Source: Ceratodon purpureus
Lineage: Eukaryota; Streptophyta; Bryopsida; Pseudoditrichales; Ditrichaceae
Assembly (NCBI GenBank): GCA_014871385.1
Contig: CM026426.1
Coordinates: 30,307,452-30,371,451, forward strand
DNA: 64,000 nt
Direction: 5' to 3'
Made by a program: the position numbers and the translations under genes. The number at the start of each line of letters is the position of its first letter. The first letter of the stretch is position 1. Under the pieces are notes generated by a model. That model was not told the DNA's origin. It searched no databases and worked only from the letters and a program-made list of their open reading frames with translations. Shown here piece after piece: positions 1 to 64,000 of the stretch.

Positions 1-897
1 ATGAGGTCCTGTTCAATGGCGAAATGAAGAGCTATGGTCAGATTGACACTTCTAATCCCATTGAGTAACAACATGGCTGAATACGAAGAAGCACGTGTCC
101 TGTAGAAACGGCACTTACCAGAGATGACAGTAATGTAGCTCTCAGAAGAAATTCATGACCTAAGTCAGGTGTGTTTGAGTTATGGAGATTGCGAATAGAA
201 TTGACGCGACACCGGGCTCTCTTTGTGTTCCGTTTCCCAATGCCCCGGCAACTTTACAACCATCGAGATGCGGTTAGGTCTAGAAGCGCCTCATGAATTG
301 TACTCCTGCCGAGCTATGGACTACACGAAGAAATGAAGAGCTTGAAAACCGATCCCCTCTCTCGCTGGCACACACTGTAGCACTTTCAGCATGTTCTCCA
401 GACGTCTTCGCAAGTGAAGACACGAGTACATTGCATCCCAATGACACTAACGGGAAGCAACAAACGACTTTCTCCAATTCTGGACAACGACACATGTTTA
501 GCGATCTTCGCCGATTCGCTAGCATTCCAAAATTTGCTGCATCTGCTGCAGACGATCCACTAAGGTGTCCGCGAACGTTCTCCCCTGGAATAGCGAGCCA
601 CCATCGCCCAAATATCATATATAGAGAGACTATAAAGTCACGGTTCCGTTGAAAAGAGTAGGGGGTCCGTGAATAGGTAGTGCGACCTAATACAAGTGGC
701 CATGGCTACGGCTATGGCGGCTGCTGGAGGAACGGGATTCTCGTTCAGTCCACGAATTACATTACTACCACGTACTATAAATCGTCAGATACTCGTTACT
801 AATTAGGAGACGCGTTGTATCTATATCGATTTTAGACAGAGGCATTGGTTGTCATAAAACATCGCAAGACTCCCAACATGTCTCACGGAATTCGCAC
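1..897. other. no supported gene; TATA-like sites
   Basis: Both strands hold overlapping open frames near 280-652 of similar length, and neither resembles a known protein. TATA-like words occur at about 617-635 and at 776-782 (TATAAAT). The second lies about 120-150 bases before the Cys-rich frame that follows and could be its core promoter. Nothing else is supported. Confidence 0.3.
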
Positions 898-1836
898 TTG
901 CAGTTACTCGGAGGAGAGCAGCACATGGAGTCGCGGGATCCAGAGGAAGTCATGGCAGTTCTTTGGCGATCAGAGTGGGAACTCAATAGAGCTAGAATCT
1001 CCCCTTGGATGTTAGACTGTTTAGAACTAGAATTTGAGGATAATCTTCACGGGATTCACGATACTTGTGAGTGTCCATGCGGCAGGTGCTACCAGCTCAC
1101 TTGACTCCGCAAACCACAACATTGCAAGTGCACTGCGTGGAAGAAAGGTCGGTATTTGAATTTAGAGGACCGAATTCGAACACGGAGAAGGAGATGCCGG
1201 TGTAATCCGGCCAAAAAGGTAGAATGGGGGGCATGGTTTTGCGACAGGTGCACGGAAATTTGTCAAATGACGGCTACTAGGCCGTGCGTTAGGAAACGCG
1301 AGGCACCTGACCCAATCTTGGACGATCTTGAGGATCGAATTCGACGGGGATATACGACAAGCGGGTCTACGGATGGAGCTTCGCAAAGCACATCCTCGTA
1401 CAGGCAGTCGGTTGCCTCCACCAGCGAAGACGAAATGGATTCTCCTACATCTACTTACAGAGATCTCTCAGACAGTAGCACAGATGCGGAACAGTAGGCA
1501 ATTACTGTCGTAGGATATTTGAACTTTAGCATCGCGTTGAATTCGAGTGAAACCATATGTTGGTATGTACCGGTCGATGTGTTATTTAAATTTAATATCG
1601 TGTTTGACGTCGACAATGGCAGTGCACCCTTTCCCAACAACATGAGTTTGGAACCACTCGGTTCACGGGTATGTTGGATAGACGTTCTATCCAAATTTAT
1701 TAGATATCCGTGGATCATAAATTATTTCGTACAACGAATCCGATCCCGCATCCTTTTGGCAATCCAAAATGTGTTTACAGTATTAATTAGAAGCCACGAC
1801 ATTAATCACATTGTAGAGAAAATATCTGCGTCTTGA
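898..1836 (+). pseudogene. Cys-rich small ORF with in-frame TGA and TAG
   Basis: One reading frame runs through this stretch, interrupted by TGA at 1102-1104 and TAG at 1495-1497. The first usable ATG is about 925. The part up to 1497 looks protein-like: an acidic helical start, then clustered cysteines (CECPCGRC, HCKC, CRCNP, FCDRCTEIC) on both sides of the TGA, then a Ser/Thr/Asp-rich tail. The paired cysteines suggest zinc binding (inference). That the cysteine pattern continues across the TGA argues for one interrupted protein rather than two. After the TAG the frame stays open to 1836, but its composition is different (Ile/Phe-rich), so it may be non-coding. I do not recognise a family. 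Confidence 0.4.
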
Positions 1837-1984
1837 GGTTCGTTCGTGACATAGCCTTACACAGAGGTGGAAACTATTGTCTTTGTGAGGGCCTTCAACT
1901 TTCTGTTGCATCGTTACGTGCCTTCCTAGTCGTGCAGAAGCAAGATAGTAAAGCTTATTTCTCGTAGCAACTCGTATCTGCGAA

Positions 1985-3273
1985 ATGGAGCGTACAAAGG
2001 ACCAATGGCGCCAGTGGTTCAGAGTGAGCATGATGCTTAGTAACAGAGGTTTTATCCCCGGTGACCCACTTACACGCAACTTTTGTGGTCGCGCAGAGGT
2101 AATCGACCGATGGGGACCTGCGGTGGAGTTGGTAGAGGGCGCAGGTGCACCTTGCAAGGGGTACGAGTTTCGCGAAGAGGATGGGGAAAGATACCATCTC
2201 TATGTCACCGAACTGTTCCAGAGGGTGCATCAGCGGAAATTAGTAAGAAAAGTCCTGCCCTTCCACTTCGAGCGAGGATTGGCCGTCGAAGCTTCGGGGG
2301 GGTCTGTGAATTGGGTAGCTTTCGCAATGTCCAGGTGTTTTCCAAGGCATAAGAAGAGTCCATTTGCGCCCTTGTCCGAATACGCAGCCATGGATGTCCC
2401 TGTGCCGTGGAATTATAACAAAGTCTTGCCGGAGCCGGAGAGAAGGATCGCACAACCATTGGCGGCGCCTGTATTGGTAAGAACACGTACGCCGACTATG
2501 CTGTATGTTAATGAGGCTGACTCTCCTGTCTGTTTGCATTCCATTGTTAATTATGCCCTGCTTGTACGCTCTGACTATATTGTGAGTGACCATGGATGTC
2601 CGAATAGGCTGATCCAAAAGAAGAAGGAGATGAACGCACAGAAATCCAGCATCGATCTCAGACAACAGTTCTACCAGCACCTGGGGGAGTGAAGGACCCT
2701 GGTTGTATTTGTGGAGTTGATGCAGGTGTGGTGAAGGGTCTGCTACACATAAACGAAGACATCGTCGCTGCTGCACAACGGAACAAGAGGAAAATCCACG
2801 CGGAATTTGCTGCAAATGCTGAAGACATTGAGGGAGTTAAAAAGGCTCTTGTCGACGCACAAGATAAAGTTGTGCTCCTGAGAGGCAAGCACGCTGAAAT
2901 GCTCAAACACCATCGACGGGGCGAGGAAAACCACTTGAACGCCGCCGACATAAACAAATCTGCCACAATCGAGCTGAATCAGGCCTTGTCTGCAGGCGAA
3001 GAGCAAGAATGCATTAAGAACCTCCAAGCACTCTCAAACATCAGCCACGCAATTATGAGGTCTTCTACAGTTGAACTCGAGAGGCTCAATAGAAAGCTGA
3101 GATTTACAGGCACTAACCTGGAATCAGCACGCACACGGGTGGAAGCTTATGTGAAGGAATACGAGGACTTACTTCAACGACGGGACCAGGTTTCCGAGGC
3201 TCTCAAAGTGGAGGATCGACTCATGGACGTCGTCTCAGATTTCATGCAGAAGGAGAGTAACGTGACAGATTAA
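1985..3273 (+). CDS. uncharacterised protein with C-terminal coiled coil (two exons)
   Basis: The first exon starts at ATG 1985 and encodes about 199 residues with no family I recognise. The frame then changes. A GTGAGT donor at 2582 and an acceptor ATCTCAG ending at 2661 would join the two open frames in phase through an 80-bp intron. The second exon (2662-3273) encodes about 200 residues that are mostly charged helix with heptad-like spacing, which I read as coiled coil, ending at TAA 3271-3273. The intron is inferred from splice consensus and phase only. No transposase motif is visible, and the function is unknown. Confidence 0.5.
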
Positions 3274-3387
3274 GCCGGGTCAGGTTGGCCACAACGGAGT
3301 AATAGAAGGCTGACATCTGTCCATTCCTCTAATTCCGGAAAGTGGTTTCATGGCAGCATCTTCCATTTTAGGATAGAGAGGGTGAGA

Positions 3388-3717
3388 ATGGGACGTCACT
3401 TTCTGGTTTTATTCGTATTTGCCGTATTGCTTAACTCGATAGTATCAGTTTCAGGGATAATGGGTCCAGTGCATGAAGAAGGACTTCCGGAGTTGCTGAG
3501 TCACTTTCAGGAACCAGTGTGCCCACGTACAATTCGTAACACAAAAAACTCTCCATACTATTCAGTGAAGACCGGCTCGTACTGTTATGCGTGTATAGAC
3601 ATTCCATACTGTAAGACCTGATTTTGCCTGTGCTGCAGCATGTCCTGCGTTTCTATTGACCACTGTCTTACTGGATCATGCAAGGGGAAACCTACACGTA
3701 GATTACCTGCAGAGTGA
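3388..3717 (+). CDS. small secreted Cys-rich peptide, with an in-frame TGA
   Basis: ATG 3388 opens a classic signal peptide: a short basic start (MGRH), then a hydrophobic stretch of about 17 residues ending near VSVSG. The mature part has four cysteines, ending YCYACIDIPYCKT, and then TGA at 3619-3621. The same frame continues with six more cysteines in about 20 residues (FCLCCSMSC, HC, SC) and a basic tail to TGA 3715-3717. The cysteine-rich character crosses the stop, so the full product may have been about 110 residues with ten cysteines, as in plant Cys-rich secreted peptides. The TGA could be a decayed CGA codon, a leaky stop or a true end. Role unknown. Confidence 0.5.
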
Positions 3718-4081
3718 AGCAGACTGATGCTCCCTTCAATACTACAGCCACATGCATGCAAATAAAGTGAAGCTCAGACGAACAGGGATACACTCATCAA
3801 CACCAAATGCAATTGGTTCAAAACAAATTCCAAGAATCTCCCTTCTTATACAGTATCTCCAAGAAGAAGAGCAGAGGATCATTACTAGAATAGCCCCATG
3901 GCTGCGGAGGTAAGTCAGTTGTTCATGGACTTTCCTACTCAAATCTAATCAAGACGGGGGTAGAAGTGACATTGGCCGATTACCAACTACCCCTTACGCA
4001 GATCAGTCCACGGTTCTCCAAACACACTTAAAAGGTAATTCCCAAGATTAAGTGGAGAAACCAATACTATCGGGGAGACCA

Positions 4082-4858
4082 TCAGTCTAGATTGTGCTCC
4101 ATCTCCTCTGTTATGTTCTCGTACCAATCAGACCATGCCCCGTATGCTTCTCCTTCCAGTGCCGGATTCTCTTCACGCGAACTCAGACCTTCCCCTGCGT
4201 CACAATTTATAAAACTATGTTTCCACCTATCGTCACCTACGACCTTGTCTACGGAGGACGTCTCCACTTTGTCTTCCACATTGCTAGTTTTGGATAAGTC
4301 GATACGACACTGCCGACTGAAGAACACGTGTGGTTTACCCCAATACAACATGGCGGTAAGACAACATAGAAGAATTGCAAGTAGGAATGATGCGAATACA
4401 ATGCAAGACGGATATAACGACCTTAGAGTACTGGTGATCTCATCTGACTGCATGAGGGCATTGGCTCCACGAATCTCTTGTAGAGATAACAGTGCCATAA
4501 CCAACCTCACCAAATCCACTTTGAACTGCGCCGTGCCTCTATACTCCTCGCAGAATGAGTCGATCAGGTCTCTCTCAGCCTCACCCAGACTCGGACACAT
4601 CTCCACAGCACATTGTATCTCACAGGGGTTTATCGTGCAAGAGACCGGTCCGCTTGCACATACATCGTGTACGCTCCGAGATAAATCATCCGCGTCTACT
4701 GCCCTAATAAACCACCATTTGTCGTCTCCACCATTATCCTCACACAGCAACGACTCGTACGACGCACTCTCGGATGGATCCATGTCTAACAGTCGATCGA
4801 GTAAGGTTGCTATGGAGAATAGAGCGCTGGTTATGGCTTGTAGAGTGGGGGATCGCAC
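4082..4858 (-). CDS. putative single-pass membrane protein
   Basis: This is a 258-codon frame from ATG 4856-4858 to a stop at 4082-4084. Residues 1-25 are hydrophobic and helical and may act as a signal anchor. Residues 39-103 hold eight cysteines (LLCED, VCAS, SCTINPCEIQC, EMCPS, SFCEE), compatible with a disulfide-bonded lumenal domain. A clear transmembrane segment lies at about 151-173 (SCIVFASFLLAILLCCLTAM), followed by an acidic tail of about 85 residues. A long frame also exists on the opposite strand (4092-5024), but its Ser/Thr-rich sequence looks like a shadow. Family not recognised; gene status moderate. Confidence 0.45.
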   Translation of the reverse strand: MRSPTLQAITSALFSIATLLDRLLDMDPSESASYESLLCEDNGGDDKWWFIRAVDADDLSRSVHDVCASGPVSCTINPCEIQCAVEMCPSLGEAERDLIDSFCEEYRGTAQFKVDLVRLVMALLSLQEIRGANALMQSDEITSTLRSLYPSCIVFASFLLAILLCCLTAMLYWGKPHVFFSRQCRIDLSKTSNVEDKVETSSVDKVVGDDRWKHSFINCDAGEGLSSREENPALEGEAYGAWSDWYENITEEMEHNLD

Positions 4859-5645
4859 CCTTCCCCTTTTTCTCGCGGCGGCTTCTTCTTCCCGTCCTAC
4901 CTATTTGGGGTATAAAGGAGGTCTAAACTGTCTAGGGTTCCCTCAATATATCGCGAGGGGACAAAAACTCCTGCTCTCCCCTACTGCCGAGTGTGCTTTA
5001 TCTCCGCAAGAAGGTGTAGAGTAGTGGAACCCACTGCACGACCGAATAAGAGACTCCAAATGCAGAATTGTTCTATTCTAGGGTATGCAATCGACGTAGG
5101 GCACCAACTAACGCAGTGGACGGATTTTGCGTGATCCCTAAATGATCGTCATGGCCATCTCTATCTCTGAATGTGATAGCTGCTCCGGCGCTTCCGATTC
5201 CGAAGAGCACCCACCGGCGGAGGCGTGGTTTCCTCTTCGAGCTCGTTCTGGCGATTCGCTGCCGTGCTTCAAATCCTTGAGGAAGTCCGTGATGTTGTCT
5301 GCCAATCCAAGCTCAAGTGGAGCCGCGCCACGCTCAACGCCCTCCAATGCAACCCAGGTACTTCTCTCTGTTTCCAGTTTTTCCAAGCGAATATAGGGTT
5401 AGTCTCGTGATTTGTCGAACAGTCAGCATGATCCGCTACATAGTGCGAATTTATGCTAACCTAAACTTCAAGCAATTTTAGAGGTACGACAACGGTGAAT
5501 GAAATAGGTAACTTAGAAATACTGGATTGTGTGAAGCTCATATTGTGTATACATGTTTTCTGATATATCTTGACCCTTTGCTGGAATACAATACCATTCC
5601 GAGATGATGTTGCTTTAGAGCACATTCGACGACGTCATATTGCAG
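4859..5645. other. no convincing gene
   Basis: Short frames on both strands around 5138-5410 overlap each other and cannot be separated. A plus-strand stretch at about 5230-5340 could be an exon (helical translation ending near a CAG|GTACTT donor at about 5358), but no partner exon is visible. A TATA-like GTATAAAG lies at about 4909-4916. Confidence 0.25.
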
Positions 5646-7868
5646 AGTACAATTGGATTGCCTTGGCAATCTGTACATGCTATAACTGTGTGTAAATCGT
5701 GTGCGCAGCAGCTTAGCCATGGACGAAGACCGTCGTCTACACATCTTTCTCAACCAGACATTCCCCAAGCCGGATGGGCACCGGAACTCACGCAGCAGCC
5801 TTATGCAGATCCCCCTAGTGGCCAGGTACGAAATCAAGAGTCCTCACCATTCCAACGGAGAGTCCCTTACATTGTTCCACGCCCCGCACACACGGCCCCC
5901 CCAGCTGTGAACAACCATACACACACATCCCCAAGTGCTGGCATGCATGTCCAACAAATCCGAAGACGCCCTAGGAGTCCAGGCACAAGAGAGCGTGAAG
6001 CAATGGCGAAACGGAGAGCCAGGACTTTACAGAAAGAAGCTTATGCGATGCAAAGAATCGCTCATGCCGAGGGTCGACAGATCAGGTATCCTATTTTGAC
6101 AAACCCTGATGGTGAGATTATTGGAAACCGTGGGAAGTGGCAAGCAGCCGTTAGGTCCATTGTCCAACTTACCGTTGACCGATCAATTCGGGAGTATCGA
6201 AAAGAACCAAAGGAATGGAGATGGTTGTTGAACACGATCCAGAGGGAGCTGGATCTTCGTTTCTCTTTTGTGTATCCTGTAAGGCCAGAGATTTTGTCAT
6301 CGTATCTTTCGATGATCTTGAGCAACGACAGGTATAAATGGCACAAACATTATGTTCACACCTCAGGTGGACAACATGAGGATTGCCCGGATGATGCATT
6401 CGCTGCACTTGTTCAGTTCTGGGAAAGTCCGGAAGGAAAGGCGAAGACTCAAACTATGAAAGGTATCCGATCTAAGGTGGGGAAAGGTGTTGCTTGGTGC
6501 AGTGAGCAAGTCCCCGAGCAAACCCCCAGTCGTTCCACCAGGAGCACATCTTTCTCCGACGGGTTACATACACCAGGCTCTGACCCTATCAGGGTATGTA
6601 TGTTACAAACTCTTGCTCGTATACTCTTCACTGCGTGAAAAATTTGTATAATTCTTCTGTGTCGTAATTTGCTTTGGACTCCGTAATGTCTGCTCAATCA
6701 ATCCTAATTTTCTTTGTAAGTACTTCAGCTAGAATGTGATGTCTAAAAAAAAAAAAGAAATTTGAGCCATCGCAGTTTGCTAACCCTTATGACACACCAA
6801 TGTGTTCCGACTGGGTCATGGATGCACCTACGGAGTATGGGGCGACAGAAACTTACGGTTCCATGGCGCACTCCCCAGAAGTTGTTAATTCCACCTCATT
6901 ACGGCAGGTACGATATGTCGTTGCATCACTTAAAGATTTAAAGAACACTGTGTTTAAGCAGTTGTATTGCATTAAGCACCTTCTTCGAAAAAATTGACCC
7001 TGTTAAGTCTTCGCAGGGCACCAACAGTCAAAATCATTCAACACCTGTGGAGAGAATCTCAGACGCCTGGAAGGTAGGCATGGAGAGTCGAATGGATTTT
7101 CTACAAACAAATCTAACCGAATTGCTACAACTCATAAAGCATGGCGGTGCAGCAGCTCCGAAACACTCTCCTGCCTTAGTTCCCACGCACACAACCCCGA
7201 GCATGACAACGCCGAGAGTCTCAGAAGATTGTATCCCGCAAACTCAGGAGCAGGGTACGTACCATTCACTTTGTTTGGCTACAATTATTTTGGTACTCAT
7301 TGGCACGTATATTGGATTAATTTTCATAACTGAGACCTCTTGTTATACCTTCGCAGAGAGTGAGCCTTTGAATGTTATTTCGCCGGTGATACAATCGCCC
7401 TTAAGTGGCGACACGGTGCTGGTAAACCCCGGGCCCCACATCCAGGAGGAGCACACCAATTCTGAGTGGGCACCATGCCTCACATCCCGAGAGAGCAGCA
7501 GGGGCACAAGTAGTTTGAACACCGCAGGTACTACGATCAATCCAGCACAGACTCTGATACCACCTGCGATTGGTTTGGTTGACGTTGGAACGTGCCTTCA
7601 ACGTGAAATTCCAAGCCCAGTTGGAAATCAAATCACTGAGGGAACTGTCACTCGAGGGGCTCGGGGACGCAAATCAGGAAGCTGCACAAAGGTCCCTCTG
7701 GAGTTCCAACCTGCAAAGGACAACGACATCACCGTTCCTGCGAAGAAGGCCGTTTGGATCCTTCACCCAGACCACGGGGAAGTGGTCGTCGCGGCCGGGA
7801 GGACAGGCCCAGGTCCAAAATCTAAGGTGATGAAGGATGGACCCCAATGTCCCAACGGCGCTCAATGA
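5646..7868 (+). CDS. Transposase_24-like (plant En/Spm-associated) protein, multi-exon
   Basis: The first visible exon follows a TTGCAG acceptor at about 5640-5645. It encodes a Pro-rich N-terminus, a basic helical region (about 6000-6060), then a conserved-looking domain: RYPILTNPDGEIIGNRGKW, a D-R-S-I-R helix, and an alpha-helical end of the form P-D-x-A-x3-L-V-x-F-W followed by K-x4-K-G-I-R-S-K. That ending fits the Pfam Transposase_24 pattern of plant CACTA-associated proteins (recognised by eye). Probable introns, all with GT-AG ends and TCGCAG-type acceptors: 6594-6775, 6908-7016 and 7255-7356. The C-terminal part is Ser/Thr/Pro-rich and has no known domain. The true start is not visible. 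It could be ORF1 of an old CACTA element whose transposase is not in view. Confidence 0.5.
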
Positions 7869-10800
7869 GTGCATGTTCTTCGCATTTTCAAGCATTCAGT
7901 GAAAGTCCAGTACCCGTCTCCCCTAGATGAACGACACTCTCTTGACTGCGCCCTACCTCCTAAACGTGGCAAACATGGTTTATTGATGTGGGATTCACGG
8001 TTCTTGATCCCGTATAAAGTTCAGGAGTCGGCCTGTACTTCAAACTAGTAGTAGTCAGTGTTGTGATTGATCTCAATAGTGTAGCCGTTTCAGGTAAACT
8101 ATCCAAGGCTCTACATGAATCCAGTGCCTGATAATCTGTACATGCATTCTGGATTGGCAATGAAATTCAGCAGTGAAATTTAAAAAATTATCCGCGCCAT
8201 TTCTACTATATTAATGGTCGCTCTTAATGGGTGTCCACCAGTGCATTGTCGGTGACATTTCTTGCACAATCAGTCGCGGACCACTTCAAATAGATTCCAG
8301 AAATAACGGGAGGCTCAGAATCTAGTGACAGACCTGGATGACCTGAATGCCGACATCAGCTAATTGTATCTCTGCAATTCTGGAGGACCATCTATATTCG
8401 GCACTGAATACCGACATATGGATACCACGAACTCTGACCCTACGACTAGATTGGGAGACCATACCCGGCAGATATCCACTGCTGAGCAGCATCCATCATG
8501 AGCCCAGGTCATCTACCGATGATCCGGTTATGAGTAGGGAGAAATCCGGAAATCCGGTTATGACAGGGTATGTTCCGTCAAATACCCGAAAACATGTCTC
8601 TCGGATATCAACTCACAAGGATATCAATCTGAATGCATACCCGGTGGATAACAACCCTTACAATATCTGCAACGGGTAGCAGTAATAAAAATTACTCCGC
8701 GTGTCAAGTAACACCCAGTACGACGATGGTCCCCACCATGGAGGTGTCATCCACGCCAGTATCGTTACTACTGTAGGGCAGCAAAAAAAAAAAATTCCAC
8801 CTCCTTGACCGGGCGCAAAACCTGACGGGCCCACAGCACATGGTCGTAACAGCGGTTTACGGAAATGGACCTGACATGTGGCCACTTCGACGGAACCCGA
8901 CCCTCCTACGACGCGCCTCGATCGACGTGCACTCCGTCGTCTCCTCCCTCGCAGAGACCCTCGTATCCCCCTCCGTTTCCAGTTGTGAATGTTCCGACTG
9001 TTTATCATGACTTTGTTGTTGGTGGTTCAAGTGCGAACAGTGGACGTGGCAATTTAAGTATCACTAAACGAGCAAAGAAAGATGCAATTTCAAAGAGTAA
9101 GGGACACAACATCAAAGTTTCAAAGAAGGACCTTTCTTAGAAGAAAGAGAAATTCGTTTCTCATGACAATTCGGAAAGCACTTCATCACTTGTACAACAC
9201 GTCATTCCTGAAGACGGATTCATTAAATCTCCACATTCAGGTTCACAGTTACAAACAATGGACGTTCCTCTGCAAATGGTTATGGTACGACGTTAAGGGT
9301 TGGAGACATGGTAAGTTTTCTAAGCAAAGAAGAAATTGACGACCTTCTAATGTACAAAAAACGCAGTCCCACAGAAGGTGTCACACACTACAACCACTAA
9401 TGTGTCAATAAGCTACAACAATGTCTTAGACAATGTTGTCACTTGAGTTGAGGTAGACATGGATAGAACATTTGACAATGCATTTGTCATCTATAGTCTC
9501 CAATTTCTCTTCATTTGTATATGGGCGAGCTTTCATGCAGTTAAATGTTATTCTTAAGCATCAAGACAAGTTAAATGTATTTGACCTCCTGTTGACTGTA
9601 AGTTAACTTGCAAAAGAGAAATGGTAAATAAATGAATTAGACACATGTCTTTTATGTTTGAGCAACTTTGATGTATTTACAATAATGGTTTAGTAATTTT
9701 TTGTTATATTCTGCGTATTATTTTTCAGTCATGTACAAACAACAGTCAAAGTTTTATGCAACACAATTTCAGTTGGTAATGTTGAAAGGATTAGGCACAA
9801 TGAGTTAGTGAACTTATGATATCTGGAAAGGAACATACTAACTAGGTGTGAGAATCCATGTTTTTCTAGAGAATGTCGTTGTTATTTCCAATGCTCAAGT
9901 CGCGTAAGTTTAGAAAAGATGTATAACATGTGAAGAATGTAAGGTTCTATTGCATCTGTATGGATTGTTTTTGTTAATCGATTGAAGCACCATCAACTAC
10001 ATGTTTTGTGTAGCATGAAAACATTGATGTAGAGAGCTATTGTGTTTTGCAAGTGACCATTCGTTGACTCTTTTTATATTGATTTGGATTTAAATTGTAT
10101 TTGCTCATATGTATATGCTAATGTCTATGTAAAACATGAACAAAAATTACACTCGTTCGGTAGAACGTACATCTGATTGTAAATAAGATTGGCATAGAGA
10201 GTTCGGACGGCATGAAAGAAGGACTGACATTTAGCACTCATTTTGTATTTCTACTTTAATTGAATGGAGCCGAATTGTTGATCATCAGAAATTATCCCAA
10301 TACATTGAACGTTTGTGCTAATTTCCATTCAGTGTACAATACAGATTATGCTTTTAACGAATACAAGGATTGCTTTACTTTGAGGATGTCGATTGCACCA
10401 ATTCACGAGTCTACGCAGGAAAGGGTTCCTCTGGAGGGTCACGACATTGAGAATGAAGTACTAATGACCATGAAGAGAAAAAGAGATGACTTTAGTGAAG
10501 GCCGAGATGGCATAGACTACAATTTCAATGGAGGTTTCAATAGCTCCAAGACTGTGAGGAGAACAACGGAGTTTACCAAAGAAAGAGATGTCAATTTAGG
10601 CGATCAGAGTAACTCCGTAGATCGTAAGGATAAATCCTCAAAGGATAGTGTCGTCTCACCCGGAGAAATCAAGTTCGACAAGAAGCTGCGGGAGTATGAG
10701 GAGCATCTACAGAGTGTTGATCGCTGACCATAGATCTAGGACATGAAGCTTACCTTTGATGAGTTTTGTTGTCAGCAACCTATTGACGAGGAGGAGTTTG

Positions 10801-13800
10801 GTCCTAACTAAGACATTTACACCATTCGCCGTGACTGTCTCAATCTTGCTTGTCCGAAAAGGTACATGGAGGCGAGTGGAGAATGCGAGCTAATAGGTTT
10901 AAGGAAGTTATGCGAAGAAAGAAGATGCGAGAGGAAACAAAACCTAAAGATGAAAAAGAGAAGGATGGACGAGAGGAATGCAGTGCGGGAAAGACATGAT
11001 CCTTAATTCTAAATCAAAGTATCCTGATTTGGACACTCTATGATTTAGCCTTTGCATAGACGTAATCATGTTGGAGGTGTGTTTAATCCATTTTTGAATA
11101 GGGCTTTCAACTTTGGAGCATGCAACAAATTGGTTTTTTGGATTACAGGAATTACATATGGAGATTTGATCTAGTTTAAAGAGATTTGTACTCTGCGTGA
11201 ATAGATCTATGTGAGTGAACGTTTTCACGTAGTCAGTGATCGTAATGTTCAAGTATTCTCTTCCATAAAAGATCAACGAGAAGCACTGTTTTCACACGAT
11301 CATATTGTTCTTTTGTTTCTGTTTTGTTTTGTCAAAGAATTGATTGAAAACTAATTTAGTAGAAAAAAACAGTGATTCAATGGTTAAATCTTATGGTAAT
11401 ATGATTGAGGTATGTTTTCTTGGTTTAATCTTTCCTTGTGTTTTTGTTATATGCGCGTTTGAGGAATAGTTTATTCTAAAGCCTTCTCCTTTCACAATTA
11501 CTGCCAAGTAGGGACATGTACCGAATGTGGAAAATGCAGAAAAACTAGACACGGCAAAATAAGATAGCGGCATTTACATCATAGTGAACACATGATGATG
11601 TTCAGGGAAAGGAGCGTAATGGAACATGCTCGTATGATTTTGTAGATTGGAAGGACATCGGAGTCTTCTGCTGACGATTGAAGATGATGACAAAAATGTC
11701 TTCGTGTATTGGTCAGAGATATTTTGACATGGGCTGGTAATGCTCGACTCTCAGTCCATGTGACTGATGACAGAATGTGGAAGATTGGACTTTTCTTTTG
11801 CTGCGCTTGCCATGTACAGCTTTCTCCTCTAAACCCATTTAACAATGAAGTAAAATAGAACAATGCCGTTGAAGTATAACACAATCTGAATCTTGTTTAG
11901 TCAAGGAACTCTTAGCAATGGACGAACTTGTAGAAAGCGTAGAGCGACTGCAGCACGGTGAAACGTCTATACTCGTGTTAAGACTAGAACTTGCTAACTT
12001 TCGGTTTGAGTTGGAATTAATGGACATTCTGGCTCTTCGTTCTACACTCTCAACGCGCAAGAGGCATACAAATCTAAGCTAGATGTATCAACAAACCTCC
12101 TCCAAGTGTTCAGACCCGCACGTTACCGACATGGAGGAGTTAGTGTTGATAGGACAATGGGGAGGCAACGTCAAGATGTCATGAAAGTAAGAATACAGAA
12201 AGAGGGAGCGTGGTGGTGACGTGGTACCCATCAAGCTGAGAACTTGAAGAGCATGATAAGCGCGGCCGAGGCAGAGCTTGCGAGTCTTCATGCAGTAGAG
12301 CAGATAACCAGAGAGGACTGCTATGCTCCAATTGCTCAATTTGCTCAAGTGTGGACGAGTTGCAGGCCAAAAGTGAACAACTTGAGATAAAATAGCTTTT
12401 GCAGCACATAGGTCGCGGCGCATTGCTTTCATGTCAGTTAGTGTAGGTTTTTGGAGAGTAAGTGACGAGCAAGAGATTGGAACAATAGACACTTTGGACA
12501 AAATCTACATACTGTAGATGAATTCCTTGAATTTTGTGTGCAATTGAAAGTTCTTGCAAATACTTTCGGTTGTTTGATGAATGCATAAAAATTTTCTTCT
12601 GCGAATCTTAGTGAACCTTCAAAATACCCTGAAGACAGTCTAAGATTGTAATGTATTTAACTATGGTTCTGAAAAGTGAGTTACATACAAGGCAGAAGAT
12701 GAAATTGTAGTTGAACTTTGATTTGCATAACAAATTAGCATTAATGTAATAAGGTGACTTTAAAATTTTATTCGAAGACAGCATAATTTAGATTTTTGAC
12801 TTTTGTTAATGAATTTGTGGAAGATGTTCATGTCACTACAAGTTTATTATGCTTAAGATTGGTGAAGACCATTACTGGTTTGTTTTTAAGTTTAGTACGT
12901 CTAACAGAGTTAGTGATGTACAGATTAATTTATATGAGTGTTTACATATGCAAAGACATCGTAACAATGAGCGGCAAATTTTGGGATTACTTGTCCGTAT
13001 CTACAAATAATTGATGTGAAGAGCTTTAGCTGTGATGGAGGTACGTTTAGATATATAACAAGCACTTCAAATCTTGTACTAGGAATGTGTCAATGTAGAA
13101 TGTAGAAATTGTGAAAAAACTAAGGAGATGTCTAAGTAGTAATTTGAACCCTGTGAGCTTATGTCATTCGTAGGAGTTGGTGGTTTAAAAAACGATGTGA
13201 ATATTTTCACGCCATGTACTTGTAAGTACAGGTTGTGGACTACTTTTGTATTTCTGACTATTACAGGTAACGAGGAACAGTGTAATGCATGGAAAAAAAC
13301 TGAAAGTTACAAGGGGCAATATGTTCATACAACAACGTTATTCTATGGGTTGGAAAACTTCAGTGAAATAACCAATTGGACAAGTATCAACACGGACTAC
13401 ATTTCAGTAACAGGAAGGTCAACTAGTAATTTAATACTTAGAGGTTTATTGGAGCAAGAGAAGAAATCTTTGTCTTGACATAGTACATCTATCCTCTGTA
13501 CCCTTTCTCTATTTCATTTTTTTGTGACATTCATTCAAATGCTTCCTCATCTCGGTACCTTTGTTTATCTAAACTCATCTAGAAAATTGTGTCAACATAG
13601 ACTGCGGTTGATGTCATCAGAAAAACAGTTTTCTAATACTGATTTCGAGTATCACAAAAATCATAAATGATTTCACTGGTTACTAAAAGTAACCTCACCA
13701 TGTAAACTTTTCAAAATGGTAGATTCAAAAATATATTTCTTAGATCTTAGCCGATATATGAACACAATATCGAAGATAAAAACGTACAATATGGAACGTA

Positions 13801-13967
13801 ATGGAACCAACTATGAAAACTACCATTTCTGGTTTCTGATGGTCTTTCATGGACCTATTTTGTTTGTCATGAAGTTGTGTTAGTGGTTGATGCCGCAGGT
13901 CTTTCAATAGCGCCGTAGAGTAACAAACTCCACTCTCCACAATTCCAAACTTGTGACGTTGTTGTAT
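7869..13967. other. AT-rich stretch with no supported gene
   Basis: From about 9140 the sequence is AT-rich and full of stops. Three pieces could be fossil coding sequence: 8865-9140 (Ser/Pro-rich then Lys-rich), 10260-10727 (155 codons, a charged hydrophilic protein from about 10430) and 11918-12079 (a helical 54-codon frame starting MDELVESVERLQ). None has a recognisable family or splice partner. The stretch at 7869-8860 likewise holds no clear gene. An A run of 12 lies at 8785-8796. Confidence 0.4.
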
Positions 13968-14009
13968 CTAGGACATGAGGCCTGACTTCTCACTGTTTTG
14001 CATGTTCAT

Positions 14010-14230
14010 TAGGTGCAAAACAGGGTCTGGAAAAGGCCGTGTAAGTGGCACGTGAGAGAAAAAAATGGGAGCTACCCGCGTGCTTTTTGACATGGCACGT
14101 CCTGTGCCGTCGTGGTGCCAGCAACCGCCACGGGGGCTCGAACCAATGACCTCCCCGCGAGGCGTATAGAGGGCACATCTACAGTGGCCGGCTGACACCG
14201 GACTCGCGGAGCAAGGACCGGATCCCGAGC
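14010..14230 (-). repeat. possible tRNA-derived SINE fragment
   Basis: On the minus strand, 14134-14144 reads GGTTCGAGCCC, a good match to the internal B box of RNA polymerase III promoters. It is preceded by GGGGAGGTCATT as in many plant SINEs. I cannot place a good A box 30-50 bases upstream, there is no foldable tRNA, and the element ends are not defined. It could be a chance match. Confidence 0.35.
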
Positions 14231-14281
14231 CGGCCTGCTCATGTCAGCAAACTTTTTGCCAGCATTAAGACCGAGGAAATA

Positions 14282-14569
14282 ATGAGTCCGCCCACCTACC
14301 TCCTCCACCGACGACGAGTGAGTGCCGAAGTTTTCGAAACCCGTAGGAAGAGTGAGTGCAGCCAGCAGGTGTCCCACTTGCGCCTTGAAATTGCAATGAC
14401 GCTCGGAGACGATGATCCCAAAGAATACAACATGGTTCTGGTGGAAGCAGACGGTTCACGTGAAAAAAAGGTGCATGTAAGCAACATCACTCCATTGGTT
14501 TTAGATACGCAAGGTGCTGCTACTTGGTGCCAGTATAATTGTACTAACGCATTTTGTTGGAGGCATTGA
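14282..14569 (+). other. short open frame, uncertain coding
   Basis: This is a 95-codon frame from ATG 14282. The middle (about 14385-14510) translates to a plausible hydrophilic beta-rich segment (GDDDPKEYNMVLVEADGS). No family is recognised and no splice partner is seen. Low confidence that it is a gene. Confidence 0.2.
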
Positions 14570-15211
14570 TGTAGATCAACATACGTAGTGAGAGGCGTGT
14601 ACTTCTTGGTGAGGTGGCGGTTCCCAAAACCATCAAGATTGTGGAGGTGTAGGACAACAAAGTTTTCACCACGGCATTAAAGTGATCTATTAGGGTCTTC
14701 ACAAGTCTGCCTATAGTATTTGAGATGACTCCATGTTTCACTATACCAATGCCAGAATGATTCTTTACACTTGTAAGGGACTATGTGTTGTGCTTGACAA
14801 ATCATGTATGGTTAAATATATGGTCAATCATGTAACCTTCCCCCTTGATGAATGAAAGTCTTCTTCTAGAACATATTGCTGTCAGCACACATTAGGGTTC
14901 ACGACCAAGGCGACTTCCATACCATCACGACCAATGTGGCCGCCACATGTACAAGATAGAAATATAAGAGGATAACATTCATCATAAGTGTCCAAAAAAA
15001 ATGAGGTTCGGTTTCTAGAAAGCGTGACCCCAACCCCCCCCCCCCCCAATCGGAACTACTTACACACTACTGCCAGCAACTACTTGCTGGCAGCGTAGCT
15101 GTAAACATAGAGTCAAAAATCAGGGCAGCAAATGCAAATGCAACGTGGCACAAAGTAAATGCCACTAATACTAATCCGCTATGGCACTATCAACCAAAAA
15201 AAATATAGACT
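14570..15211. other. intergenic; C run and perfect inverted repeat
   Basis: No gene is seen. A run of C residues lies at about 15030-15047. A near-perfect palindrome, CTGCCAGCA ... TGCTGGCAG with a short spacer, lies at about 15070-15094 and belongs to the TGCCAGCA motif family described separately. Confidence 0.4.
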
Positions 15212-17030
15212 CTAAGCCTCTACTGAGCTCGCGATGGCATCAACCAGCTTCTCCAGGGCAGCTCCAGCCGGGTCTTGAGATGTCCCCGCGGACTCAGTGG
15301 TACTGGAGCTGAGTCCACCACCATGAGTGGCTGTGTCCTCGGCCTCCTGGCGGTTAGGGGCTTGTGTCCCCCGCTGGAAGCTGAGGTCATCTAACTTTTT
15401 AGTGCTGGCAACACCATCGCCATCCCCTCCGTCTGCTGGCAGCAAGGCCGCGGATACCAGGGGCTGAGCGGAGATCTTGGCGATGACAAGCGGACCCGAA
15501 GCCTCCGACTCCTCCAGAAAGCGAGTCTTCTTCCTGACTTGGTTTTCCTCCCCCAAAGGAGGAGAAGAGCGCTCAGCGGCCCTCCTGTTGCCAGCAACGG
15601 GGCTCTGGAGGTCTGGTGCTCCCACCTCGGACTTGAGAACCTTTTGGAGGTGCTGGAGCTCCACTTGAGCCGACTCATGCAGTGGAAATCCCCATTGCCC
15701 AAGCCACCCCCCACTCAAGGAGCGGCAGCAACGGCTACACTTGGCGTCAAGGGAGAAGACAACCTCAAACATGCAATAAGGGTGTGCTAAGCACCCGCAG
15801 TTCAAGGGTACACAAGCGGCATCAACAAAGTAACATGCATAGAAGGGGCAAGGGTCGGAAACCTGAATGGGGAGGGCTCGAAACTCGGATGGCAGGTGTG
15901 GGAGCACACTCTTTGGGCGAATGAATGCCGCTGCCACCTCCAGAGACATGATCTCCACGCCAAGGGCACCAACCTTGGCCTTGCACCTCTCTATGTTCCC
16001 CATCAATGCCTCCAGCTGCTTCTCCTTGTTGTCAATGCGAAGCTGGGCTTCTTCGGCAGCCATGCTTGCATTGGCCATCTGATCACCACCGACACGGGCC
16101 AGAGCATCCAATCGCTTCTTCTCTGCCGTGTTGCCAGCGGCCCCGGCTAGCTTGCTGGCAGCACAGTGGGCAGCAATCTCCTCATAGAACCGGCCCTCCT
16201 CATCCTCCTTCTCCTTCAAAAAGATCTTCTAGTTCTTGATATCTCCAAGAAATAACTCCCTCAAAGCCTTCTTCTTTTTGAGGTCGACCTGAGCTCTCGC
16301 CTTCTTGGCCCTGGCCTGGTCGAGCTTCGCCTTCGGATCCGTGCTGGGTCGGTCTTCATCCTTGCTGCCAGCAAGTGAAGACTTGGGCACGCTCTCCTCC
16401 TCAGTGATCAAGGGCGCCTTCGACCTGAGGTGGCTTTGAGTGCGACCCCGAGCTCCCTCTGCTGCAGGCGCTCCCTTGCTGCTGCTCCCCGTAACAAGGA
16501 CCCCGTGGCTAGGTTCAATGCCGACTCCCTCAATGGCCAAGGATGTGTTGCCAGCAGAGGGTCTGTCGTCGATGTGGCCAGCGAACACATCGATGAGGGC
16601 CTCGATCTGCTCTTTGAAGGCTGGGGGTGTGAGCTTGAGAGGGTTGCGGGCATCTCTTTTATCACGTGCCTTCTGCAAGGTCGCGGCTTTCTCTGCCTAG
16701 CTGACGTCTTTGCCCAGCTCGAAGGTCAGATGACAGCCTCGAAGGAAGGAGGTACCAAATGTCCCGTTGTCAGGGCCTTCACCTCCATACACCTTCGCTT
16801 GCTGGAGTGTGTAAGCCTCGATAGCCTGGTTGTCAGTGCAGTCAGCAATGTGGTGGTGCCCTCCATGTCGTTCCGGCCAACTCTTAATGAACAAGGATTT
16901 CTTGCATACCTTGTCACTGTTGAGCTCGGTGAAGGATATTCCTTTCTTGCAGAGGCCAAGTGCACGGTGGAAGAAATCTTGTCAAATATGGTACGACCTC
17001 TTCAAAGGCTTGGGGTGGAAGTATGCTAGA
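15212..17030 (-). pseudogene. decayed coiled-coil and RING-like protein (third copy of the cargo family)
   Basis: One minus-strand frame runs from about 17030 down to the stop at 15212, broken only by TGA (16982-16984), TAG (16697-16699) and TAG (16229-16231). Around each stop the protein reads smoothly on both sides, for example GKDVS-stop-AEKAATLQ and GDIKN-stop-KIFLKEKE. From the N-terminus it has a mixed domain, a conserved LTPPAFKEQIEALIDVF helix, a long Lys/Glu/Ala coiled coil, and a RING-like finger at about 15720-15810. The finger has C-x4-C, later N-C-G-C-x3-H-x2-C, and C-x2-C followed by GQWGF. Spacing and the trailing aromatic-Gly-Phe match the RING-like proteins of hAT elements A and B. 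A Ser/Thr/acidic tail ends the frame. No intact start is visible. Confidence 0.6.
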
Positions 17031-18371
17031 CGAATGTACTTTTTGAGTCACAGTACAATATACATTGAAGGCATAAATTTGTACTTGCAATTACCTGTAC
17101 TCAAAAGCTTTTTCCTTGGTTTTTGTTTTGTTTTTCCAAATACTACATATGTAGAGATCTCCTGTGCATTATTGAATCAGTTAGAAAAGCAAGTTATGTG
17201 TGTTCAATTAGTACTATTGTGCACTAGTACAAAAAACTCACACAGTACTCGTATATGAGAAAAGTACAAACTTCTTCAACATCAAAAGCGCTGATTCAGT
17301 TTTCGTTTTCTGCAAAGGAAATAATAAGGAATAACCTATTGGAATCTATCTCTGATTTTAGAAGTACATAGTTAATTTGGTCTGTATAAAGAAATAAGTG
17401 TTGGTTTCAGTTGCAACGGAACACGAAGTGGAAAATTATGATTTTTTGTAATCGGAGGCATGATATCCGACGGCGGCACACATTTCTACAATGGCCTTCT
17501 CTCAAATAAAGAGAATCGTCATTTTTCCATTACTTGACCCTCGACGTGTTCCTGCGTGCTACTTGTACAAATTGTGCACATGAGTATATAATGTACTGGG
17601 TATCTGTCATAACTACTGCCTCGTTGTTTTCAACAGATCGTGTTTTCCCGGGCCGCCATGCCATAAAGGCGCTGCCACCTCCTGATCATCATCTCTCTCG
17701 TTGGTGTCCTCTCATCGCCCATGCAGCACACTGTCGCGTCTTTGCTGTAGCATGCTGTTGCTTGCGAATTGAAGATTTTGCTTGTATGCTGTGGGGTAAC
17801 TCTTGCTCATTAGTTCAAGGGCGGTTGCTCTTCCTCTGTGAATAATGTCAAAGTCCACGCAGCGGCAAGTTGTTCTTGTTCAGAAACTGATAACATCATA
17901 CTTTACTGCAAATGTGATCACTGAGTTCGGTTCTTCTTGCTGTCATTCATTCTGTGAGGTTTCTGATTCGGGTTATGTTGAAGAAACACCAGTGTCAAAG
18001 CAAGGGAATTGTGACTTCTATCCAGGCAAGTGCAACAACGTAGATGAGTCTCCTAGGCGGTCTTTATTCATGAGTCCAGTTTCGTTATGTTATTCTAGAA
18101 GTAGCTTTGACAACACACCTTCTCTTTCTTAGGGAAGGCTTTCAGTAGGGTCTCCAACTGCTTCTTGCGAATCTGTTGCGTTTCGGAAGTGAGAAGATTG
18201 ATATTCTACGGTGAGTTTCGGTTGCAGTCTCATGAAAGGGTAACTCTGTCTTTTTCTTCTATAAGCTTGTCGTGCTTCCTGAACTCGTCGACCATGACCT
18301 CTCATTCGGTTTTTGATAACTGATGTGTGTTTCTTGTTTTCTACGTCTATTATTTTCCTAGGTTTCCAGCG
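17031..18371. other. no firm gene; GTAC-rich stretch
   Basis: Two open frames on the plus strand (17534-17845 and 17845-18132) lack recognisable features. The stretch at 17030-17280 is dense in TGTACT/AGTACA words (at least eight). Such words recur in the 804-bp intron of the downstream transposase-like gene and on its far side. Confidence 0.35.
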
Positions 18372-21300
18372 ATGGGTAACACTGCTAAGAGGCAACGCTT
18401 GCGACAGGGTATCAGTTGCCCAGGTCCAGCAGCGAGGCTTGCTGAAGCTCGCTTGCAGGAGGAGTTACGGGCAGTAGTTACAGAGAGGGCGAGAGAAAGG
18501 AAGGCCCTTCAGAGAGCACGAGATGGACAAAGACACGAGGAAACATTGGTGTTAGCTTCTGTGCCGCCGGCTCATGAAGTCGAAGATGCTCTAACAGCGC
18601 GGGAGTTGAACCGAATCTCCCTTCGCATAGCACAGTACATAGTCGAAGAGTTGAGAAGTTGTCCCGGTCCATCTAGTAGGAGAGATGTTATGGAGAGGGT
18701 CATGCGTCATAACACTATTTCGCCTTTGCTACCTGTTTACTATGCTCGGCCACAGGAAGCAAAGGTTATTCATTCTTTCATTGAGAACTTCAAGAACGAG
18801 TTACAGTTAGTGAAGCAGGCTAACTCTAACGAGTTGTTGGCAAGGAAGAGTGCCTTGTTAGATGCGCAGTTAGCCAGGGGATCGAAGGAGTGAGACCGTT
18901 GTCACGTGTTTTGGTTACGACACAGAAGAGCATCAATATTGCGTTGAACAGAAGGGTTTACGCCGCCGATAGTCAAGACACGGTTTGCAGTCTTCGCTTA
19001 AATCGGAAGAAGAGAGCAGGGCTATCTGAGTATGTCAAACAGTGCATTCATGCATGGTGGAATGGTCAAACAAAAGTATCACCGAACAAGAAGGACATCG
19101 TCAAGCACAGAGTAGGTCGAAAAGACTGGGCCGAGCCTCATCCAACACATTACTTGTGCGAGCCTTAGGTGAGTTGTAACTTATTGATATGAGTTTGTGT
19201 AATATGATTAGTCCGAATACTTAGTCTTCACACTTTCGGTATCTCATAGGACAAAAAAGATATCTAAAGATTCTGGAGAAGTCGAGAACAATTACTTAGT
19301 AGTTTTTTTACAGCGTGTTTTGCCTAGGCTGCATTCCATGGTACATAATTTGGTTCAAAACATTGCAAGATAAATTACTATATATAGTCAATTTCGGGTG
19401 TGTACTCTTTGTAATGTTAACTTCTATCAGGGTCCTGTTGGAGTGAAGTATAAACCGTACTGGTTTTGTAATTTGGAGGCAATATATGATATAGTACTAC
19501 TGAGGACTACAGATTAGAAGTGGAGAAGTGGTACCATGCGTACTTTACGTTCATAGTAAGTCTTAGATGTGCATCGTGATGTACTTTTTGACTTGGGACT
19601 TCCACTAGTTGCGATGTAGCAGTACAAATGTCCATAAGATGGTTCTTCATTGTACTTATTGTACGAGTAGAATTTCACTTTGGTACACAGTTTACTTGTT
19701 TCTATTTTTTTAGCTAATTTTGAAAACTTATCAATAGCGTAGAATATAGTTCAATACTTGGAGTCATGTTGATACGTGGCGTTGCGATGTATTGTACTTT
19801 CTTAGTATACAATTTATACTTGCATCAATGTCAAAAGTACTAAGAAGTATCCACTGTGATTTTCTGTGTTTTTTGTAGAGTAAGGGTGTTAGTTTTCTAC
19901 AATTAGTACATTGTGTTGTATGTTTTGTAAGAGGTTCTAAAATGAGGGTCCTAAATTGTACCTGATTGGCAGATATGGTTCTTCTTGCGCTTCGAAGAGG
20001 TCCACCCAGAATGTACTATGCGGCAAAGGGCTTTTGAGAGGTTGAAGTCTTGGTTGGTGCGAAAACTGAAGGAGAGGAATACCTGTTGTTGCATATACCA
20101 CGTGGAGATGGACATGATGAAGGCTGGATTGAGCAACCTCAGAGACAAAGTCAGGGGGCTCCATGTGCATACCACCTGTGATTGTGCGTGTATAGTGTGC
20201 ACAGGCAGTAAGGAAGGGACTTGTTGTGCACATGAGAATACTTTCAAACGAATAACTCTGATGTGGGAATCATGTGTTTGTGCAAAGGGAGAATTTGATG
20301 TGTGGCACAGACTTGAATGTCTCATGGGCAACTGTTCTAGTTGTGGTTTCCAGCTCTTTCCTATTTGCCCACATGAGTTGTTTGGTTCTAACACCTTTCT
20401 TGTTAGATGGAAATGTTTCGAGTACTACCAGGTGGGAGTGGATGCTTACTATGGAAAAGTGAAGAAACGGCTTTGGGAGGCTTTCAGAGAAACAGCTGCT
20501 AACGAATTCCTATCTTATATGGAGAAAACAGTGACCACCTTTATCACGCACAACTTCAAGGCGCGATGGCAAGATGAGCAATGCCAATTGATGATGAAGA
20601 ACGTTCCAGAGGGGGTTGTTGTGTCACATACTGACTATGCAGAGAACTACACTTTTGCCATCCAAAACAAGGTCCAGAGCTTGTACTACTTCAGTACAAG
20701 TGTGACCATCCTGGTGCACATTACGATGTGGAAAGAAGGAGAGCAGACCATGAAGCAGACTCACTTCTACATATCTGATGATAAGGCTCACGATTCAGCT
20801 TTTGTTCAACATTGTTTGACGTTGCATTGGGATTGGCTGGGTGATTCAGGGTTGACACCGGAGGAACATTGGGTCTATAGTGACGGGTGTAGTTCCCTGT
20901 TTAAGTGCGCAACAGCGATGTACTTTGTTGCACGCTACCCTGCGCTCACGGGAGGCTGCAAGATGCGGTGGAACTACTTCGAGTCGGCTCATGGAAAAGG
21001 AGAATGGGATGGGGCTGGTGCCGTGGTGAAGAGGGCGCTGGCTGCTGAGCAGATCCAGAATCCACTCAGGCCTTTATAGAATGCCGCTCAAGTGGTGGCG
21101 TTCTGGAAGAAAAATACACAGAGCGTGTTGCCAGCTCATATGCTCATGCTAAAACTTCCCCTCTTTCATATGTATTTTGGTTGATAGGAAATATAGAGGT
21201 GGATCATACTGATAAGAGTATCAAGTGTAACACTTTGCCGGGCTCAAAGAGTCCATATTCTATTATGGGCTTTTCTATGTCTGATCCTACTATGCTTAGA

Positions 21301-21882
21301 ACTCGAGAGTTGTCATGCTTCTGTATCCCGTGTATTGATGGTGATTGGACTGAGTGTGAGAATCAGTCGCATATGCAGGAGTGGACTGTACAGATGCTCT
21401 GTCCAATGAGTGCAGGGGCCATAGCATAGCAAATTGAAGAAGTTGACGACGAGACTAACTGGGTGTATGACGGCATTTCAGAGGAGGTCGGTGATTTGGT
21501 GGACATCGGCGACAATTTCATGATTCCAGCAGAAGAAGAGAACGAAGACGGGGTGGAATTCTACATTCTCCAGTGTGAAGCAAAGAAGTTTGTCTTAGCA
21601 GAGCCCATGACTTGCTCTTGGGGGGGGATATTTAGGGCTGGAGACGTTGTGATCAGAGCAAAGTATTACAAGAAGTATGGACGTGGTGAGAAGACATATG
21701 TACTCTGTGACAAAGCAGTTGATGCACATGTTGATGCCCATCTGGTTAGAGCTTGTAAATTCCCTATGGTTCTAGCTCCCCATAGGGTTAAAGGTACTCA
21801 TGTATACACAATGTCCAGTGAAACGCAAAGGATATGTGAAGATGCCTTGCGAGAGTGGTGGGCGTTCAATGAAGATTAAGTA
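18372..21882 (+). pseudogene. DDE-type transposase-like gene, spliced and decayed
   Basis: ATG 18372 opens a basic coiled region. A frameshift near 18890 leads into a helical domain (VSPNKKDIVKHRVGR, then HYLCEP). An AG|GTGAGT donor at 19168/19169 and a TTGGCAG acceptor at 19971-19972 join it in phase to the main exon. This exon has a Cys/His-rich block (CDCACIVCTG, CCAHEN, GNCSSCGFQ, CPHEL) and then a catalytic-looking core: HTDYAENYTFAIQNKVQ, HFYISDDKAHDSAFVQHC, VYSDGCSSLFKCA, FESAHGKGEWDGAGAVVK. I read the Asp of HTDYAENY, the Asp of SDGC and Glu/Asp of GKGEWD as a DDE/D triad. In-frame TAGs lie at 19166, 21077 and 21427, with a further frameshift near 21100-21180. The frame then runs to TAA at 21877-21879. 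I have seen similar proteins in streptophyte algae but cannot name the superfamily. Confidence 0.6.
19169..19972 (+). other. intron of the DDE-type transposase-like gene
   Basis: An 804-bp AT-rich segment with GTGAGT donor and TTGGCAG acceptor, phase-compatible with both flanking frames. The last codon of the upstream exon is now TAG (19166-19168). The second half of the intron carries many GTAC words. Confidence 0.5.
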
Positions 21883-22814
21883 CAAGTTGGCCCACTCTGT
21901 ACACTGATTTCAGGATTGATTCTCATTTGACGTTGGATTTAGAAGTATTGGTCCCGTGATGATACAAGTCAAACAAATGCTTGGGTATTTGGCTAACTGA
22001 AAGTGAGCTCCAAAGATATCCTGCTATCCAAGTGCTCCCCCTTTTTTTTGCTACAGTCATCTATTGTCTGGAATAGTAGTCTGTGATTAAGAGAACCTGC
22101 AATCCCTTTCTTTTTTTTATTCTTTATAACCTTCTTTTTATAATTTCATTTTGTACCTTCTAATGTCACTCTCTTTTGCGTCTGTGCCTCTTCACTGTAG
22201 TATCACCCATCCATATTTCTTTTTTCATTTCGAGTCAGGCAGGACGATCATGGTTCTACATTTTGCTGGATATTAGGTACTGTAGTTCTTTTCCTTTTTG
22301 TTTTGGGCCTTATACAGGGAGCACTGGATAGCGGTATCTCAAGAGCTCATATTTGAGGATAGCTACTCGGACTAGCCAAAACTGTAGCATTGAAACATAG
22401 AACTAAGATTTCTCAAACAGTGCAATCGAAACATTCATTCTAAGAAATAACAAGTGAGTTTATAAACTCAACTTCAAGCTTCCAGGTCCAGAGTTTGAAT
22501 GGTTGTATATTTATCCAAGTTGTTCTATGTTTGCTACACAATAGTTGAAGTTCCAAGAGTCAAAAAAATCCTTGCCTATGGCCAACTTGTACATGCCTCG
22601 AGCTCCCAAAAATGTACAAAGAGTATGTTCTGAATGCACACGGTACTACAAACAGTACATGGGCTGAACCATTCTTCAAAATCTTTGCATTTTGCCTGTT
22701 TGTACATGTAGTATATGAAAAATGTACAAATAGTATGTTGTAGATTTATATACGGTAGTACAAATAGTACATGGGCTGAAATATTGTTCAGAATAGCACA
22801 GCACAGATGTGAAG
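21883..22814. other. no gene; GTAC-rich repeats near 22590-22790
   Basis: The first part is AT-rich without open frames worth noting. From about 22590 a segment containing TGTACA and CAGTACATGGGCTGAA recurs about 110-120 bp apart (near 22658 and 22767), with several AATGTACAAA words between. This looks like a short tandem duplication within a subterminal-type motif array. Confidence 0.4.
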
Positions 22815-25800
22815 TCATCTTCTCCTAGGTGCTTTCCTGGTTGACCTTCGGATGGCAAGTGGTAAAGCATTGTCTCTACACATTTTACTCTTACACTTAC
22901 AAGAAAACCGAGGTAGGTCCGGATCATCATTGTTAAAATTAGTGCCATAGTCCCAAGTTAGTTCCTCTCCAGGCCTTATGATACGATTTGCAAAAAATGC
23001 TACATGATAGAAGCGGCGATCCACACTCTCTATCAAGACAGGTACATCCACTAGGTTAGAATCTTCACACCTGTATTGACAAAGGCCCACTGTCAGGCCA
23101 AACTGAAATCGTGAGAAGAAAGACCGCAAATGTTATAGAATATGGTCGCAAGTTCTAACCTGTGGTTCAAAAACCTGGCCACATTTCCAAACGGAGAGGA
23201 GTCCAAGCATAGTGCACTGTGGTCGTCCAGTATCCGCTCAGTGACCCAATCAGCATCAAGTTGCAAGCTATAGGACTGACCCCCAACTACCGCCAAGTTC
23301 CTAACCATTTGCTCAGCATTCGTTAAAATCTCTCCCGTCAACTCAAAAACAAACGCACCTCTAGGTATTACCTCAGTCGTTCGAATCCCCCACCCCGTAA
23401 GGGCTGTAGGAAAAACCTCTACTTGATACTTCATCCCCTGCTGGACAACACGATTGCCACAATCACTATGACACCTACACTTAACATTGCACTCCTTAAC
23501 GAAAAGACAACCCTCATGACCTCGGCACACTCAATCTCCATTAAAACACCGTGCACCCTTCTCACAGTAATGTGCATCTTCTTCATTGCGTGGCTCCAGA
23601 TACGCGTCCTCCACTTGGCCTCCTTCAGTGTATGCAACTCCTCCGACTGGACTGGATTGGCATGCACAAGTACCATTCGCCCCCAAGCATTCCGGGGAAC
23701 ATATACAGAAGTCCTCGGGGCGGAGGCTTTCAAGGGTGGTAGGCACGACTGCTTGGTCAAAGACCACACTCGTATTCAAATATTGAAAATATGTCATAGC
23801 AATTTCAGACTGACCGACAAGGACAGGAATCCTCTCGAGCCCCTTAGACAGGCTGCTGCATCATACCAAGCTTCAGCCTGGTTGAATGACATCCCAACAG
23901 ACCACCTTCCCCTCGTCATTCCCTTAAAAATAGAAAGGACAAGTTCTAGGACTCCAGGGGAAGACTACGAAAAGCACAAATGCAAAGAAATAAAAAAATG
24001 GCCGCAAATAGCACAACCGCATGGGGAAAAAAACAGACAAGCCTTGAACCTTCCCTCTTAGGAAGACCTCGGTGATGAGGTAAGATACATTAATATACCT
24101 GCAAGTCCATTCTATGCAAGCATTCTACCGCAGCTCAATAGATCAAAAACAAAAAATTAAACACTACAAGCAATCCTACAGATTGCTGAAGCCTGTATTC
24201 TATGTGGCAACACCTCTCCGCCGTTTCTGTGAGGGTGCGCCACCTACCTTGCCGCCCTTAACCTTCTCATTCTTTCTCCCCTTTGCCCTGGTCTTCTCAG
24301 CAGACTCCTCTGGCGCTTGCTCTCCCTCCTTGGCGGTGCATGCCCTGGTCCGCACATTGACTTCAGGGACAGCAGCGGGACTCCCACTCACTCCGACAAT
24401 CCCGGCCAGCTCCTTGTATGTGGTCCTGTCGGCTAAGTACAGATTCTCAGGCGCAGTCTGATGTCCCGGCCCAACATCATCCTCCACATTTGGCCCCTTC
24501 ATCCTCTTTGCTCTCAGCTTGAAAGGAGACTGGGGCGACACAGAGTTCATTGCCTGGGCTCCTTCTCCCTCGGGTGCTCCCAACGACAACGTTGCCACGC
24601 CAGCCGCCACTTCCACCACGGCTGAATCCTCCGCAGCTGCCTCCAACTCCTCTACACGAGTCCTCCCAGCATTGCCCTTCTCCTTTGCCACCGGGTCCTT
24701 CTCCTTTAAAGTACCCTCGGACCTCCTTCTTGGTACCACCATGAACTTTGCAGCAGCTTCCACCGAAACTAGTGTCTCCACCAAACCCCCCGCCACAGTT
24801 CCTGTGCCATCCCGAGGAAGTTCTCCCCAGAGGGCTCTTCCTTTGCGTCCCGGCAGACATTGTGACCCCGACTTGGCCATTTCCTTTGTCTCAGGTTGCG
24901 GCGGTGTGTCCTTCCCCTTCACTACCTGGGCAGACTTCTCCACTGCCGTCACCTCCTTTCTCTTCACTCCCTGGGCTGAATTCTCCACTACTGTCACCTC
25001 CTTCCCCTCCATTCCCTACGATCCCTTCATCTCCTTCGCCTGCACCTCCTTCCCCATCGCTCCCCGCGGTCCCTTCTCCATTGCCGTCACCGTCTCTCCT
25101 TCCACCTCTTTCCGCTGCTCTGTTGCCGCGGCCTTCTTCTTCCCGCTCCCAACGACCCCAGCTTCATTACTCTTCTTCTTCTATCTCCCAACAACGCCAA
25201 CACTTCCTTCAGCCCTCTTCCCGCTCCCACTCACATTAACACCCACAACCCGACCACCGGGCCCCCCTTCTTCACCCGGTGGACTCCTCACTTCGACCAA
25301 ATCCTCCTCTTCCACACGGTATTCCCTGTCTGGGTGTTCCGGGCTGCCTTCTCCACCGGCTCGCTGTATAGGCAGCTGCTCCATACTAATGTCGCCGTCT
25401 CCTCCCTCCTCTGTCCCCTCTTGTGAGGACGCATCATCTCCCTCTGAGCTCCCATCCGAGTCGGTAGTGCCTGAGCTCGAACGTTCTGGGGACATCTTGG
25501 GATGGGGCTCTTCGTCATCTGAAGAATCCTCTCCCGACTGCAGATCACGTTCAGACCCCTTCAAGTGAGTGCCCTTTGAGAGACATTCCATCACCACCTT
25601 CTGCACCGGCTTCGGGAGACTTGGTTCCTCTCTTGAATGTATGCTCTCTCCCCTCAGAATCCGTAGGGGCACCCCACCAAACTCTTGAGGCACGCGTCCA
25701 GAGCATGCTGCCTGGCTTGTCTCCCCTTCGGCTATTGGTCCCGTGCTGTTGAAGGCCTTCTTAGGTGATGCAAACCTGAGGCTAGAACCTGCCACGACAT

Positions 25801-25912
25801 AAGAGATTAGAGTCTTTACAGATTGCACTAAATGGAATTGTAGTCGACTAGCAGACCATGAACCAGTACTATCACTACCTATTGGATTTAAACTTGTGGA
25901 CCATTTGTACAA
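22815..25912 (-). pseudogene. SUVR-type SET-domain histone-lysine methyltransferase, with in-frame stops
   Basis: The C-terminal half is clearly a plant SUVR1/2/4-like enzyme. It has a pre-SET region (DFCICSPECLGANGTCACQ, then GHEGCLFVKECNVKCRCHSDCGNRVVQ). The SET domain begins at GWGIRTTEVIPRGAFVFEL, continues with LDADW and NVARFLNHR, resumes after an 89-bp intron (23071-23159) with CEDSNLVDVPV, and has EELTWDYG. The post-SET motif is CKCKSKMCRDN. The family methylates histone H3 lysine 9 and acts in transposon silencing. An upstream exon (about 25790 to 24200) encodes a long acidic then Lys/Ala-rich linker. The same frame is broken by TAG at 25181-25183 and 25016-25018, and the pre-SET exon by TGA at 23531-23533. 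No frameshift is seen in the conserved domain. The 5' end is not identified. It could be a silenced duplicate. Confidence 0.75.
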
Positions 25913-26448
25913 GTCCGCAATTCTGAATGTACTGTAGGACCAGGACTCAATCTATGTTTACCATGTAGGACTTCTAGTACCAAGTTAAATAAAGACAAGA
26001 AATACCTGTTGTACCTCCGTCAAGTACAGTGTCGTCTGTGTATAGCACCATAAGTACATTTTAACCACATGTAGTACATAAGATACTTGCTCTAAGTACC
26101 CGCATGTACTTGTAGAACATTAATTCACATTTGGTGGTATACTTCCACACTTAATTCTCTCCTATCCTTAACCAGACTAGTTTACTTAATTACCATTCTC
26201 AAAAAAATCCCTTAAAAATTAAAAAATCCCCAAAAAAATGTTTGTATGTTTAAATGTACATGTGAAGCTTTAAATAAATTATCCTTGTTTTCACAATGAC
26301 ATTATACACTAAGGTGAGGGTTTCCAAGAATAACAAAATATGTACTGCACATAATCAAAATATCATAAGTAGATCGCCACTAGAATGCATGAGGAAATCT
26401 CTCAAAGTGTTATTTTCTTCTTAGAATTAAATTTGTCTAAGAACTTTG

Positions 26449-26500
<52 letters not shown>

Positions 26501-27292
26501 ATTTTCAAGTGAAATTTGTTCATTGTCACTTTAATTTTTTATTTCTTTCTTCTTTACGAAAATGAAATTCAGGTATCTAAATTGTTACACCAATGCGTAC
26601 CGCTTTTAATTAAAATAACTTGAAATAGCCTTAAATGAAAACCAACTAAAATACATTTACTTCACTTTGATTTCACAATTATGCCACTCTTCAAGTAACT
26701 TCTCATCTGGTCCTTAAAAGAACGTTGATTTTTTTTTATAAAAATTAACAACATATACAAAGTAACTTCTACAATATCTTTCACTTTCGTCCGTGAAGAA
26801 ATGTCCTTCTTCATCTCTTCCGCTTCTTCTTTTTCTTTTATTGTTTCATAATTTATTTAAAGAGCGGATGAAATGATGTTCATCTATTATTTGTTCTAAT
26901 TTATTTTTTCTCCCTTCGTATAGTACTGTATCATCATATTTGTTTATTTTTTTCTATCTCTCTATTATTATTTTTCTTTTCTCATCTTTCTAAATTTATT
27001 TTCCATTCGTCCTTTTAAATTACCATATTCTATATTTGTTTACTCTTTTTTTATCTTTCTATTTATATTATTTTTTCCTTTATTGTTTTTCTTCTACTGT
27101 TTTTCTTCTATTGTTTTTCTTTTATTTCTTTTCTTCCTTCTTCTTTCACCATATTCCATATTTGTTTCCGCAAGTGAAAGGGATAAATGAAAAATAAAAA
27201 TGGAAATGTAAAAAAAAAGAGATTATAATGGGGATGAAATTGAGAGTGAAGAATGGGAGTGGAAGGGATGAATGAAAGGAGTGGAGGACATG
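25913..27292. other. AT-rich non-coding; GTAC words, 49-base A run
   Basis: 25870-26110 holds at least ten GTAC-centred words (AAGTAC, TGTACT). 26451-26499 is an uninterrupted A run of about 49 bases. 26520-27290 is AT-rich with long pyrimidine tracts on the plus strand and a purine-rich part near 27180-27290. No coding frame is supported. Confidence 0.5.
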
Positions 27293-27920
27293 GAAAATGC
27301 AAAATTATGCTGAAATGGAAGATTATGGAAAAAAATGTAATTATTAAAAAGGCTTCGTAGTTTTTAATTTGCAATGTGGAGAGGCTTATTACGTTCATTG
27401 TATTGTGCTTTCAACATTCTTGATTTGTGTTATTTGTTTTTAAAAATAAACTTGAATATCATAATGTTAAAATACGGTATGATTATTTTTCTAGAATTAT
27501 GTTAATTAATATTATAAATAGAAAATGCAAAATTAAGCTGAAATGGAAGATTATGGAAAAAAATGTAATTATTAAAAAGGCTTCGTAGTTTTTAATTTGC
27601 AATGAGGAGAGGCTTATTACGTTCATTGTATTGTGCTTTTAACATTCTTGATTTGTGTACTTTGTTTTTAAAAATACACTTGAATATCATAATGTTAAAA
27701 TACGGTATGATTATTTTTCTGAAATTATGTTAATTAATATTATAAATAGAAAATGCAAAATTAAGCTGAAATGAAAGATTATGGAAAAAAACCTAATTAT
27801 TAAAAGGCTTCGTAGTTTTTAATTTGCAATGAGGAGAGGCTTATTACGTTCATTGTATTGTGCTTTCAACATTCTTGATTTGTGTACTTTGTTTTTAAAA
27901 ATACACTTGAATATCATACT
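27293..27920. repeat. 228-bp tandem repeat, about 2.75 copies
   Basis: Units begin with GAAAATGCAAAATTA at 27293, 27521 and 27749, an exact 228-bp period. They differ at only a few positions, and the third copy ends near 27920. The unit is AT-rich and non-coding. The flanks show no terminal repeats, so this is an AT-rich satellite-like array. Confidence 0.85.
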
Positions 27921-28279
27921 ATTAATATGCTGAACGAAATGCAGTAATTACTGTAAATACCACAAAAAAATCAACATCAAACAGGATAACACGTCACGCT
28001 GTGTATACGCAGACATCACTGCAAACATTTTACTAAACGTAGCCACATTAACGATACGATGTCATCTTTGACATCCCTACGGAAGTCCTTCATGACGTCT
28101 ATGTATGTCCGTATGTATATGCGAGCAAGTGACAACCGTTACATCCCAGATGGTAAAGAGGATGTTTTTCGAAACGTTTGAGACGTCTCCTATGTAGTGC
28201 AAGACGTTTGACAAGGACACGCAGACGTAGTTGTGGACAGCGCTAATGTTAGCACCGTCAGCAATTAGAGGTTCAACTG

Positions 28280-31200
28280 TCATTCATCCTCTTCCATTTC
28301 GAAAACGTCGTTTGTTTCTGCACCGGCTATAACGTAGGACCCTCCCACAAGAGCAGCATGACGAGGTGGCTCCGTTTCGAGAACCGGCGGCTGCAAACCC
28401 TGGAAGTTGTCGTCGCTGCCCACTGCAACTACGTTGGCAACTGCATGTCGATGCTGTATCACTGTGCGCCGACCTCTGACGTCTGTACGACAAATGATCT
28501 TCCATCCCCGCCTTGTGGGATCATCAACAAAAAAGACCTGCTGACAATGCAACGGAAACGCAAAAGAGTCCGCATGTACTCTGTGGTCCATGTGGTTGAA
28601 GTTTGCCACGCTGAAACCGTACTTGTCGCGTTCAATGTTGGGGACGCGTGCATCACGGGAAGCTTTAACCCACTCGCAGAGCAACACTGTGGTACAGTGA
28701 TTGCAGTAATCCAACTCAAGAATCTCCTCAATGTACCCCACATACTCGGTGGTGCGGTCAATGGGCCTCCCATTGCGAATCCCCCAACGTAGTTGCTGCG
28801 TATATGCGGTAACAACACAAGAGTCACGGGTGACAAGTCCTCCCTCCGCTGTACGAGGGCGAAAGCGCATTCCGAATGCCTTGAGTAGCCGATGGGTGGT
28901 AGCATACCTCTCTGGGGGGCACGAGTACTGTACCACATCTGCATCCAGTTGATCACCGGCCGCTTGAGCTTGCTCCACCCGTGCCCTCAGCCATTCTGCG
29001 AAACGCGGCAATTCGCACAATTCGGGTGGATACGTGACGGATCTGGAAGGTCGCTGACGTCTGGACTGTGCTCGATATACCTCATGCTCCTCCCAGCGGC
29101 GTGCCTTTGCGATTACATACTCCCTGTAAACAAGACCAAACACCGTTGTTAAACGCTGGAAAGGCGGCATAGATAGAAACAACATGGTTCAGTACACATT
29201 TGTTAGATCGGATGTACAGAACGACATCTAAGTGTGTGTTCCGACGTCACGGATGACGTCTGCATTGACATACTCTAATTTTGGGAAAATACTTGGCGAT
29301 ATTTTGGCAGATGTTATAAAAGACATTCTACGAGACATGCAAACGTCTACACATTTCATAGAAGCACTGCCCTGAACACAGTTTTGTACTCTTATTGATT
29401 TCTGGAGGCATCTTAGATGGGTGGGTGTTAGTTTTAGGGGCTCACTCTCGCCATGGTTCTAAGCAAGGAGCGTTGTCGATGACGAAGGCATGTGCATAGC
29501 CCCGTCTTTCAGCGTCTTCATGTACCTCTCAATTGGATACATCCACCTACAATGGACTGGCCCACATATGAACAATTGCTCCACGAGGTGTACGGAGAGA
29601 TGTGTCATCACGTTCAAAAATGTTGGAGGAAACTCCTTCTCCAGCACGCACGACGCCATTGTCACGTCTCGCATGAGCGCGTCGCTGCTGTCTGCACGTA
29701 CCTCTTTCTCACAAATGCGCTGAAACAACCTGCACATTTTGATGATGGCTATGCGCACCTCTTCGCTCAACAAGTTACGGACAGCAACAGGGAGTATCTA
29801 CAAGATGGACAACATGGAAAGATCAGATGTTAAACTATTAGAGGCAGTGAGGTTTAGATACACTATAAACCCCGCAGTCCTATGTGTGTCATCACCTGTT
29901 GTTGTTCATGTCCGCAGAAACACCAACCATGTTAACCAGAACATTACCATGTCGTACTCAACAACGCTGTGTAGGCATACACAAGGACGTTTTGTAGGAT
30001 GTCCTTCACTGAACGTGACAACGTCTGGGAGTACGGCATCGGCAGAATTCGTCTACAACTTTGCAGCATGCAAGACGTCCATAGGTGCGAAAATCAATAC
30101 CGTACCTGCTGCATGAGGACATGATAGTCGTGAGTCTTCATGTATTGCAGCTTCCCATCCGCCAACCGTTTGTGAATTGCCCCTACATAGTTTGTTGGAG
30201 TGCGGACACTAGACACTATGTGAACAAATTCGTGCTTCTCCTCAGGCTTCAATATGTATGGGGCTTGCGGCATGTAGTATTCGTCCTCGGCGTCGTGGAG
30301 GCTGCAACCACAACTCTTCACGGATGTTCAAGTCCTCCACGTCTTGGCGACTTCCAGGGCTGTCATTCATTCCAAACAGAGTCTTCAGAATGTTCTCACA
30401 TAAGTTCTTTTCGCAGTGCATGACGTCTAGGACGTGTCGAATCTTCAGATGCTGTTTAGATGCCCACGCAATTTGATAGCACCACATCTAGAGTCATTAG
30501 AAAAATTACATGTTGCCAACCAGTGTTGACAGTGAGCACATGTTTAGTGCTTGTCAAAACAAACGTCTTGTGAAACATCCTGATGTCCACAAAGACATCT
30601 ATTGGAAACACGACAACGTAAACACTATCTCCAACAACGCTGTTATGCTTAGGAAAACATTCAAGGCAGAGTAGTCATTCTCTACTGACCTGCCAATAAG
30701 GAAGTTCAAAGAACACGCTTAGCCGCTTAACGCCCGTGCTATGCACAGGGTCACTTGGGCCTCCTTCCCTGCCGCCGAGGTCTAGATATGACTGCCGCCA
30801 TGCAACATACCTAATAATGTCTGATCCTGACATGATTGTAGGCGCCGTTCGTGTCCCGCGGTTGCCATTGAACCGAGTGTTTCGCCGATACGGATGGTGA
30901 CGTGGAAGATAACGACGTGCACCTCCAAACACAATGTTCGAGCCCCGAGTCGTGCGATCTGGACGCAGATCTCCTGTCTTGGCGGATCTAGCATCTGTTT
31001 CTGGGCCGCAGGAAGGACATCCCTTATATCCCGTACAGCATAAACTTGAAATGAGGCCATATGCGGGAAAATCTGAAATAGTCCACATCAGCAAACCTCG
31101 TAGATTGAAGCCTCGAGACCCTACGGGTTGAGTGAAATCAAGTGCTGAGACACCTTGCCAAAGCTGATGCAACTCTTTCAACAATGGCCGAATGAACACG

Positions 31201-31769
31201 CCGATGTTTGCTGCAGTTGGTGAGCGCTTCCCTGAGATCAATATGCACAACGAAATGAAGAACTTCTTTGTCACAAACCATGGCTCCAAATTGTATAGCA
31301 AGATAAGCACTGGCCAAGTCGACCAGTTTGTGTTGCTTAACTTGAAAGGGTTGACACCGTCTGTCGCTAAAGCCATACGCATGTTCCGTGTGTCAGCTCC
31401 GAAGTTCTCGAAGACGTCAACTAAAGCCATACGCATGTTCCGATGTGTTTCCATGCGGGGCTGTCAACTACAGACCGCATGATGCCGTCTTCGCTGACAT
31501 GCTTTGTGTGACCTGTCAACATGCTGGCAATCTCCGGGGACCGCCACATCTGTAGCAAGCGGGGTATGAGAGGAAAATGGCGTATCACCTTTGAGGGAAT
31601 AGAGTCCGTACCCTCCAACCATCGGGATTTTGAACACTTTGGACATGTCTGCAAGTCCGCATGTTCATCTTCATATAGTACACAACCATCAGGGCATGCG
31701 TGGATGTTGTTGTACTCCAATCCCAGCTTGCGAATTGTCTTTGCAGCGGCATAATGACTACTTGGCAGC
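28280..31769 (-). pseudogene. CACTA transposase gene, 3' part (Transposase_21, DUF4218, DUF4216 regions)
   Basis: Exons in gene order are about 31769-30690, 30487-30106, 29797-29459 and 29123-28280. The first continues the frame from 59100 after the hAT insertion and encodes SSHYAAAKTIRKLGLEYNNI and CPDGCVLYEDEHADLQTCPK, then ATDGVNPFKLSNTNWSTWPV and a GCPSCGPET motif, all typical of Transposase_21. The second has KIRHVLDVMHCEKNLCENI. The third has FPPTFLNVMTHLSVHLVEQL and GPVHCRWMYPIERYMKTLK (DUF4218). The last has YGFSVANFNHMDHRVHADSF and QQVFFVDDP (DUF4216). Frameshifts lie near 31443 (with a 54-bp in-frame duplication at 31367-31442), near 30320 and near 29490. The last exon is intact to its stop. 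Not functional as it stands. Confidence 0.85.
31762..31769. repeat. left 8-bp target site duplication of element B
   Basis: TTGGCAGC directly precedes the CAGGG terminus and is repeated exactly at 59092-59099. Eight base pairs is the hAT-type length. Confidence 0.95.
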
Positions 31770-31798
31770 CAGGGTTTTCTATGCCGTCGGGTCGTGAC
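31770..31798 (+). repeat. left terminal inverted repeat of element B
   Basis: Starts CAGGGTTTTCTATGCCGTCG. It matches the complement of 59063-59091 at 26 of 29 positions and is preceded by the 8-bp duplication. Confidence 0.93.
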
Positions 31799-31799
31799 T

Positions 31800-32430
31800 T
31801 TTCCGTCGCGACGTCCGAATGGGTCGTGACGGGGGTCCTCCGACGTCACAATAGGGGTCAGCGTAGGGTCCTTTAGGTCCTGCGAGTAGCGTGGGTAAAA
31901 GAGTTACTCGGCCCCGTTACGTGGCGTCCTACTTGGAATTGCGTTGGCCCCGGACGGTGACGTGGATGTCCGGAGGAGTTCCGACGGCGGAGTCGGGCGG
32001 ACAGAGACGGGCAACCGATTTAGGGTTCAGGGGCGGACGTGTTTAGGCCTGGCGGACGATTGAGGAGGAACACGACCGTTGAATGCCGGGGAAGTCCGCG
32101 AGTGGGCCGGACTGGTAGGCGGACATAGCTCGGACGGGCTTGTAGGCGGGCATAATGCGTATCCGGGTGGGCGGACTTGATGCCGATCGTATTGCGGACG
32201 GAGGTTGTCGGACCGGGCGGACGCGATGTGGACGAACACATACAGGGTGGTCCGCGATGCAGTGGGGTGTTGGGAACATGGCTCGGACGGGCCTGTAGGC
32301 GGGATAATGCGTATCCGGGTGGGCGGACTTCATGCCGATCGTATTGCGGACGGAGGCTTTCGGACCGGGCGGACGCGTTGTGAACAAACACGTACAGGGT
32401 GGTCCGCGATGCTGTGATTGGGAACATATT
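31800..32430. repeat. left subterminal GTCCG/CGGAC array of B, with a 153-bp duplication
   Basis: GC-rich sequence dense in CGGAC, GTCCG and GGGCGG words. Within it, a unit starting GCTCGGACGGGC at 32128 is repeated at 32281 (period 153 bp) with few differences. Arg/Pro-rich open frames on both strands here are composition artefacts. Likely role: transposase binding sites (inference from known hAT subterminal repeats). Confidence 0.7.
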
Positions 32431-33169
32431 GTCTTCAATTTTCACACAGCTCAACTGCTTCACGAGCAAATATGAAATTCGAACCATCCGACACTACTGA
32501 AGTGACACACTGACCAACTACTTCTCAAACCGATATTGAATTCCATCAGATTATATATTGTAAACGAGATGTATCCATTAAAACATGGCTGTCTTGGTAG
32601 AAGTTTAGTCAGTGAAAGAGTATAGCTCAGAAAGTTCCTTATAAAAAACAGGACTTCCGTGATAGTAGCTTAGTTATCAAACGAGTATAGGTCCGAAAAT
32701 TCCTTACAAACAGTCTTTGATCAAAGTTTTTCCGGTTCGGATGCACAGATGGGAGTTTAAAAAAGGTAAAGTGTCTAAGCTACTGTAAGAAAATTCACTG
32801 CGTAGTCACAATGCAATCCATTCCGTCGCTGAGATACAGTCGCAGTCTTCCAAGAAATCGGAGGTGGAAAACACTATTTTGATTTCCGGCGGCATGTAGA
32901 GGTCGACTTGTCCTTGCGCGCATAATTCCACCCTCTAATGTCCGAGTTCAAATGCTTGCGCCTCTTTTCTCCCTCTCCGGTATCCGGCGCACTGCCAATC
33001 CCCACTCGCGCTGTTGTAGCAAAACTCAGATATCAGTTCCGGACCAGCGCAATGGACACTCTAATGCACAGTATTATGTCAAAAACGAATTTCAAAAAAA
33101 AATTGCTTATCAGATGCAAGATACAGACTCATAAGTCGGAAGTTTTTCATATTCGGTTCCGCAACGGAT
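32431..33169. other. AT-rich stretch with possible last exon of the B RING gene
   Basis: Mostly without coding signals. On the minus strand a CTACAACAG acceptor near 33020 precedes a short Lys/Arg-rich frame (about 33019 down to 32890), in phase with the donor GCGAAG|GTACGT near 33214. It may be the final exon of the upstream RING-like gene. Confidence 0.3.
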
Positions 33170-34993
33170 TCAGCAATACCAGAAATCAATGCACATGCGC
33201 GACATTGACGTACCTTCGCACTTGAAAAAGCCAAAGCTGTTCAACCAGTTCTCTGCGAAATGCTCCCCGCATCTTGCGCAGTTCTGACTAAGCGAGGTCC
33301 GCACTGCAGCGCACCACAGGTGGTATGGGCAAGCGCACGACGCAGTCACGATGTCCATCGCCGGAAACCCTTGGTTACAAAGGGAGCAACCTTGCACTGT
33401 AAGGGTAATTGAGTCGATGTTCTGAGTGGGCGCTGCGATTCGAGGACTGGGGGCACGGAACATTGATGTAGACGACCATATCTGAAGCTGGCGGAGATTT
33501 TCTTTCAAGCCCCTCACCTTGTCCCTTGCATCCTGCTTTGCAGAAGACAGGCGTTTCTCAACCTCGATGGCCACCGCGAGATCCCTCGCCGACGTTTCAG
33601 TTAAATCCTCCTTCATACGTTGCACTTCCTCCCCAGCCTCCAAGATTCTCTGTTCTTCGCCGTGGATTTCGTCCTCGAAGAACCTCAGGAATGTTTCATT
33701 AGCAGAGCCTTCGACGACGGACTTCATCGCCCCTCACTTCTGCATTTTCGCCTCGGAGGAGTCCATAGTCTCCTCAATGCACCTCAGCTTGATCTGAAGC
33801 TTGTACCTGTCCATATGCGTGAGCGGTGGCTTGGCCGTCTGCCTCAGAAGCGCAGCCCGTTCGTGTGCAACACTATGGGCTGCCACGGCCGTCTCGAAGT
33901 CCTTCTCAGCGTCCGCAATCTCGGCTTCCAGGCCCTTGTAGAGAATTTCGACGTAGGTGGCATTCCGGTCAGGGGTGCGATACAGGACTGTGAGTTCGTC
34001 TCCGCTCTCAATTTTCTTACCCCTCCAGCGATCCTCCGCATACTTTGCCTAGTTCATTGGGTAGCGATGGAAAATCTCCATAACGACCGCTCTCGCGAAG
34101 CTCTCCGGGAGGAACAAACCCGCAGGAAGCTCGGGAATTTGAGAGATTGCTGGGTACAGCTCCAACACCCTCGCCTTGACCTCTCCTGAACTCGCTCCGT
34201 CGACGAGATATCCCTTCCCAGGAACCCTCTCTCCGAATATGGACACGATGCAATTGGTTCCGTCCTTTGTCATTTCGTGCGGGACGGGCCAAGTCAGCGC
34301 CTCCCGCAGCTCTTTGGTCTTGCCCATCCCCCACATCTGATCCCGCTTCCAGTGATGATCAATCTCAGCAACATTCTCTCACTGAATGCTGCCCGTGCCG
34401 GACCGCATCCCCGGATTGTCCTCCCATTCCGGAGGGTACATCGTCTGTAAAGGCGGCCAGGAGGTGAGGAGCAAGTGTCGCAATCGTCCATTCTCCGTCC
34501 ACTCTTTCTGAATTGCCTCGAATTCCTTCTCGTATTGAAGTCGCCCCGCTAATGCAAGTATAGCGATCATGTACATATCCTCCGTTTTTTGGAGCGCACC
34601 CACGAGTAATGCCTTTCGCTCCTGAGTTAATGACTCGGACCAGCCCTGGATTGGATCATCTTTGGCACCACCTTCACTCACAGCGCCAGTGGCCTTCCCA
34701 AGCCGTGTTACCTCCTCTAGTAGTCGCAGGTTCTCTATCTCCAATTCCACCACCTTGGCATTGTTTGCTTCTTTCTCCGCCTCTGCCTTCGCACGTATCA
34801 AGTTGTCGCTCGTCGTAGCGACTTCCCGGAGCTCGTTTAGTTCTTCCTGTGTTTTCATTGCCAAGGCTATTGCGTCCGAAGCCTTATTCTTATGATCTTC
34901 CATTTTGGACTCCAATGACAGGATGATCTCTCCTTGCTTCGATGTGTTCTTCTTCTCCTCCTCCAGTTGGCGAGACAGTCTCCGACATTCGTC
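33170..34993 (-). pseudogene. B cargo gene, 3' part: coiled coil and RING-like finger
   Basis: This is the downstream portion of the gene whose 5' part is at 46108-47753; element A separates them. One frame runs through with TGA (34379-34381), TAG (34049-34051) and TGA (33734-33736). It starts with a long coiled coil (CRRLSRQLEEEKKNTSKQGE and on), then a mixed domain, a second coiled coil (about 33730-33500), and a RING-like finger at about 33395-33250. The finger reads CSLC, then S-C-A-C-x2-H-x2-C, then C-A-R-C, followed by ENWLNSFGF. A GTACGT donor near 33214 suggests one more exon. Stops and the insertion show it is dead. The cross-brace cysteine pattern suggests zinc binding and possibly ubiquitin-ligase activity (inference). 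Confidence 0.75.
34986..34993. repeat. left 8-bp target site duplication of element A
   Basis: CATTCGTC. The right copy at 46108-46115 is CATTTGTC. The single difference is C to T within a CG, as expected from deamination. Confidence 0.85.
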
Positions 34994-35021
34994 CAGAGTT
35001 GTCATAATGGACGGACGGGCC
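34994..35021 (+). repeat. left terminal inverted repeat of element A
   Basis: CAGAGTTGTCATAATGGAC followed by GGACGGGCC. It pairs with the complement of 46080-46107 at 23 of 28 positions. Confidence 0.88.
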
Positions 35022-35147
35022 AAAAAATTGTCGTGTAGTCACGTGACGAACGTGACGGACGGTTATCGGACGGACGGTTATCGGACGGGCTCCCGACCGC
35101 GAGCAAAATTACTGTCCTCACAGTTTACTACTGTTTACCATGGGTGG

Positions 35148-35468
35148 CGCCCGTCGTCGTGTCCGCGCGCGTCTTTGCGCCTGTTCGCGCCGGTCATATG
35201 TGGTTGTTCGCGCCCGTCGTCAGTCGCGCGCGCGCGCGGTGAGCGCGCCCGATTACCCTTGCCCGATCAGGATCGCCCGCGCCCGTCGCGCGCTTGCTGT
35301 GATCGCGTCCGTCGTCTGTCTCGCGCGCGCACAGTGATCGCGCCCGATTACCCTCGCCCGATCACAGTCGCTCGCGCCCGTATCTTAGGAATAACGTGCT
35401 CGCGCCCGTAGCAGCCTGCGCGCGCCCAACCTGCTCGCGCCCACACTGTCGGCCCCGTGAGTATAAAT
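35148..35468 (+). promoter_or_regulatory. GCGCCCG array with downstream TATA box (promoter of 35590 gene)
   Basis: About 300 bp packed with CGCGCCCG-type words, mostly in one orientation, ends at about 35455. Immediately after comes GTGAGTATAAATTGCC with TATAAAT at 35462-35468. The first ATG of the small gene is 122 bases further on. The CGGACGG words at 35050-35090, just inside the terminal repeat, are a second motif type. Confidence 0.65.
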
Positions 35469-35513
35469 TGCCACCCTCCTCCACTGATTTCGCACCCCCT
35501 CACTTTGTGCATT

Positions 35514-35545
35514 TTGCCTTCAACAGCCCAAGGGTAGCTGATTGC
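35514..35545 (+). repeat. shared 5' leader module, copy 1
   Basis: A 32-bp segment, TTGCCTTCAACAGCCC then AAGGGTAGCTGATTGC. It matches 36511-36542 at 30 of 32 positions. Both copies lie about 50 bp after a TATA box. Confidence 0.8.
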
Positions 35546-35589
35546 TTAGTGCTACGGTGGGTTTCTCAACATTCGCTGTACCGTCCAAC

Positions 35590-35994
35590 ATGAATTCCAA
35601 CGCCTGCAATTGCCAACAAATCAAGTCCATTATGAGTTTAACGAATGGTGCCACTCCACCGGGCACTGCACAGCGAACGGACACAGTTATTTGGTCAAAG
35701 CTGGAGCGACTCCGTCAACTGATTGAGTTCTTCGAGGATTGGATCTCTCGCCGTGACAAATTGGTGGCCTACGCAGAGAATGGACGCCCTCTGCCTCCAA
35801 CCACTGAACAGCAGTTGGCAACTCAAGCGACTGTCGAAGAACTTGACTGTGAGATTGGCGATCTCATCAAAGAACTGAAGAAGGAGATGGCAATACTTTG
35901 TGTCCCCAATATTGTCTCTAGTGCTCAAACGAACCATTTCGAGACGCTCTTGAAAGACCTAGAGGACCGGTACCTAGAGTGCATGGCACTGTAA
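35590..35994 (+). CDS. small helical protein of element A
   Basis: ATG 35590 (MNSNACNCQQIKSIMS) to TAA 35992-35994, 134 codons, intact. The middle is amphipathic and probably coiled coil (WSKLERLRQLIEFFEDW, EIGDLIKELKKEM), and the end is LLKDLEDRYLECMAL. No family is recognised. It has its own promoter module upstream, and AATAAATAAAG near 36027 may serve as a poly-A signal. The codon-level integrity contrasts with the decayed genes of B. Its role in the element is unknown. Confidence 0.65.
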   Translation: MNSNACNCQQIKSIMSLTNGATPPGTAQRTDTVIWSKLERLRQLIEFFEDWISRRDKLVAYAENGRPLPPTTEQQLATQATVEELDCEIGDLIKELKKEMAILCVPNIVSSAQTNHFETLLKDLEDRYLECMAL

Positions 35995-36103
35995 TCGACA
36001 TTACAATGAAGTGATACATTTTCAAAATAAATAAAGTATTTTTTTTTAACCCTGAATTTGCAAGTTTTCTTTGGTTAATCTGATTTTTAACAGTGTTCTA
36101 GGT

Positions 36104-36465
36104 TGTGGTGGCGCCCGTCCTGGTCCAGTGCTCGCGCCCGTCCATTCAGCGTTGGCGCCCGACGGCCGCGCCTGTGCATTTCGGTTTGCCCGAATAATAT
36201 CCGCGCGCCCGCGTCGACGTCCGCGCGCGCGCCCCTTCGGTACCCGGACGACGCCCGCGCGCGCCCGACGAAGACCGGGTCGGTACCCGCTCGCGCCCGT
36301 CATATACCCGCCATTGAACCGCTCGCGCCCGTTGATATCCGCGCGGGCGCGGACGGATACACGGCCGAAACCCCGCCGTCGGTGCCCGCGCGCGCGCGTC
36401 AGGTTTCCGCTCGCGCTCGTAGCAGGTTGTTCGCGCCCGTTCCCTGGCGCCCGTGACTATAAAAG
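36104..36465 (+). promoter_or_regulatory. GCGCCCG array with TATA box (promoter of GWE/coiled-coil gene)
   Basis: About 350 bp of CGCGCCCG/GCTCGCGCCCG words in one main orientation, then CCGTGACTATAAAAGGGCG with TATAAAAG at 36458-36465. The leader that follows shares the 32-bp module with the previous gene. Arg/Ala/Pro frames in this array are artefacts. Confidence 0.65.
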
Positions 36466-36510
36466 GGCGATTTCCCACCTCATTTTGCACTCCCCCCCCC
36501 TTTGAGCACC

Positions 36511-36542
36511 TTGCCTTCAACAGCCCCCGGGTAGCTGATTGC
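36511..36542 (+). repeat. shared 5' leader module, copy 2
   Basis: TTGCCTTCAACAGCCC then CCGGGTAGCTGATTGC, 30 of 32 identical to 35514-35545. This points to duplication of a promoter plus leader unit inside element A. Confidence 0.8.
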
Positions 36543-36740
36543 GTGGTACTCAGTTGGGTCCCAGCACTCTGACACGTGTCCTTGTTTTTGTTCTCCAGAA
36601 CTCTATGGTGTCTGTGTATTACATTTGAGAATTTTGTAAATGTTTATAATTTGTAAATGTGATTGAGGTTCTGGGGTAGTCGTAGGCTTTTAATTTTGCA
36701 CCTTCGGAAGACTTCGAAGAACGATCTACCTCGAGCAGAC

Positions 36741-38003
36741 ATGGAACGGCAACAACCAGCACTCACGGCGGCAGAGCAGAGGAAAAAGCAAAAGGATGCG
36801 GGACGGGCCAGGCATGGAAACCTCCAACATAAGAGGGTCCACGTCTTATTGAATCCAGCAAAGCTGGCATTCAGAGGGTGGGAAGCTGCATCGCAACCGT
36901 GGACTCTAGCAACGTGTGAACAATTCATTGAATGGTGCCACATTGGGAAGTTATTCCCGTTGCACCGTCATAATAACAATCGTCAATCAAACAAGGCGAA
37001 CATGAAATATTGCAAGAACCGTCAGTTCGGGAGGCGGTGTTTGGAGGTGTGGCAGGTCCTATACAACCAGGCGATGAACGAGAGGAATGAGGTTCTGCTC
37101 TTTATTTGTAGAATGGTATATGCCGAGGTAGTGCTTCATAGGCAGGTGGATTGGAGGACCATACGGTTGACTCCTAGCGTCCAACGGCGTTCACATGAGA
37201 TGGCGATACCTACAGGGGTCCTAAGATTTCCAGGTGTGGACTGGGCATACTTGGATGATCCTGAGGATCAAGCGCCTGTTGAATGGAGTGACTCAGGGGA
37301 GGATAATGATTCTGATGGTACGGTAGACCGTCCCCTTCAGTCACAGACAAGAGCAGCGACTAGTGCTAGAATCACACGGTTAAAAAAGAAGGATCCTGTG
37401 CTAGCTGCCTGTTTGTCGACGAGGAATCGTGCACCGCCTGCAAATCATACTGGACCGGGTATTCCTCATCAGGTTCCTCCAGTAATCGTCGGGGGCCCGA
37501 GCAATGTTGATGTTGCTCCTCCTATATTAGTTCCACAGATTGCGGGCCCCAGCAATGTCGATGTAGCTCCTCATGTACTGAATCCACAGATTGCGGGCCC
37601 GAGCAATGTAATGGAAGATGATGACACTGGGTTTGCAGATGAGTTGGAGGCTACAATAGCCACCGCTGATGCCCAGGGCCCGGAAGTCGATGCATTGCAG
37701 AAGGAGCTGGAAGGAAAAAATGCATTAATTTCTGAGATGGAGAAGACTATCCAGAACTTGTACGAAGAAGCTGATAGGATGAATGAGATTATACGGAAGC
37801 AGAATGAAGAGATTTCGCAACTTAGATCTGCGAAGACTCCGACTTACGTACCCGAGGCAAGCCAAGCTCCAATCCCTGGTAGCCCTGGAATGAACGAGGA
37901 AGACGTTAATGCCATCATTGAATCGGCCACGCACGGTCTCCTGGAAGATACCCCGGTCCGAGTTCCCCGTAAGCCAATCATTCCATTCGCGTCATCAAGT
38001 TAA
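36741..38003 (+). CDS. GWE/VDW-domain coiled-coil protein of element A
   Basis: ATG 36741 starts MERQQPALTAAEQRKKQKD. About residues 35-145 form a domain shared with the B gene at 46108-47753: GWEAASQPWTLATCEQF, a short K-x-N-x-K-Y stretch, RR-x-L...W, then YAEVVLHRQVDW-x-T (B: GWEEVPEPWDAATAMHF ... YAEHVLKKKVDWSTL). Next is an acidic segment, then three imperfect repeats of GPSNVDVAPPIL (from about 37495), then a coiled coil (KELEGKNALISEMEKTIQNL). The frame ends at TAA 38001-38003. The next frame starts at once in the same register, and in B the two parts lie in a single frame. The two may therefore be one protein with a nonsense change, or two products linked by readthrough. Function unknown. 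Confidence 0.7.
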   Translation: MERQQPALTAAEQRKKQKDAGRARHGNLQHKRVHVLLNPAKLAFRGWEAASQPWTLATCEQFIEWCHIGKLFPLHRHNNNRQSNKANMKYCKNRQFGRRCLEVWQVLYNQAMNERNEVLLFICRMVYAEVVLHRQVDWRTIRLTPSVQRRSHEMAIPTGVLRFPGVDWAYLDDPEDQAPVEWSDSGEDNDSDGTVDRPLQSQTRAATSARITRLKKKDPVLAACLSTRNRAPPANHTGPGIPHQVPPVIVGGPSNVDVAPPILVPQIAGPSNVDVAPHVLNPQIAGPSNVMEDDDTGFADELEATIATADAQGPEVDALQKELEGKNALISEMEKTIQNLYEEADRMNEIIRKQNEEISQLRSAKTPTYVPEASQAPIPGSPGMNEEDVNAIIESATHGLLEDTPVRVPRKPIIPFASSS

Positions 38004-38006
38004 GTG

Positions 38007-39251
38007 ATGCACCCCCCCCAGCGGCAAATCATGTTCGTAGATTCTCAAGAGACGGAGGACTCTTTGGGATTTCAACAGCCATCGGTACCCACAGTCTCCG
38101 AATTGCAAGCTACCAACGGGATGCTCAGAAAGTATCTGATCGAGATGAGCAGACAGTACTACCAATGGAAGATTGCATGCATCATGAACGTCGACCGTTT
38201 CAGACAGATGCGCGATGAGTTCGAGAGGATTGACCGCGGTTACCTCCAGCTTAACTCCAAGAGAGATTTCGGACTTACCTCGTGGGCAGATCCAGATGAA
38301 ATGTTCCCTGACAGCCTACCGATGATTGGTAAAGCAATAGATTGGACGCAGTTGGAGTGGGAGTACAAGACCGCCAATTCGAATGAGAAGATCCCTAAAA
38401 ATACAAAGCCAAGATTGCTCTGGCCCAATCCAGCGAAGTTTGTGTTGGATGGAACCGAGTGTCCAGTTTGTTGCAATCTATTTGGGCCAGAGGGGGGCTG
38501 GCAATTGGGATCCTGTCAATGCATGTATCATCCACAATGCTTGATTTCCCATGCCTTGATACGTCGGAAGTGTGCAGTATGTAAGGCCCCCTTACACAAG
38601 CGTTTTTATGAGCAATTCGGCCTAGTGAATTGGATGCCACCGCATTGGGAGGTAAATAAGGAAAATACTCCTGACTTTCCGGACAAGTGGGGTGAAGACT
38701 TGATTTGGAATTGGCTTATGGGAATGCACCAGTCCTATGTTAAACAAATGAGCGATCAGTGGAGGTGGGACCAGAAACCTGCGGAGATTGTACGGATCTG
38801 CCACGAACTCATCAACGGCGGGACGGAGGAGGAACTCGAGGGAAGGAGGAATTTCTTCTACCAAGTGCTACATGGGCACTGGGATATTCAAACTTGTACA
38901 TTCCAGTACGGCCGCCATCCTCTTGGATTTAAGTGGAATTCCAAAGGGGAGTTGGTTGCGGATCAGATGAAGGAGTTGCACGACATGACTGCAGAGGATT
39001 TGCGGATCGCTGAGGAAGTACAAACCGCGGAATCTGAATGGGATATATTGTTCAAGAATCAAGCCGTGGATTTCCTATGTGCGGAAGTGGCTCTGGATGT
39101 CGTAACAGTGCTCCGTCGGATGCGCAACAACAACTTCATGGAAGCAATGCTTGGAAGAGATGGCATAGCGAAGAGAACCCGTTCTGCCAAGCGGAAACTC
39201 ATCGCCAACGATGGGGCAGAAAGTAGTGCAGCAAGTACCTCTCCTGCTTGA
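38007..39251 (+). CDS. RING-like finger protein of element A
   Basis: ATG 38007 follows TAA 38001-38003 in the same frame. About 414 codons, intact to TGA 39249-39251. The N-terminal third is helical. The finger lies at about residues 150-195: CPVCCNLF, later GSCQCMYHPQC, then KCAVC, followed by KRFYEQFGL. This C-x2-C...C-x-C-x2-H-x2-C...C-x2-C plan with a trailing F-G-hydrophobic unit is shared with 33170-34993 and 15212-17030. After it come a Trp-rich segment (WNWLMGMHQSYVKQM) and a basic C-terminus (KRTRSAKRKLI) that could act as a nuclear signal. The finger may bind zinc and act in ubiquitin or SUMO transfer, but this is inference. Confidence 0.72.
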   Translation: MHPPQRQIMFVDSQETEDSLGFQQPSVPTVSELQATNGMLRKYLIEMSRQYYQWKIACIMNVDRFRQMRDEFERIDRGYLQLNSKRDFGLTSWADPDEMFPDSLPMIGKAIDWTQLEWEYKTANSNEKIPKNTKPRLLWPNPAKFVLDGTECPVCCNLFGPEGGWQLGSCQCMYHPQCLISHALIRRKCAVCKAPLHKRFYEQFGLVNWMPPHWEVNKENTPDFPDKWGEDLIWNWLMGMHQSYVKQMSDQWRWDQKPAEIVRICHELINGGTEEELEGRRNFFYQVLHGHWDIQTCTFQYGRHPLGFKWNSKGELVADQMKELHDMTAEDLRIAEEVQTAESEWDILFKNQAVDFLCAEVALDVVTVLRRMRNNNFMEAMLGRDGIAKRTRSAKRKLIANDGAESSAASTSPA

Positions 39252-39285
39252 CACGATGAAGGTGGATCGAGTTCGCCCGCCGCTC

Positions 39286-39538
39286 TCTGCCCGTGCGCGC
39301 CCGCGCCGGCATTCGCCCGCCGCTCTCCGCCCGCGCCCGCCCGCGCCCGCCTGCTTCGCGATGCAGCGCTCGCGCCTGCATGCGCCCGCCCCCGCCCGTC
39401 TTCCACCGCGCGCGCTATCCGCCACGCGGCCTTCAATGGCGCGCACCCACATGCGCCCGCCCGTTCGCGTCGGAGCGCGCCCGTTCGGTCGCGCCCGTCC
39501 GGAGAGTACTCGCCCGGTCGAGGGCGGCAGTATATAAA
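39286..39538 (+). promoter_or_regulatory. GCGCCCG array with TATA box (promoter of hAT transposase A)
   Basis: GC-rich words (CGCGCCCG, CCCGCCCG) fill about 39286-39525, then GGCAGTATATAAACTGCC with TATATAAA at 39531-39538. The transposase ATG is 244 bases downstream. This is the third promoter of the same design in the element. Confidence 0.65.
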
Positions 39539-39781
39539 CTGCCCCCTTGATTTGACATCCACCTTACCTCCTTGCGAGCTTCATGGCCTGGGTCTCCTTG
39601 AGGGCTCCTTGCTTGAAACTGTTAGCTTGGGGAGACACTTGGTTTGGGTGGGGGGAATGTAAAAATTCTTATTTCCATAAATCAATGTGTCAAGCACTTT
39701 TCAGACACACTAAGTTATTCAGATAATAATCTTTTGGTACTACTGGTCCTATTAGTCCCGATACTTCCCTAATCATTCACT

Positions 39782-42700
39782 ATGGATCCGGATGAAGCGG
39801 TTGAACCGGTTGAAGTGGTTGCTCCGGCTAGAGCCATTCCAAGACTCGGTACGAGAGAGTGGGCACCATGGTTTTCGGTCAAGCTCCAGGAAGGGTCACT
39901 GTCACAAAAGGTAGCCCAATGTGTGTATTGCAGGACCAAGTTTTCGTACGTGAGGCATAGGTGCTTTCAGCATTATGGTTGGGACCAGTCCAATCTCTCG
40001 AGGGTTTGCCAAAAGGCACCTACCGTAGTGGAGAGGAAGTTTCAGTTTTGCGCTGGAAAGATTCCCGGCCCTTTGACACAGGAGGAGGTGGATGGTATCA
40101 GGCCAACGTTCACCGCGTCAGTTCAACGTGGAACATCCAGTGCTTCCACACACGGCACTCTGTACGGTGGATCCGAACCCTCGTATAATGATACCGAAGA
40201 GGACCGAAATGTCTCCAGTGTTGCACCTAGTAGGGCCGGTTCGAATACCACTAGGAGCTTGCGGCAACAGGACATGAGTGAAGCACTCCAGATCGCCAAG
40301 CGGAAGGAGCTGGACATGTTGTGGTCATCCTTCTTTTACGAAGCCAACGTCGCATTCAACGTGGCCAAGCACCCAGCATTTATTAAGGAGGTGAGCACAA
40401 CCGCGGCTGCCGGATTTAACTACGGTCCTCCTTCCTATGACGCGATGCGAACAACGCACATCAAGGAAAAAAAGAAGTTAATCAAGGCAAAGATTGATGA
40501 ACGTACGAAAACCTCGACCGAGTTATACGGGACTACCATTTGCTCCGATGGTTGGGATAATGTGAATCGCCGACCGTTGATTAATGTCATGCTAGTATGT
40601 CCCGCAGGCGATGTATTTCTTGGGTCTGTTGATACGACTGGCGAGAAGAAGTCAATGGGATATATTGCCGGGGAGATGAAGAAATATATTCGAGAAATTG
40701 GCCCTCAGAATGTTGTCCAGATTTGCACGGACAATGCAGCCAACATGCTTGGCGCCATGGATAATATCCTAGAGGAGTTTCCTCACATGTACAAGCAGGG
40801 CTGTTGTGCCCATATTCTAGATCTTCTTATGGAGGACTGGGGCAAGGAAGTCTTTGTGAAGGATTTGGTCGCCAAGGCTAAACACGTGTGTCATTACATT
40901 CGGAGACATCATGTTCCCATGGCCCTTTTCCGCAAATTTGAACCGAAGTTGTCCTTGGTGGTTCCCGCTGAAACCAGATTCGCTTGTAACTATCTCATGA
41001 TAGCGCGCCTTATAGAGGTTAAATTTGCTTTGGAGCAAGTGGTCATGGCACAGGAGTGGTACGAGTATGTCGACGGTTTATTCAACCAAACCGAGGGGGT
41101 GCGTAATCATGCACGCGCAAGCCTAGTGCGTCAAACAATTCGTGACAATGGGTTCTGGCATCAGTGTGACAACTTCACGCACCTAGTGAAACCAGCCCTA
41201 GTAGCTCTCCGAACCTTCGATGGAAGCCAGCCGGCATTGGGCAAGGCATGGATTACAATGAGCAACCTAAAGGATCACGTGTACAATCTCCGAGGATCCC
41301 CTTGCTTTTTCCCACCTGTCATGGCAACAAGGATGGAGCTGCGGTTCGACCGTAGATGGGACATGATGCATACCGATCTTCATTATGCCGCGGCGCTCTT
41401 GAACCCTTGGGTTAGAACGCATAAGGGCTTACAAGCCATAGGAGAAGCGAAGGCGGCTCTCAATCGGGTGTTTCGTCAGGTGGGTGGCCAAATGGGAATT
41501 CCATTTGGCGATCTTATGAAAGAGATGATCGAGTTCGACGAGGGACGTGGCCCTTACAGCCCCGAAGTGACCATCGATATCAGAGGTTTGAATCTGGAAC
41601 TCCATCAATGGTGGCAGAGGATTGGAGGGGGACCATTGGCAGTCATTGCAAAGCGCATTTTATCTCAGGTCTGCTCCGCCTCATCGTGTGAACGGAATTG
41701 GAGCATGTATTCGTTTGTCCACAACAAGGTACGCAACCGCCTGGGGTTGGAGAAGTCTGAGGCCTTGGTGTACATTTATACGAATAGCAGACTCCTCCGC
41801 GAACGCCCAAAGCCCAACCCCCTCAGATGGTACGAGAACAATGCATGGTCAGAGGAGTCAGATCCGGAGAGAGATCCAAGCCAAGAAGAAGGAGATGACG
41901 ACGATCATTACATACCAGTTGACCACGCAGGCAGTGGGGATGATGATGTCTGGGGACATGATAACGTCGACGTTAACACGAATGGGCAAAACGACGGTAA
42001 TGGCAACGGACGCGGTGACGCTAACCGCAACAATCCGCGTGACCGCATCAACCACGATGATAACGGTGATGAGTACGACTTCAACAATGAACCAGAATAT
42101 AACCAGGGAAACCCGGACATGAACATCTATGGAGACGAATTACCCACGCTCCCGGTATTTGATGAAGCGGCTAATGCAGAAGGAAGAGGCGCTCGTGACG
42201 AAAGAGATGCTATTCCAGTCCAAATCAATCCCAAGAACAATGACGGGGTTGCAGATGATTCATCCAGCGAGGACCATCTTGGCAACGATATCCATGCTGG
42301 CGATGATGATGAGGACAGTGACGAAGGGGGTGATGGAAGTCATGGACGGGCTGTAGATGGACCTCATTGGACCGGCCTCGTTAGTGGGGAGGGCAACTGG
42401 GGAACCGTTCCGGCACAAGGCGACTCAAGCTTGTTTCAAGAGATTCCTCCTGCTCACGAGAGAAGGACCGTGCACGCAATCCCCGCACAGACTGTGGCTC
42501 CATCGCAACCCACTGGTACGGGGGGTATCGAACCAGATACAATCGTGGATGGAGGCCTGGTTCGGAGGCCCACAAGTTCAATGGACGCAAAAATAGCTCG
42601 ACTCCTTAGATCATCAGCAGCGGCGAGGCCTCCACTCAATCGAGCTGGTGGTAGTCGGCGTGCTGCCTCCACCGCCAAGCTAGTCCCCGTGGCGCCAGCT

Positions 42701-43228
42701 ATAGACGAAGCCGTACAGAATGTGGCCCAACGTGGTGCGAAGAAGTCCACAGCCAAGGTTGTTAGGAAACCACCATCACAAGAACCCCGCGGAGGAACAC
42801 GAAAGTCAAGCAAAAGAACTGGACCTGATCCCCTTCCATTCTATACAGGGTACACTGAAGGGGGGCCTTCTTCTGGAACTAGGGTTGTTCGCACACGCAT
42901 AATCAGTGAGGATGGCATCACAGCCATCGGTAATTCCGGAAAGGAGAGGCCTATGAAGCGCCTAGTAAGTGCCAGAGATGGCAATACGGGTGAAGTTTCC
43001 GTGCAAGTGCGCAATCTTACATCGGAGGTGGAAGGAGAGGTACAAGCTCCAGTGGTCGGAGCTCCTGAGGATGAAGGTGACAACGAGCACTCAGAGGAGG
43101 AAGACCCGGATTGCGATGAGGCCCCAGATGACGAAGATGTGATAATCCGGCACGAATTGGGGCCCACTGTGGCTCGGAAAAGACAATCTTCACGCAAGAA
43201 GAAGCCCCGCAAAGCAAGGAGAGTCTAG
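39782..43228 (+). CDS. hAT transposase of element A (BED finger, RNase H-like core, dimerisation domain, long tail)
   Basis: ATG 39782 to TAG 43226-43228, 1148 codons with no interruption. An N-terminal BED-type zinc finger (QCVYCRTKF, then H-x4-H in RHRCFQH) lies near residues 48-65. The RNase H-like core has CSDGWDN (Asp256) and CTDNAANM (Asp317), followed by QGCCAHILDLLMEDWGK as in DUF659-type hAT proteins. The hAT C-terminal dimerisation domain has SCERNWSMYSFVHNKVRN, with Glu637 the likely third catalytic residue, and YIYTNSRL. After about residue 700 an additional 450 residues are acidic/Asn-rich and then Lys/Arg-rich, ending KKKPRKARRV, unusual for hAT proteins. All catalytic positions are present, so it may be functional. 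It should cut at the CAGAG/CATGG ends of its element. Confidence 0.9.
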   Translation: MDPDEAVEPVEVVAPARAIPRLGTREWAPWFSVKLQEGSLSQKVAQCVYCRTKFSYVRHRCFQHYGWDQSNLSRVCQKAPTVVERKFQFCAGKIPGPLTQEEVDGIRPTFTASVQRGTSSASTHGTLYGGSEPSYNDTEEDRNVSSVAPSRAGSNTTRSLRQQDMSEALQIAKRKELDMLWSSFFYEANVAFNVAKHPAFIKEVSTTAAAGFNYGPPSYDAMRTTHIKEKKKLIKAKIDERTKTSTELYGTTICSDGWDNVNRRPLINVMLVCPAGDVFLGSVDTTGEKKSMGYIAGEMKKYIREIGPQNVVQICTDNAANMLGAMDNILEEFPHMYKQGCCAHILDLLMEDWGKEVFVKDLVAKAKHVCHYIRRHHVPMALFRKFEPKLSLVVPAETRFACNYLMIARLIEVKFALEQVVMAQEWYEYVDGLFNQTEGVRNHARASLVRQTIRDNGFWHQCDNFTHLVKPALVALRTFDGSQPALGKAWITMSNLKDHVYNLRGSPCFFPPVMATRMELRFDRRWDMMHTDLHYAAALLNPWVRTHKGLQAIGEAKAALNRVFRQVGGQMGIPFGDLMKEMIEFDEGRGPYSPEVTIDIRGLNLELHQWWQRIGGGPLAVIAKRILSQVCSASSCERNWSMYSFVHNKVRNRLGLEKSEALVYIYTNSRLLRERPKPNPLRWYENNAWSEESDPERDPSQEEGDDDDHYIPVDHAGSGDDDVWGHDNVDVNTNGQNDGNGNGRGDANRNNPRDRINHDDNGDEYDFNNEPEYNQGNPDMNIYGDELPTLPVFDEAANAEGRGARDERDAIPVQINPKNNDGVADDSSSEDHLGNDIHAGDDDEDSDEGGDGSHGRAVDGPHWTGLVSGEGNWGTVPAQGDSSLFQEIPPAHERRTVHAIPAQTVAPSQPTGTGGIEPDTIVDGGLVRRPTSSMDAKIARLLRSSAAARPPLNRAGGSRRAASTAKLVPVAPAIDEAVQNVAQRGAKKSTAKVVRKPPSQEPRGGTRKSSKRTGPDPLPFYTGYTEGGPSSGTRVVRTRIISEDGITAIGNSGKERPMKRLVSARDGNTGEVSVQVRNLTSEVEGEVQAPVVGAPEDEGDNEHSEEEDPDCDEAPDDEDVIIRHELGPTVARKRQSSRKKKPRKARRV

Positions 43229-43567
43229 ACTGTGGTCACCTTTTTAGCACATGAAGTAGCAGTAAATCTAAACATACAATCTATCGGCTAAAAACCAAAA
43301 AAAAATACTATGTTATTCTTAATGTTTTTTTTTTTTTTTTTGGTAGCACCTTCTTATTACGTAGGCTTATACTGTTACTTAGAGTCAACCTAGTTCATTA
43401 TCTCACACTCGAAGGAATTGTATGGTTGTGCTCTGTATTAATTTTTGTGCGCTAAATGCGGTTAATATATCTCCATTGAGTAATTTCGCAGTGAATTTTT
43501 TTGGTATTCTGTTCAATATACGAGTATACCGTAACCGAACCTGCACAGTGTATGTAACGCTGCATAT
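43229..43567. other. spacer after hAT transposase A
   Basis: AT-rich, with an A run near 43299 and a T run of about 20 at 43327-43340. No gene. It probably holds the 3' UTR and terminator of the transposase gene. Confidence 0.4.
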
Positions 43568-43828
43568 CCGGGCGCGTGCACTGGGACGGGCCCGTACAGG
43601 AAGGCGGGCGAGTGCACGGAGTCGGGCGCGTGCGCGAGGACAGGCGCGTGCACGGTCACGGGCGCGTACAGCGTGCTCGCGCGTACAGATAACCGGCGCG
43701 CGCAGGGGTACGGGCGCGAGCACGCGGGCACGGGCGCCTGCGGCGTCGGGCGCGCCCGATGTGGGCTGACGGGCGCGCACGTGGGCACGGGCGCGCACAC
43801 GCGGGCACGGGCGCGGGCAGTCCCCCGT
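43568..43828 (+). promoter_or_regulatory. GGGCGCG array upstream of the kinase-like gene
   Basis: The same word family as the other arrays of A but mainly in the opposite orientation (CGGGCGCG). It ends about 75 bases before ATG 43902. No convincing TATA box follows it, unlike the other three modules. Confidence 0.55.
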
Positions 43829-43901
43829 GTGGGAGAAATCAGATTGGGTGGAGGGGATCTTTTGTTTTTTTTTATTGTGTGTCCAGTTCATTATTCCAAC
43901 T

Positions 43902-45468
43902 ATGTCGGTCTCTTGCGGATCCGGGAAACGCCGTGCCTATGTAGATCTTGATGCTCCTGTAGAGGATGTGATGGCAAGCGTCACAGCACCGACCGTTACA
44001 GGCTCAAACCCGTCATCAAGCTCATCGGGAAAGAAGAACCGGAAGTCGGCGAGTGAGAGGGACCCGGACTACCCACCTCCTCGGTACCACGATCTCGTTA
44101 GAGAGCTAGCATTGGAGTGGTACGGATGTCGGAAACGGGAGATGATTACCCGTACGTACGTTGAGAAGGGGGAGACCCGAATTAAGGACTTGAAGACCCA
44201 TTTGGAAGAGTATTTGTGGAAGAAGCTGGACCTTTCCGAGAGATATAATGATTGTATTCATTACTTTCATTTCCCTAAGTGGATGGAGCAACAAATAACA
44301 ACAAACACTACGAACATTGTGCATGTCTTTGAGTGTGTCAACAAGAAGCCAAAGGAGGGCTACTCGCGGGCGCAGAAGGAGCAGATAGAGAAGCTCAAAT
44401 ATGTCCAGGATTCGTGCGCGAGATTCTCGAATAATAAGACGAGGGCGAGGCCATGGCTTGAAGCTGGACTGAAAAGCGCAATGGAGAAGTACTTGTGGGG
44501 AGCAGTGGTTGGAGTTCCGAGAGGGGTCAAGTTGGTTCCGTTGTCAGGCTCAAAGGAAGACGGTTATGGTAAAGTCCGAAAATTACGTATTGTTGGCATG
44601 CAAACCATACCTGAGACTTGTGTCTTTGCGGGGAAGACGTCCAAGGCTCCTGACGAGACCCAGAAGCGGCACGAGACATCAATAGAAGCCATGGTTTGCA
44701 GGATTGACCATCCCGGCGTTATTAAGTTTTTTGCGGTCAATGACTGGACGATGGAAGCCTACACGCTTTGGTGGAATGGGGATTGCATCCAGAATTTATG
44801 AGCAAGCATAATTCAACATCTCGGAGGGTATTGAGAATTGTAACATCCACAAGCAAACCAATATGCCCATGGAAACACGTGACCATGTTAAGGCCTTCCG
44901 CACCCATAGGGCCAAGCTAGCTTGGGCACTGTTCTCTATTATGGACCGGGTCCATAAGAGGTATTTGCAGCATAATGACATCTCCCCGGGAAACGTCTTG
45001 CTTCACTTCCCAGAGGATAAAGTGAGCGAAGTTTACATTGGAGTATGCGATTGGGGCCTTGCAAGTCGGGTGTGTGAGACAACTCCTTCAAATTATGGTT
45101 ACCCAACTACAGAGGCGCGTACGGCAGCCTTCAAGGAACGTGGTAGTTTTGTGGCTCCGGAGTTGTGGTACTCTTATGGTAAGCCAAATTCGGAGACCTC
45201 ATATGAAACTGTAAGGAGGAGGCATCTATATACGCAGGCTGCCGACGCGTACTCCGTTGGAGTGGTAGCAAATATGATTTGGAAGGACGAGGACGACTTC
45301 GACCTTTTCAAGGATACAGCGGGGAAGGCTAGATTTGCGGTGGCGTTGAAGGAACTCACAAATCCCGATCCCAAGAGCCGCTCCACCTTGCGTTTGGTCC
45401 ACGCTACTCTAACAGCCCCTCCCTACAATTTCCAAATCCCAGAGTGTTGTTATCGCAAACATATTTAG
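43902..45468 (+). pseudogene. protein-kinase-like cargo gene of element A, one frame break
   Basis: ATG 43902 (MSVSCGSGKRRAYVDLD) opens a non-kinase N-terminal region of about 200 residues. A protein-kinase fold follows: CVFAGKTSKAP (candidate VAxK lysine), SIEAMVCRIDHPGVIKFFAV (helix C Glu), and YTLWWNGDC near the hinge. The frame breaks at 44799-44863 and resumes with YLQHNDISPGNVLL (HRD as HND, with the D-x4-N pair kept), VCDWGLAS (DFG as DWG), FVAPELWY (APE) and DAYSVGVVANMIW, ending TAG 45466-45468. Lys, Asp, Asn and the DWG Asp are all present, so the ancestor was probably an active kinase. The break could be a small indel, or an intron I cannot define. Kinases are not normal parts of hAT elements. 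Confidence 0.7.
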
Positions 45469-45667
45469 AAGTAGGCAAGTAGTGACAACAATGTGATATT
45501 CTCAGTTCTCCATAAGAGGGGACATTTTTTGTAAGTGGTTTACTGCCACAATTTTGCAAAACTTTTCAATAAACATTGCACTTCCCAATTGCCCTCTTCT
45601 GAAATACATGCCCTCTCTTGTCATTTATGATTTTGCCCGATGTCGCTCTTTCCCTACTAACCTGCAG

Positions 45668-45965
45668 CGCTCGCGCCCGACCGCCGGCGCCCGATGCAGC
45701 GCACTCGCCCGAATGCACGCGCCCGATCTAGGCTCGCGCCCACATGACCGCGCCCGATAAGTGTGCTCGCGACCGTCAACTGGATCGCGCCCGCAGCGAC
45801 GCTCGCGCCCGTTCGCAGGCGCACGCGCGCGGCCGGAACGACGCACGCGCCCTCGCTCTCGCGCACTCCAGCGCGCGCCCGTGACATCGCGTTTGCGCGG
45901 ACGCTCGCGCCCGTCGTCCTGCTCGCGCCCACCCGCTCGCGCCCGTAATCGCGCTCGCGCCCGCA
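45668..45965. repeat. right subterminal GCGCCCG array of element A
   Basis: About 300 bp of GCTCGCGCCCG-type words, 140 bp from the right end. No gene of A lies beyond it, so here the array cannot be a promoter of an A gene. This supports a subterminal, transposase-binding role. Confidence 0.65.
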
Positions 45966-46079
45966 CTAATTCAGCGCTTGGTAAATTCGTTTTACCCTTA
46001 CCGTGAGTCAACTGGTCAACGCCCTTATGTGACGGACACGGGGGTCTGTCTTGTCACCATGACCGACTAACAAACTAAC

Positions 46080-46107
46080 GGACGGTCGGTCCATTATGAC
46101 AACCATG
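46080..46107 (-). repeat. right terminal inverted repeat of element A
   Basis: On the minus strand it reads CATGGTTGTCATAATGGAC then CGACCGTCC, matching 34994-35021 at 23 of 28 positions. Confidence 0.88.
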
Positions 46108-46115
46108 CATTTGTC
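46108..46115. repeat. right target site duplication of element A
   Basis: CATTTGTC, against CATTCGTC on the left. It lies within the coding frame of the B cargo gene. Confidence 0.85.
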
Positions 46116-47783
46116 TTCCATTGCCTTCGCACGTATCTCGCATTCTTCTAGTCGGACAGCCCGCTCCGTGGATGTGGCTTCCGCCGCTATTGCTCGCTTT
46201 TCCGCATCTTCGAGTCGGACGCTCATCTCCCTCATTTCCGTTTCCAACGCAATTATGCGTTCCTCAGCGTCCGTGAGTTGGCCATTTAACTGCGTGGTCA
46301 GGTCCTCGGCCGTTTTCGCTGCGTACATGGATGCTTTCATATCCTTTTCTCATGCATTAGCCCGTGCCTCCGCTCTCTCAGCGGATCTCAGCGCCTCGTC
46401 CCTTTCTCGCATCAACTCTGTGTCCGATGTTCTTGCCATCTGGTCCCCGCTGTCGGACACGCGAAGAGCCTCTATCTTCAGTTCCAAACCACCTATTGTT
46501 GCTTTTAATTCCCGAACGTCCGCGTCATGTTTGGCAAAAACTTCCTCTAGCAGACGCCGCATTACCGGGTCTGCTCCCAATACAACATTTGCTGCACCTC
46601 TCGGCTGAGGAGGATCGTGATGGGCAGTGCTAGTTGTCGCACCTCGTCCGAATAACCCGTGTTCCGAGCCGGGCATCTGCCAATCCCGTGAGGTCGTTGG
46701 AGCGATTCTCCCATCGAATCTGTGGTCCGACCCACCTAAACCCTCGTCCGACGCACCCAGACCCTCGTCCGACGCACCCAAACCCTCGTCCGACCTACCT
46801 AAACCCGGATTCGCGTTCTCGATCCCACCGTGCGCCATGTCAAGGTCTATGTCAGCTCCAGAAAAGGAGGCTACTGTCGCGTTGACGACTTCTTCCAATC
46901 CGACCATAGCCACATCTGGCCCGGAACTCTCCTCACCTGCCTCGGATGGTCCCCATGCCGATCCCGTCCGATCGTCCCCCCCGTCCCTCGCATAAGATGC
47001 AGTCGCCGCGCCCGACCCGTCTCCCGCACTCCCGCCAATGATGGGGTCCGACCCACTTCCCTGCCAATCGGATCCGAGCATGCCAGCCATCTGATCCTCG
47101 TACGTGGCATTCTGTATTGTGCGTTGCCGTGGTCTCCCGGCCCTCGACGGTTCCCTGTCTGTCGGTATCGGACCCCCTGGATCTTCAACGAGGGAAGGAT
47201 TACGCTTGAACCATTCGGGCACATCTATATAAGGTATGTGCACCGGGTTCTTCGCTGTCAATTTCTCTCCTAGACCTCCGAAAGTGGAGCCTGGAGTCTT
47301 TAAGGTAGACCAGTCGACCTTCTTCTTCAACACATGCTCGGCATAAATCAGAGAAAGAATAGCCTTCGGGATCTCGTTCTTGGGCCACTTCGATTCATTG
47401 GAAATAGCCCGAAGCATGCAGAGGAATCTCCACTTCACGTCCACGTCTGTCAAGGATGCATATTTGGCGTTCTTCGACTTACACTGTTGTGCGTGCGAAC
47501 TATCTGGCCAAAGCCGATCGAAATGAGGAAAGTCGACAAAATGCATAGCCGTCGCAGCGTCCCAAGGCTCTGGCACTTCCTCCCAGCCATTAGCAGCCAG
47601 TATCGCTCTATTGTGAAAAACGTCCAGCTGCAAATCCAGTTCTTTGCGGGCTCTCTTCCCGGAACCACTGGCGGACTGCGATCCGCCAGCGGACTCATCT
47701 CCGCCCGGTCTGCTCAGCCTCCTCCTAGAGGGAGTGCCCGATCTGGTGGACATCCTCGTGCTGCGAACTTCGGACCTGCTCAC
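46108..47783 (-). pseudogene. B cargo gene, 5' part: GWE/VDW domain and coiled coil
   Basis: The first in-frame ATG is at 47751-47753; a GTG at 47783 is also in frame. A basic Ser-rich start (KRARKELDLQLDVFHNRA) leads to the domain shared with element A (GWEEVPEPWDAATAMHF, LWPD, KSKNAKYASL, IYAEHVLKKKVDWSTL). A Gly/Asp-rich linker follows with four GLGASDE-type repeats (46735-46810). Then comes a coiled coil (RELKATIGGLELKIEAL, RDEALRSAERAEARANA), a TGA at 46350-46352, and more coiled coil in the same frame until element A interrupts at 46107. The gene continues at 34993. Without A the whole frame would be about 1150 codons. Four in-frame stops in total show it is decayed. Confidence 0.78.
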
Positions 47784-48029
47784 AGTATCTTGGTTAGATC
47801 CTGATACGATTACTCTTAAATCCTAAACGGACACTTCGCATATGCTGGGTTCAGGGGAAAAAATTAACATTAAGTATATAATGTGACAGAGCACACGAAT
47901 AGGGTCAATTTAGTACTTACAGAATATTCAGGTCGTACAAGGACCCCACGCTCACCCCGCACCCCGCGCGCCCGCACACTCAGAGAGAGGCAAGCGGTCT
48001 GGGCGCAAAAGTTGAGAAGTGTGGAGAAC

Positions 48030-48350
48030 GAATGTGCGTCCGAACTTGCATTTATACGAGTCCGCCTCTCCGTTCCGCACCCGCCCGACCCACTGCCCAT
48101 CCTGCTCTTGCCCCTTCGCATTCCTCGCTCCCTTCCACATCCCCCGCTCCCTGTCAAGTGCACAACGTTCCCAGGAATCCGACGTCCAGTCCGACTACTG
48201 ATCCGCATTCCGATTCGTAATTGTCAGTCCGGCTTGCAGCCCGCAGTCCGCGCTACAATCCGGATTGTAGTCCGCTGCATCGCGGACACGCGCGAACGTT
48301 CCAGAGTGACCTCGTCCGACCTCGTCCGTCGTATCGCTCTTCCAAGCTTT
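48030..48350 (-). promoter_or_regulatory. GTCCG array with TATA box for the B cargo gene
   Basis: Words such as GTCCG, TCCGAC and ATCCGGATT recur about every 10-20 bp. On the minus strand CTCGTATAAATGCAAG places TATAAATG at 48049-48056, about 300 bp before the first ATG. Array then TATA then gene is the same layout as in element A, with a different repeated word. Confidence 0.6.
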
Positions 48351-49501
48351 GGTGCTCCCCAATTATCACGCCATCTGGGACAGGGTTCCGCTGCGTCCAT
48401 CCGGCTTGGTTTTTTATCGATTAAAGTTTTCCTTATTATTTTTTCATTATCTTTCTCGGATGTTTTTTGTGCCAAAGAGCAAACTTCATGTCAAAGAGGG
48501 GGTTGAGGTCCTCGTCGGACGACTTTTCACATAAAAGATAGGATACTGCAGCATTGTACATGTACAAAACTATCACTAGTTCGGAAGTATTCCTGAAGTT
48601 TATAGTTACGGATCACGATGAGGATGAGTTCGAATTGCAAGGACGTGTCCGACCGGATGTTGGATTAATCGTTTAACAAGTTCTCTGTGATGATCGGCTC
48701 TACAGTGAGTTCTTACTGAACAGTTGCACATTCAGAATCGTGTTCGAGAAAAAAAGGAAGGAACCATACAGGTGGAGGTTGCATGCAAGATTTTATTTAT
48801 TTTTTAACGCAAAGGAATTACATTGCAAAAGATAGATTACAAGCCCGCATGCAAGAGTCTATCACGCATTGCCCTGGCTAGAACACCAGTATCGTACATG
48901 AAGAGGATATACAACATACGCAAAAACTAATTAGGGGTAAGGCAGGCACATGACAGCCGTCAGAGCCAGATTTCCATAACGCAACGCGGACTCCATATCA
49001 CGACAATGAATGATCCGGGATTTAATGCACGCCGCCAATTCCATTGGACGAGAATCTTACGAAATTGGGACTTTATTGGACGTTGCCAGAGCACTGTTCT
49101 ATACATAGTAAACAGGCACATAAACTGATAGTAACAACATGTCTAGCAAAGGTTCGTGCAGTATTAGAAAAGCCGAGTAATCCAACCCAGGATCACTTTC
49201 CGTAAATCAAAAATAGGAACTGCAATAAAGGGATCTGTGAGACGTAAGTTACAGTGAAGAAAAGTTCTCAAAATGAAGCTTAAAAACTGCAAAGCTCATT
49301 ATGCACCGCAGCTCCAGCTTGCCCTCAAAAGAGGCGGGTTCAAAGGAAGTTGCATTGCATCGCTGGCGGATTCATACTCCAACAAAATTGTTCGTTCGAA
49401 TGCAGGACCACCCCTTCCATTGCGCAAATACCCGCTCCATTCTAATAAGCCCGTAAACTGTTCCACTTCATATGGCTCCGTAGTGTCCAGTTACAAATGG
49501 A
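48351..49501. other. no supported gene inside B
   Basis: Mixed composition. A 100-codon plus-strand frame (49273-49575) has no recognisable feature and overlaps the end of the minus-strand gene. I see no promoter or repeat here. Confidence 0.35.
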
Positions 49502-50116
49502 TTAATAGTTACACGTACATTCCAGCTCCGACAGAAGATCCACGAAATCGGTCTGCGTTCCTTGGTCGCGAGTGACGCGCTAGGGCGTCGTGGATCCGCG
49601 AAAAGCAGGGGGTTGAGGACGCATACCTTCGTAATCGCGACTAAGCCGGCGTTCCCGACTTCTGCGATGCCGTGCGACTCGGCCACCCCCGGCGAGAGTC
49701 CGAGAAGATATGTCCGGTCGGATTGGAGCGGAGATGTCCGTCTCGCGATGCGCGCTTCTGGGTGATCCGGTCTGCGAGTTCGTGGGAGTTCCGCTCTTCG
49801 CGTGAGCCGAGCCGTGTGCAGTTTGATCTCTCGAGTCCGCAGCTCCGGCTGCGAGTAAACTCCGTCGCACCCAAGTGTAGTTCAACACATTGTTGACGTT
49901 GGTGAACTGCTCCTGCATAATGGGCGTCCACTGGAAATCACGAGAAGTATTCAACAAAGACCTCACAATATCCTGGTGATCTGGTAAATACCGGAAATCT
50001 CTAATCTCGTGCATCACGCGGGTTACAAGCAGCCACTGCAAAACATCCGTGGCGGTCTCAGGGTGCGGGGAGGACTGTGTCGGACTAGGCATTCTAAACG
50101 AGGAGCTCCCGGCCAT
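49502..50116 (-). pseudogene. small B ORF with in-frame TAG
   Basis: ATG 50114-50116 (MAGSSSFRMPSPTQSS). A helical N-terminal region (ATDVLQWLLVTRVMHEI, IMQEQFTNVNNVLNYTW) is followed by an Arg/Ser/Gly-rich segment. TAG at 49580-49582 interrupts the frame, which continues with RVTRDQGTQTDFVDLLSELE to TAA at 49502-49504. The helical ending resembles in style, but not clearly in sequence, the small protein of element A (35590-35994). Function unknown. Confidence 0.45.
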
Positions 50117-52423
50117 GCTACGAGACGATGCGGAAATCAAGAGAGTCAAGTGGGAGTCTCAAATGACAGTCTCAAAAATACGCACCCTGTTCATTCTAAA
50201 ACGAGAGTCTCAAGAATAACCAAAATTACTATACGCATATCGTGGAAGAGCATAGGTAATCTACCCTGTAGACAGTAGACTGCCGTTGTAGAAGAATGAG
50301 TGAATAATGACTGAACAATGCATTTGACATGATATCCGAGAGCAGGGAAAGAGTGACAATGATTAGATCAAGCATGTTAATCATAAGTACTGATGTTTTG
50401 GTGGGAGTGGAGACATGTTAGTGCATGACTTAAAGAAGAACGTCCACTCAAATCCGACATTGCCATCCGTCGTCCGACCTTCGTATCCGCGCTCTCCGCA
50501 TCCCGTCTGCATGAACCCGGGTGCATTTGGATCCGACGAGAGCACGCTCCCGACCTGTCCGACCCACTGACCGCGTAATTCCCAGTGTTGAACGCAGGTT
50601 CCGATGGCTCAATCGCTCCGATTCTCCGATCACAGCGACTGTCACGGACCACGCAGCCAAGAATAAATAAAAATACGAAATTCGTGGAGAAAAGAAAACG
50701 CTATGAATGAAGAAAGATGAATAAGCGTTTAATTTGAAATAAAAATAAGGGAAAGTTATAGAGAAGTTATGAAATAATGTTTAAATAAGTATGATATAGA
50801 AACAAATTGTGAATGATAAAGGAATGAGGTGGGAGTACATAATAGAATACTGAGCGGCTAAAGAATATATTAAGCCCTAAAGTTCTGAGGGTATTTTTCA
50901 TCAAAACTGCCTGAAAACAGCTCCTCTTCAAAGCAAGGTTGATTCTGAAAACTTGGGGGTTTTTTTTTTAACATCTAACCAAAAGATCTTGTAGCTAACT
51001 TCAATAAATTGCATACATACGTACATGCCCAAATTCAAAAAAAGCCCAAATGTGGCAGATTGTACTTTAGGGGTTATAAACGATAAATACAGAGTGATTA
51101 CTAACGGGAGTATTGCAATGATATCAAAATTAAAATTAATTGGTGGCAATGATCAATTAGATGGCATAAGAGCGAAAGTAGACTAAAAAATAATATAGAA
51201 GTCCAACTACAATTCCGATGAGGACAATTAAATTTCCTAAAAAAATATAACGACCGTATAAATTATACTACGATTTAACTAGGTATGACAAAGTTGGTTG
51301 GCGTGTAGGCAAAAGGTTTAACATATGTAGGCAAAAAGTTTTGGATATGAAAGGCGTTTCAATTAAATCTTAACCGCAACTTACCGCAACGTACCGCAAC
51401 TTACCGCAACTTACCGCAACTTACCGCAACATACCGCAACTTATCGCATTGTGAGGTAGCACTACCCCACCGCTGCCCCAGCCCCCCCCCTTTCGTAACA
51501 ATGAGGATAATGGGATTTGGGTTTAGAGAGCACGTATGCACATGTTTCTTATATGCACATGTTTGTTATATGCACATGTTTGTTATATCAACGTAATTAC
51601 TATACTCATGTGTTGGTTGCATAAACAAACATTTAAAAAAATATATAAAAATATTTCTCCAAAGATTAGAGATTTTACAGGAATCTTGGAATGTAAATGC
51701 CGTAATTAGTAAATGATTGTCACACGCTTTAATAACTTGTTATTTGGGCTTTTATAAAACGGATGCCAAAATATTCCAATGTTTTCCTTATTCCATTTGT
51801 TTTTTATAATACAGATTCTCACTCTGTTTGTAAATCACGTACAATTACATCCACATGTGGAATACTATACCAAATGGGACTTCCCACGATGCATGCTCTA
51901 CGAAATAATGATATTTTTATTATTCGGAACAGGATAAAATAGACAAAATTGAGGGACCGCGGAGGGTGCACTCTAATACGCACGGAAGGGAAGTGAATTG
52001 TACGCAAACGGGGACGAAGATTACAATGCAACCCGTCCGACCTGCAGCGGACATCCGGCAACGGGATCGGACGAGTAGCCTCCGAGATCATCCAATCAGT
52101 ATAGGCGGCGGACAGTGAGTCGGACAGTGCCATATCCGGGGTAGCGAAGAGTGCATGTCTGACCCAGAAGTGAGGATGGCGCGAGGAGGGGAGTGCGAGG
52201 AGGGGGAGTGGGAGGGGCAAGACACAGAACACTAAAGGATCCACGGCGGACGAGGTCGGAGAGCCACCAAAAGGGGATATTAATTGTGGGCGGACAAAGG
52301 TCGCACATCTGTCGCGGAGCAGAACGATTCATGCGCGGACGGGTGACGAGGTTGTCGGACACGGCTCGGATAAGTACGGAATGGAGGTCTCCTCATATCG
52401 TAGTATGAAGACTAGGCGAGCGT
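50117..52423. other. non-coding interior of B with several repeats
   Basis: 50440-50640 is a GTCCG array. 50650-51360 and 51490-51950 are AT-rich without genes. 51371-51450 is a 10-bp tandem repeat, consensus TTACCGCAAC, eight units. 51535-51590 has three copies of TATATGCACATGTTTGT. 52035-52380 is another CGGAC/GTCCG array downstream of the hAT gene; its Arg/Pro frames are artefacts. Confidence 0.5.
51371..51450. repeat. 10-bp tandem repeat TTACCGCAAC x8
   Basis: Eight consecutive decamers, five or more with the exact core ACCGCAAC, the last degenerating to TTATCGCATT. It lies within AT-rich DNA of element B. Role unknown. Confidence 0.9.
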
Positions 52424-55400
52424 TCACTCTCGGATCCGAACAGTTGGGTCGTTGGCTTCGTCGCAACGTCGGTCCTCCTCGGATTCATCTGTGCTCATGT
52501 CGTCATCAGACCGCGGACTTCTAGTGCTTAGCCGCAACTCATCGTCTCTGGTGATAACTAGCTTCTTCGTTGGACGGGATCCTTGAGGGTCGCGTATTCC
52601 ATTTTCATCGAGTTCTGGTCTACCTTCGGAGTTGTCAGGTTCGTACAGGGCGAAACGCGATGTAGTCCCCTGGAACCTTTTCTTTCGCTTTACACCTCTT
52701 GTTGTTCGTTGGATAACACTTCCCCTTGCAGGACCACTGGACACTCTTTCCCCAGTCGTGCAACTAGATGCACGTGCCGCAGGGTCCCGGATCGACGTAG
52801 ATGGAACCCCTCTCCGCACGGGCCGGCTGCGTGAAGAAGACGCGGTCAGAACAACGGACTCGCTACCGTTGGTTACAGCAGATCCTACTGCTCGGCGTCT
52901 GCGTCCCTGGCCGGAGGTCTGCTGCGGAAGGATGTGACCCCTACCAACGGGGGTGGAGAGCACGGCAGAAGCTGGCTGTTGCTGGTTTACAGCCATACTT
53001 CCGGACGTACTAGCCAGGCTTCGAGTTATGGGACGGCGTATTTCCTCAGACGGGGTCTGAACTTCCTGGTCGGCCATCCTCCTTCTCGAATCTTCCTCCG
53101 TCATTTCATCTCTCCGGCGATTGATAGGTGGTAAATCCTCCTGAAAAACTGTTCGAATCTCTCCCTCCATGTTCGCCAGGTTCTCGTCGAAATCCCTCTG
53201 GCCGAATGACAAAGAATCAATCCAAGGCTGCGAGAAGTCCGTGTCGACAATAGGTATCCTCCAGGCCGGACTACCATCTCCTCTGTCCGACTGTATTTCT
53301 GCTTCGTTGATCGGACTCTGAGCTCGACGCTCACCTCCTGCATACGCCTGCCGTCCAACGCGACTATCCTGGCGGAGGATATCTTCAACCGCATCTCGGC
53401 GATGTCTTGCGTCAAACATATTGTGGAAGAGCTTGGCAATCCGGACATCGCCACCGTCGTCACCGTCAGATCCTGCGTCGTCCGATCCGGATTCCTCAAA
53501 GTCGCTCTCCGGCGGATCGTCGTCCGCAAGTCCGACACCCCCCATGCCCAATCCGCCCTGTCCGACACCATCCATGCGGGCATCGTCCGCCACATCGTTC
53601 GCTACATGGTCTCCTCCCCGTCCGACGTCTTCCTCCTCGTCGTCCTCGTCCGGATCCTCGCCATCGAGGTCATCGTCGGAATGAACCTCCTCTAAGCCAT
53701 ACCACTGTGCCGCACGCGGGGCCCGGCGGTGACGAACGAGTCTACTGTTCGTGTAGATATACACGAGGTCCTCCGCTTGTACATGTTTCAATCTATTGCG
53801 CACCTTGCTGTGCACGTAAGAGTACATGCTCCAGTTGCGCTCACACGCAGACACGGAGCAAACCCGTCCAAGTATACGTCTAGCTATTGTTTGGAGAGCC
53901 CGGGCTCCACCTCCCATTGCGTCCCACCATTCGTGGATAGCAGTGCCGTGCGCCTAGGGATCGGTTGAATCAGCAAATGCCTCCCGATTCTCGAGGAAAT
54001 CCTGATACTAGACAAGGATCTGGACGTAATTCTCCTCGTTAGAGGATAACTTGCGAAAAACCCGGTTTAAAATGATCCTCGACTCCTCGTGGTTATGAAG
54101 TGGCGCCCATCCACGTAGGGTCGGGTTGAGCATCGCACCTGCCCAATGAAGATCTGTCAACATCATAGCCCATCTGTGGTCGAATGCGACCATGGCGTCT
54201 GCTGCCAGGTCCGCGTTCAATCTAAACGGATGGGAGGAAAAACTGCGGACGTGGTTCTTCAAATCGTACATCGCCCTCCAAGCTAGGCCCATTGCAGGTG
54301 CCTTCCCATCAAAAAGGCGTAATGCCTTCACCACTGGGATGACCATGTATAAGAAGTTATGGCACGTGTTCCAGAAACCGTCCGCACGCACGTACTTCCG
54401 AAATAGGCGGACCCTCTTCCCTGCTGAGCTGTTCACATCAGGATAGGTTGCTAAAATACCTGCAAACGCCGGATCGATGACCAGTCTCTCAAATGCATTC
54501 CGAAGTTCCACAAGACGCTCGATCATAATGAAATTCGTCGCGAACCGCGTCTCAACGGGCAAACGGATGGTCAGATTGGGACACATCCTGCGAAACAAAG
54601 CCATTGATGAATGATGATTTCTAACCCATAGACAAATAAGTCTCGCCTTTCTGACTACGTGCTTCACCCAATCCTCCTTCCCCCAATCTTCCAGTAACAG
54701 ATCCAAGCAGTGTGCGGCACACCCTTGAACATAAATGTGAGGATATCGTGTCTCGAGCATCCGACTGGATCCAAGCATGTTCGGAGCATTGTCAGTGCAA
54801 ACTTGGACCACATGTTGCGGTCCGACCCGTTCCACAAACGGACGGATCTGAGAAGCGATGTAATCGCTATCTTTGTAGTGTCCCGTCGTGTCTATGGTTC
54901 CAAGGAAAACGTCGCCCCCGGTCCCACTCTGGATAACATTCAGAAGAGGACGACTCTGGACGTTGTCCCAACCGTCTGCACATATTGTAACACCGTATTT
55001 CTCTGTGGAATTGCCCGTGAGTTCCCTTACTTGTCTCACCATTTCCGCCTTTCTCACGCTCAACAGTTTTGTGCGAATAGCATTCATCGATGGCGGCAGG
55101 TATGCCGGGAAGCGGGCTCGCACTGTTTCCCGAACGGCGTTAATGAAGGCAGGATGCTTAACAACGTTGAATGGGATATTGGCTTCGTAGAATGCCGTTG
55201 CCCACACTTTATCTAATCGAAGCTTCGTGGAAGCATTGAATCCTTGCACAAGATTCACTTGACGCATTTCCCTGGGTGGAGAACCCTGGGGTGCCATATC
55301 GGGCTCCTGCATAGCTGGCCCATCATTCGCGCGCGCCCCCTCGTTATCGGGAGCTTGAGGTATTACCGGATCTGGGACCTCGTCACCTCCCAAGCCAATG

Positions 55401-55669
55401 TCATGAACATCATCGGGCTCTCTTCTAGGAACTTCACCTCCGCAGTCTACGAACAACCTCCTCACCCGCGCACTCAGCAACCTGCAAATTTGTATACCGT
55501 AGTTACCTGGACCACCTAAAGGTCTGTATCCAAAGTGGGCGAACATTCTATCGCGACGGTTCACAATAGTCACATTACAAATTCTACACCTAACTTGTCT
55601 CTGAGGCCTCGCACCCACCACGCCCAAGTCCTGCCACCACTGATCCTAGGCCTCTACTCTTCGCGGCAT
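52424..55669 (-). pseudogene. hAT transposase of element B, three in-frame TAG codons
   Basis: ATG at 55667-55669 (MPRRVEA), then TAG at 55646-55648, 54008-54010 and 53954-53956. Otherwise one frame runs to the stop at 52424. A BED-type finger (RCRICNVTI, MFAHFG) is near the start. The RNase H-like core has CADGWDNVQSRPLLN and CTDNAPNMLG, then QGCAAHCLDLLLEDWGK. The C-terminal dimerisation domain has ACERNWSMYSYVHSKVRN and YIYTNSRL, closely matching transposase A. The acidic and basic tail of about 400 residues is also shared in style. Around the stops the text reads smoothly (VQILV-stop-YQDFLENREAFADSTDP-stop-AHGTAIHEWW) and no frameshift is seen. Dead unless TAG is read through. It would have mobilised element B. 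Confidence 0.88.
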
Positions 55670-56782
55670 GCCTGCGACAGAAAGCAAGAATCTGGAGGGT
55701 GAACGCACTATTTAAGGCGAGATGGACCTATTACAGAAATTGCGCCCGACAACGCACTTCTAGCGTCGTTGAACGAGGGTGGAGGGATGGACTTGCCCTG
55801 ATTATGTTCCAGATCTCCGATGGAGTTCGGACGGTCCGTTCCAGTGGGCTATGCTTGACCCCTTGAGCACACTTGGGTCTCATGCAGAGGAACCTCAGAC
55901 GAGACCCCAGAGTCCTGAGACACGCAGTGCAAAGAAGGGAGAACAGATCGTGGTGAGTCGCATCTTTTATGGCACTCCCCGAGCGTGTCCGGGACCAGGA
56001 AGCGGAACATCGCGGAGTTGTTCCGGGTGTTGCGGACGAGGTCGAACGAGAGCGGGATCGATGGCGGTCCAGTAACCAGATTCGATTTTGGTCCGCGTTG
56101 TAGGAAAAAGATGGTCAGGATCTGCATATTATGGCAGTCGTGTGCTGACATCGGAGAGGTGGTTCGCACTCCGTGAGATTGGCCCGTGTACGGAGATGGA
56201 TCATTTACGGACGGGCGGACTATCTGAAATCCGATCGTTTTGCGGAATGTGGTAACTCCGCAATCGGACATGGACGAGGTACCCCGACGGATTAGAGGCT
56301 GGGACGTGGTCCGCCCATCGAAACGTGCGCGTTCCGGAATCGGTCGGACGCGACCTCGGGGCAGTACTGCGGCGAAGGCGGACATAGTTGATTACAGGAA
56401 CGATTAAACAATATCGCGTCGTTCTTCTAGAGCATAGGTCAGGGGTCGGAACTTTGCGAAGCGGAATCCGACTTCGGAAAGGCGGATTGTGTCTGGACAG
56501 TGAAAACGGCGCCGGATAATACGAACCTCGCACATCCGCCCTTTGGCAGGAGATTGTGCCGGTCCGGTCTAGCGCGGATGGTGATCCGGTACGGTCGGAT
56601 AGGGGCAGCAGGCAACGGACGTTCGGATTGAATCCGAGGCAGCGTCGTCCGGCAAAGGGCGAATGGCGGACTATAGTGCGCGAGGTATGCCATGATATAT
56701 AAACAGGAAGTGCGATAACACAGGTCCCTTTTGATGCAGTTAGCCCGCAAGTTATTGTGGACGAGTCCTCTCCAGTTACAAG
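55670..56782. promoter_or_regulatory. divergent promoter region with GTCCG/CGGAC words
   Basis: It lies between the hAT gene (minus) and the 56783 ORF (plus). On the minus strand TTAAATAG at 55709-55716 is a TATA-like site for the transposase. On the plus strand CATGATATATAAACAGG gives TATATAAA at 56696-56703 for the ORF, 80 bases before its ATG. Between them, 56070-56690 is dense in CGGAC, TCCGA and GTCCG in both orientations. Confidence 0.6.
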
Positions 56783-57242
56783 ATGGATCCTTGTGACATA
56801 ACTAGTCTAGAGGATGAGGTATTAGAGTTCTTGCTCTCTTGGAATCCCAAGAGGAACGAAGTCGTTGGGGACAGTGATAAGGAAACTGCTCCAGGAGCGG
56901 GCAGTGGAGACAAGGACATCGGCGTAGACAAGGTACAAGTATTGGGGGGAGGTCTATGCATTCCAGGTAACGAGGGATGCAAGTGGAAGGACAACAACGA
57001 GTACGGGAAGCCCGGAGGAAGTAGTAATGGGAGGTCATCCCCAAGCACAGGGAAGGAAGCATTCCACCGATGCTACGAATGCGATAGGTACGATACGAAG
57101 AAACACGCGGGGGAGACCAGCCGCATCCGTAGAGACCGAAACTTCAAAGCCTAAGACTTACGTCGAGGAACTGGAGGCGATTTGGCCATCCAAGTACCTG
57201 AAACTGAAGAATGACATCGAACAAGCTAGGAAATCTAGGTAG
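56783..57242 (+). pseudogene. small acidic B ORF, probable frameshift
   Basis: ATG 56783 (MDPCDITSLEDEVLEFLLSW) leads to an acidic, Gly-rich protein. Between about 57030 and 57120 the better-looking frame changes, so the C-terminal part is probably the overlapping frame ending TYVEELEAIWPSKYLKLKND and TAG 57240-57242. No family is recognised. It has its own TATA box and faces away from the transposase. Confidence 0.45.
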
Positions 57243-57523
57243 TTACGAAGTAAATAGTGTCCGGTTAAATACGGAGAATCTCCGTTATCGACGCAATGCA
57301 TTAGCAATTAGATAAGAGGTTGGAAGATGCATGTTTGCTTAGAAACTGCACTGGATGGATATTTCCGAAACAGAAAGGAGATATCAAACTACGGGGGACG
57401 TTCGGAATAGCTCCATCATTATAAAACATAAATATACTCTGATCATTGGAAGATTAGCATAATAATAAACGGGGAATAAATATTATAGTAAGGCCAAAAA
57501 TTCTCGTCCCATATACAAAATAG
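57243..57523. other. short AT-rich spacer in B
   Basis: No gene. It lies between the 3' ends of two convergent ORFs. Confidence 0.4.
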
Positions 57524-58447
57524 TCAGAGAAAGAGAAGGCCAGAGTTAAGCATTCCAAGATTGGTAGTGAGCATAATCATTAACAGCTGCAACACTCGTC
57601 TATTAAAATCAAGCGTGTTCCCAAATCCCTGCTGAAAACCCTCCTGTTTGTTCACAATATCCGACATCTCACCGAGATAAGGCATCGTTCTCCAGCAATA
57701 CCGTTGGAACTCGTAGTCCGTCATTTTGCGAGTCTCGTCACTTTCATGCTCGGAGTGGTCTTCCTCCTCGTCCACCTTACGCTTCTTAGCATCACCGGAG
57801 GATCCGCGTGTCGCATTAGGGGATTCTGCATCCGCCCTTATGGATCTACGAGATTCCAGCGCAGTGTCTCCCGCTTCCATCTGTAATGAAACTTGGCCAA
57901 CTCCTCTGATTCTATCCCGGCGGAGTGGCGTTGTCCTCGTCCGACTTCCAGCCCTCCACCATCGGGCATGCGCGCATACACATTCCTCACGCACTCGATC
58001 GCTCGATGGACCTCCAGTCCGTGTCCACACGATCTTCCGACCCTCCTCGTCCCCCCGGACCCCACTTTGTACCACCCGTTCCGCTGGAATGCGCACGCGC
58101 ATCGGATGCATGATGCCTGTGCAATTCGCCACGGATTGGAACTGCAACACTGCGACTGGGTCCCAGTTCGTCGGCCACAGACAGGTCTCCATGAGGGGCA
58201 CGGCGGAGAAGTCGGGACACAAGAGGCCATACTCTTCCTGAAACGCGTCGACGGATTCGAGCCAAGTCCGTAGACATTCCTTGGATCTCGGCACATCTTT
58301 CGCAAGTTGAAACTCCCCTCCCCTTCTCCTCGCTGCATCAACCCATACTGGCAAATCCGCGGATTCGTAGTCCGATCGGAGAAACTCGCTTAGGCACCGG
58401 CTACTCCCTTCCATACAAGATGGAGGGCACTTGCGCGAGCAAGCCAT
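57524..58447 (-). CDS. uncharacterised nuclear-type protein of B (307 codons)
   Basis: ATG at 58445-58447 (MACSRKCPPSCMEGSSRCL) to TAA 57524-57526 (minus strand), uninterrupted. It has a Cys-containing start and a mixed domain with Trp-rich stretches (CLRTWLESVDAFQEEYGLLC, CLWPTNWDPVAVLQF). A basic/acidic segment with AKKRKVDEEED, a good monopartite nuclear localisation signal, follows. The C-terminal region is helical (YEFQRYCWRTMPYLGEM, LLMIMLTTNLGML). It is the outermost gene on the right side of element B, and I do not recognise a family. One gene of B without in-frame stops among several with them could mean selection or chance. Confidence 0.55.
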   Translation of the reverse strand: MACSRKCPPSCMEGSSRCLSEFLRSDYESADLPVWVDAARRRGGEFQLAKDVPRSKECLRTWLESVDAFQEEYGLLCPDFSAVPLMETCLWPTNWDPVAVLQFQSVANCTGIMHPMRVRIPAERVVQSGVRGDEEGRKIVWTRTGGPSSDRVREECVCAHARWWRAGSRTRTTPLRRDRIRGVGQVSLQMEAGDTALESRRSIRADAESPNATRGSSGDAKKRKVDEEEDHSEHESDETRKMTDYEFQRYCWRTMPYLGEMSDIVNKQEGFQQGFGNTLDFNRRVLQLLMIMLTTNLGMLNSGLLFL

Positions 58448-59062
58448 CGGGCACGGCTCGAAATGAGTTGAGGTTGGTGCAGGTCAGCGCGCAGAGAATA
58501 GACAACGCTACACCACCCAGGAAGAACGTTTTCCGCAATGGTGCTGCATTACCAACGGCGCTCAACACATAGAAGAAGAGAGGCGATGATCATCATAGTT
58601 CCAAATGGGCATTTAATTTTCCCTCTCAGTTGCAATAAAACTTATAATCCACCTAGATTTTGGATTATGAAATCAATCCCAAGTAGAATGTGGCGGACTT
58701 CATCGGAGCCGACAGCAATCGGATGGCGGATAAGCGCCTTGAGGGATGCCGGAATGCGGACGAGATCACGAAGACCCGTTGGACGACGGGGCATCGATCC
58801 GGCGGAAAGCGGATGTCGGATCGGACATCGGACTCGGTATCGGATCGTACAGGGTGGCGCGGACGAAGCGGACTGATACTGGGGCCCACCAGTATCAGAC
58901 CACCTTTATCGCAGACGTGGACATCGGCTGTCCGAGGTGTCGCCGGGGCGGAAATGTAAAAGTGAAAATGTTGTCGTAAATACTTGGGCCGTCGCGATAA
59001 AGACCGAATGGGACGTCCGGTTGTGACTGTGTCATGACGTCCCGACATTATGACGCGAGAGG
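58448..59062. repeat. right subterminal GTCCG/CGGAC array of B
   Basis: From about 58680 to 58940 words such as CGGAC, GCGGA and GGATG recur every 10-15 bp. Nearer the end are GTCATAATG words also seen in the terminal repeat of element A. 58448-58680 holds nothing recognised. Confidence 0.6.
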
Positions 59063-59091
59063 GTCACGTCGCGACGGAATAGAAAACCCTG
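59063..59091 (-). repeat. right terminal inverted repeat of element B
   Basis: On the minus strand CAGGGTTTTCTATTCCGTCG, 26 of 29 matches with 31770-31798. It is followed by the target duplication. Confidence 0.93.
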
Positions 59092-59099
59092 TTGGCAGC
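59092..59099. repeat. right target site duplication of element B
   Basis: TTGGCAGC, identical to 31762-31769. Confidence 0.95.
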
Positions 59100-59866
59100 T
59101 TATTGCCCTCTGGAAGTAAGTCCACCGCCAAGTACCGCAATAATTCAGTGGCAAAACTGTTGCTCACACCAAAAACCACACACATGTTCATGATGATAAT
59201 GGTGGCAGACACAACACTTGTCCTTGACCTCGGATACAGCGGGGTTGTAGCCTGCTGATAGAGACGCTGCAACTCGTCAACAGTGTCGGGATCGAGGTCA
59301 TCTTCGGCAACCAAGTTGGGCTCAACACCAGTGTCCCTATGGAGAGCATCGCCACGGTCAAGGGCCTCCATAACTTGTCTTTGGACATCGTGATACTCAT
59401 CCAGCAAAGCTGCGTCGTTGGCAACATGATCCTGTTGAGGGACGTCATGAGGGACGTCCTGACCAGCGTCCGGCATGACGTCATCATTGCCAAACAGAGG
59501 GCCATTGTTTACGATATCGTCGTCGTATGCAATGTCTTCTACCCAGATACCGTCGGGTGGGTATCCTTCTGGTGGGTCGCCACCAATGAGTGACTGTGTC
59601 AAGAATGGGTCTCTACCCACAGATGCATGGTGGTCTTGGATGACAGAGATTCGCTTCCGCCGTCCCCCATGACAGTCGCGGCAAGGGCATGGGTACGATG
59701 TTATGCCTTGCGTTGTAGCCACTCGTAGCTCGGTTTGTAGAATCAGATCACCAAGAGGAATGTGACGCAGTGTCCGTCCGTCAGCATCATGTCGGATTCT
59801 AGCCCCGCGTTGACGACCCTCCGTGCTCATGGCACCTGCAATGCTAGCACATCCACCAATGTACAA
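59092..59866 (-). pseudogene. CACTA transposase gene, 5' part
   Basis: The frame from about 59866 encodes GITSYPCPCRDCHGGRRKRI followed by a conserved His and DPFL, typical of the Cys-rich N-terminus of En/Spm transposases. An acidic linker follows, then ATTPLYPRSRTSVVSATIII and ELLRYLAVDLLPEGNKLP. The family continues this motif with a P-x-S-x-Y-A-K stretch, and exactly that text (SSHYAAAK) is found at 31761 on the other side of element B. Without B the join is in frame. The true first exon is upstream; 59866 may itself be an exon start inside an intron-derived frame. Confidence 0.82.
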
Positions 59867-60112
59867 AAGAATGTCAAACTCGGCTCCAATTACCCAGCAA
59901 ATAAAGAGAAAGACAAAGCAGCAAGATGATCGTAGTAAACAGAGTCCAAGGTGTCTGAAGTGACCTCTCTAACTATGTCCTAGCAAACACATAGACGTTT
60001 ACAGAGGCATCTCGATGATATCAGTCACACTCCCTATCTGCGACAACATCTTGAAAAACACAGAAAAGCTCTAAAGCCCATCTGGATAGTGGTCATAGTT
60101 CGGGAGGAGGGG

Positions 60113-60370
60113 GGATGAGAGGGAGAGAAGAAGAGAAAGGAAGGGGAATGACAATGAGTAGGAAAGTAAAAAAATAAAAAATGGAAAATAAAAAATAAAA
60201 ATAAAAAAGAGTCAAAATGGAAATGGATAATTGAAAGGAGGGATGAGAGGGAGAGAAGAAGAGAAAGGAAGGGGAATGACAATGACTAGGAAAGTAAAAA
60301 AATAAAAATAAAAAGTAAAAGAATATTGATGATGAAATGGACAGTGGAGAGGGGGATAAGGGTGAAGGAA
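60113..60370. repeat. 128-bp tandem duplication, purine-rich
   Basis: A block starting GGATGAGAGGGAGAGAAGAA at 60113 recurs at 60241 with few changes. A partial third copy may begin near 60350. Purine-rich and non-coding; it lies in an intron or flank of the CACTA gene. Confidence 0.7.
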
Positions 60371-60694
60371 GGGGGAATGAGAGTGTTTGGAAAAAAGAAC
60401 AATCGGCAATGGCATCATGGTAAGCACAGTGAATGGATTCATGTTGTCTGAGGTCATGTCTTTGACCATGTCGTAACAAACGTATACGCATTTCTAGAGG
60501 CATCTCCATGCCGTCCATTCATAAAACCTATGTGTGACATTATCTTCAAAATTAAAAAATTAAAAAAAATTAAAACTATGTATGAAGCTGCAAGGCTGAA
60601 ATGCACATGGTGCACTGATGGGCTAAGAGGATGCATATAAAGAACATCCCCTTGCCAGACAAAATGTACTCTACCTAGAAAACCTATATCTTCA

Positions 60695-61074
60695 TCACAC
60701 AAAATCTCCCTCACTCATGGCAACACAAACTTGTTCATAGAGCCACTGGTCATAGTTTTCCTCCCATGTATCAAAAGAATATCCACCATCGTAGAACCAA
60801 GACAAGCTGTACATATTCTTGTTGTACACATCGTCAACAGTCTCGGGCATGAAATCTGTGTTGTTCAGTAAACCTCGCTCGTAGAAATACATGTGTTCAC
60901 TATGTAAAAACGCTAGCTTCTCAAGGTACGTGGCATACTGGACATTGTACTCTTCGAATGGGTAATGTTTGTATGGAGCCGCGCACTCTCCCACGGACTC
61001 TGCATCGGAAAAGGCCTCCACATGCAACTCCATGGCGACGATGGCCGGATCGAGGACAGGCCCTGTAACCGTGG
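60695..61074 (-). CDS. possible upstream exon of the CACTA gene (acidic)
   Basis: An open minus-strand frame (about 61074 to the stop at 60695) reads ATVTGPVLDPAIVAMELH, then an acidic, Tyr-rich sequence (YKHYPFEEYNVQYATYLEKL). It has the composition of the acidic N-terminal regions of CACTA transposases and the right orientation and position. No splice join was established, so its membership is inference. Confidence 0.35.
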
Positions 61075-61377
61075 CACATGGTTGATGAAGATCATTGCTG
61101 CCTCAATGGCAATGCGCTGTGCACTTACAGGATGACTAAGACACGTTGTCGACCATGTCTACTAGAACAAGAGATGTCCACATGGACATCTTCCAAGGCA
61201 TCTGAACATGTTTAATCAATGGAAGTGTCATGAGAACTTACTGCAGATTAACCCGTTCTAGTTTTGCACTTGCACATCCAGGCTGGGAGGACCCGTGCCT
61301 TTGTCCACCGACACTTGCAACGTAGGCGCTGTTTGCGGACAGCAAAATCCAACCCCAATGTTCGCCTCACCTGCAGG

Positions 61378-61515
61378 GGACAAATGCACGGCGGTCTTCC
61401 ATGGATCCCCCACCGCTGCATGCAACAGACTTTGCAGTGGCACAGACAAAGCTTCTCGCCGCTAGGACATGCCGCCAGCATCTGCTCAGCAAGCGCCATG
61501 AACATGCGTTAGAGA
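61378..61515 (-). CDS. possible Cys-rich upstream exon of the CACTA gene
   Basis: Frame starting MFMALAEQMLAACPSGEKLC, then CHCKVCCMQRWGIHG and PPCICPLQ, ending at a CTGCAG|GTGAGG donor near 61378. The Cys spacing and the good donor make it a plausible exon. Link to the downstream transposase exons is by position only. Confidence 0.35.
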
Positions 61516-62166
61516 GAAATGTGCTAAATGTGTGTAGTACATTGGGTCAACTGATCTTCAAATCTAAGTCATGCAGTCGGACAGGCTGTTGCACTGCACA
61601 GTACTAAAAAATTCTTCTGCATTCACATTATATATACATACGTAGACCTCAATGCGGGTTATATGTTTATTTAAAGCCATACCGTAAAAAGGCATCCATG
61701 CCAGATGTATACAGGGATATACTCGCAACAATAAACATGTCTACATAGATGTCTACAGAGATGTCCATGTCTGGTGAGACGTGGCAAGGAAGGACAATAT
61801 GTCTTCTAGACATGGACCAACGCTAGACCTGTACAACTAACCAATGACATGTGGATGTATACTTTGATGTTAAACACGACATACTCTAAAGACATCACTG
61901 TGTTGTACGAGATGCATGGATGAATGCCTTTGTCAACATCCGTATGTCGTACAAGATGTACTGAAGGATGTCCCACTAGATATCCATAGATGTCTTCAAT
62001 GACGTGGAAGTATTTGGCTCGAATTTCCACGTGTTCGACCCACTTCAGAGCTGCACAAGACTTAGTCGGTACAGGGAATGTGCGCATGTACCTCTAGGAC
62101 ACTATATCGGTGGGGTTGTTACAAACCCTAAGGTAGTGTAGTTCAGCTTAGAAAGGTGATTCAAGC
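61516..62166. other. spacer rich in AGATGTC/GACATC words
   Basis: No firm gene. A 93-codon minus-strand frame at 61806-62087 is possible but unrecognised. 61740-62000 holds many AGATGTC, GATGTCC and GACATC words, as in the CACTA introns. This is probably the 5' subterminal region of the CACTA element. Confidence 0.4.
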
Positions 62167-63117
62167 ATGGGATTGACTACACGGTGCAAAGAGCACGATA
62201 GAATTGTAGGATATAGAGACACCGTACCACAACAAGTGCAGGACTGCGAGGTGACAGAGTCAGCAGTCCACTTCTTCCACAATTTCGTTCAACAGATCGC
62301 CAGGACCTCTTCTTCTGCTGCAACAATGAGGCTGAAGAGGGAGATCAACGGCACCCAATTGCGACGGAGTGGCCGCTTTTTGAAACCCTTGGATGCAGTA
62401 GTTCCACCACCGGCCCCTGCTGCAAACCCCATTCCGGCCCAGGTAATTAGTTTCGGATTCTCTGCGTTCTGCTCCATCGCCACCTGCTCCCACGGAGATA
62501 GGCCTCGGCACGCCACGGTAGTAGGCATGGCAGTGCACGGCCATAGGTCCGGGTAACATGCAGCATTAAAATCGGCGGCGTGGGTCCTGTTTTCCACGAC
62601 GCCCTTGTGTTTTTGGAGAGAGGGGATGTGAGGGACTGCTCCGCATTGGAGAGCCGCATTGCTGATCACGACTTTGCTCCAAGGTTGATTGTCGTATGCA
62701 ATGTGCTGTTCGTGGTCATGACCGTGTTGTCAAAGCTCACAGGCCGCCTAGCCAAGCGCACCAAGGATGCTGCTATGTGCAGCAGTTTTGGGCACTTCGA
62801 TGTGCAGCAGTTTTCAGTTGGTTTGTATGCCGCTATGGTCTGATTTTTTGTGTAATTGTTGGTGTCGCTCTGCTGATGCTCTTCTTATTGTAGACCCCGC
62901 AGAAAATCCGAGGCGAGGCATACGTCCCCTGGCCTCCTAGGCGCATCAGGATGCCAAAGCACTACAACCGCTCCAAGAAGCGTCCTCGGTCGTCATCGCC
63001 ATGGTGGGAGGAGGAGCGCATGGGCAAGGATGATGAAGCCCCGCAGCACCTAGTGGAGCGCCGCTCCAAGCAGAAGGAAGAGGGGCGCGGTGGCGGCCCT
63101 TCGAGAGCAGGGTTGTT
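62167..63117 (+). pseudogene. small basic protein gene, two exons, interrupted at its 3' end
   Basis: ATG 62167 (MGLTTRCKEHDRIVGYRD). Exon 1 continues through TQLRRSGRFLKPLDAVVPP to a CCCAG|GTAATT donor at 62442/62443. The acceptor TTATTGTAG at 62893 leads in phase into TPQKIRGEAYVPWPPRRIR and a Lys/Arg-rich segment (KHYNRSKKRPRSSSPWW). The coding-like sequence gives way at about 63118 to a hAT-like terminus. Family not recognised; the basic composition suggests a nucleic-acid-binding or nuclear protein (inference). Confidence 0.45.
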
Positions 63118-63309
63118 CATGGGACAAAAGGACCGGTCCGTCCGTCCGGTCCGCTCGTCCGTCCGTTAGGGGTTAGGGGAGGTCCGTTTGACCAGGACTT
63201 ACGGTTGACCACCCAAATGGTGAAATGGGAGTTACCTTGGCCACCTAGGATGCCACGCGTCTGACATGTCACCAAATATTCCACATATATTGTTGACTCG
63301 GGGGATGAC

Positions 63310-63610
63310 GTGGCTAAGAGGAAGGGCGCCAACGCCTTGAGTGAGGGGGGCGCGAGCGCCTGAGAGGGGGGGGCGCGAGCATCTTGGGAAGGGGGGCGCA
63401 AGCGAGGGGGCGCGAGCGACTGGGAGGGGCGCGGGCGCCTGCGAGGGGGGGGGGGGGCGCGAGCGCCTTTGATGGCGGGGGGGGGGGGGGGGGCGCGAGC
63501 GCCTGCGATGGCCGGGGGGGGCGCGAGCGCCTGCGATTGCAGGGGGGCGCGAGCAAGGGGTTTAGGGTGGGGGCGCGAGCGCCTGCGAAGGGGGGGCGCG
63601 AGCTGGGAAC
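63310..63610. repeat. G-rich GCGCGAGCGCC minisatellite
   Basis: About ten imperfect units of the form GGGGGGCGCGAGCGCCTGCGA, 25-45 bp long, with G runs up to about 16. The unit contains the palindrome GCGCGAGCGC-like core and is close to the complement of the GCTCGCGCCC words in element A. The Ala/Pro-rich minus-strand frames across it are artefacts. Confidence 0.8.
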
Positions 63611-63619
63611 AAGAATCAA

Positions 63620-64000
63620 CCATTGAAGGAAATTAAGACATGACTGAATTTTTCATAGTGACATAAATGAGAGAAGTTTCAATTCATGTCGAAACAAAAT
63701 TACATTCAATAGCCTTAGCTAATGTTTTATGGACATTGACTAAGGGTTAACATATAAGTATCTACGTATAAAATTTAGATATATATATATATTATATTTT
63801 CTTGTGATTTTTTAAAATTATTTTGGAGACATATATATTATACTTTCTCTATATAACTTCTATATGTAATATGCTAATAGATGTATCACTTTTTTTTGTT
63901 TTTTTTGGCGGTGCGCCGCTCTGGATTCCTTTGAGTACCGGGCATACCCAATGGTACTCTTACAACAATGTCTTCATCATCAGGTGCTTCTTCACGGCTA
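63620..64000. other. AT-rich, no gene seen
   Basis: It includes a TATATA stretch at 63780-63800 and a T run at about 63890-63906. Nothing coding is supported before the window ends. Confidence 0.4.

Follow-up and report, generated by a model that had tools for sequence, protein, structure and literature searches.

hAT transposons are textbook one-gene elements, normally a few kilobases in size. Autonomous plant elements that pair a transposase with an accessory protein are known, namely MuDR (mudrA/B), En/Spm (TnpA/TnpD), and VANDAL with its anti-silencing protein VANC; to our knowledge, none of these accessory proteins is a RING-coiled-coil protein or a kinase. Kyakuja-Dileera-Zisupton (KDZ) elements are large, generate 8-bp target duplications, and carry accessory genes. 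Among mosses, one study is reported to have obtained no hAT sequence from Physcomitrella in its homology searches (PMC6027215).

This study analyzed a 64,000-nucleotide stretch of the genome of the moss Ceratodon purpureus (the window), in which an outer hAT element of 27,322 bp occupies positions 31770-59091. The window was scanned for every exact inverted 10-mer pair with a flanking direct repeat of 5-10 bp, and the terminal inverted repeats (TIRs) of the outer element were the sole one of the three resulting pairs with an 8-bp duplication. The left TIR (31770-31798, forward strand) and the right TIR (59063-59091, reverse strand) agree at 26/29 positions, and the flanking duplications at 31762-31769 and 59092-59099 are identical (TTGGCAGC). 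The CAGGG-type termini and the duplication proposed in an earlier note on this DNA were thus borne out, as was the in-frame restoration of the interrupted gene: taking out 27,330 bp, a length divisible by 3, yielded a 405-aa open frame spanning the insertion junction. The two parts of the interrupted gene, upstream at 59100-59968 and downstream at 30675-31769, lie on the reverse strand, and the frame is restored when the flanks are joined. Its assignment to CACTA held for the gene adjoining the element, which was identified by DUF4216 and Transposase_21 (the latter in the downstream part), but the joined 405 aa fell below every Pfam cut-off; what we take to be a CACTA motif at the junction, together with the continuous frame, is the basis of the CACTA reading there. 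A search for CACTA termini gave no result, and neither did tRNA and Rfam scans.

The genes of the outer element lie on the reverse strand. The transposase gene (52424-55669) encodes DUF659 and Dimer_Tnp_hAT and contains two in-frame stops; both fall in the region it has in common with P0034, a 1065-aa protein with an open frame and 97% identity. A second gene, B, is split by the nested element into an N-terminal part (46108-47822) with the conserved domain and coiled coil and a continuation (34244-34993), each with one in-frame stop. We rejected introns as an explanation for the interruptions of both genes: each interruption consists of a single in-frame stop, and P0034, a close relative, has an open frame. 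Alignment to a full copy, the C8 copy, placed the junction of an approximately 5-kb deletion at 34243-34244, corresponding to 2475-7461 of the C8 copy; the deletion removed the kinase gene and the C-terminal part of B with its RING finger, which is missing from the window copy. The remnant of a 417-aa ORF of the full copies (33170-34243) has a RING-like C-terminus that weakly matches nested B (E 4e-5). The counterparts of a 218-aa ORF (49580-50158; open in 5/6 full copies) and a 291-aa ORF (57524-58483; open in 3/6) are unsure as coding sequences, and Pfam scans of the 417- and 218-aa ORFs of the C8 copy and of the 291-aa ORF's counterpart in the window gave no match. The copy in the window has thus decayed from the full element, with its kinase gene deleted and in-frame stops in its transposase gene. 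It would be an old derivative that lost the kinase by deletion and gained stops, and a second-family element would then have struck its B gene.

That nested element spans 34994-46107 (11,114 bp; TIR match 23/28) and is flanked by CATTCGTC at 34986-34993 and CATTTGTC at 46108-46115, which agree at 7/8 bases. Its ends were set by aligning the window to another outer-type copy; a boundary at 34998-46103 was rejected, as no duplication exists there. The uninterrupted target of the insertion was present in all six other outer copies. On the forward strand, the nested element carries gene B (36741-39251), which encodes the N-domain, coiled coil, and RING finger, contains one in-frame stop, and is 95-96% identical to P0064 (open, 850 aa); an open 1148-aa hAT transposase gene with a predicted Hermes-like fold (39782-43228); and a protein kinase gene split across two frames in this copy (43902-45468). 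A 150-aa ORF at 35542-35994 had no Pfam match and no significant blastp match to other element proteins. A second-family relative at C6:31.86 Mb measures 13,853 bp, has the duplication GCCGAGAT (8/8), and shows the gene order B-transposase-kinase. The nested element is itself a hAT, from a distantly related branch, and carries the same trio of genes as the outer family. The passenger named in the earlier note is really present, with its own ends and duplication, but it belongs to the same class as the outer element. The open transposase is that of the nested element and not of the outer one, and several of the ORFs likely to be counted for the outer element are likewise those of the nested one.

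We used the first and last 300 bp of the outer element as queries against the Ceratodon purpureus genome, where both recur. The best 40 of 262 first-look candidates for the left end matched at 99-100% (the window's own at 100%, the others at 99%), and among the best 40 of 249 candidates for the right end, the window's own matched at 100% and the others at 95-96%. Within the ends listed, 25 of the 40 left ends were paired with a right end and 15 were unpaired, and 16 of the 25 pairs measured 23.0-24.6 kb. Six full copies were fetched, each of about 23.4 kb (23.35-23.45 kb) and differing pairwise by 0.18-1.29%; genes for the transposase, B, and the kinase occur on one strand between these ends in all six, several of them broken, and the transposase and kinase frames are each open in four. 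The native element thus measures about 23.4 kb and not the 16.2 kb given previously for the element without its passenger, as the window copy lacks approximately 5 kb including the kinase gene. In the seven fetched outer-type copies with both ends, the duplications agree at 8/8 bases in six and 7/8 in one; the TIRs match at 25/29 in six of the seven, the seventh having been measured at an offset end. Fifteen left ends gave 14 different 8-mers as the duplication. One short outer-type copy of 2,366 bp retains just both end regions after internal deletion. Other copies with the same termini, for which the earlier note suggested a search, therefore exist (at least 40 left and at least 40 right ends scored); in each of the six full copies aligned, these termini enclose all three genes, and none of the seven outer-type copies fetched carried the transposase alone. 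The two copies that differ by 0.18% suggest recent movement or duplication, and the outer and second-family elements have, judging by their copies, multiplied in the moss genome.

The transposases exhibit the features of the hAT superfamily: a C-terminal dimerization domain, 8-bp duplications, short TIRs, and a predicted Hermes-type fold. Dimer_Tnp_hAT exceeded the Pfam cut-off in the outer, nested, and C8-copy transposases and in that of a third element, L001; in the C8 copy, DUF659 and Pkinase also exceeded theirs. A model of the nested transposase (mean pLDDT 59) found Hermes chains as its best PDB matches in Foldseek (E 6.8e-14; TM 0.62 by target). Residues D256, D317, and E637, presumably the catalytic DDE residues, are invariant in all 40 rows of the transposase alignment. 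The outer and nested transposases are 40% identical; in the tree, the outer and L001 transposases share one branch and the nested transposase falls in another, all apart from nine flowering-plant DUF659 proteins. Among the six copies, the transposase had a pN/pS of 0.50 (one-sided Fisher p 0.005) and the kinase one of 0.43 (p 0.017).

B comprises a conserved N-terminal domain, a coiled coil, and a RING finger. The zf-RING_2 match scored 36.9 bits in L001 B against a Pfam cut-off of 27.3, and the RING finger was below this cut-off in the C8 copy (24.2 bits) and in nested B (13.6 bits). With E up to 0.1 allowed, 9 of 13 B members matched. The B profile matched chains of RNF24 and RNF38, and B similarity divides like the transposase tree, with outer and L001 B set against nested B. 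The predicted structure is poor (mean pLDDT 47.7), and the pN/pS of 0.87 among young copies does not differ from neutral (p 0.30). B is a RING-type protein and a candidate ubiquitin ligase, with a putative role in the element.

The kinase is recognizable as such in sequence: Pkinase was found in 23 of the 24 rows of kinase alignment A3, the outer kinase scored 38.7 bits against a cut-off of 31.7, and the catalytic motifs are retained: the lysine K247, the catalytic loop H-N-D 361-363, D-W-G 387-389 (DxG), and A-P-E 422-424 are at least 90% conserved. Among the best 82 of 1383 first-look candidates for relatives of the nested kinase, a figure that counts kinases alone, 72 contained no stop. At one (L050) of four loci fetched from the 82 listed, a kinase and a right end occur, but the 7.6 kb upstream hold no transposase, and kinases outside complete elements may be among the 1383 candidates. 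The kinase, like B, has a presumed role in the element.

In L001, an open B frame of 875 aa lies beside the transposase on one strand, and no kinase was seen within the 6.3-kb contig. This contig is binned as cyanobacterial. Each of two families that are only distantly related thus holds the three genes between one pair of ends. On the basis of this trio in the full copies and the second family and the transposase-B pair in L001, the elements look like a hAT class with a conserved three-gene kit, and not like a hAT with chance cargo; the earlier description of a multi-gene hAT with cargo is thus right about extra genes inside the same ends, and the term cargo is what we would replace. We consider it very probable that Ceratodon purpureus harbors a class of large, multi-gene, cut-and-paste hATs, each with a transposase, B, and a kinase.

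Plant DNA transposons can carry pieces of host genes, and the elements might be hATs of the usual kind into which unrelated genes of the host (kinase and RING) were captured as passive passengers in the Pack-type manner. The little recent constraint on B and the accompanying ORFs without a Pfam match would suit such transduplication, but the same two gene families lie beside transposases just 40% identical, with B also in L001, and the outer and nested kinases share 26% identity in one segment and 39% in a second, which points to an old association of kinase and element. Moreover, none of the 12 B and none of the 29 kinase database matches carried an organism name, whereas plant-named proteins were among the transposase matches, and most of the best kinase candidates are free of stops. 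We therefore regard passive capture as unlikely.

Far less probable still is a composite, in which two or more small hATs lie together between the ends of one element. The nested element is real, with its own ends and duplication, yet six other copies lack it at that site, measure a uniform 23.4 kb, and carry the trio on one strand, and a single target duplication bounds the outer insertion; the uniform copies led us to reject this explanation. The large size, several genes, and signaling-type proteins would also befit what is left of a larger entity, virus-like or self-replicating, with a hAT transposase for integration, as Teratorn does with piggyBac. Pfam scans of selected ORFs revealed no capsid, polymerase, or packaging family, however, an IMG/VR search with the transposase, B, and kinase confirmed no relatives, and a scan of viral contigs with the TIR gave no result; such an origin appears very improbable.

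Under the conserved-kit reading, the transposase would cut at the terminal repeats and insert at 8-bp staggered sites, by analogy with Hermes. B and the kinase would be the element's own accessory factors and are probably of use to it, because they accompany the transposase in both of two branches that separated deep in the tree. In the role we prefer, they would act either on a host factor (silencing, repair, or cell cycle), through ubiquitin tagging and phosphorylation, or on the transposase itself. Such action would let an element of 14-23 kb move and amplify. We tentatively propose that, in a moss lineage of giant hATs, an anciently acquired ubiquitin-ligase-like protein and a kinase became a fixed, self-encoded module that disarms or reprograms the host and permits mass spread. 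If this is true, host silencing, repair, or the cell cycle would be disarmed or reprogrammed in a haploid plant, and elements of 14-23 kb could spread en masse, sex chromosome included. Since Ceratodon is a haploid laboratory moss, the copies, their expression, and their effects are directly testable, and the way in which a transposon might turn ubiquitin and phosphorylation on its host would be open to study there. The elements also add large near-identical sequence to a sex chromosome, probably V, and their many open kinase genes risk being misread as an expanded host gene family.

Among the described systems, Starships are likewise giant eukaryotic transposons with conserved accessory genes, but we rejected a Starship identity: no DUF3435 tyrosine-recombinase captain was found among the ORFs scanned with Pfam, and the element has an 8-bp duplication and TIRs instead. 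ToxhAT of wheat-pathogenic fungi resembles the moss elements in that it is a class II element of 14 kb that carries other genes and was formerly classed as a hAT. It is reported to have a 2-bp TA target duplication, to be likely a Tc1/mariner element, and to be a non-autonomous passenger of a Starship, and ToxTA was proposed as its name (PMC12506042); we therefore rejected it as a precedent for a cargo-bearing hAT. MuDR, En/Spm, and VANDAL belong to superfamilies other than hAT, and KDZ elements differ in that the moss transposase is a hAT by Pfam and predicted fold. A literature search found no publication on such elements, and hAT elements with a transposase-RING protein-kinase kit appear, within the literature searched, to be a newly seen kind. 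They resemble the hAT superfamily (Ac, Hermes, Tol2, and the DUF659-type plant hATs) in their DUF659 and dimerization domains, Hermes-like fold, 8-bp duplications, short TIRs beginning CAGGG or CATGG, and small internal-deletion derivative; they differ in that their transposases branch separately from the nine DUF659 proteins of flowering plants, in their size of 14-23 kb, and in their two further conserved genes, encoding the RING protein B and the kinase.

The earlier note had placed a giant hAT transposon at 31770..59091 (27,322 bp), and these boundaries proved to be real. This outer element is flanked on both sides by the target site duplication (TSD) TTGGCAGC, its terminal inverted repeats (TIRs) match at 26/29 positions, and among the three flanked pairs of inverted 10-mers found in a scan of the window, only the outer pair carries an 8-bp duplication. 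Joining the flanks produced a 405-aa open frame adjoining the interrupted CACTA gene, which was identified next to the junction by Transposase_21 and DUF4216 (Pfam). A Pfam scan of the joined 405 aa alone returned nothing above the cut-off, so the CACTA motif at the junction is putative. An A+T-rich stretch adjoining the CACTA gene holds a 228-bp tandem repeat (27293-27925, 2.8 copies), and GC-rich tandem repeats with a unit based on GGCGCGAGCGCC occupy 63324-63551.

A genome search located the window at C6:30307452-30371451 of the 362.5-Mb assembly; the locus tag KC19_VG232100 of the Ceratodon purpureus protein P0052 suggests that this contig probably represents the V sex chromosome. With the left 300 bases of the outer element, 40 of 262 candidate places were scored (window 100% identity, the other 39 at 99%), and 17 of these 40 left ends lie on C6. 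The right 300 bases gave 249 candidates, of which 40 were scored, with 95-96% identity to the window, the window itself aside. The listed ends formed at least 25 paired copies, and 15 listed left ends had no partner among the listed right ends. Sixteen of the 25 pairs measured 23.0-24.6 kb, and the others measured 22.3 kb, 2,366 bp, 27.3 kb (the window), and 32-60 kb (six pairs); the longest of these six may join the ends of two different elements.

We fetched seven copies, namely six of approximately 23.4 kb and the short one of 2,366 bp. The TSD matched at 8/8 positions in six of the seven and at 7/8 in the reference copy on C8 (the C8 copy); the TIRs matched at 25/29 in six, and for the seventh (copy A) the end used in the measurement was offset. 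Fourteen different 8-mers were present at 15 left ends among the retrieved loci. Two outer-type loci, L010 (C8:7117291) and L016 (C6:51368801), have an identical 20 bases of left flank; this common flank, together with the 7/8 TSD of the C8 copy, could reflect a repeat serving as the target at both sites, a segmental duplication, or an exchange by recombination among the copies. The six long copies showed pairwise mismatches of 0.18-1.29%; the C13 and C4 copies (L031-L033 and L034-L036) were only 0.18% apart, suggesting that one of them moved or was duplicated very recently. The short copy (L040, C5:11170295-11172660) is an internal-deletion derivative retaining both ends and a TSD of 8/8, which suggests mobilization in trans.

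The C8 copy carries all its genes on the minus strand: a 1095-aa transposase (Pfam DUF659, 128 bits; Dimer_Tnp_hAT, 32.1 bits), the 1036-aa protein B (RING finger, 24.2 bits, under the cut-off of 27.3), a 654-aa kinase (Pkinase, 38.7 bits), and further ORFs of 417, 291, and 218 aa. Pfam scans returned no match for the 417- and 218-aa ORFs or for the 291-aa ORF, scanned as its window counterpart at 57524-58483. Over six copies, the frame was open in 4/6 for the transposase, 4/6 for the kinase, and 6/6 for the 417-aa ORF; B was fully open in one copy, lacked stops but had a length indivisible by three in another three, and was broken in the remaining two. Polymorphism was counted across the six copies relative to the C8 copy, with a one-sided Fisher test of pN/pS. 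The nonsynonymous and synonymous counts were 41 and 25 for the transposase (pN/pS 0.50, p 0.005), 19 and 13 for the kinase (0.43, p 0.017), and 73 and 25 for B (0.87, p 0.30); the ratios for the 417- and 291-aa ORFs were 1.25 and 0.57 (p 0.08 for the latter). These values support recent constraint on the transposase and kinase, whereas for B and the smaller ORFs pN/pS among the six copies gave no such support.

The window copy is 96-97% identical to the C8 copy. The earlier note gave 16.2 kb for the element without its passenger, which is the length of a copy shortened by deletion, because C8-copy positions 2475-7461 (the kinase gene and B C-terminus), approximately 13545-14273, and 21923-22982 are missing from the window copy. 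The transposase of this copy has two in-frame stops within the part common to P0034, an open 1065-aa relative with 97% identity.

Aligning the window with the C8 copy revealed that the matches overlap by 8 bp where the nested element is inserted, within the outer B gene, shifting the ends of this second-family hAT to 34994 and 46107. The nested element has the duplication CATTCGTC/CATTTGTC and TIRs matching at 23/28; its uninterrupted target was seen in 6/6 other copies, and its right end was confirmed at four other places (L046, L048, L049, and L050), where the sequence diverges past identical terminal bases. On the plus strand, it carries B (36741-39251, one in-frame stop), an open 1148-aa transposase (39782-43228), and a kinase split over two frames (43902-45468). 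Identity to the outer counterparts was 40% for the transposase, 28% over 144 aa (N-domain) and 31% over 267 aa (RING half) for B, and 26% and 39% in two segments for the kinase.

A kinase query of the genome gave 1383 first-look candidates; 72 of the best 82 scored are stop-free, a top-scoring set that leans towards intact copies. Four of these 82 loci were fetched, and two provided relatives of the nested element. The relative at C6:31.86 Mb (13,853 bp, ends CATGGTTGTCATAATGG, duplication GCCGAGAT 8/8) has the same gene order, with B (best row residues 85-850), a transposase with a deletion, and an open kinase. The relative at C5:13.03 Mb has B in two pieces and an open transposase and kinase, the fetched DNA stopping short of the left end. 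The fetched DNA of L047 held the kinase and part of the transposase, and that of L050 held the kinase and right end, with no transposase within the 7.6 kb fetched upstream. Two second-family copies (L051+L049 and L052+L048) have a repeat-rich stretch of approximately 3-5 kb between B and the transposase that is missing from the nested copy.

Database matches comprised 63 proteins for the transposase, 12 for B, and 29 for the kinase. Of the transposases, ten were named as plant proteins, one from Ceratodon and nine from monocots, and another bore the name of a bacterial MAG; all the B and kinase clusters came from contigs below 7.2 kb without an organism name. A scan of a prokaryote collection returned three loci, and L002 and L003 matched only the transposase. 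L001, a 6.3-kb contig in a cyanobacterial MAG bin but eukaryotic by content, holds the 3' part of a hAT transposase and an open B frame of 875 aa (RING, 36.9 bits) approximately 0.7 kb farther along; no kinase was found on it. Such genes in bacteria-named records (L001 and P0045, "Bacilli bacterium") are probably eukaryotic contamination. Identity of the L001 B protein was 54% with outer B (169 aa compared) and 27-30% with nested B; for the L001 transposase core, it was 63% with the outer transposase and 45-47% with the nested one.

A transposase tree was made from 59 rows, with the outer, nested, and L001 proteins added to 56 of the 63 from the database. Built by a fast method whose program warned of long branches, it set nine flowering-plant proteins apart (support 100) from the remaining 50. 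The outer and L001 transposases shared a branch of 14 rows (support 83; inner 12, support 100), and the nested transposase and Ceratodon P0052 another of 23 rows (support 100). B therefore occurs alongside transposases from both branches, and the B and transposase families divide alike, so far as three linked pairs can tell. A third hAT transposase is represented at 63907-63999 on the minus strand by its C-terminal tail (31 residues 97% identical to P0052), its remainder being past the window end.

The transposase is a hAT by domain, TSD, TIR, and fold (best match Hermes, E 6.8e-14). B is a RING-coiled-coil protein with profile matches to RNF24 and RNF38, and the kinase retains the Lys, H-N-D, D-W-G, and A-P-E positions. 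Since both are long associated with the transposase, they may aid transposition or act on the host, with host manipulation being our preferred guess. Known hATs are normally small, single-gene elements, as the earlier note also holds. The literature searched, which did not extend to the Ceratodon genome paper, described no such elements. In one report, no hAT was detected in Physcomitrella (PMC6027215). An apparent exception, ToxhAT, has a TA duplication and is assigned, as a likely placing, to Tc1/mariner by the authors who studied it (PMC12506042). We rate the moss elements as a lineage of hATs that carry a conserved kit of three genes.
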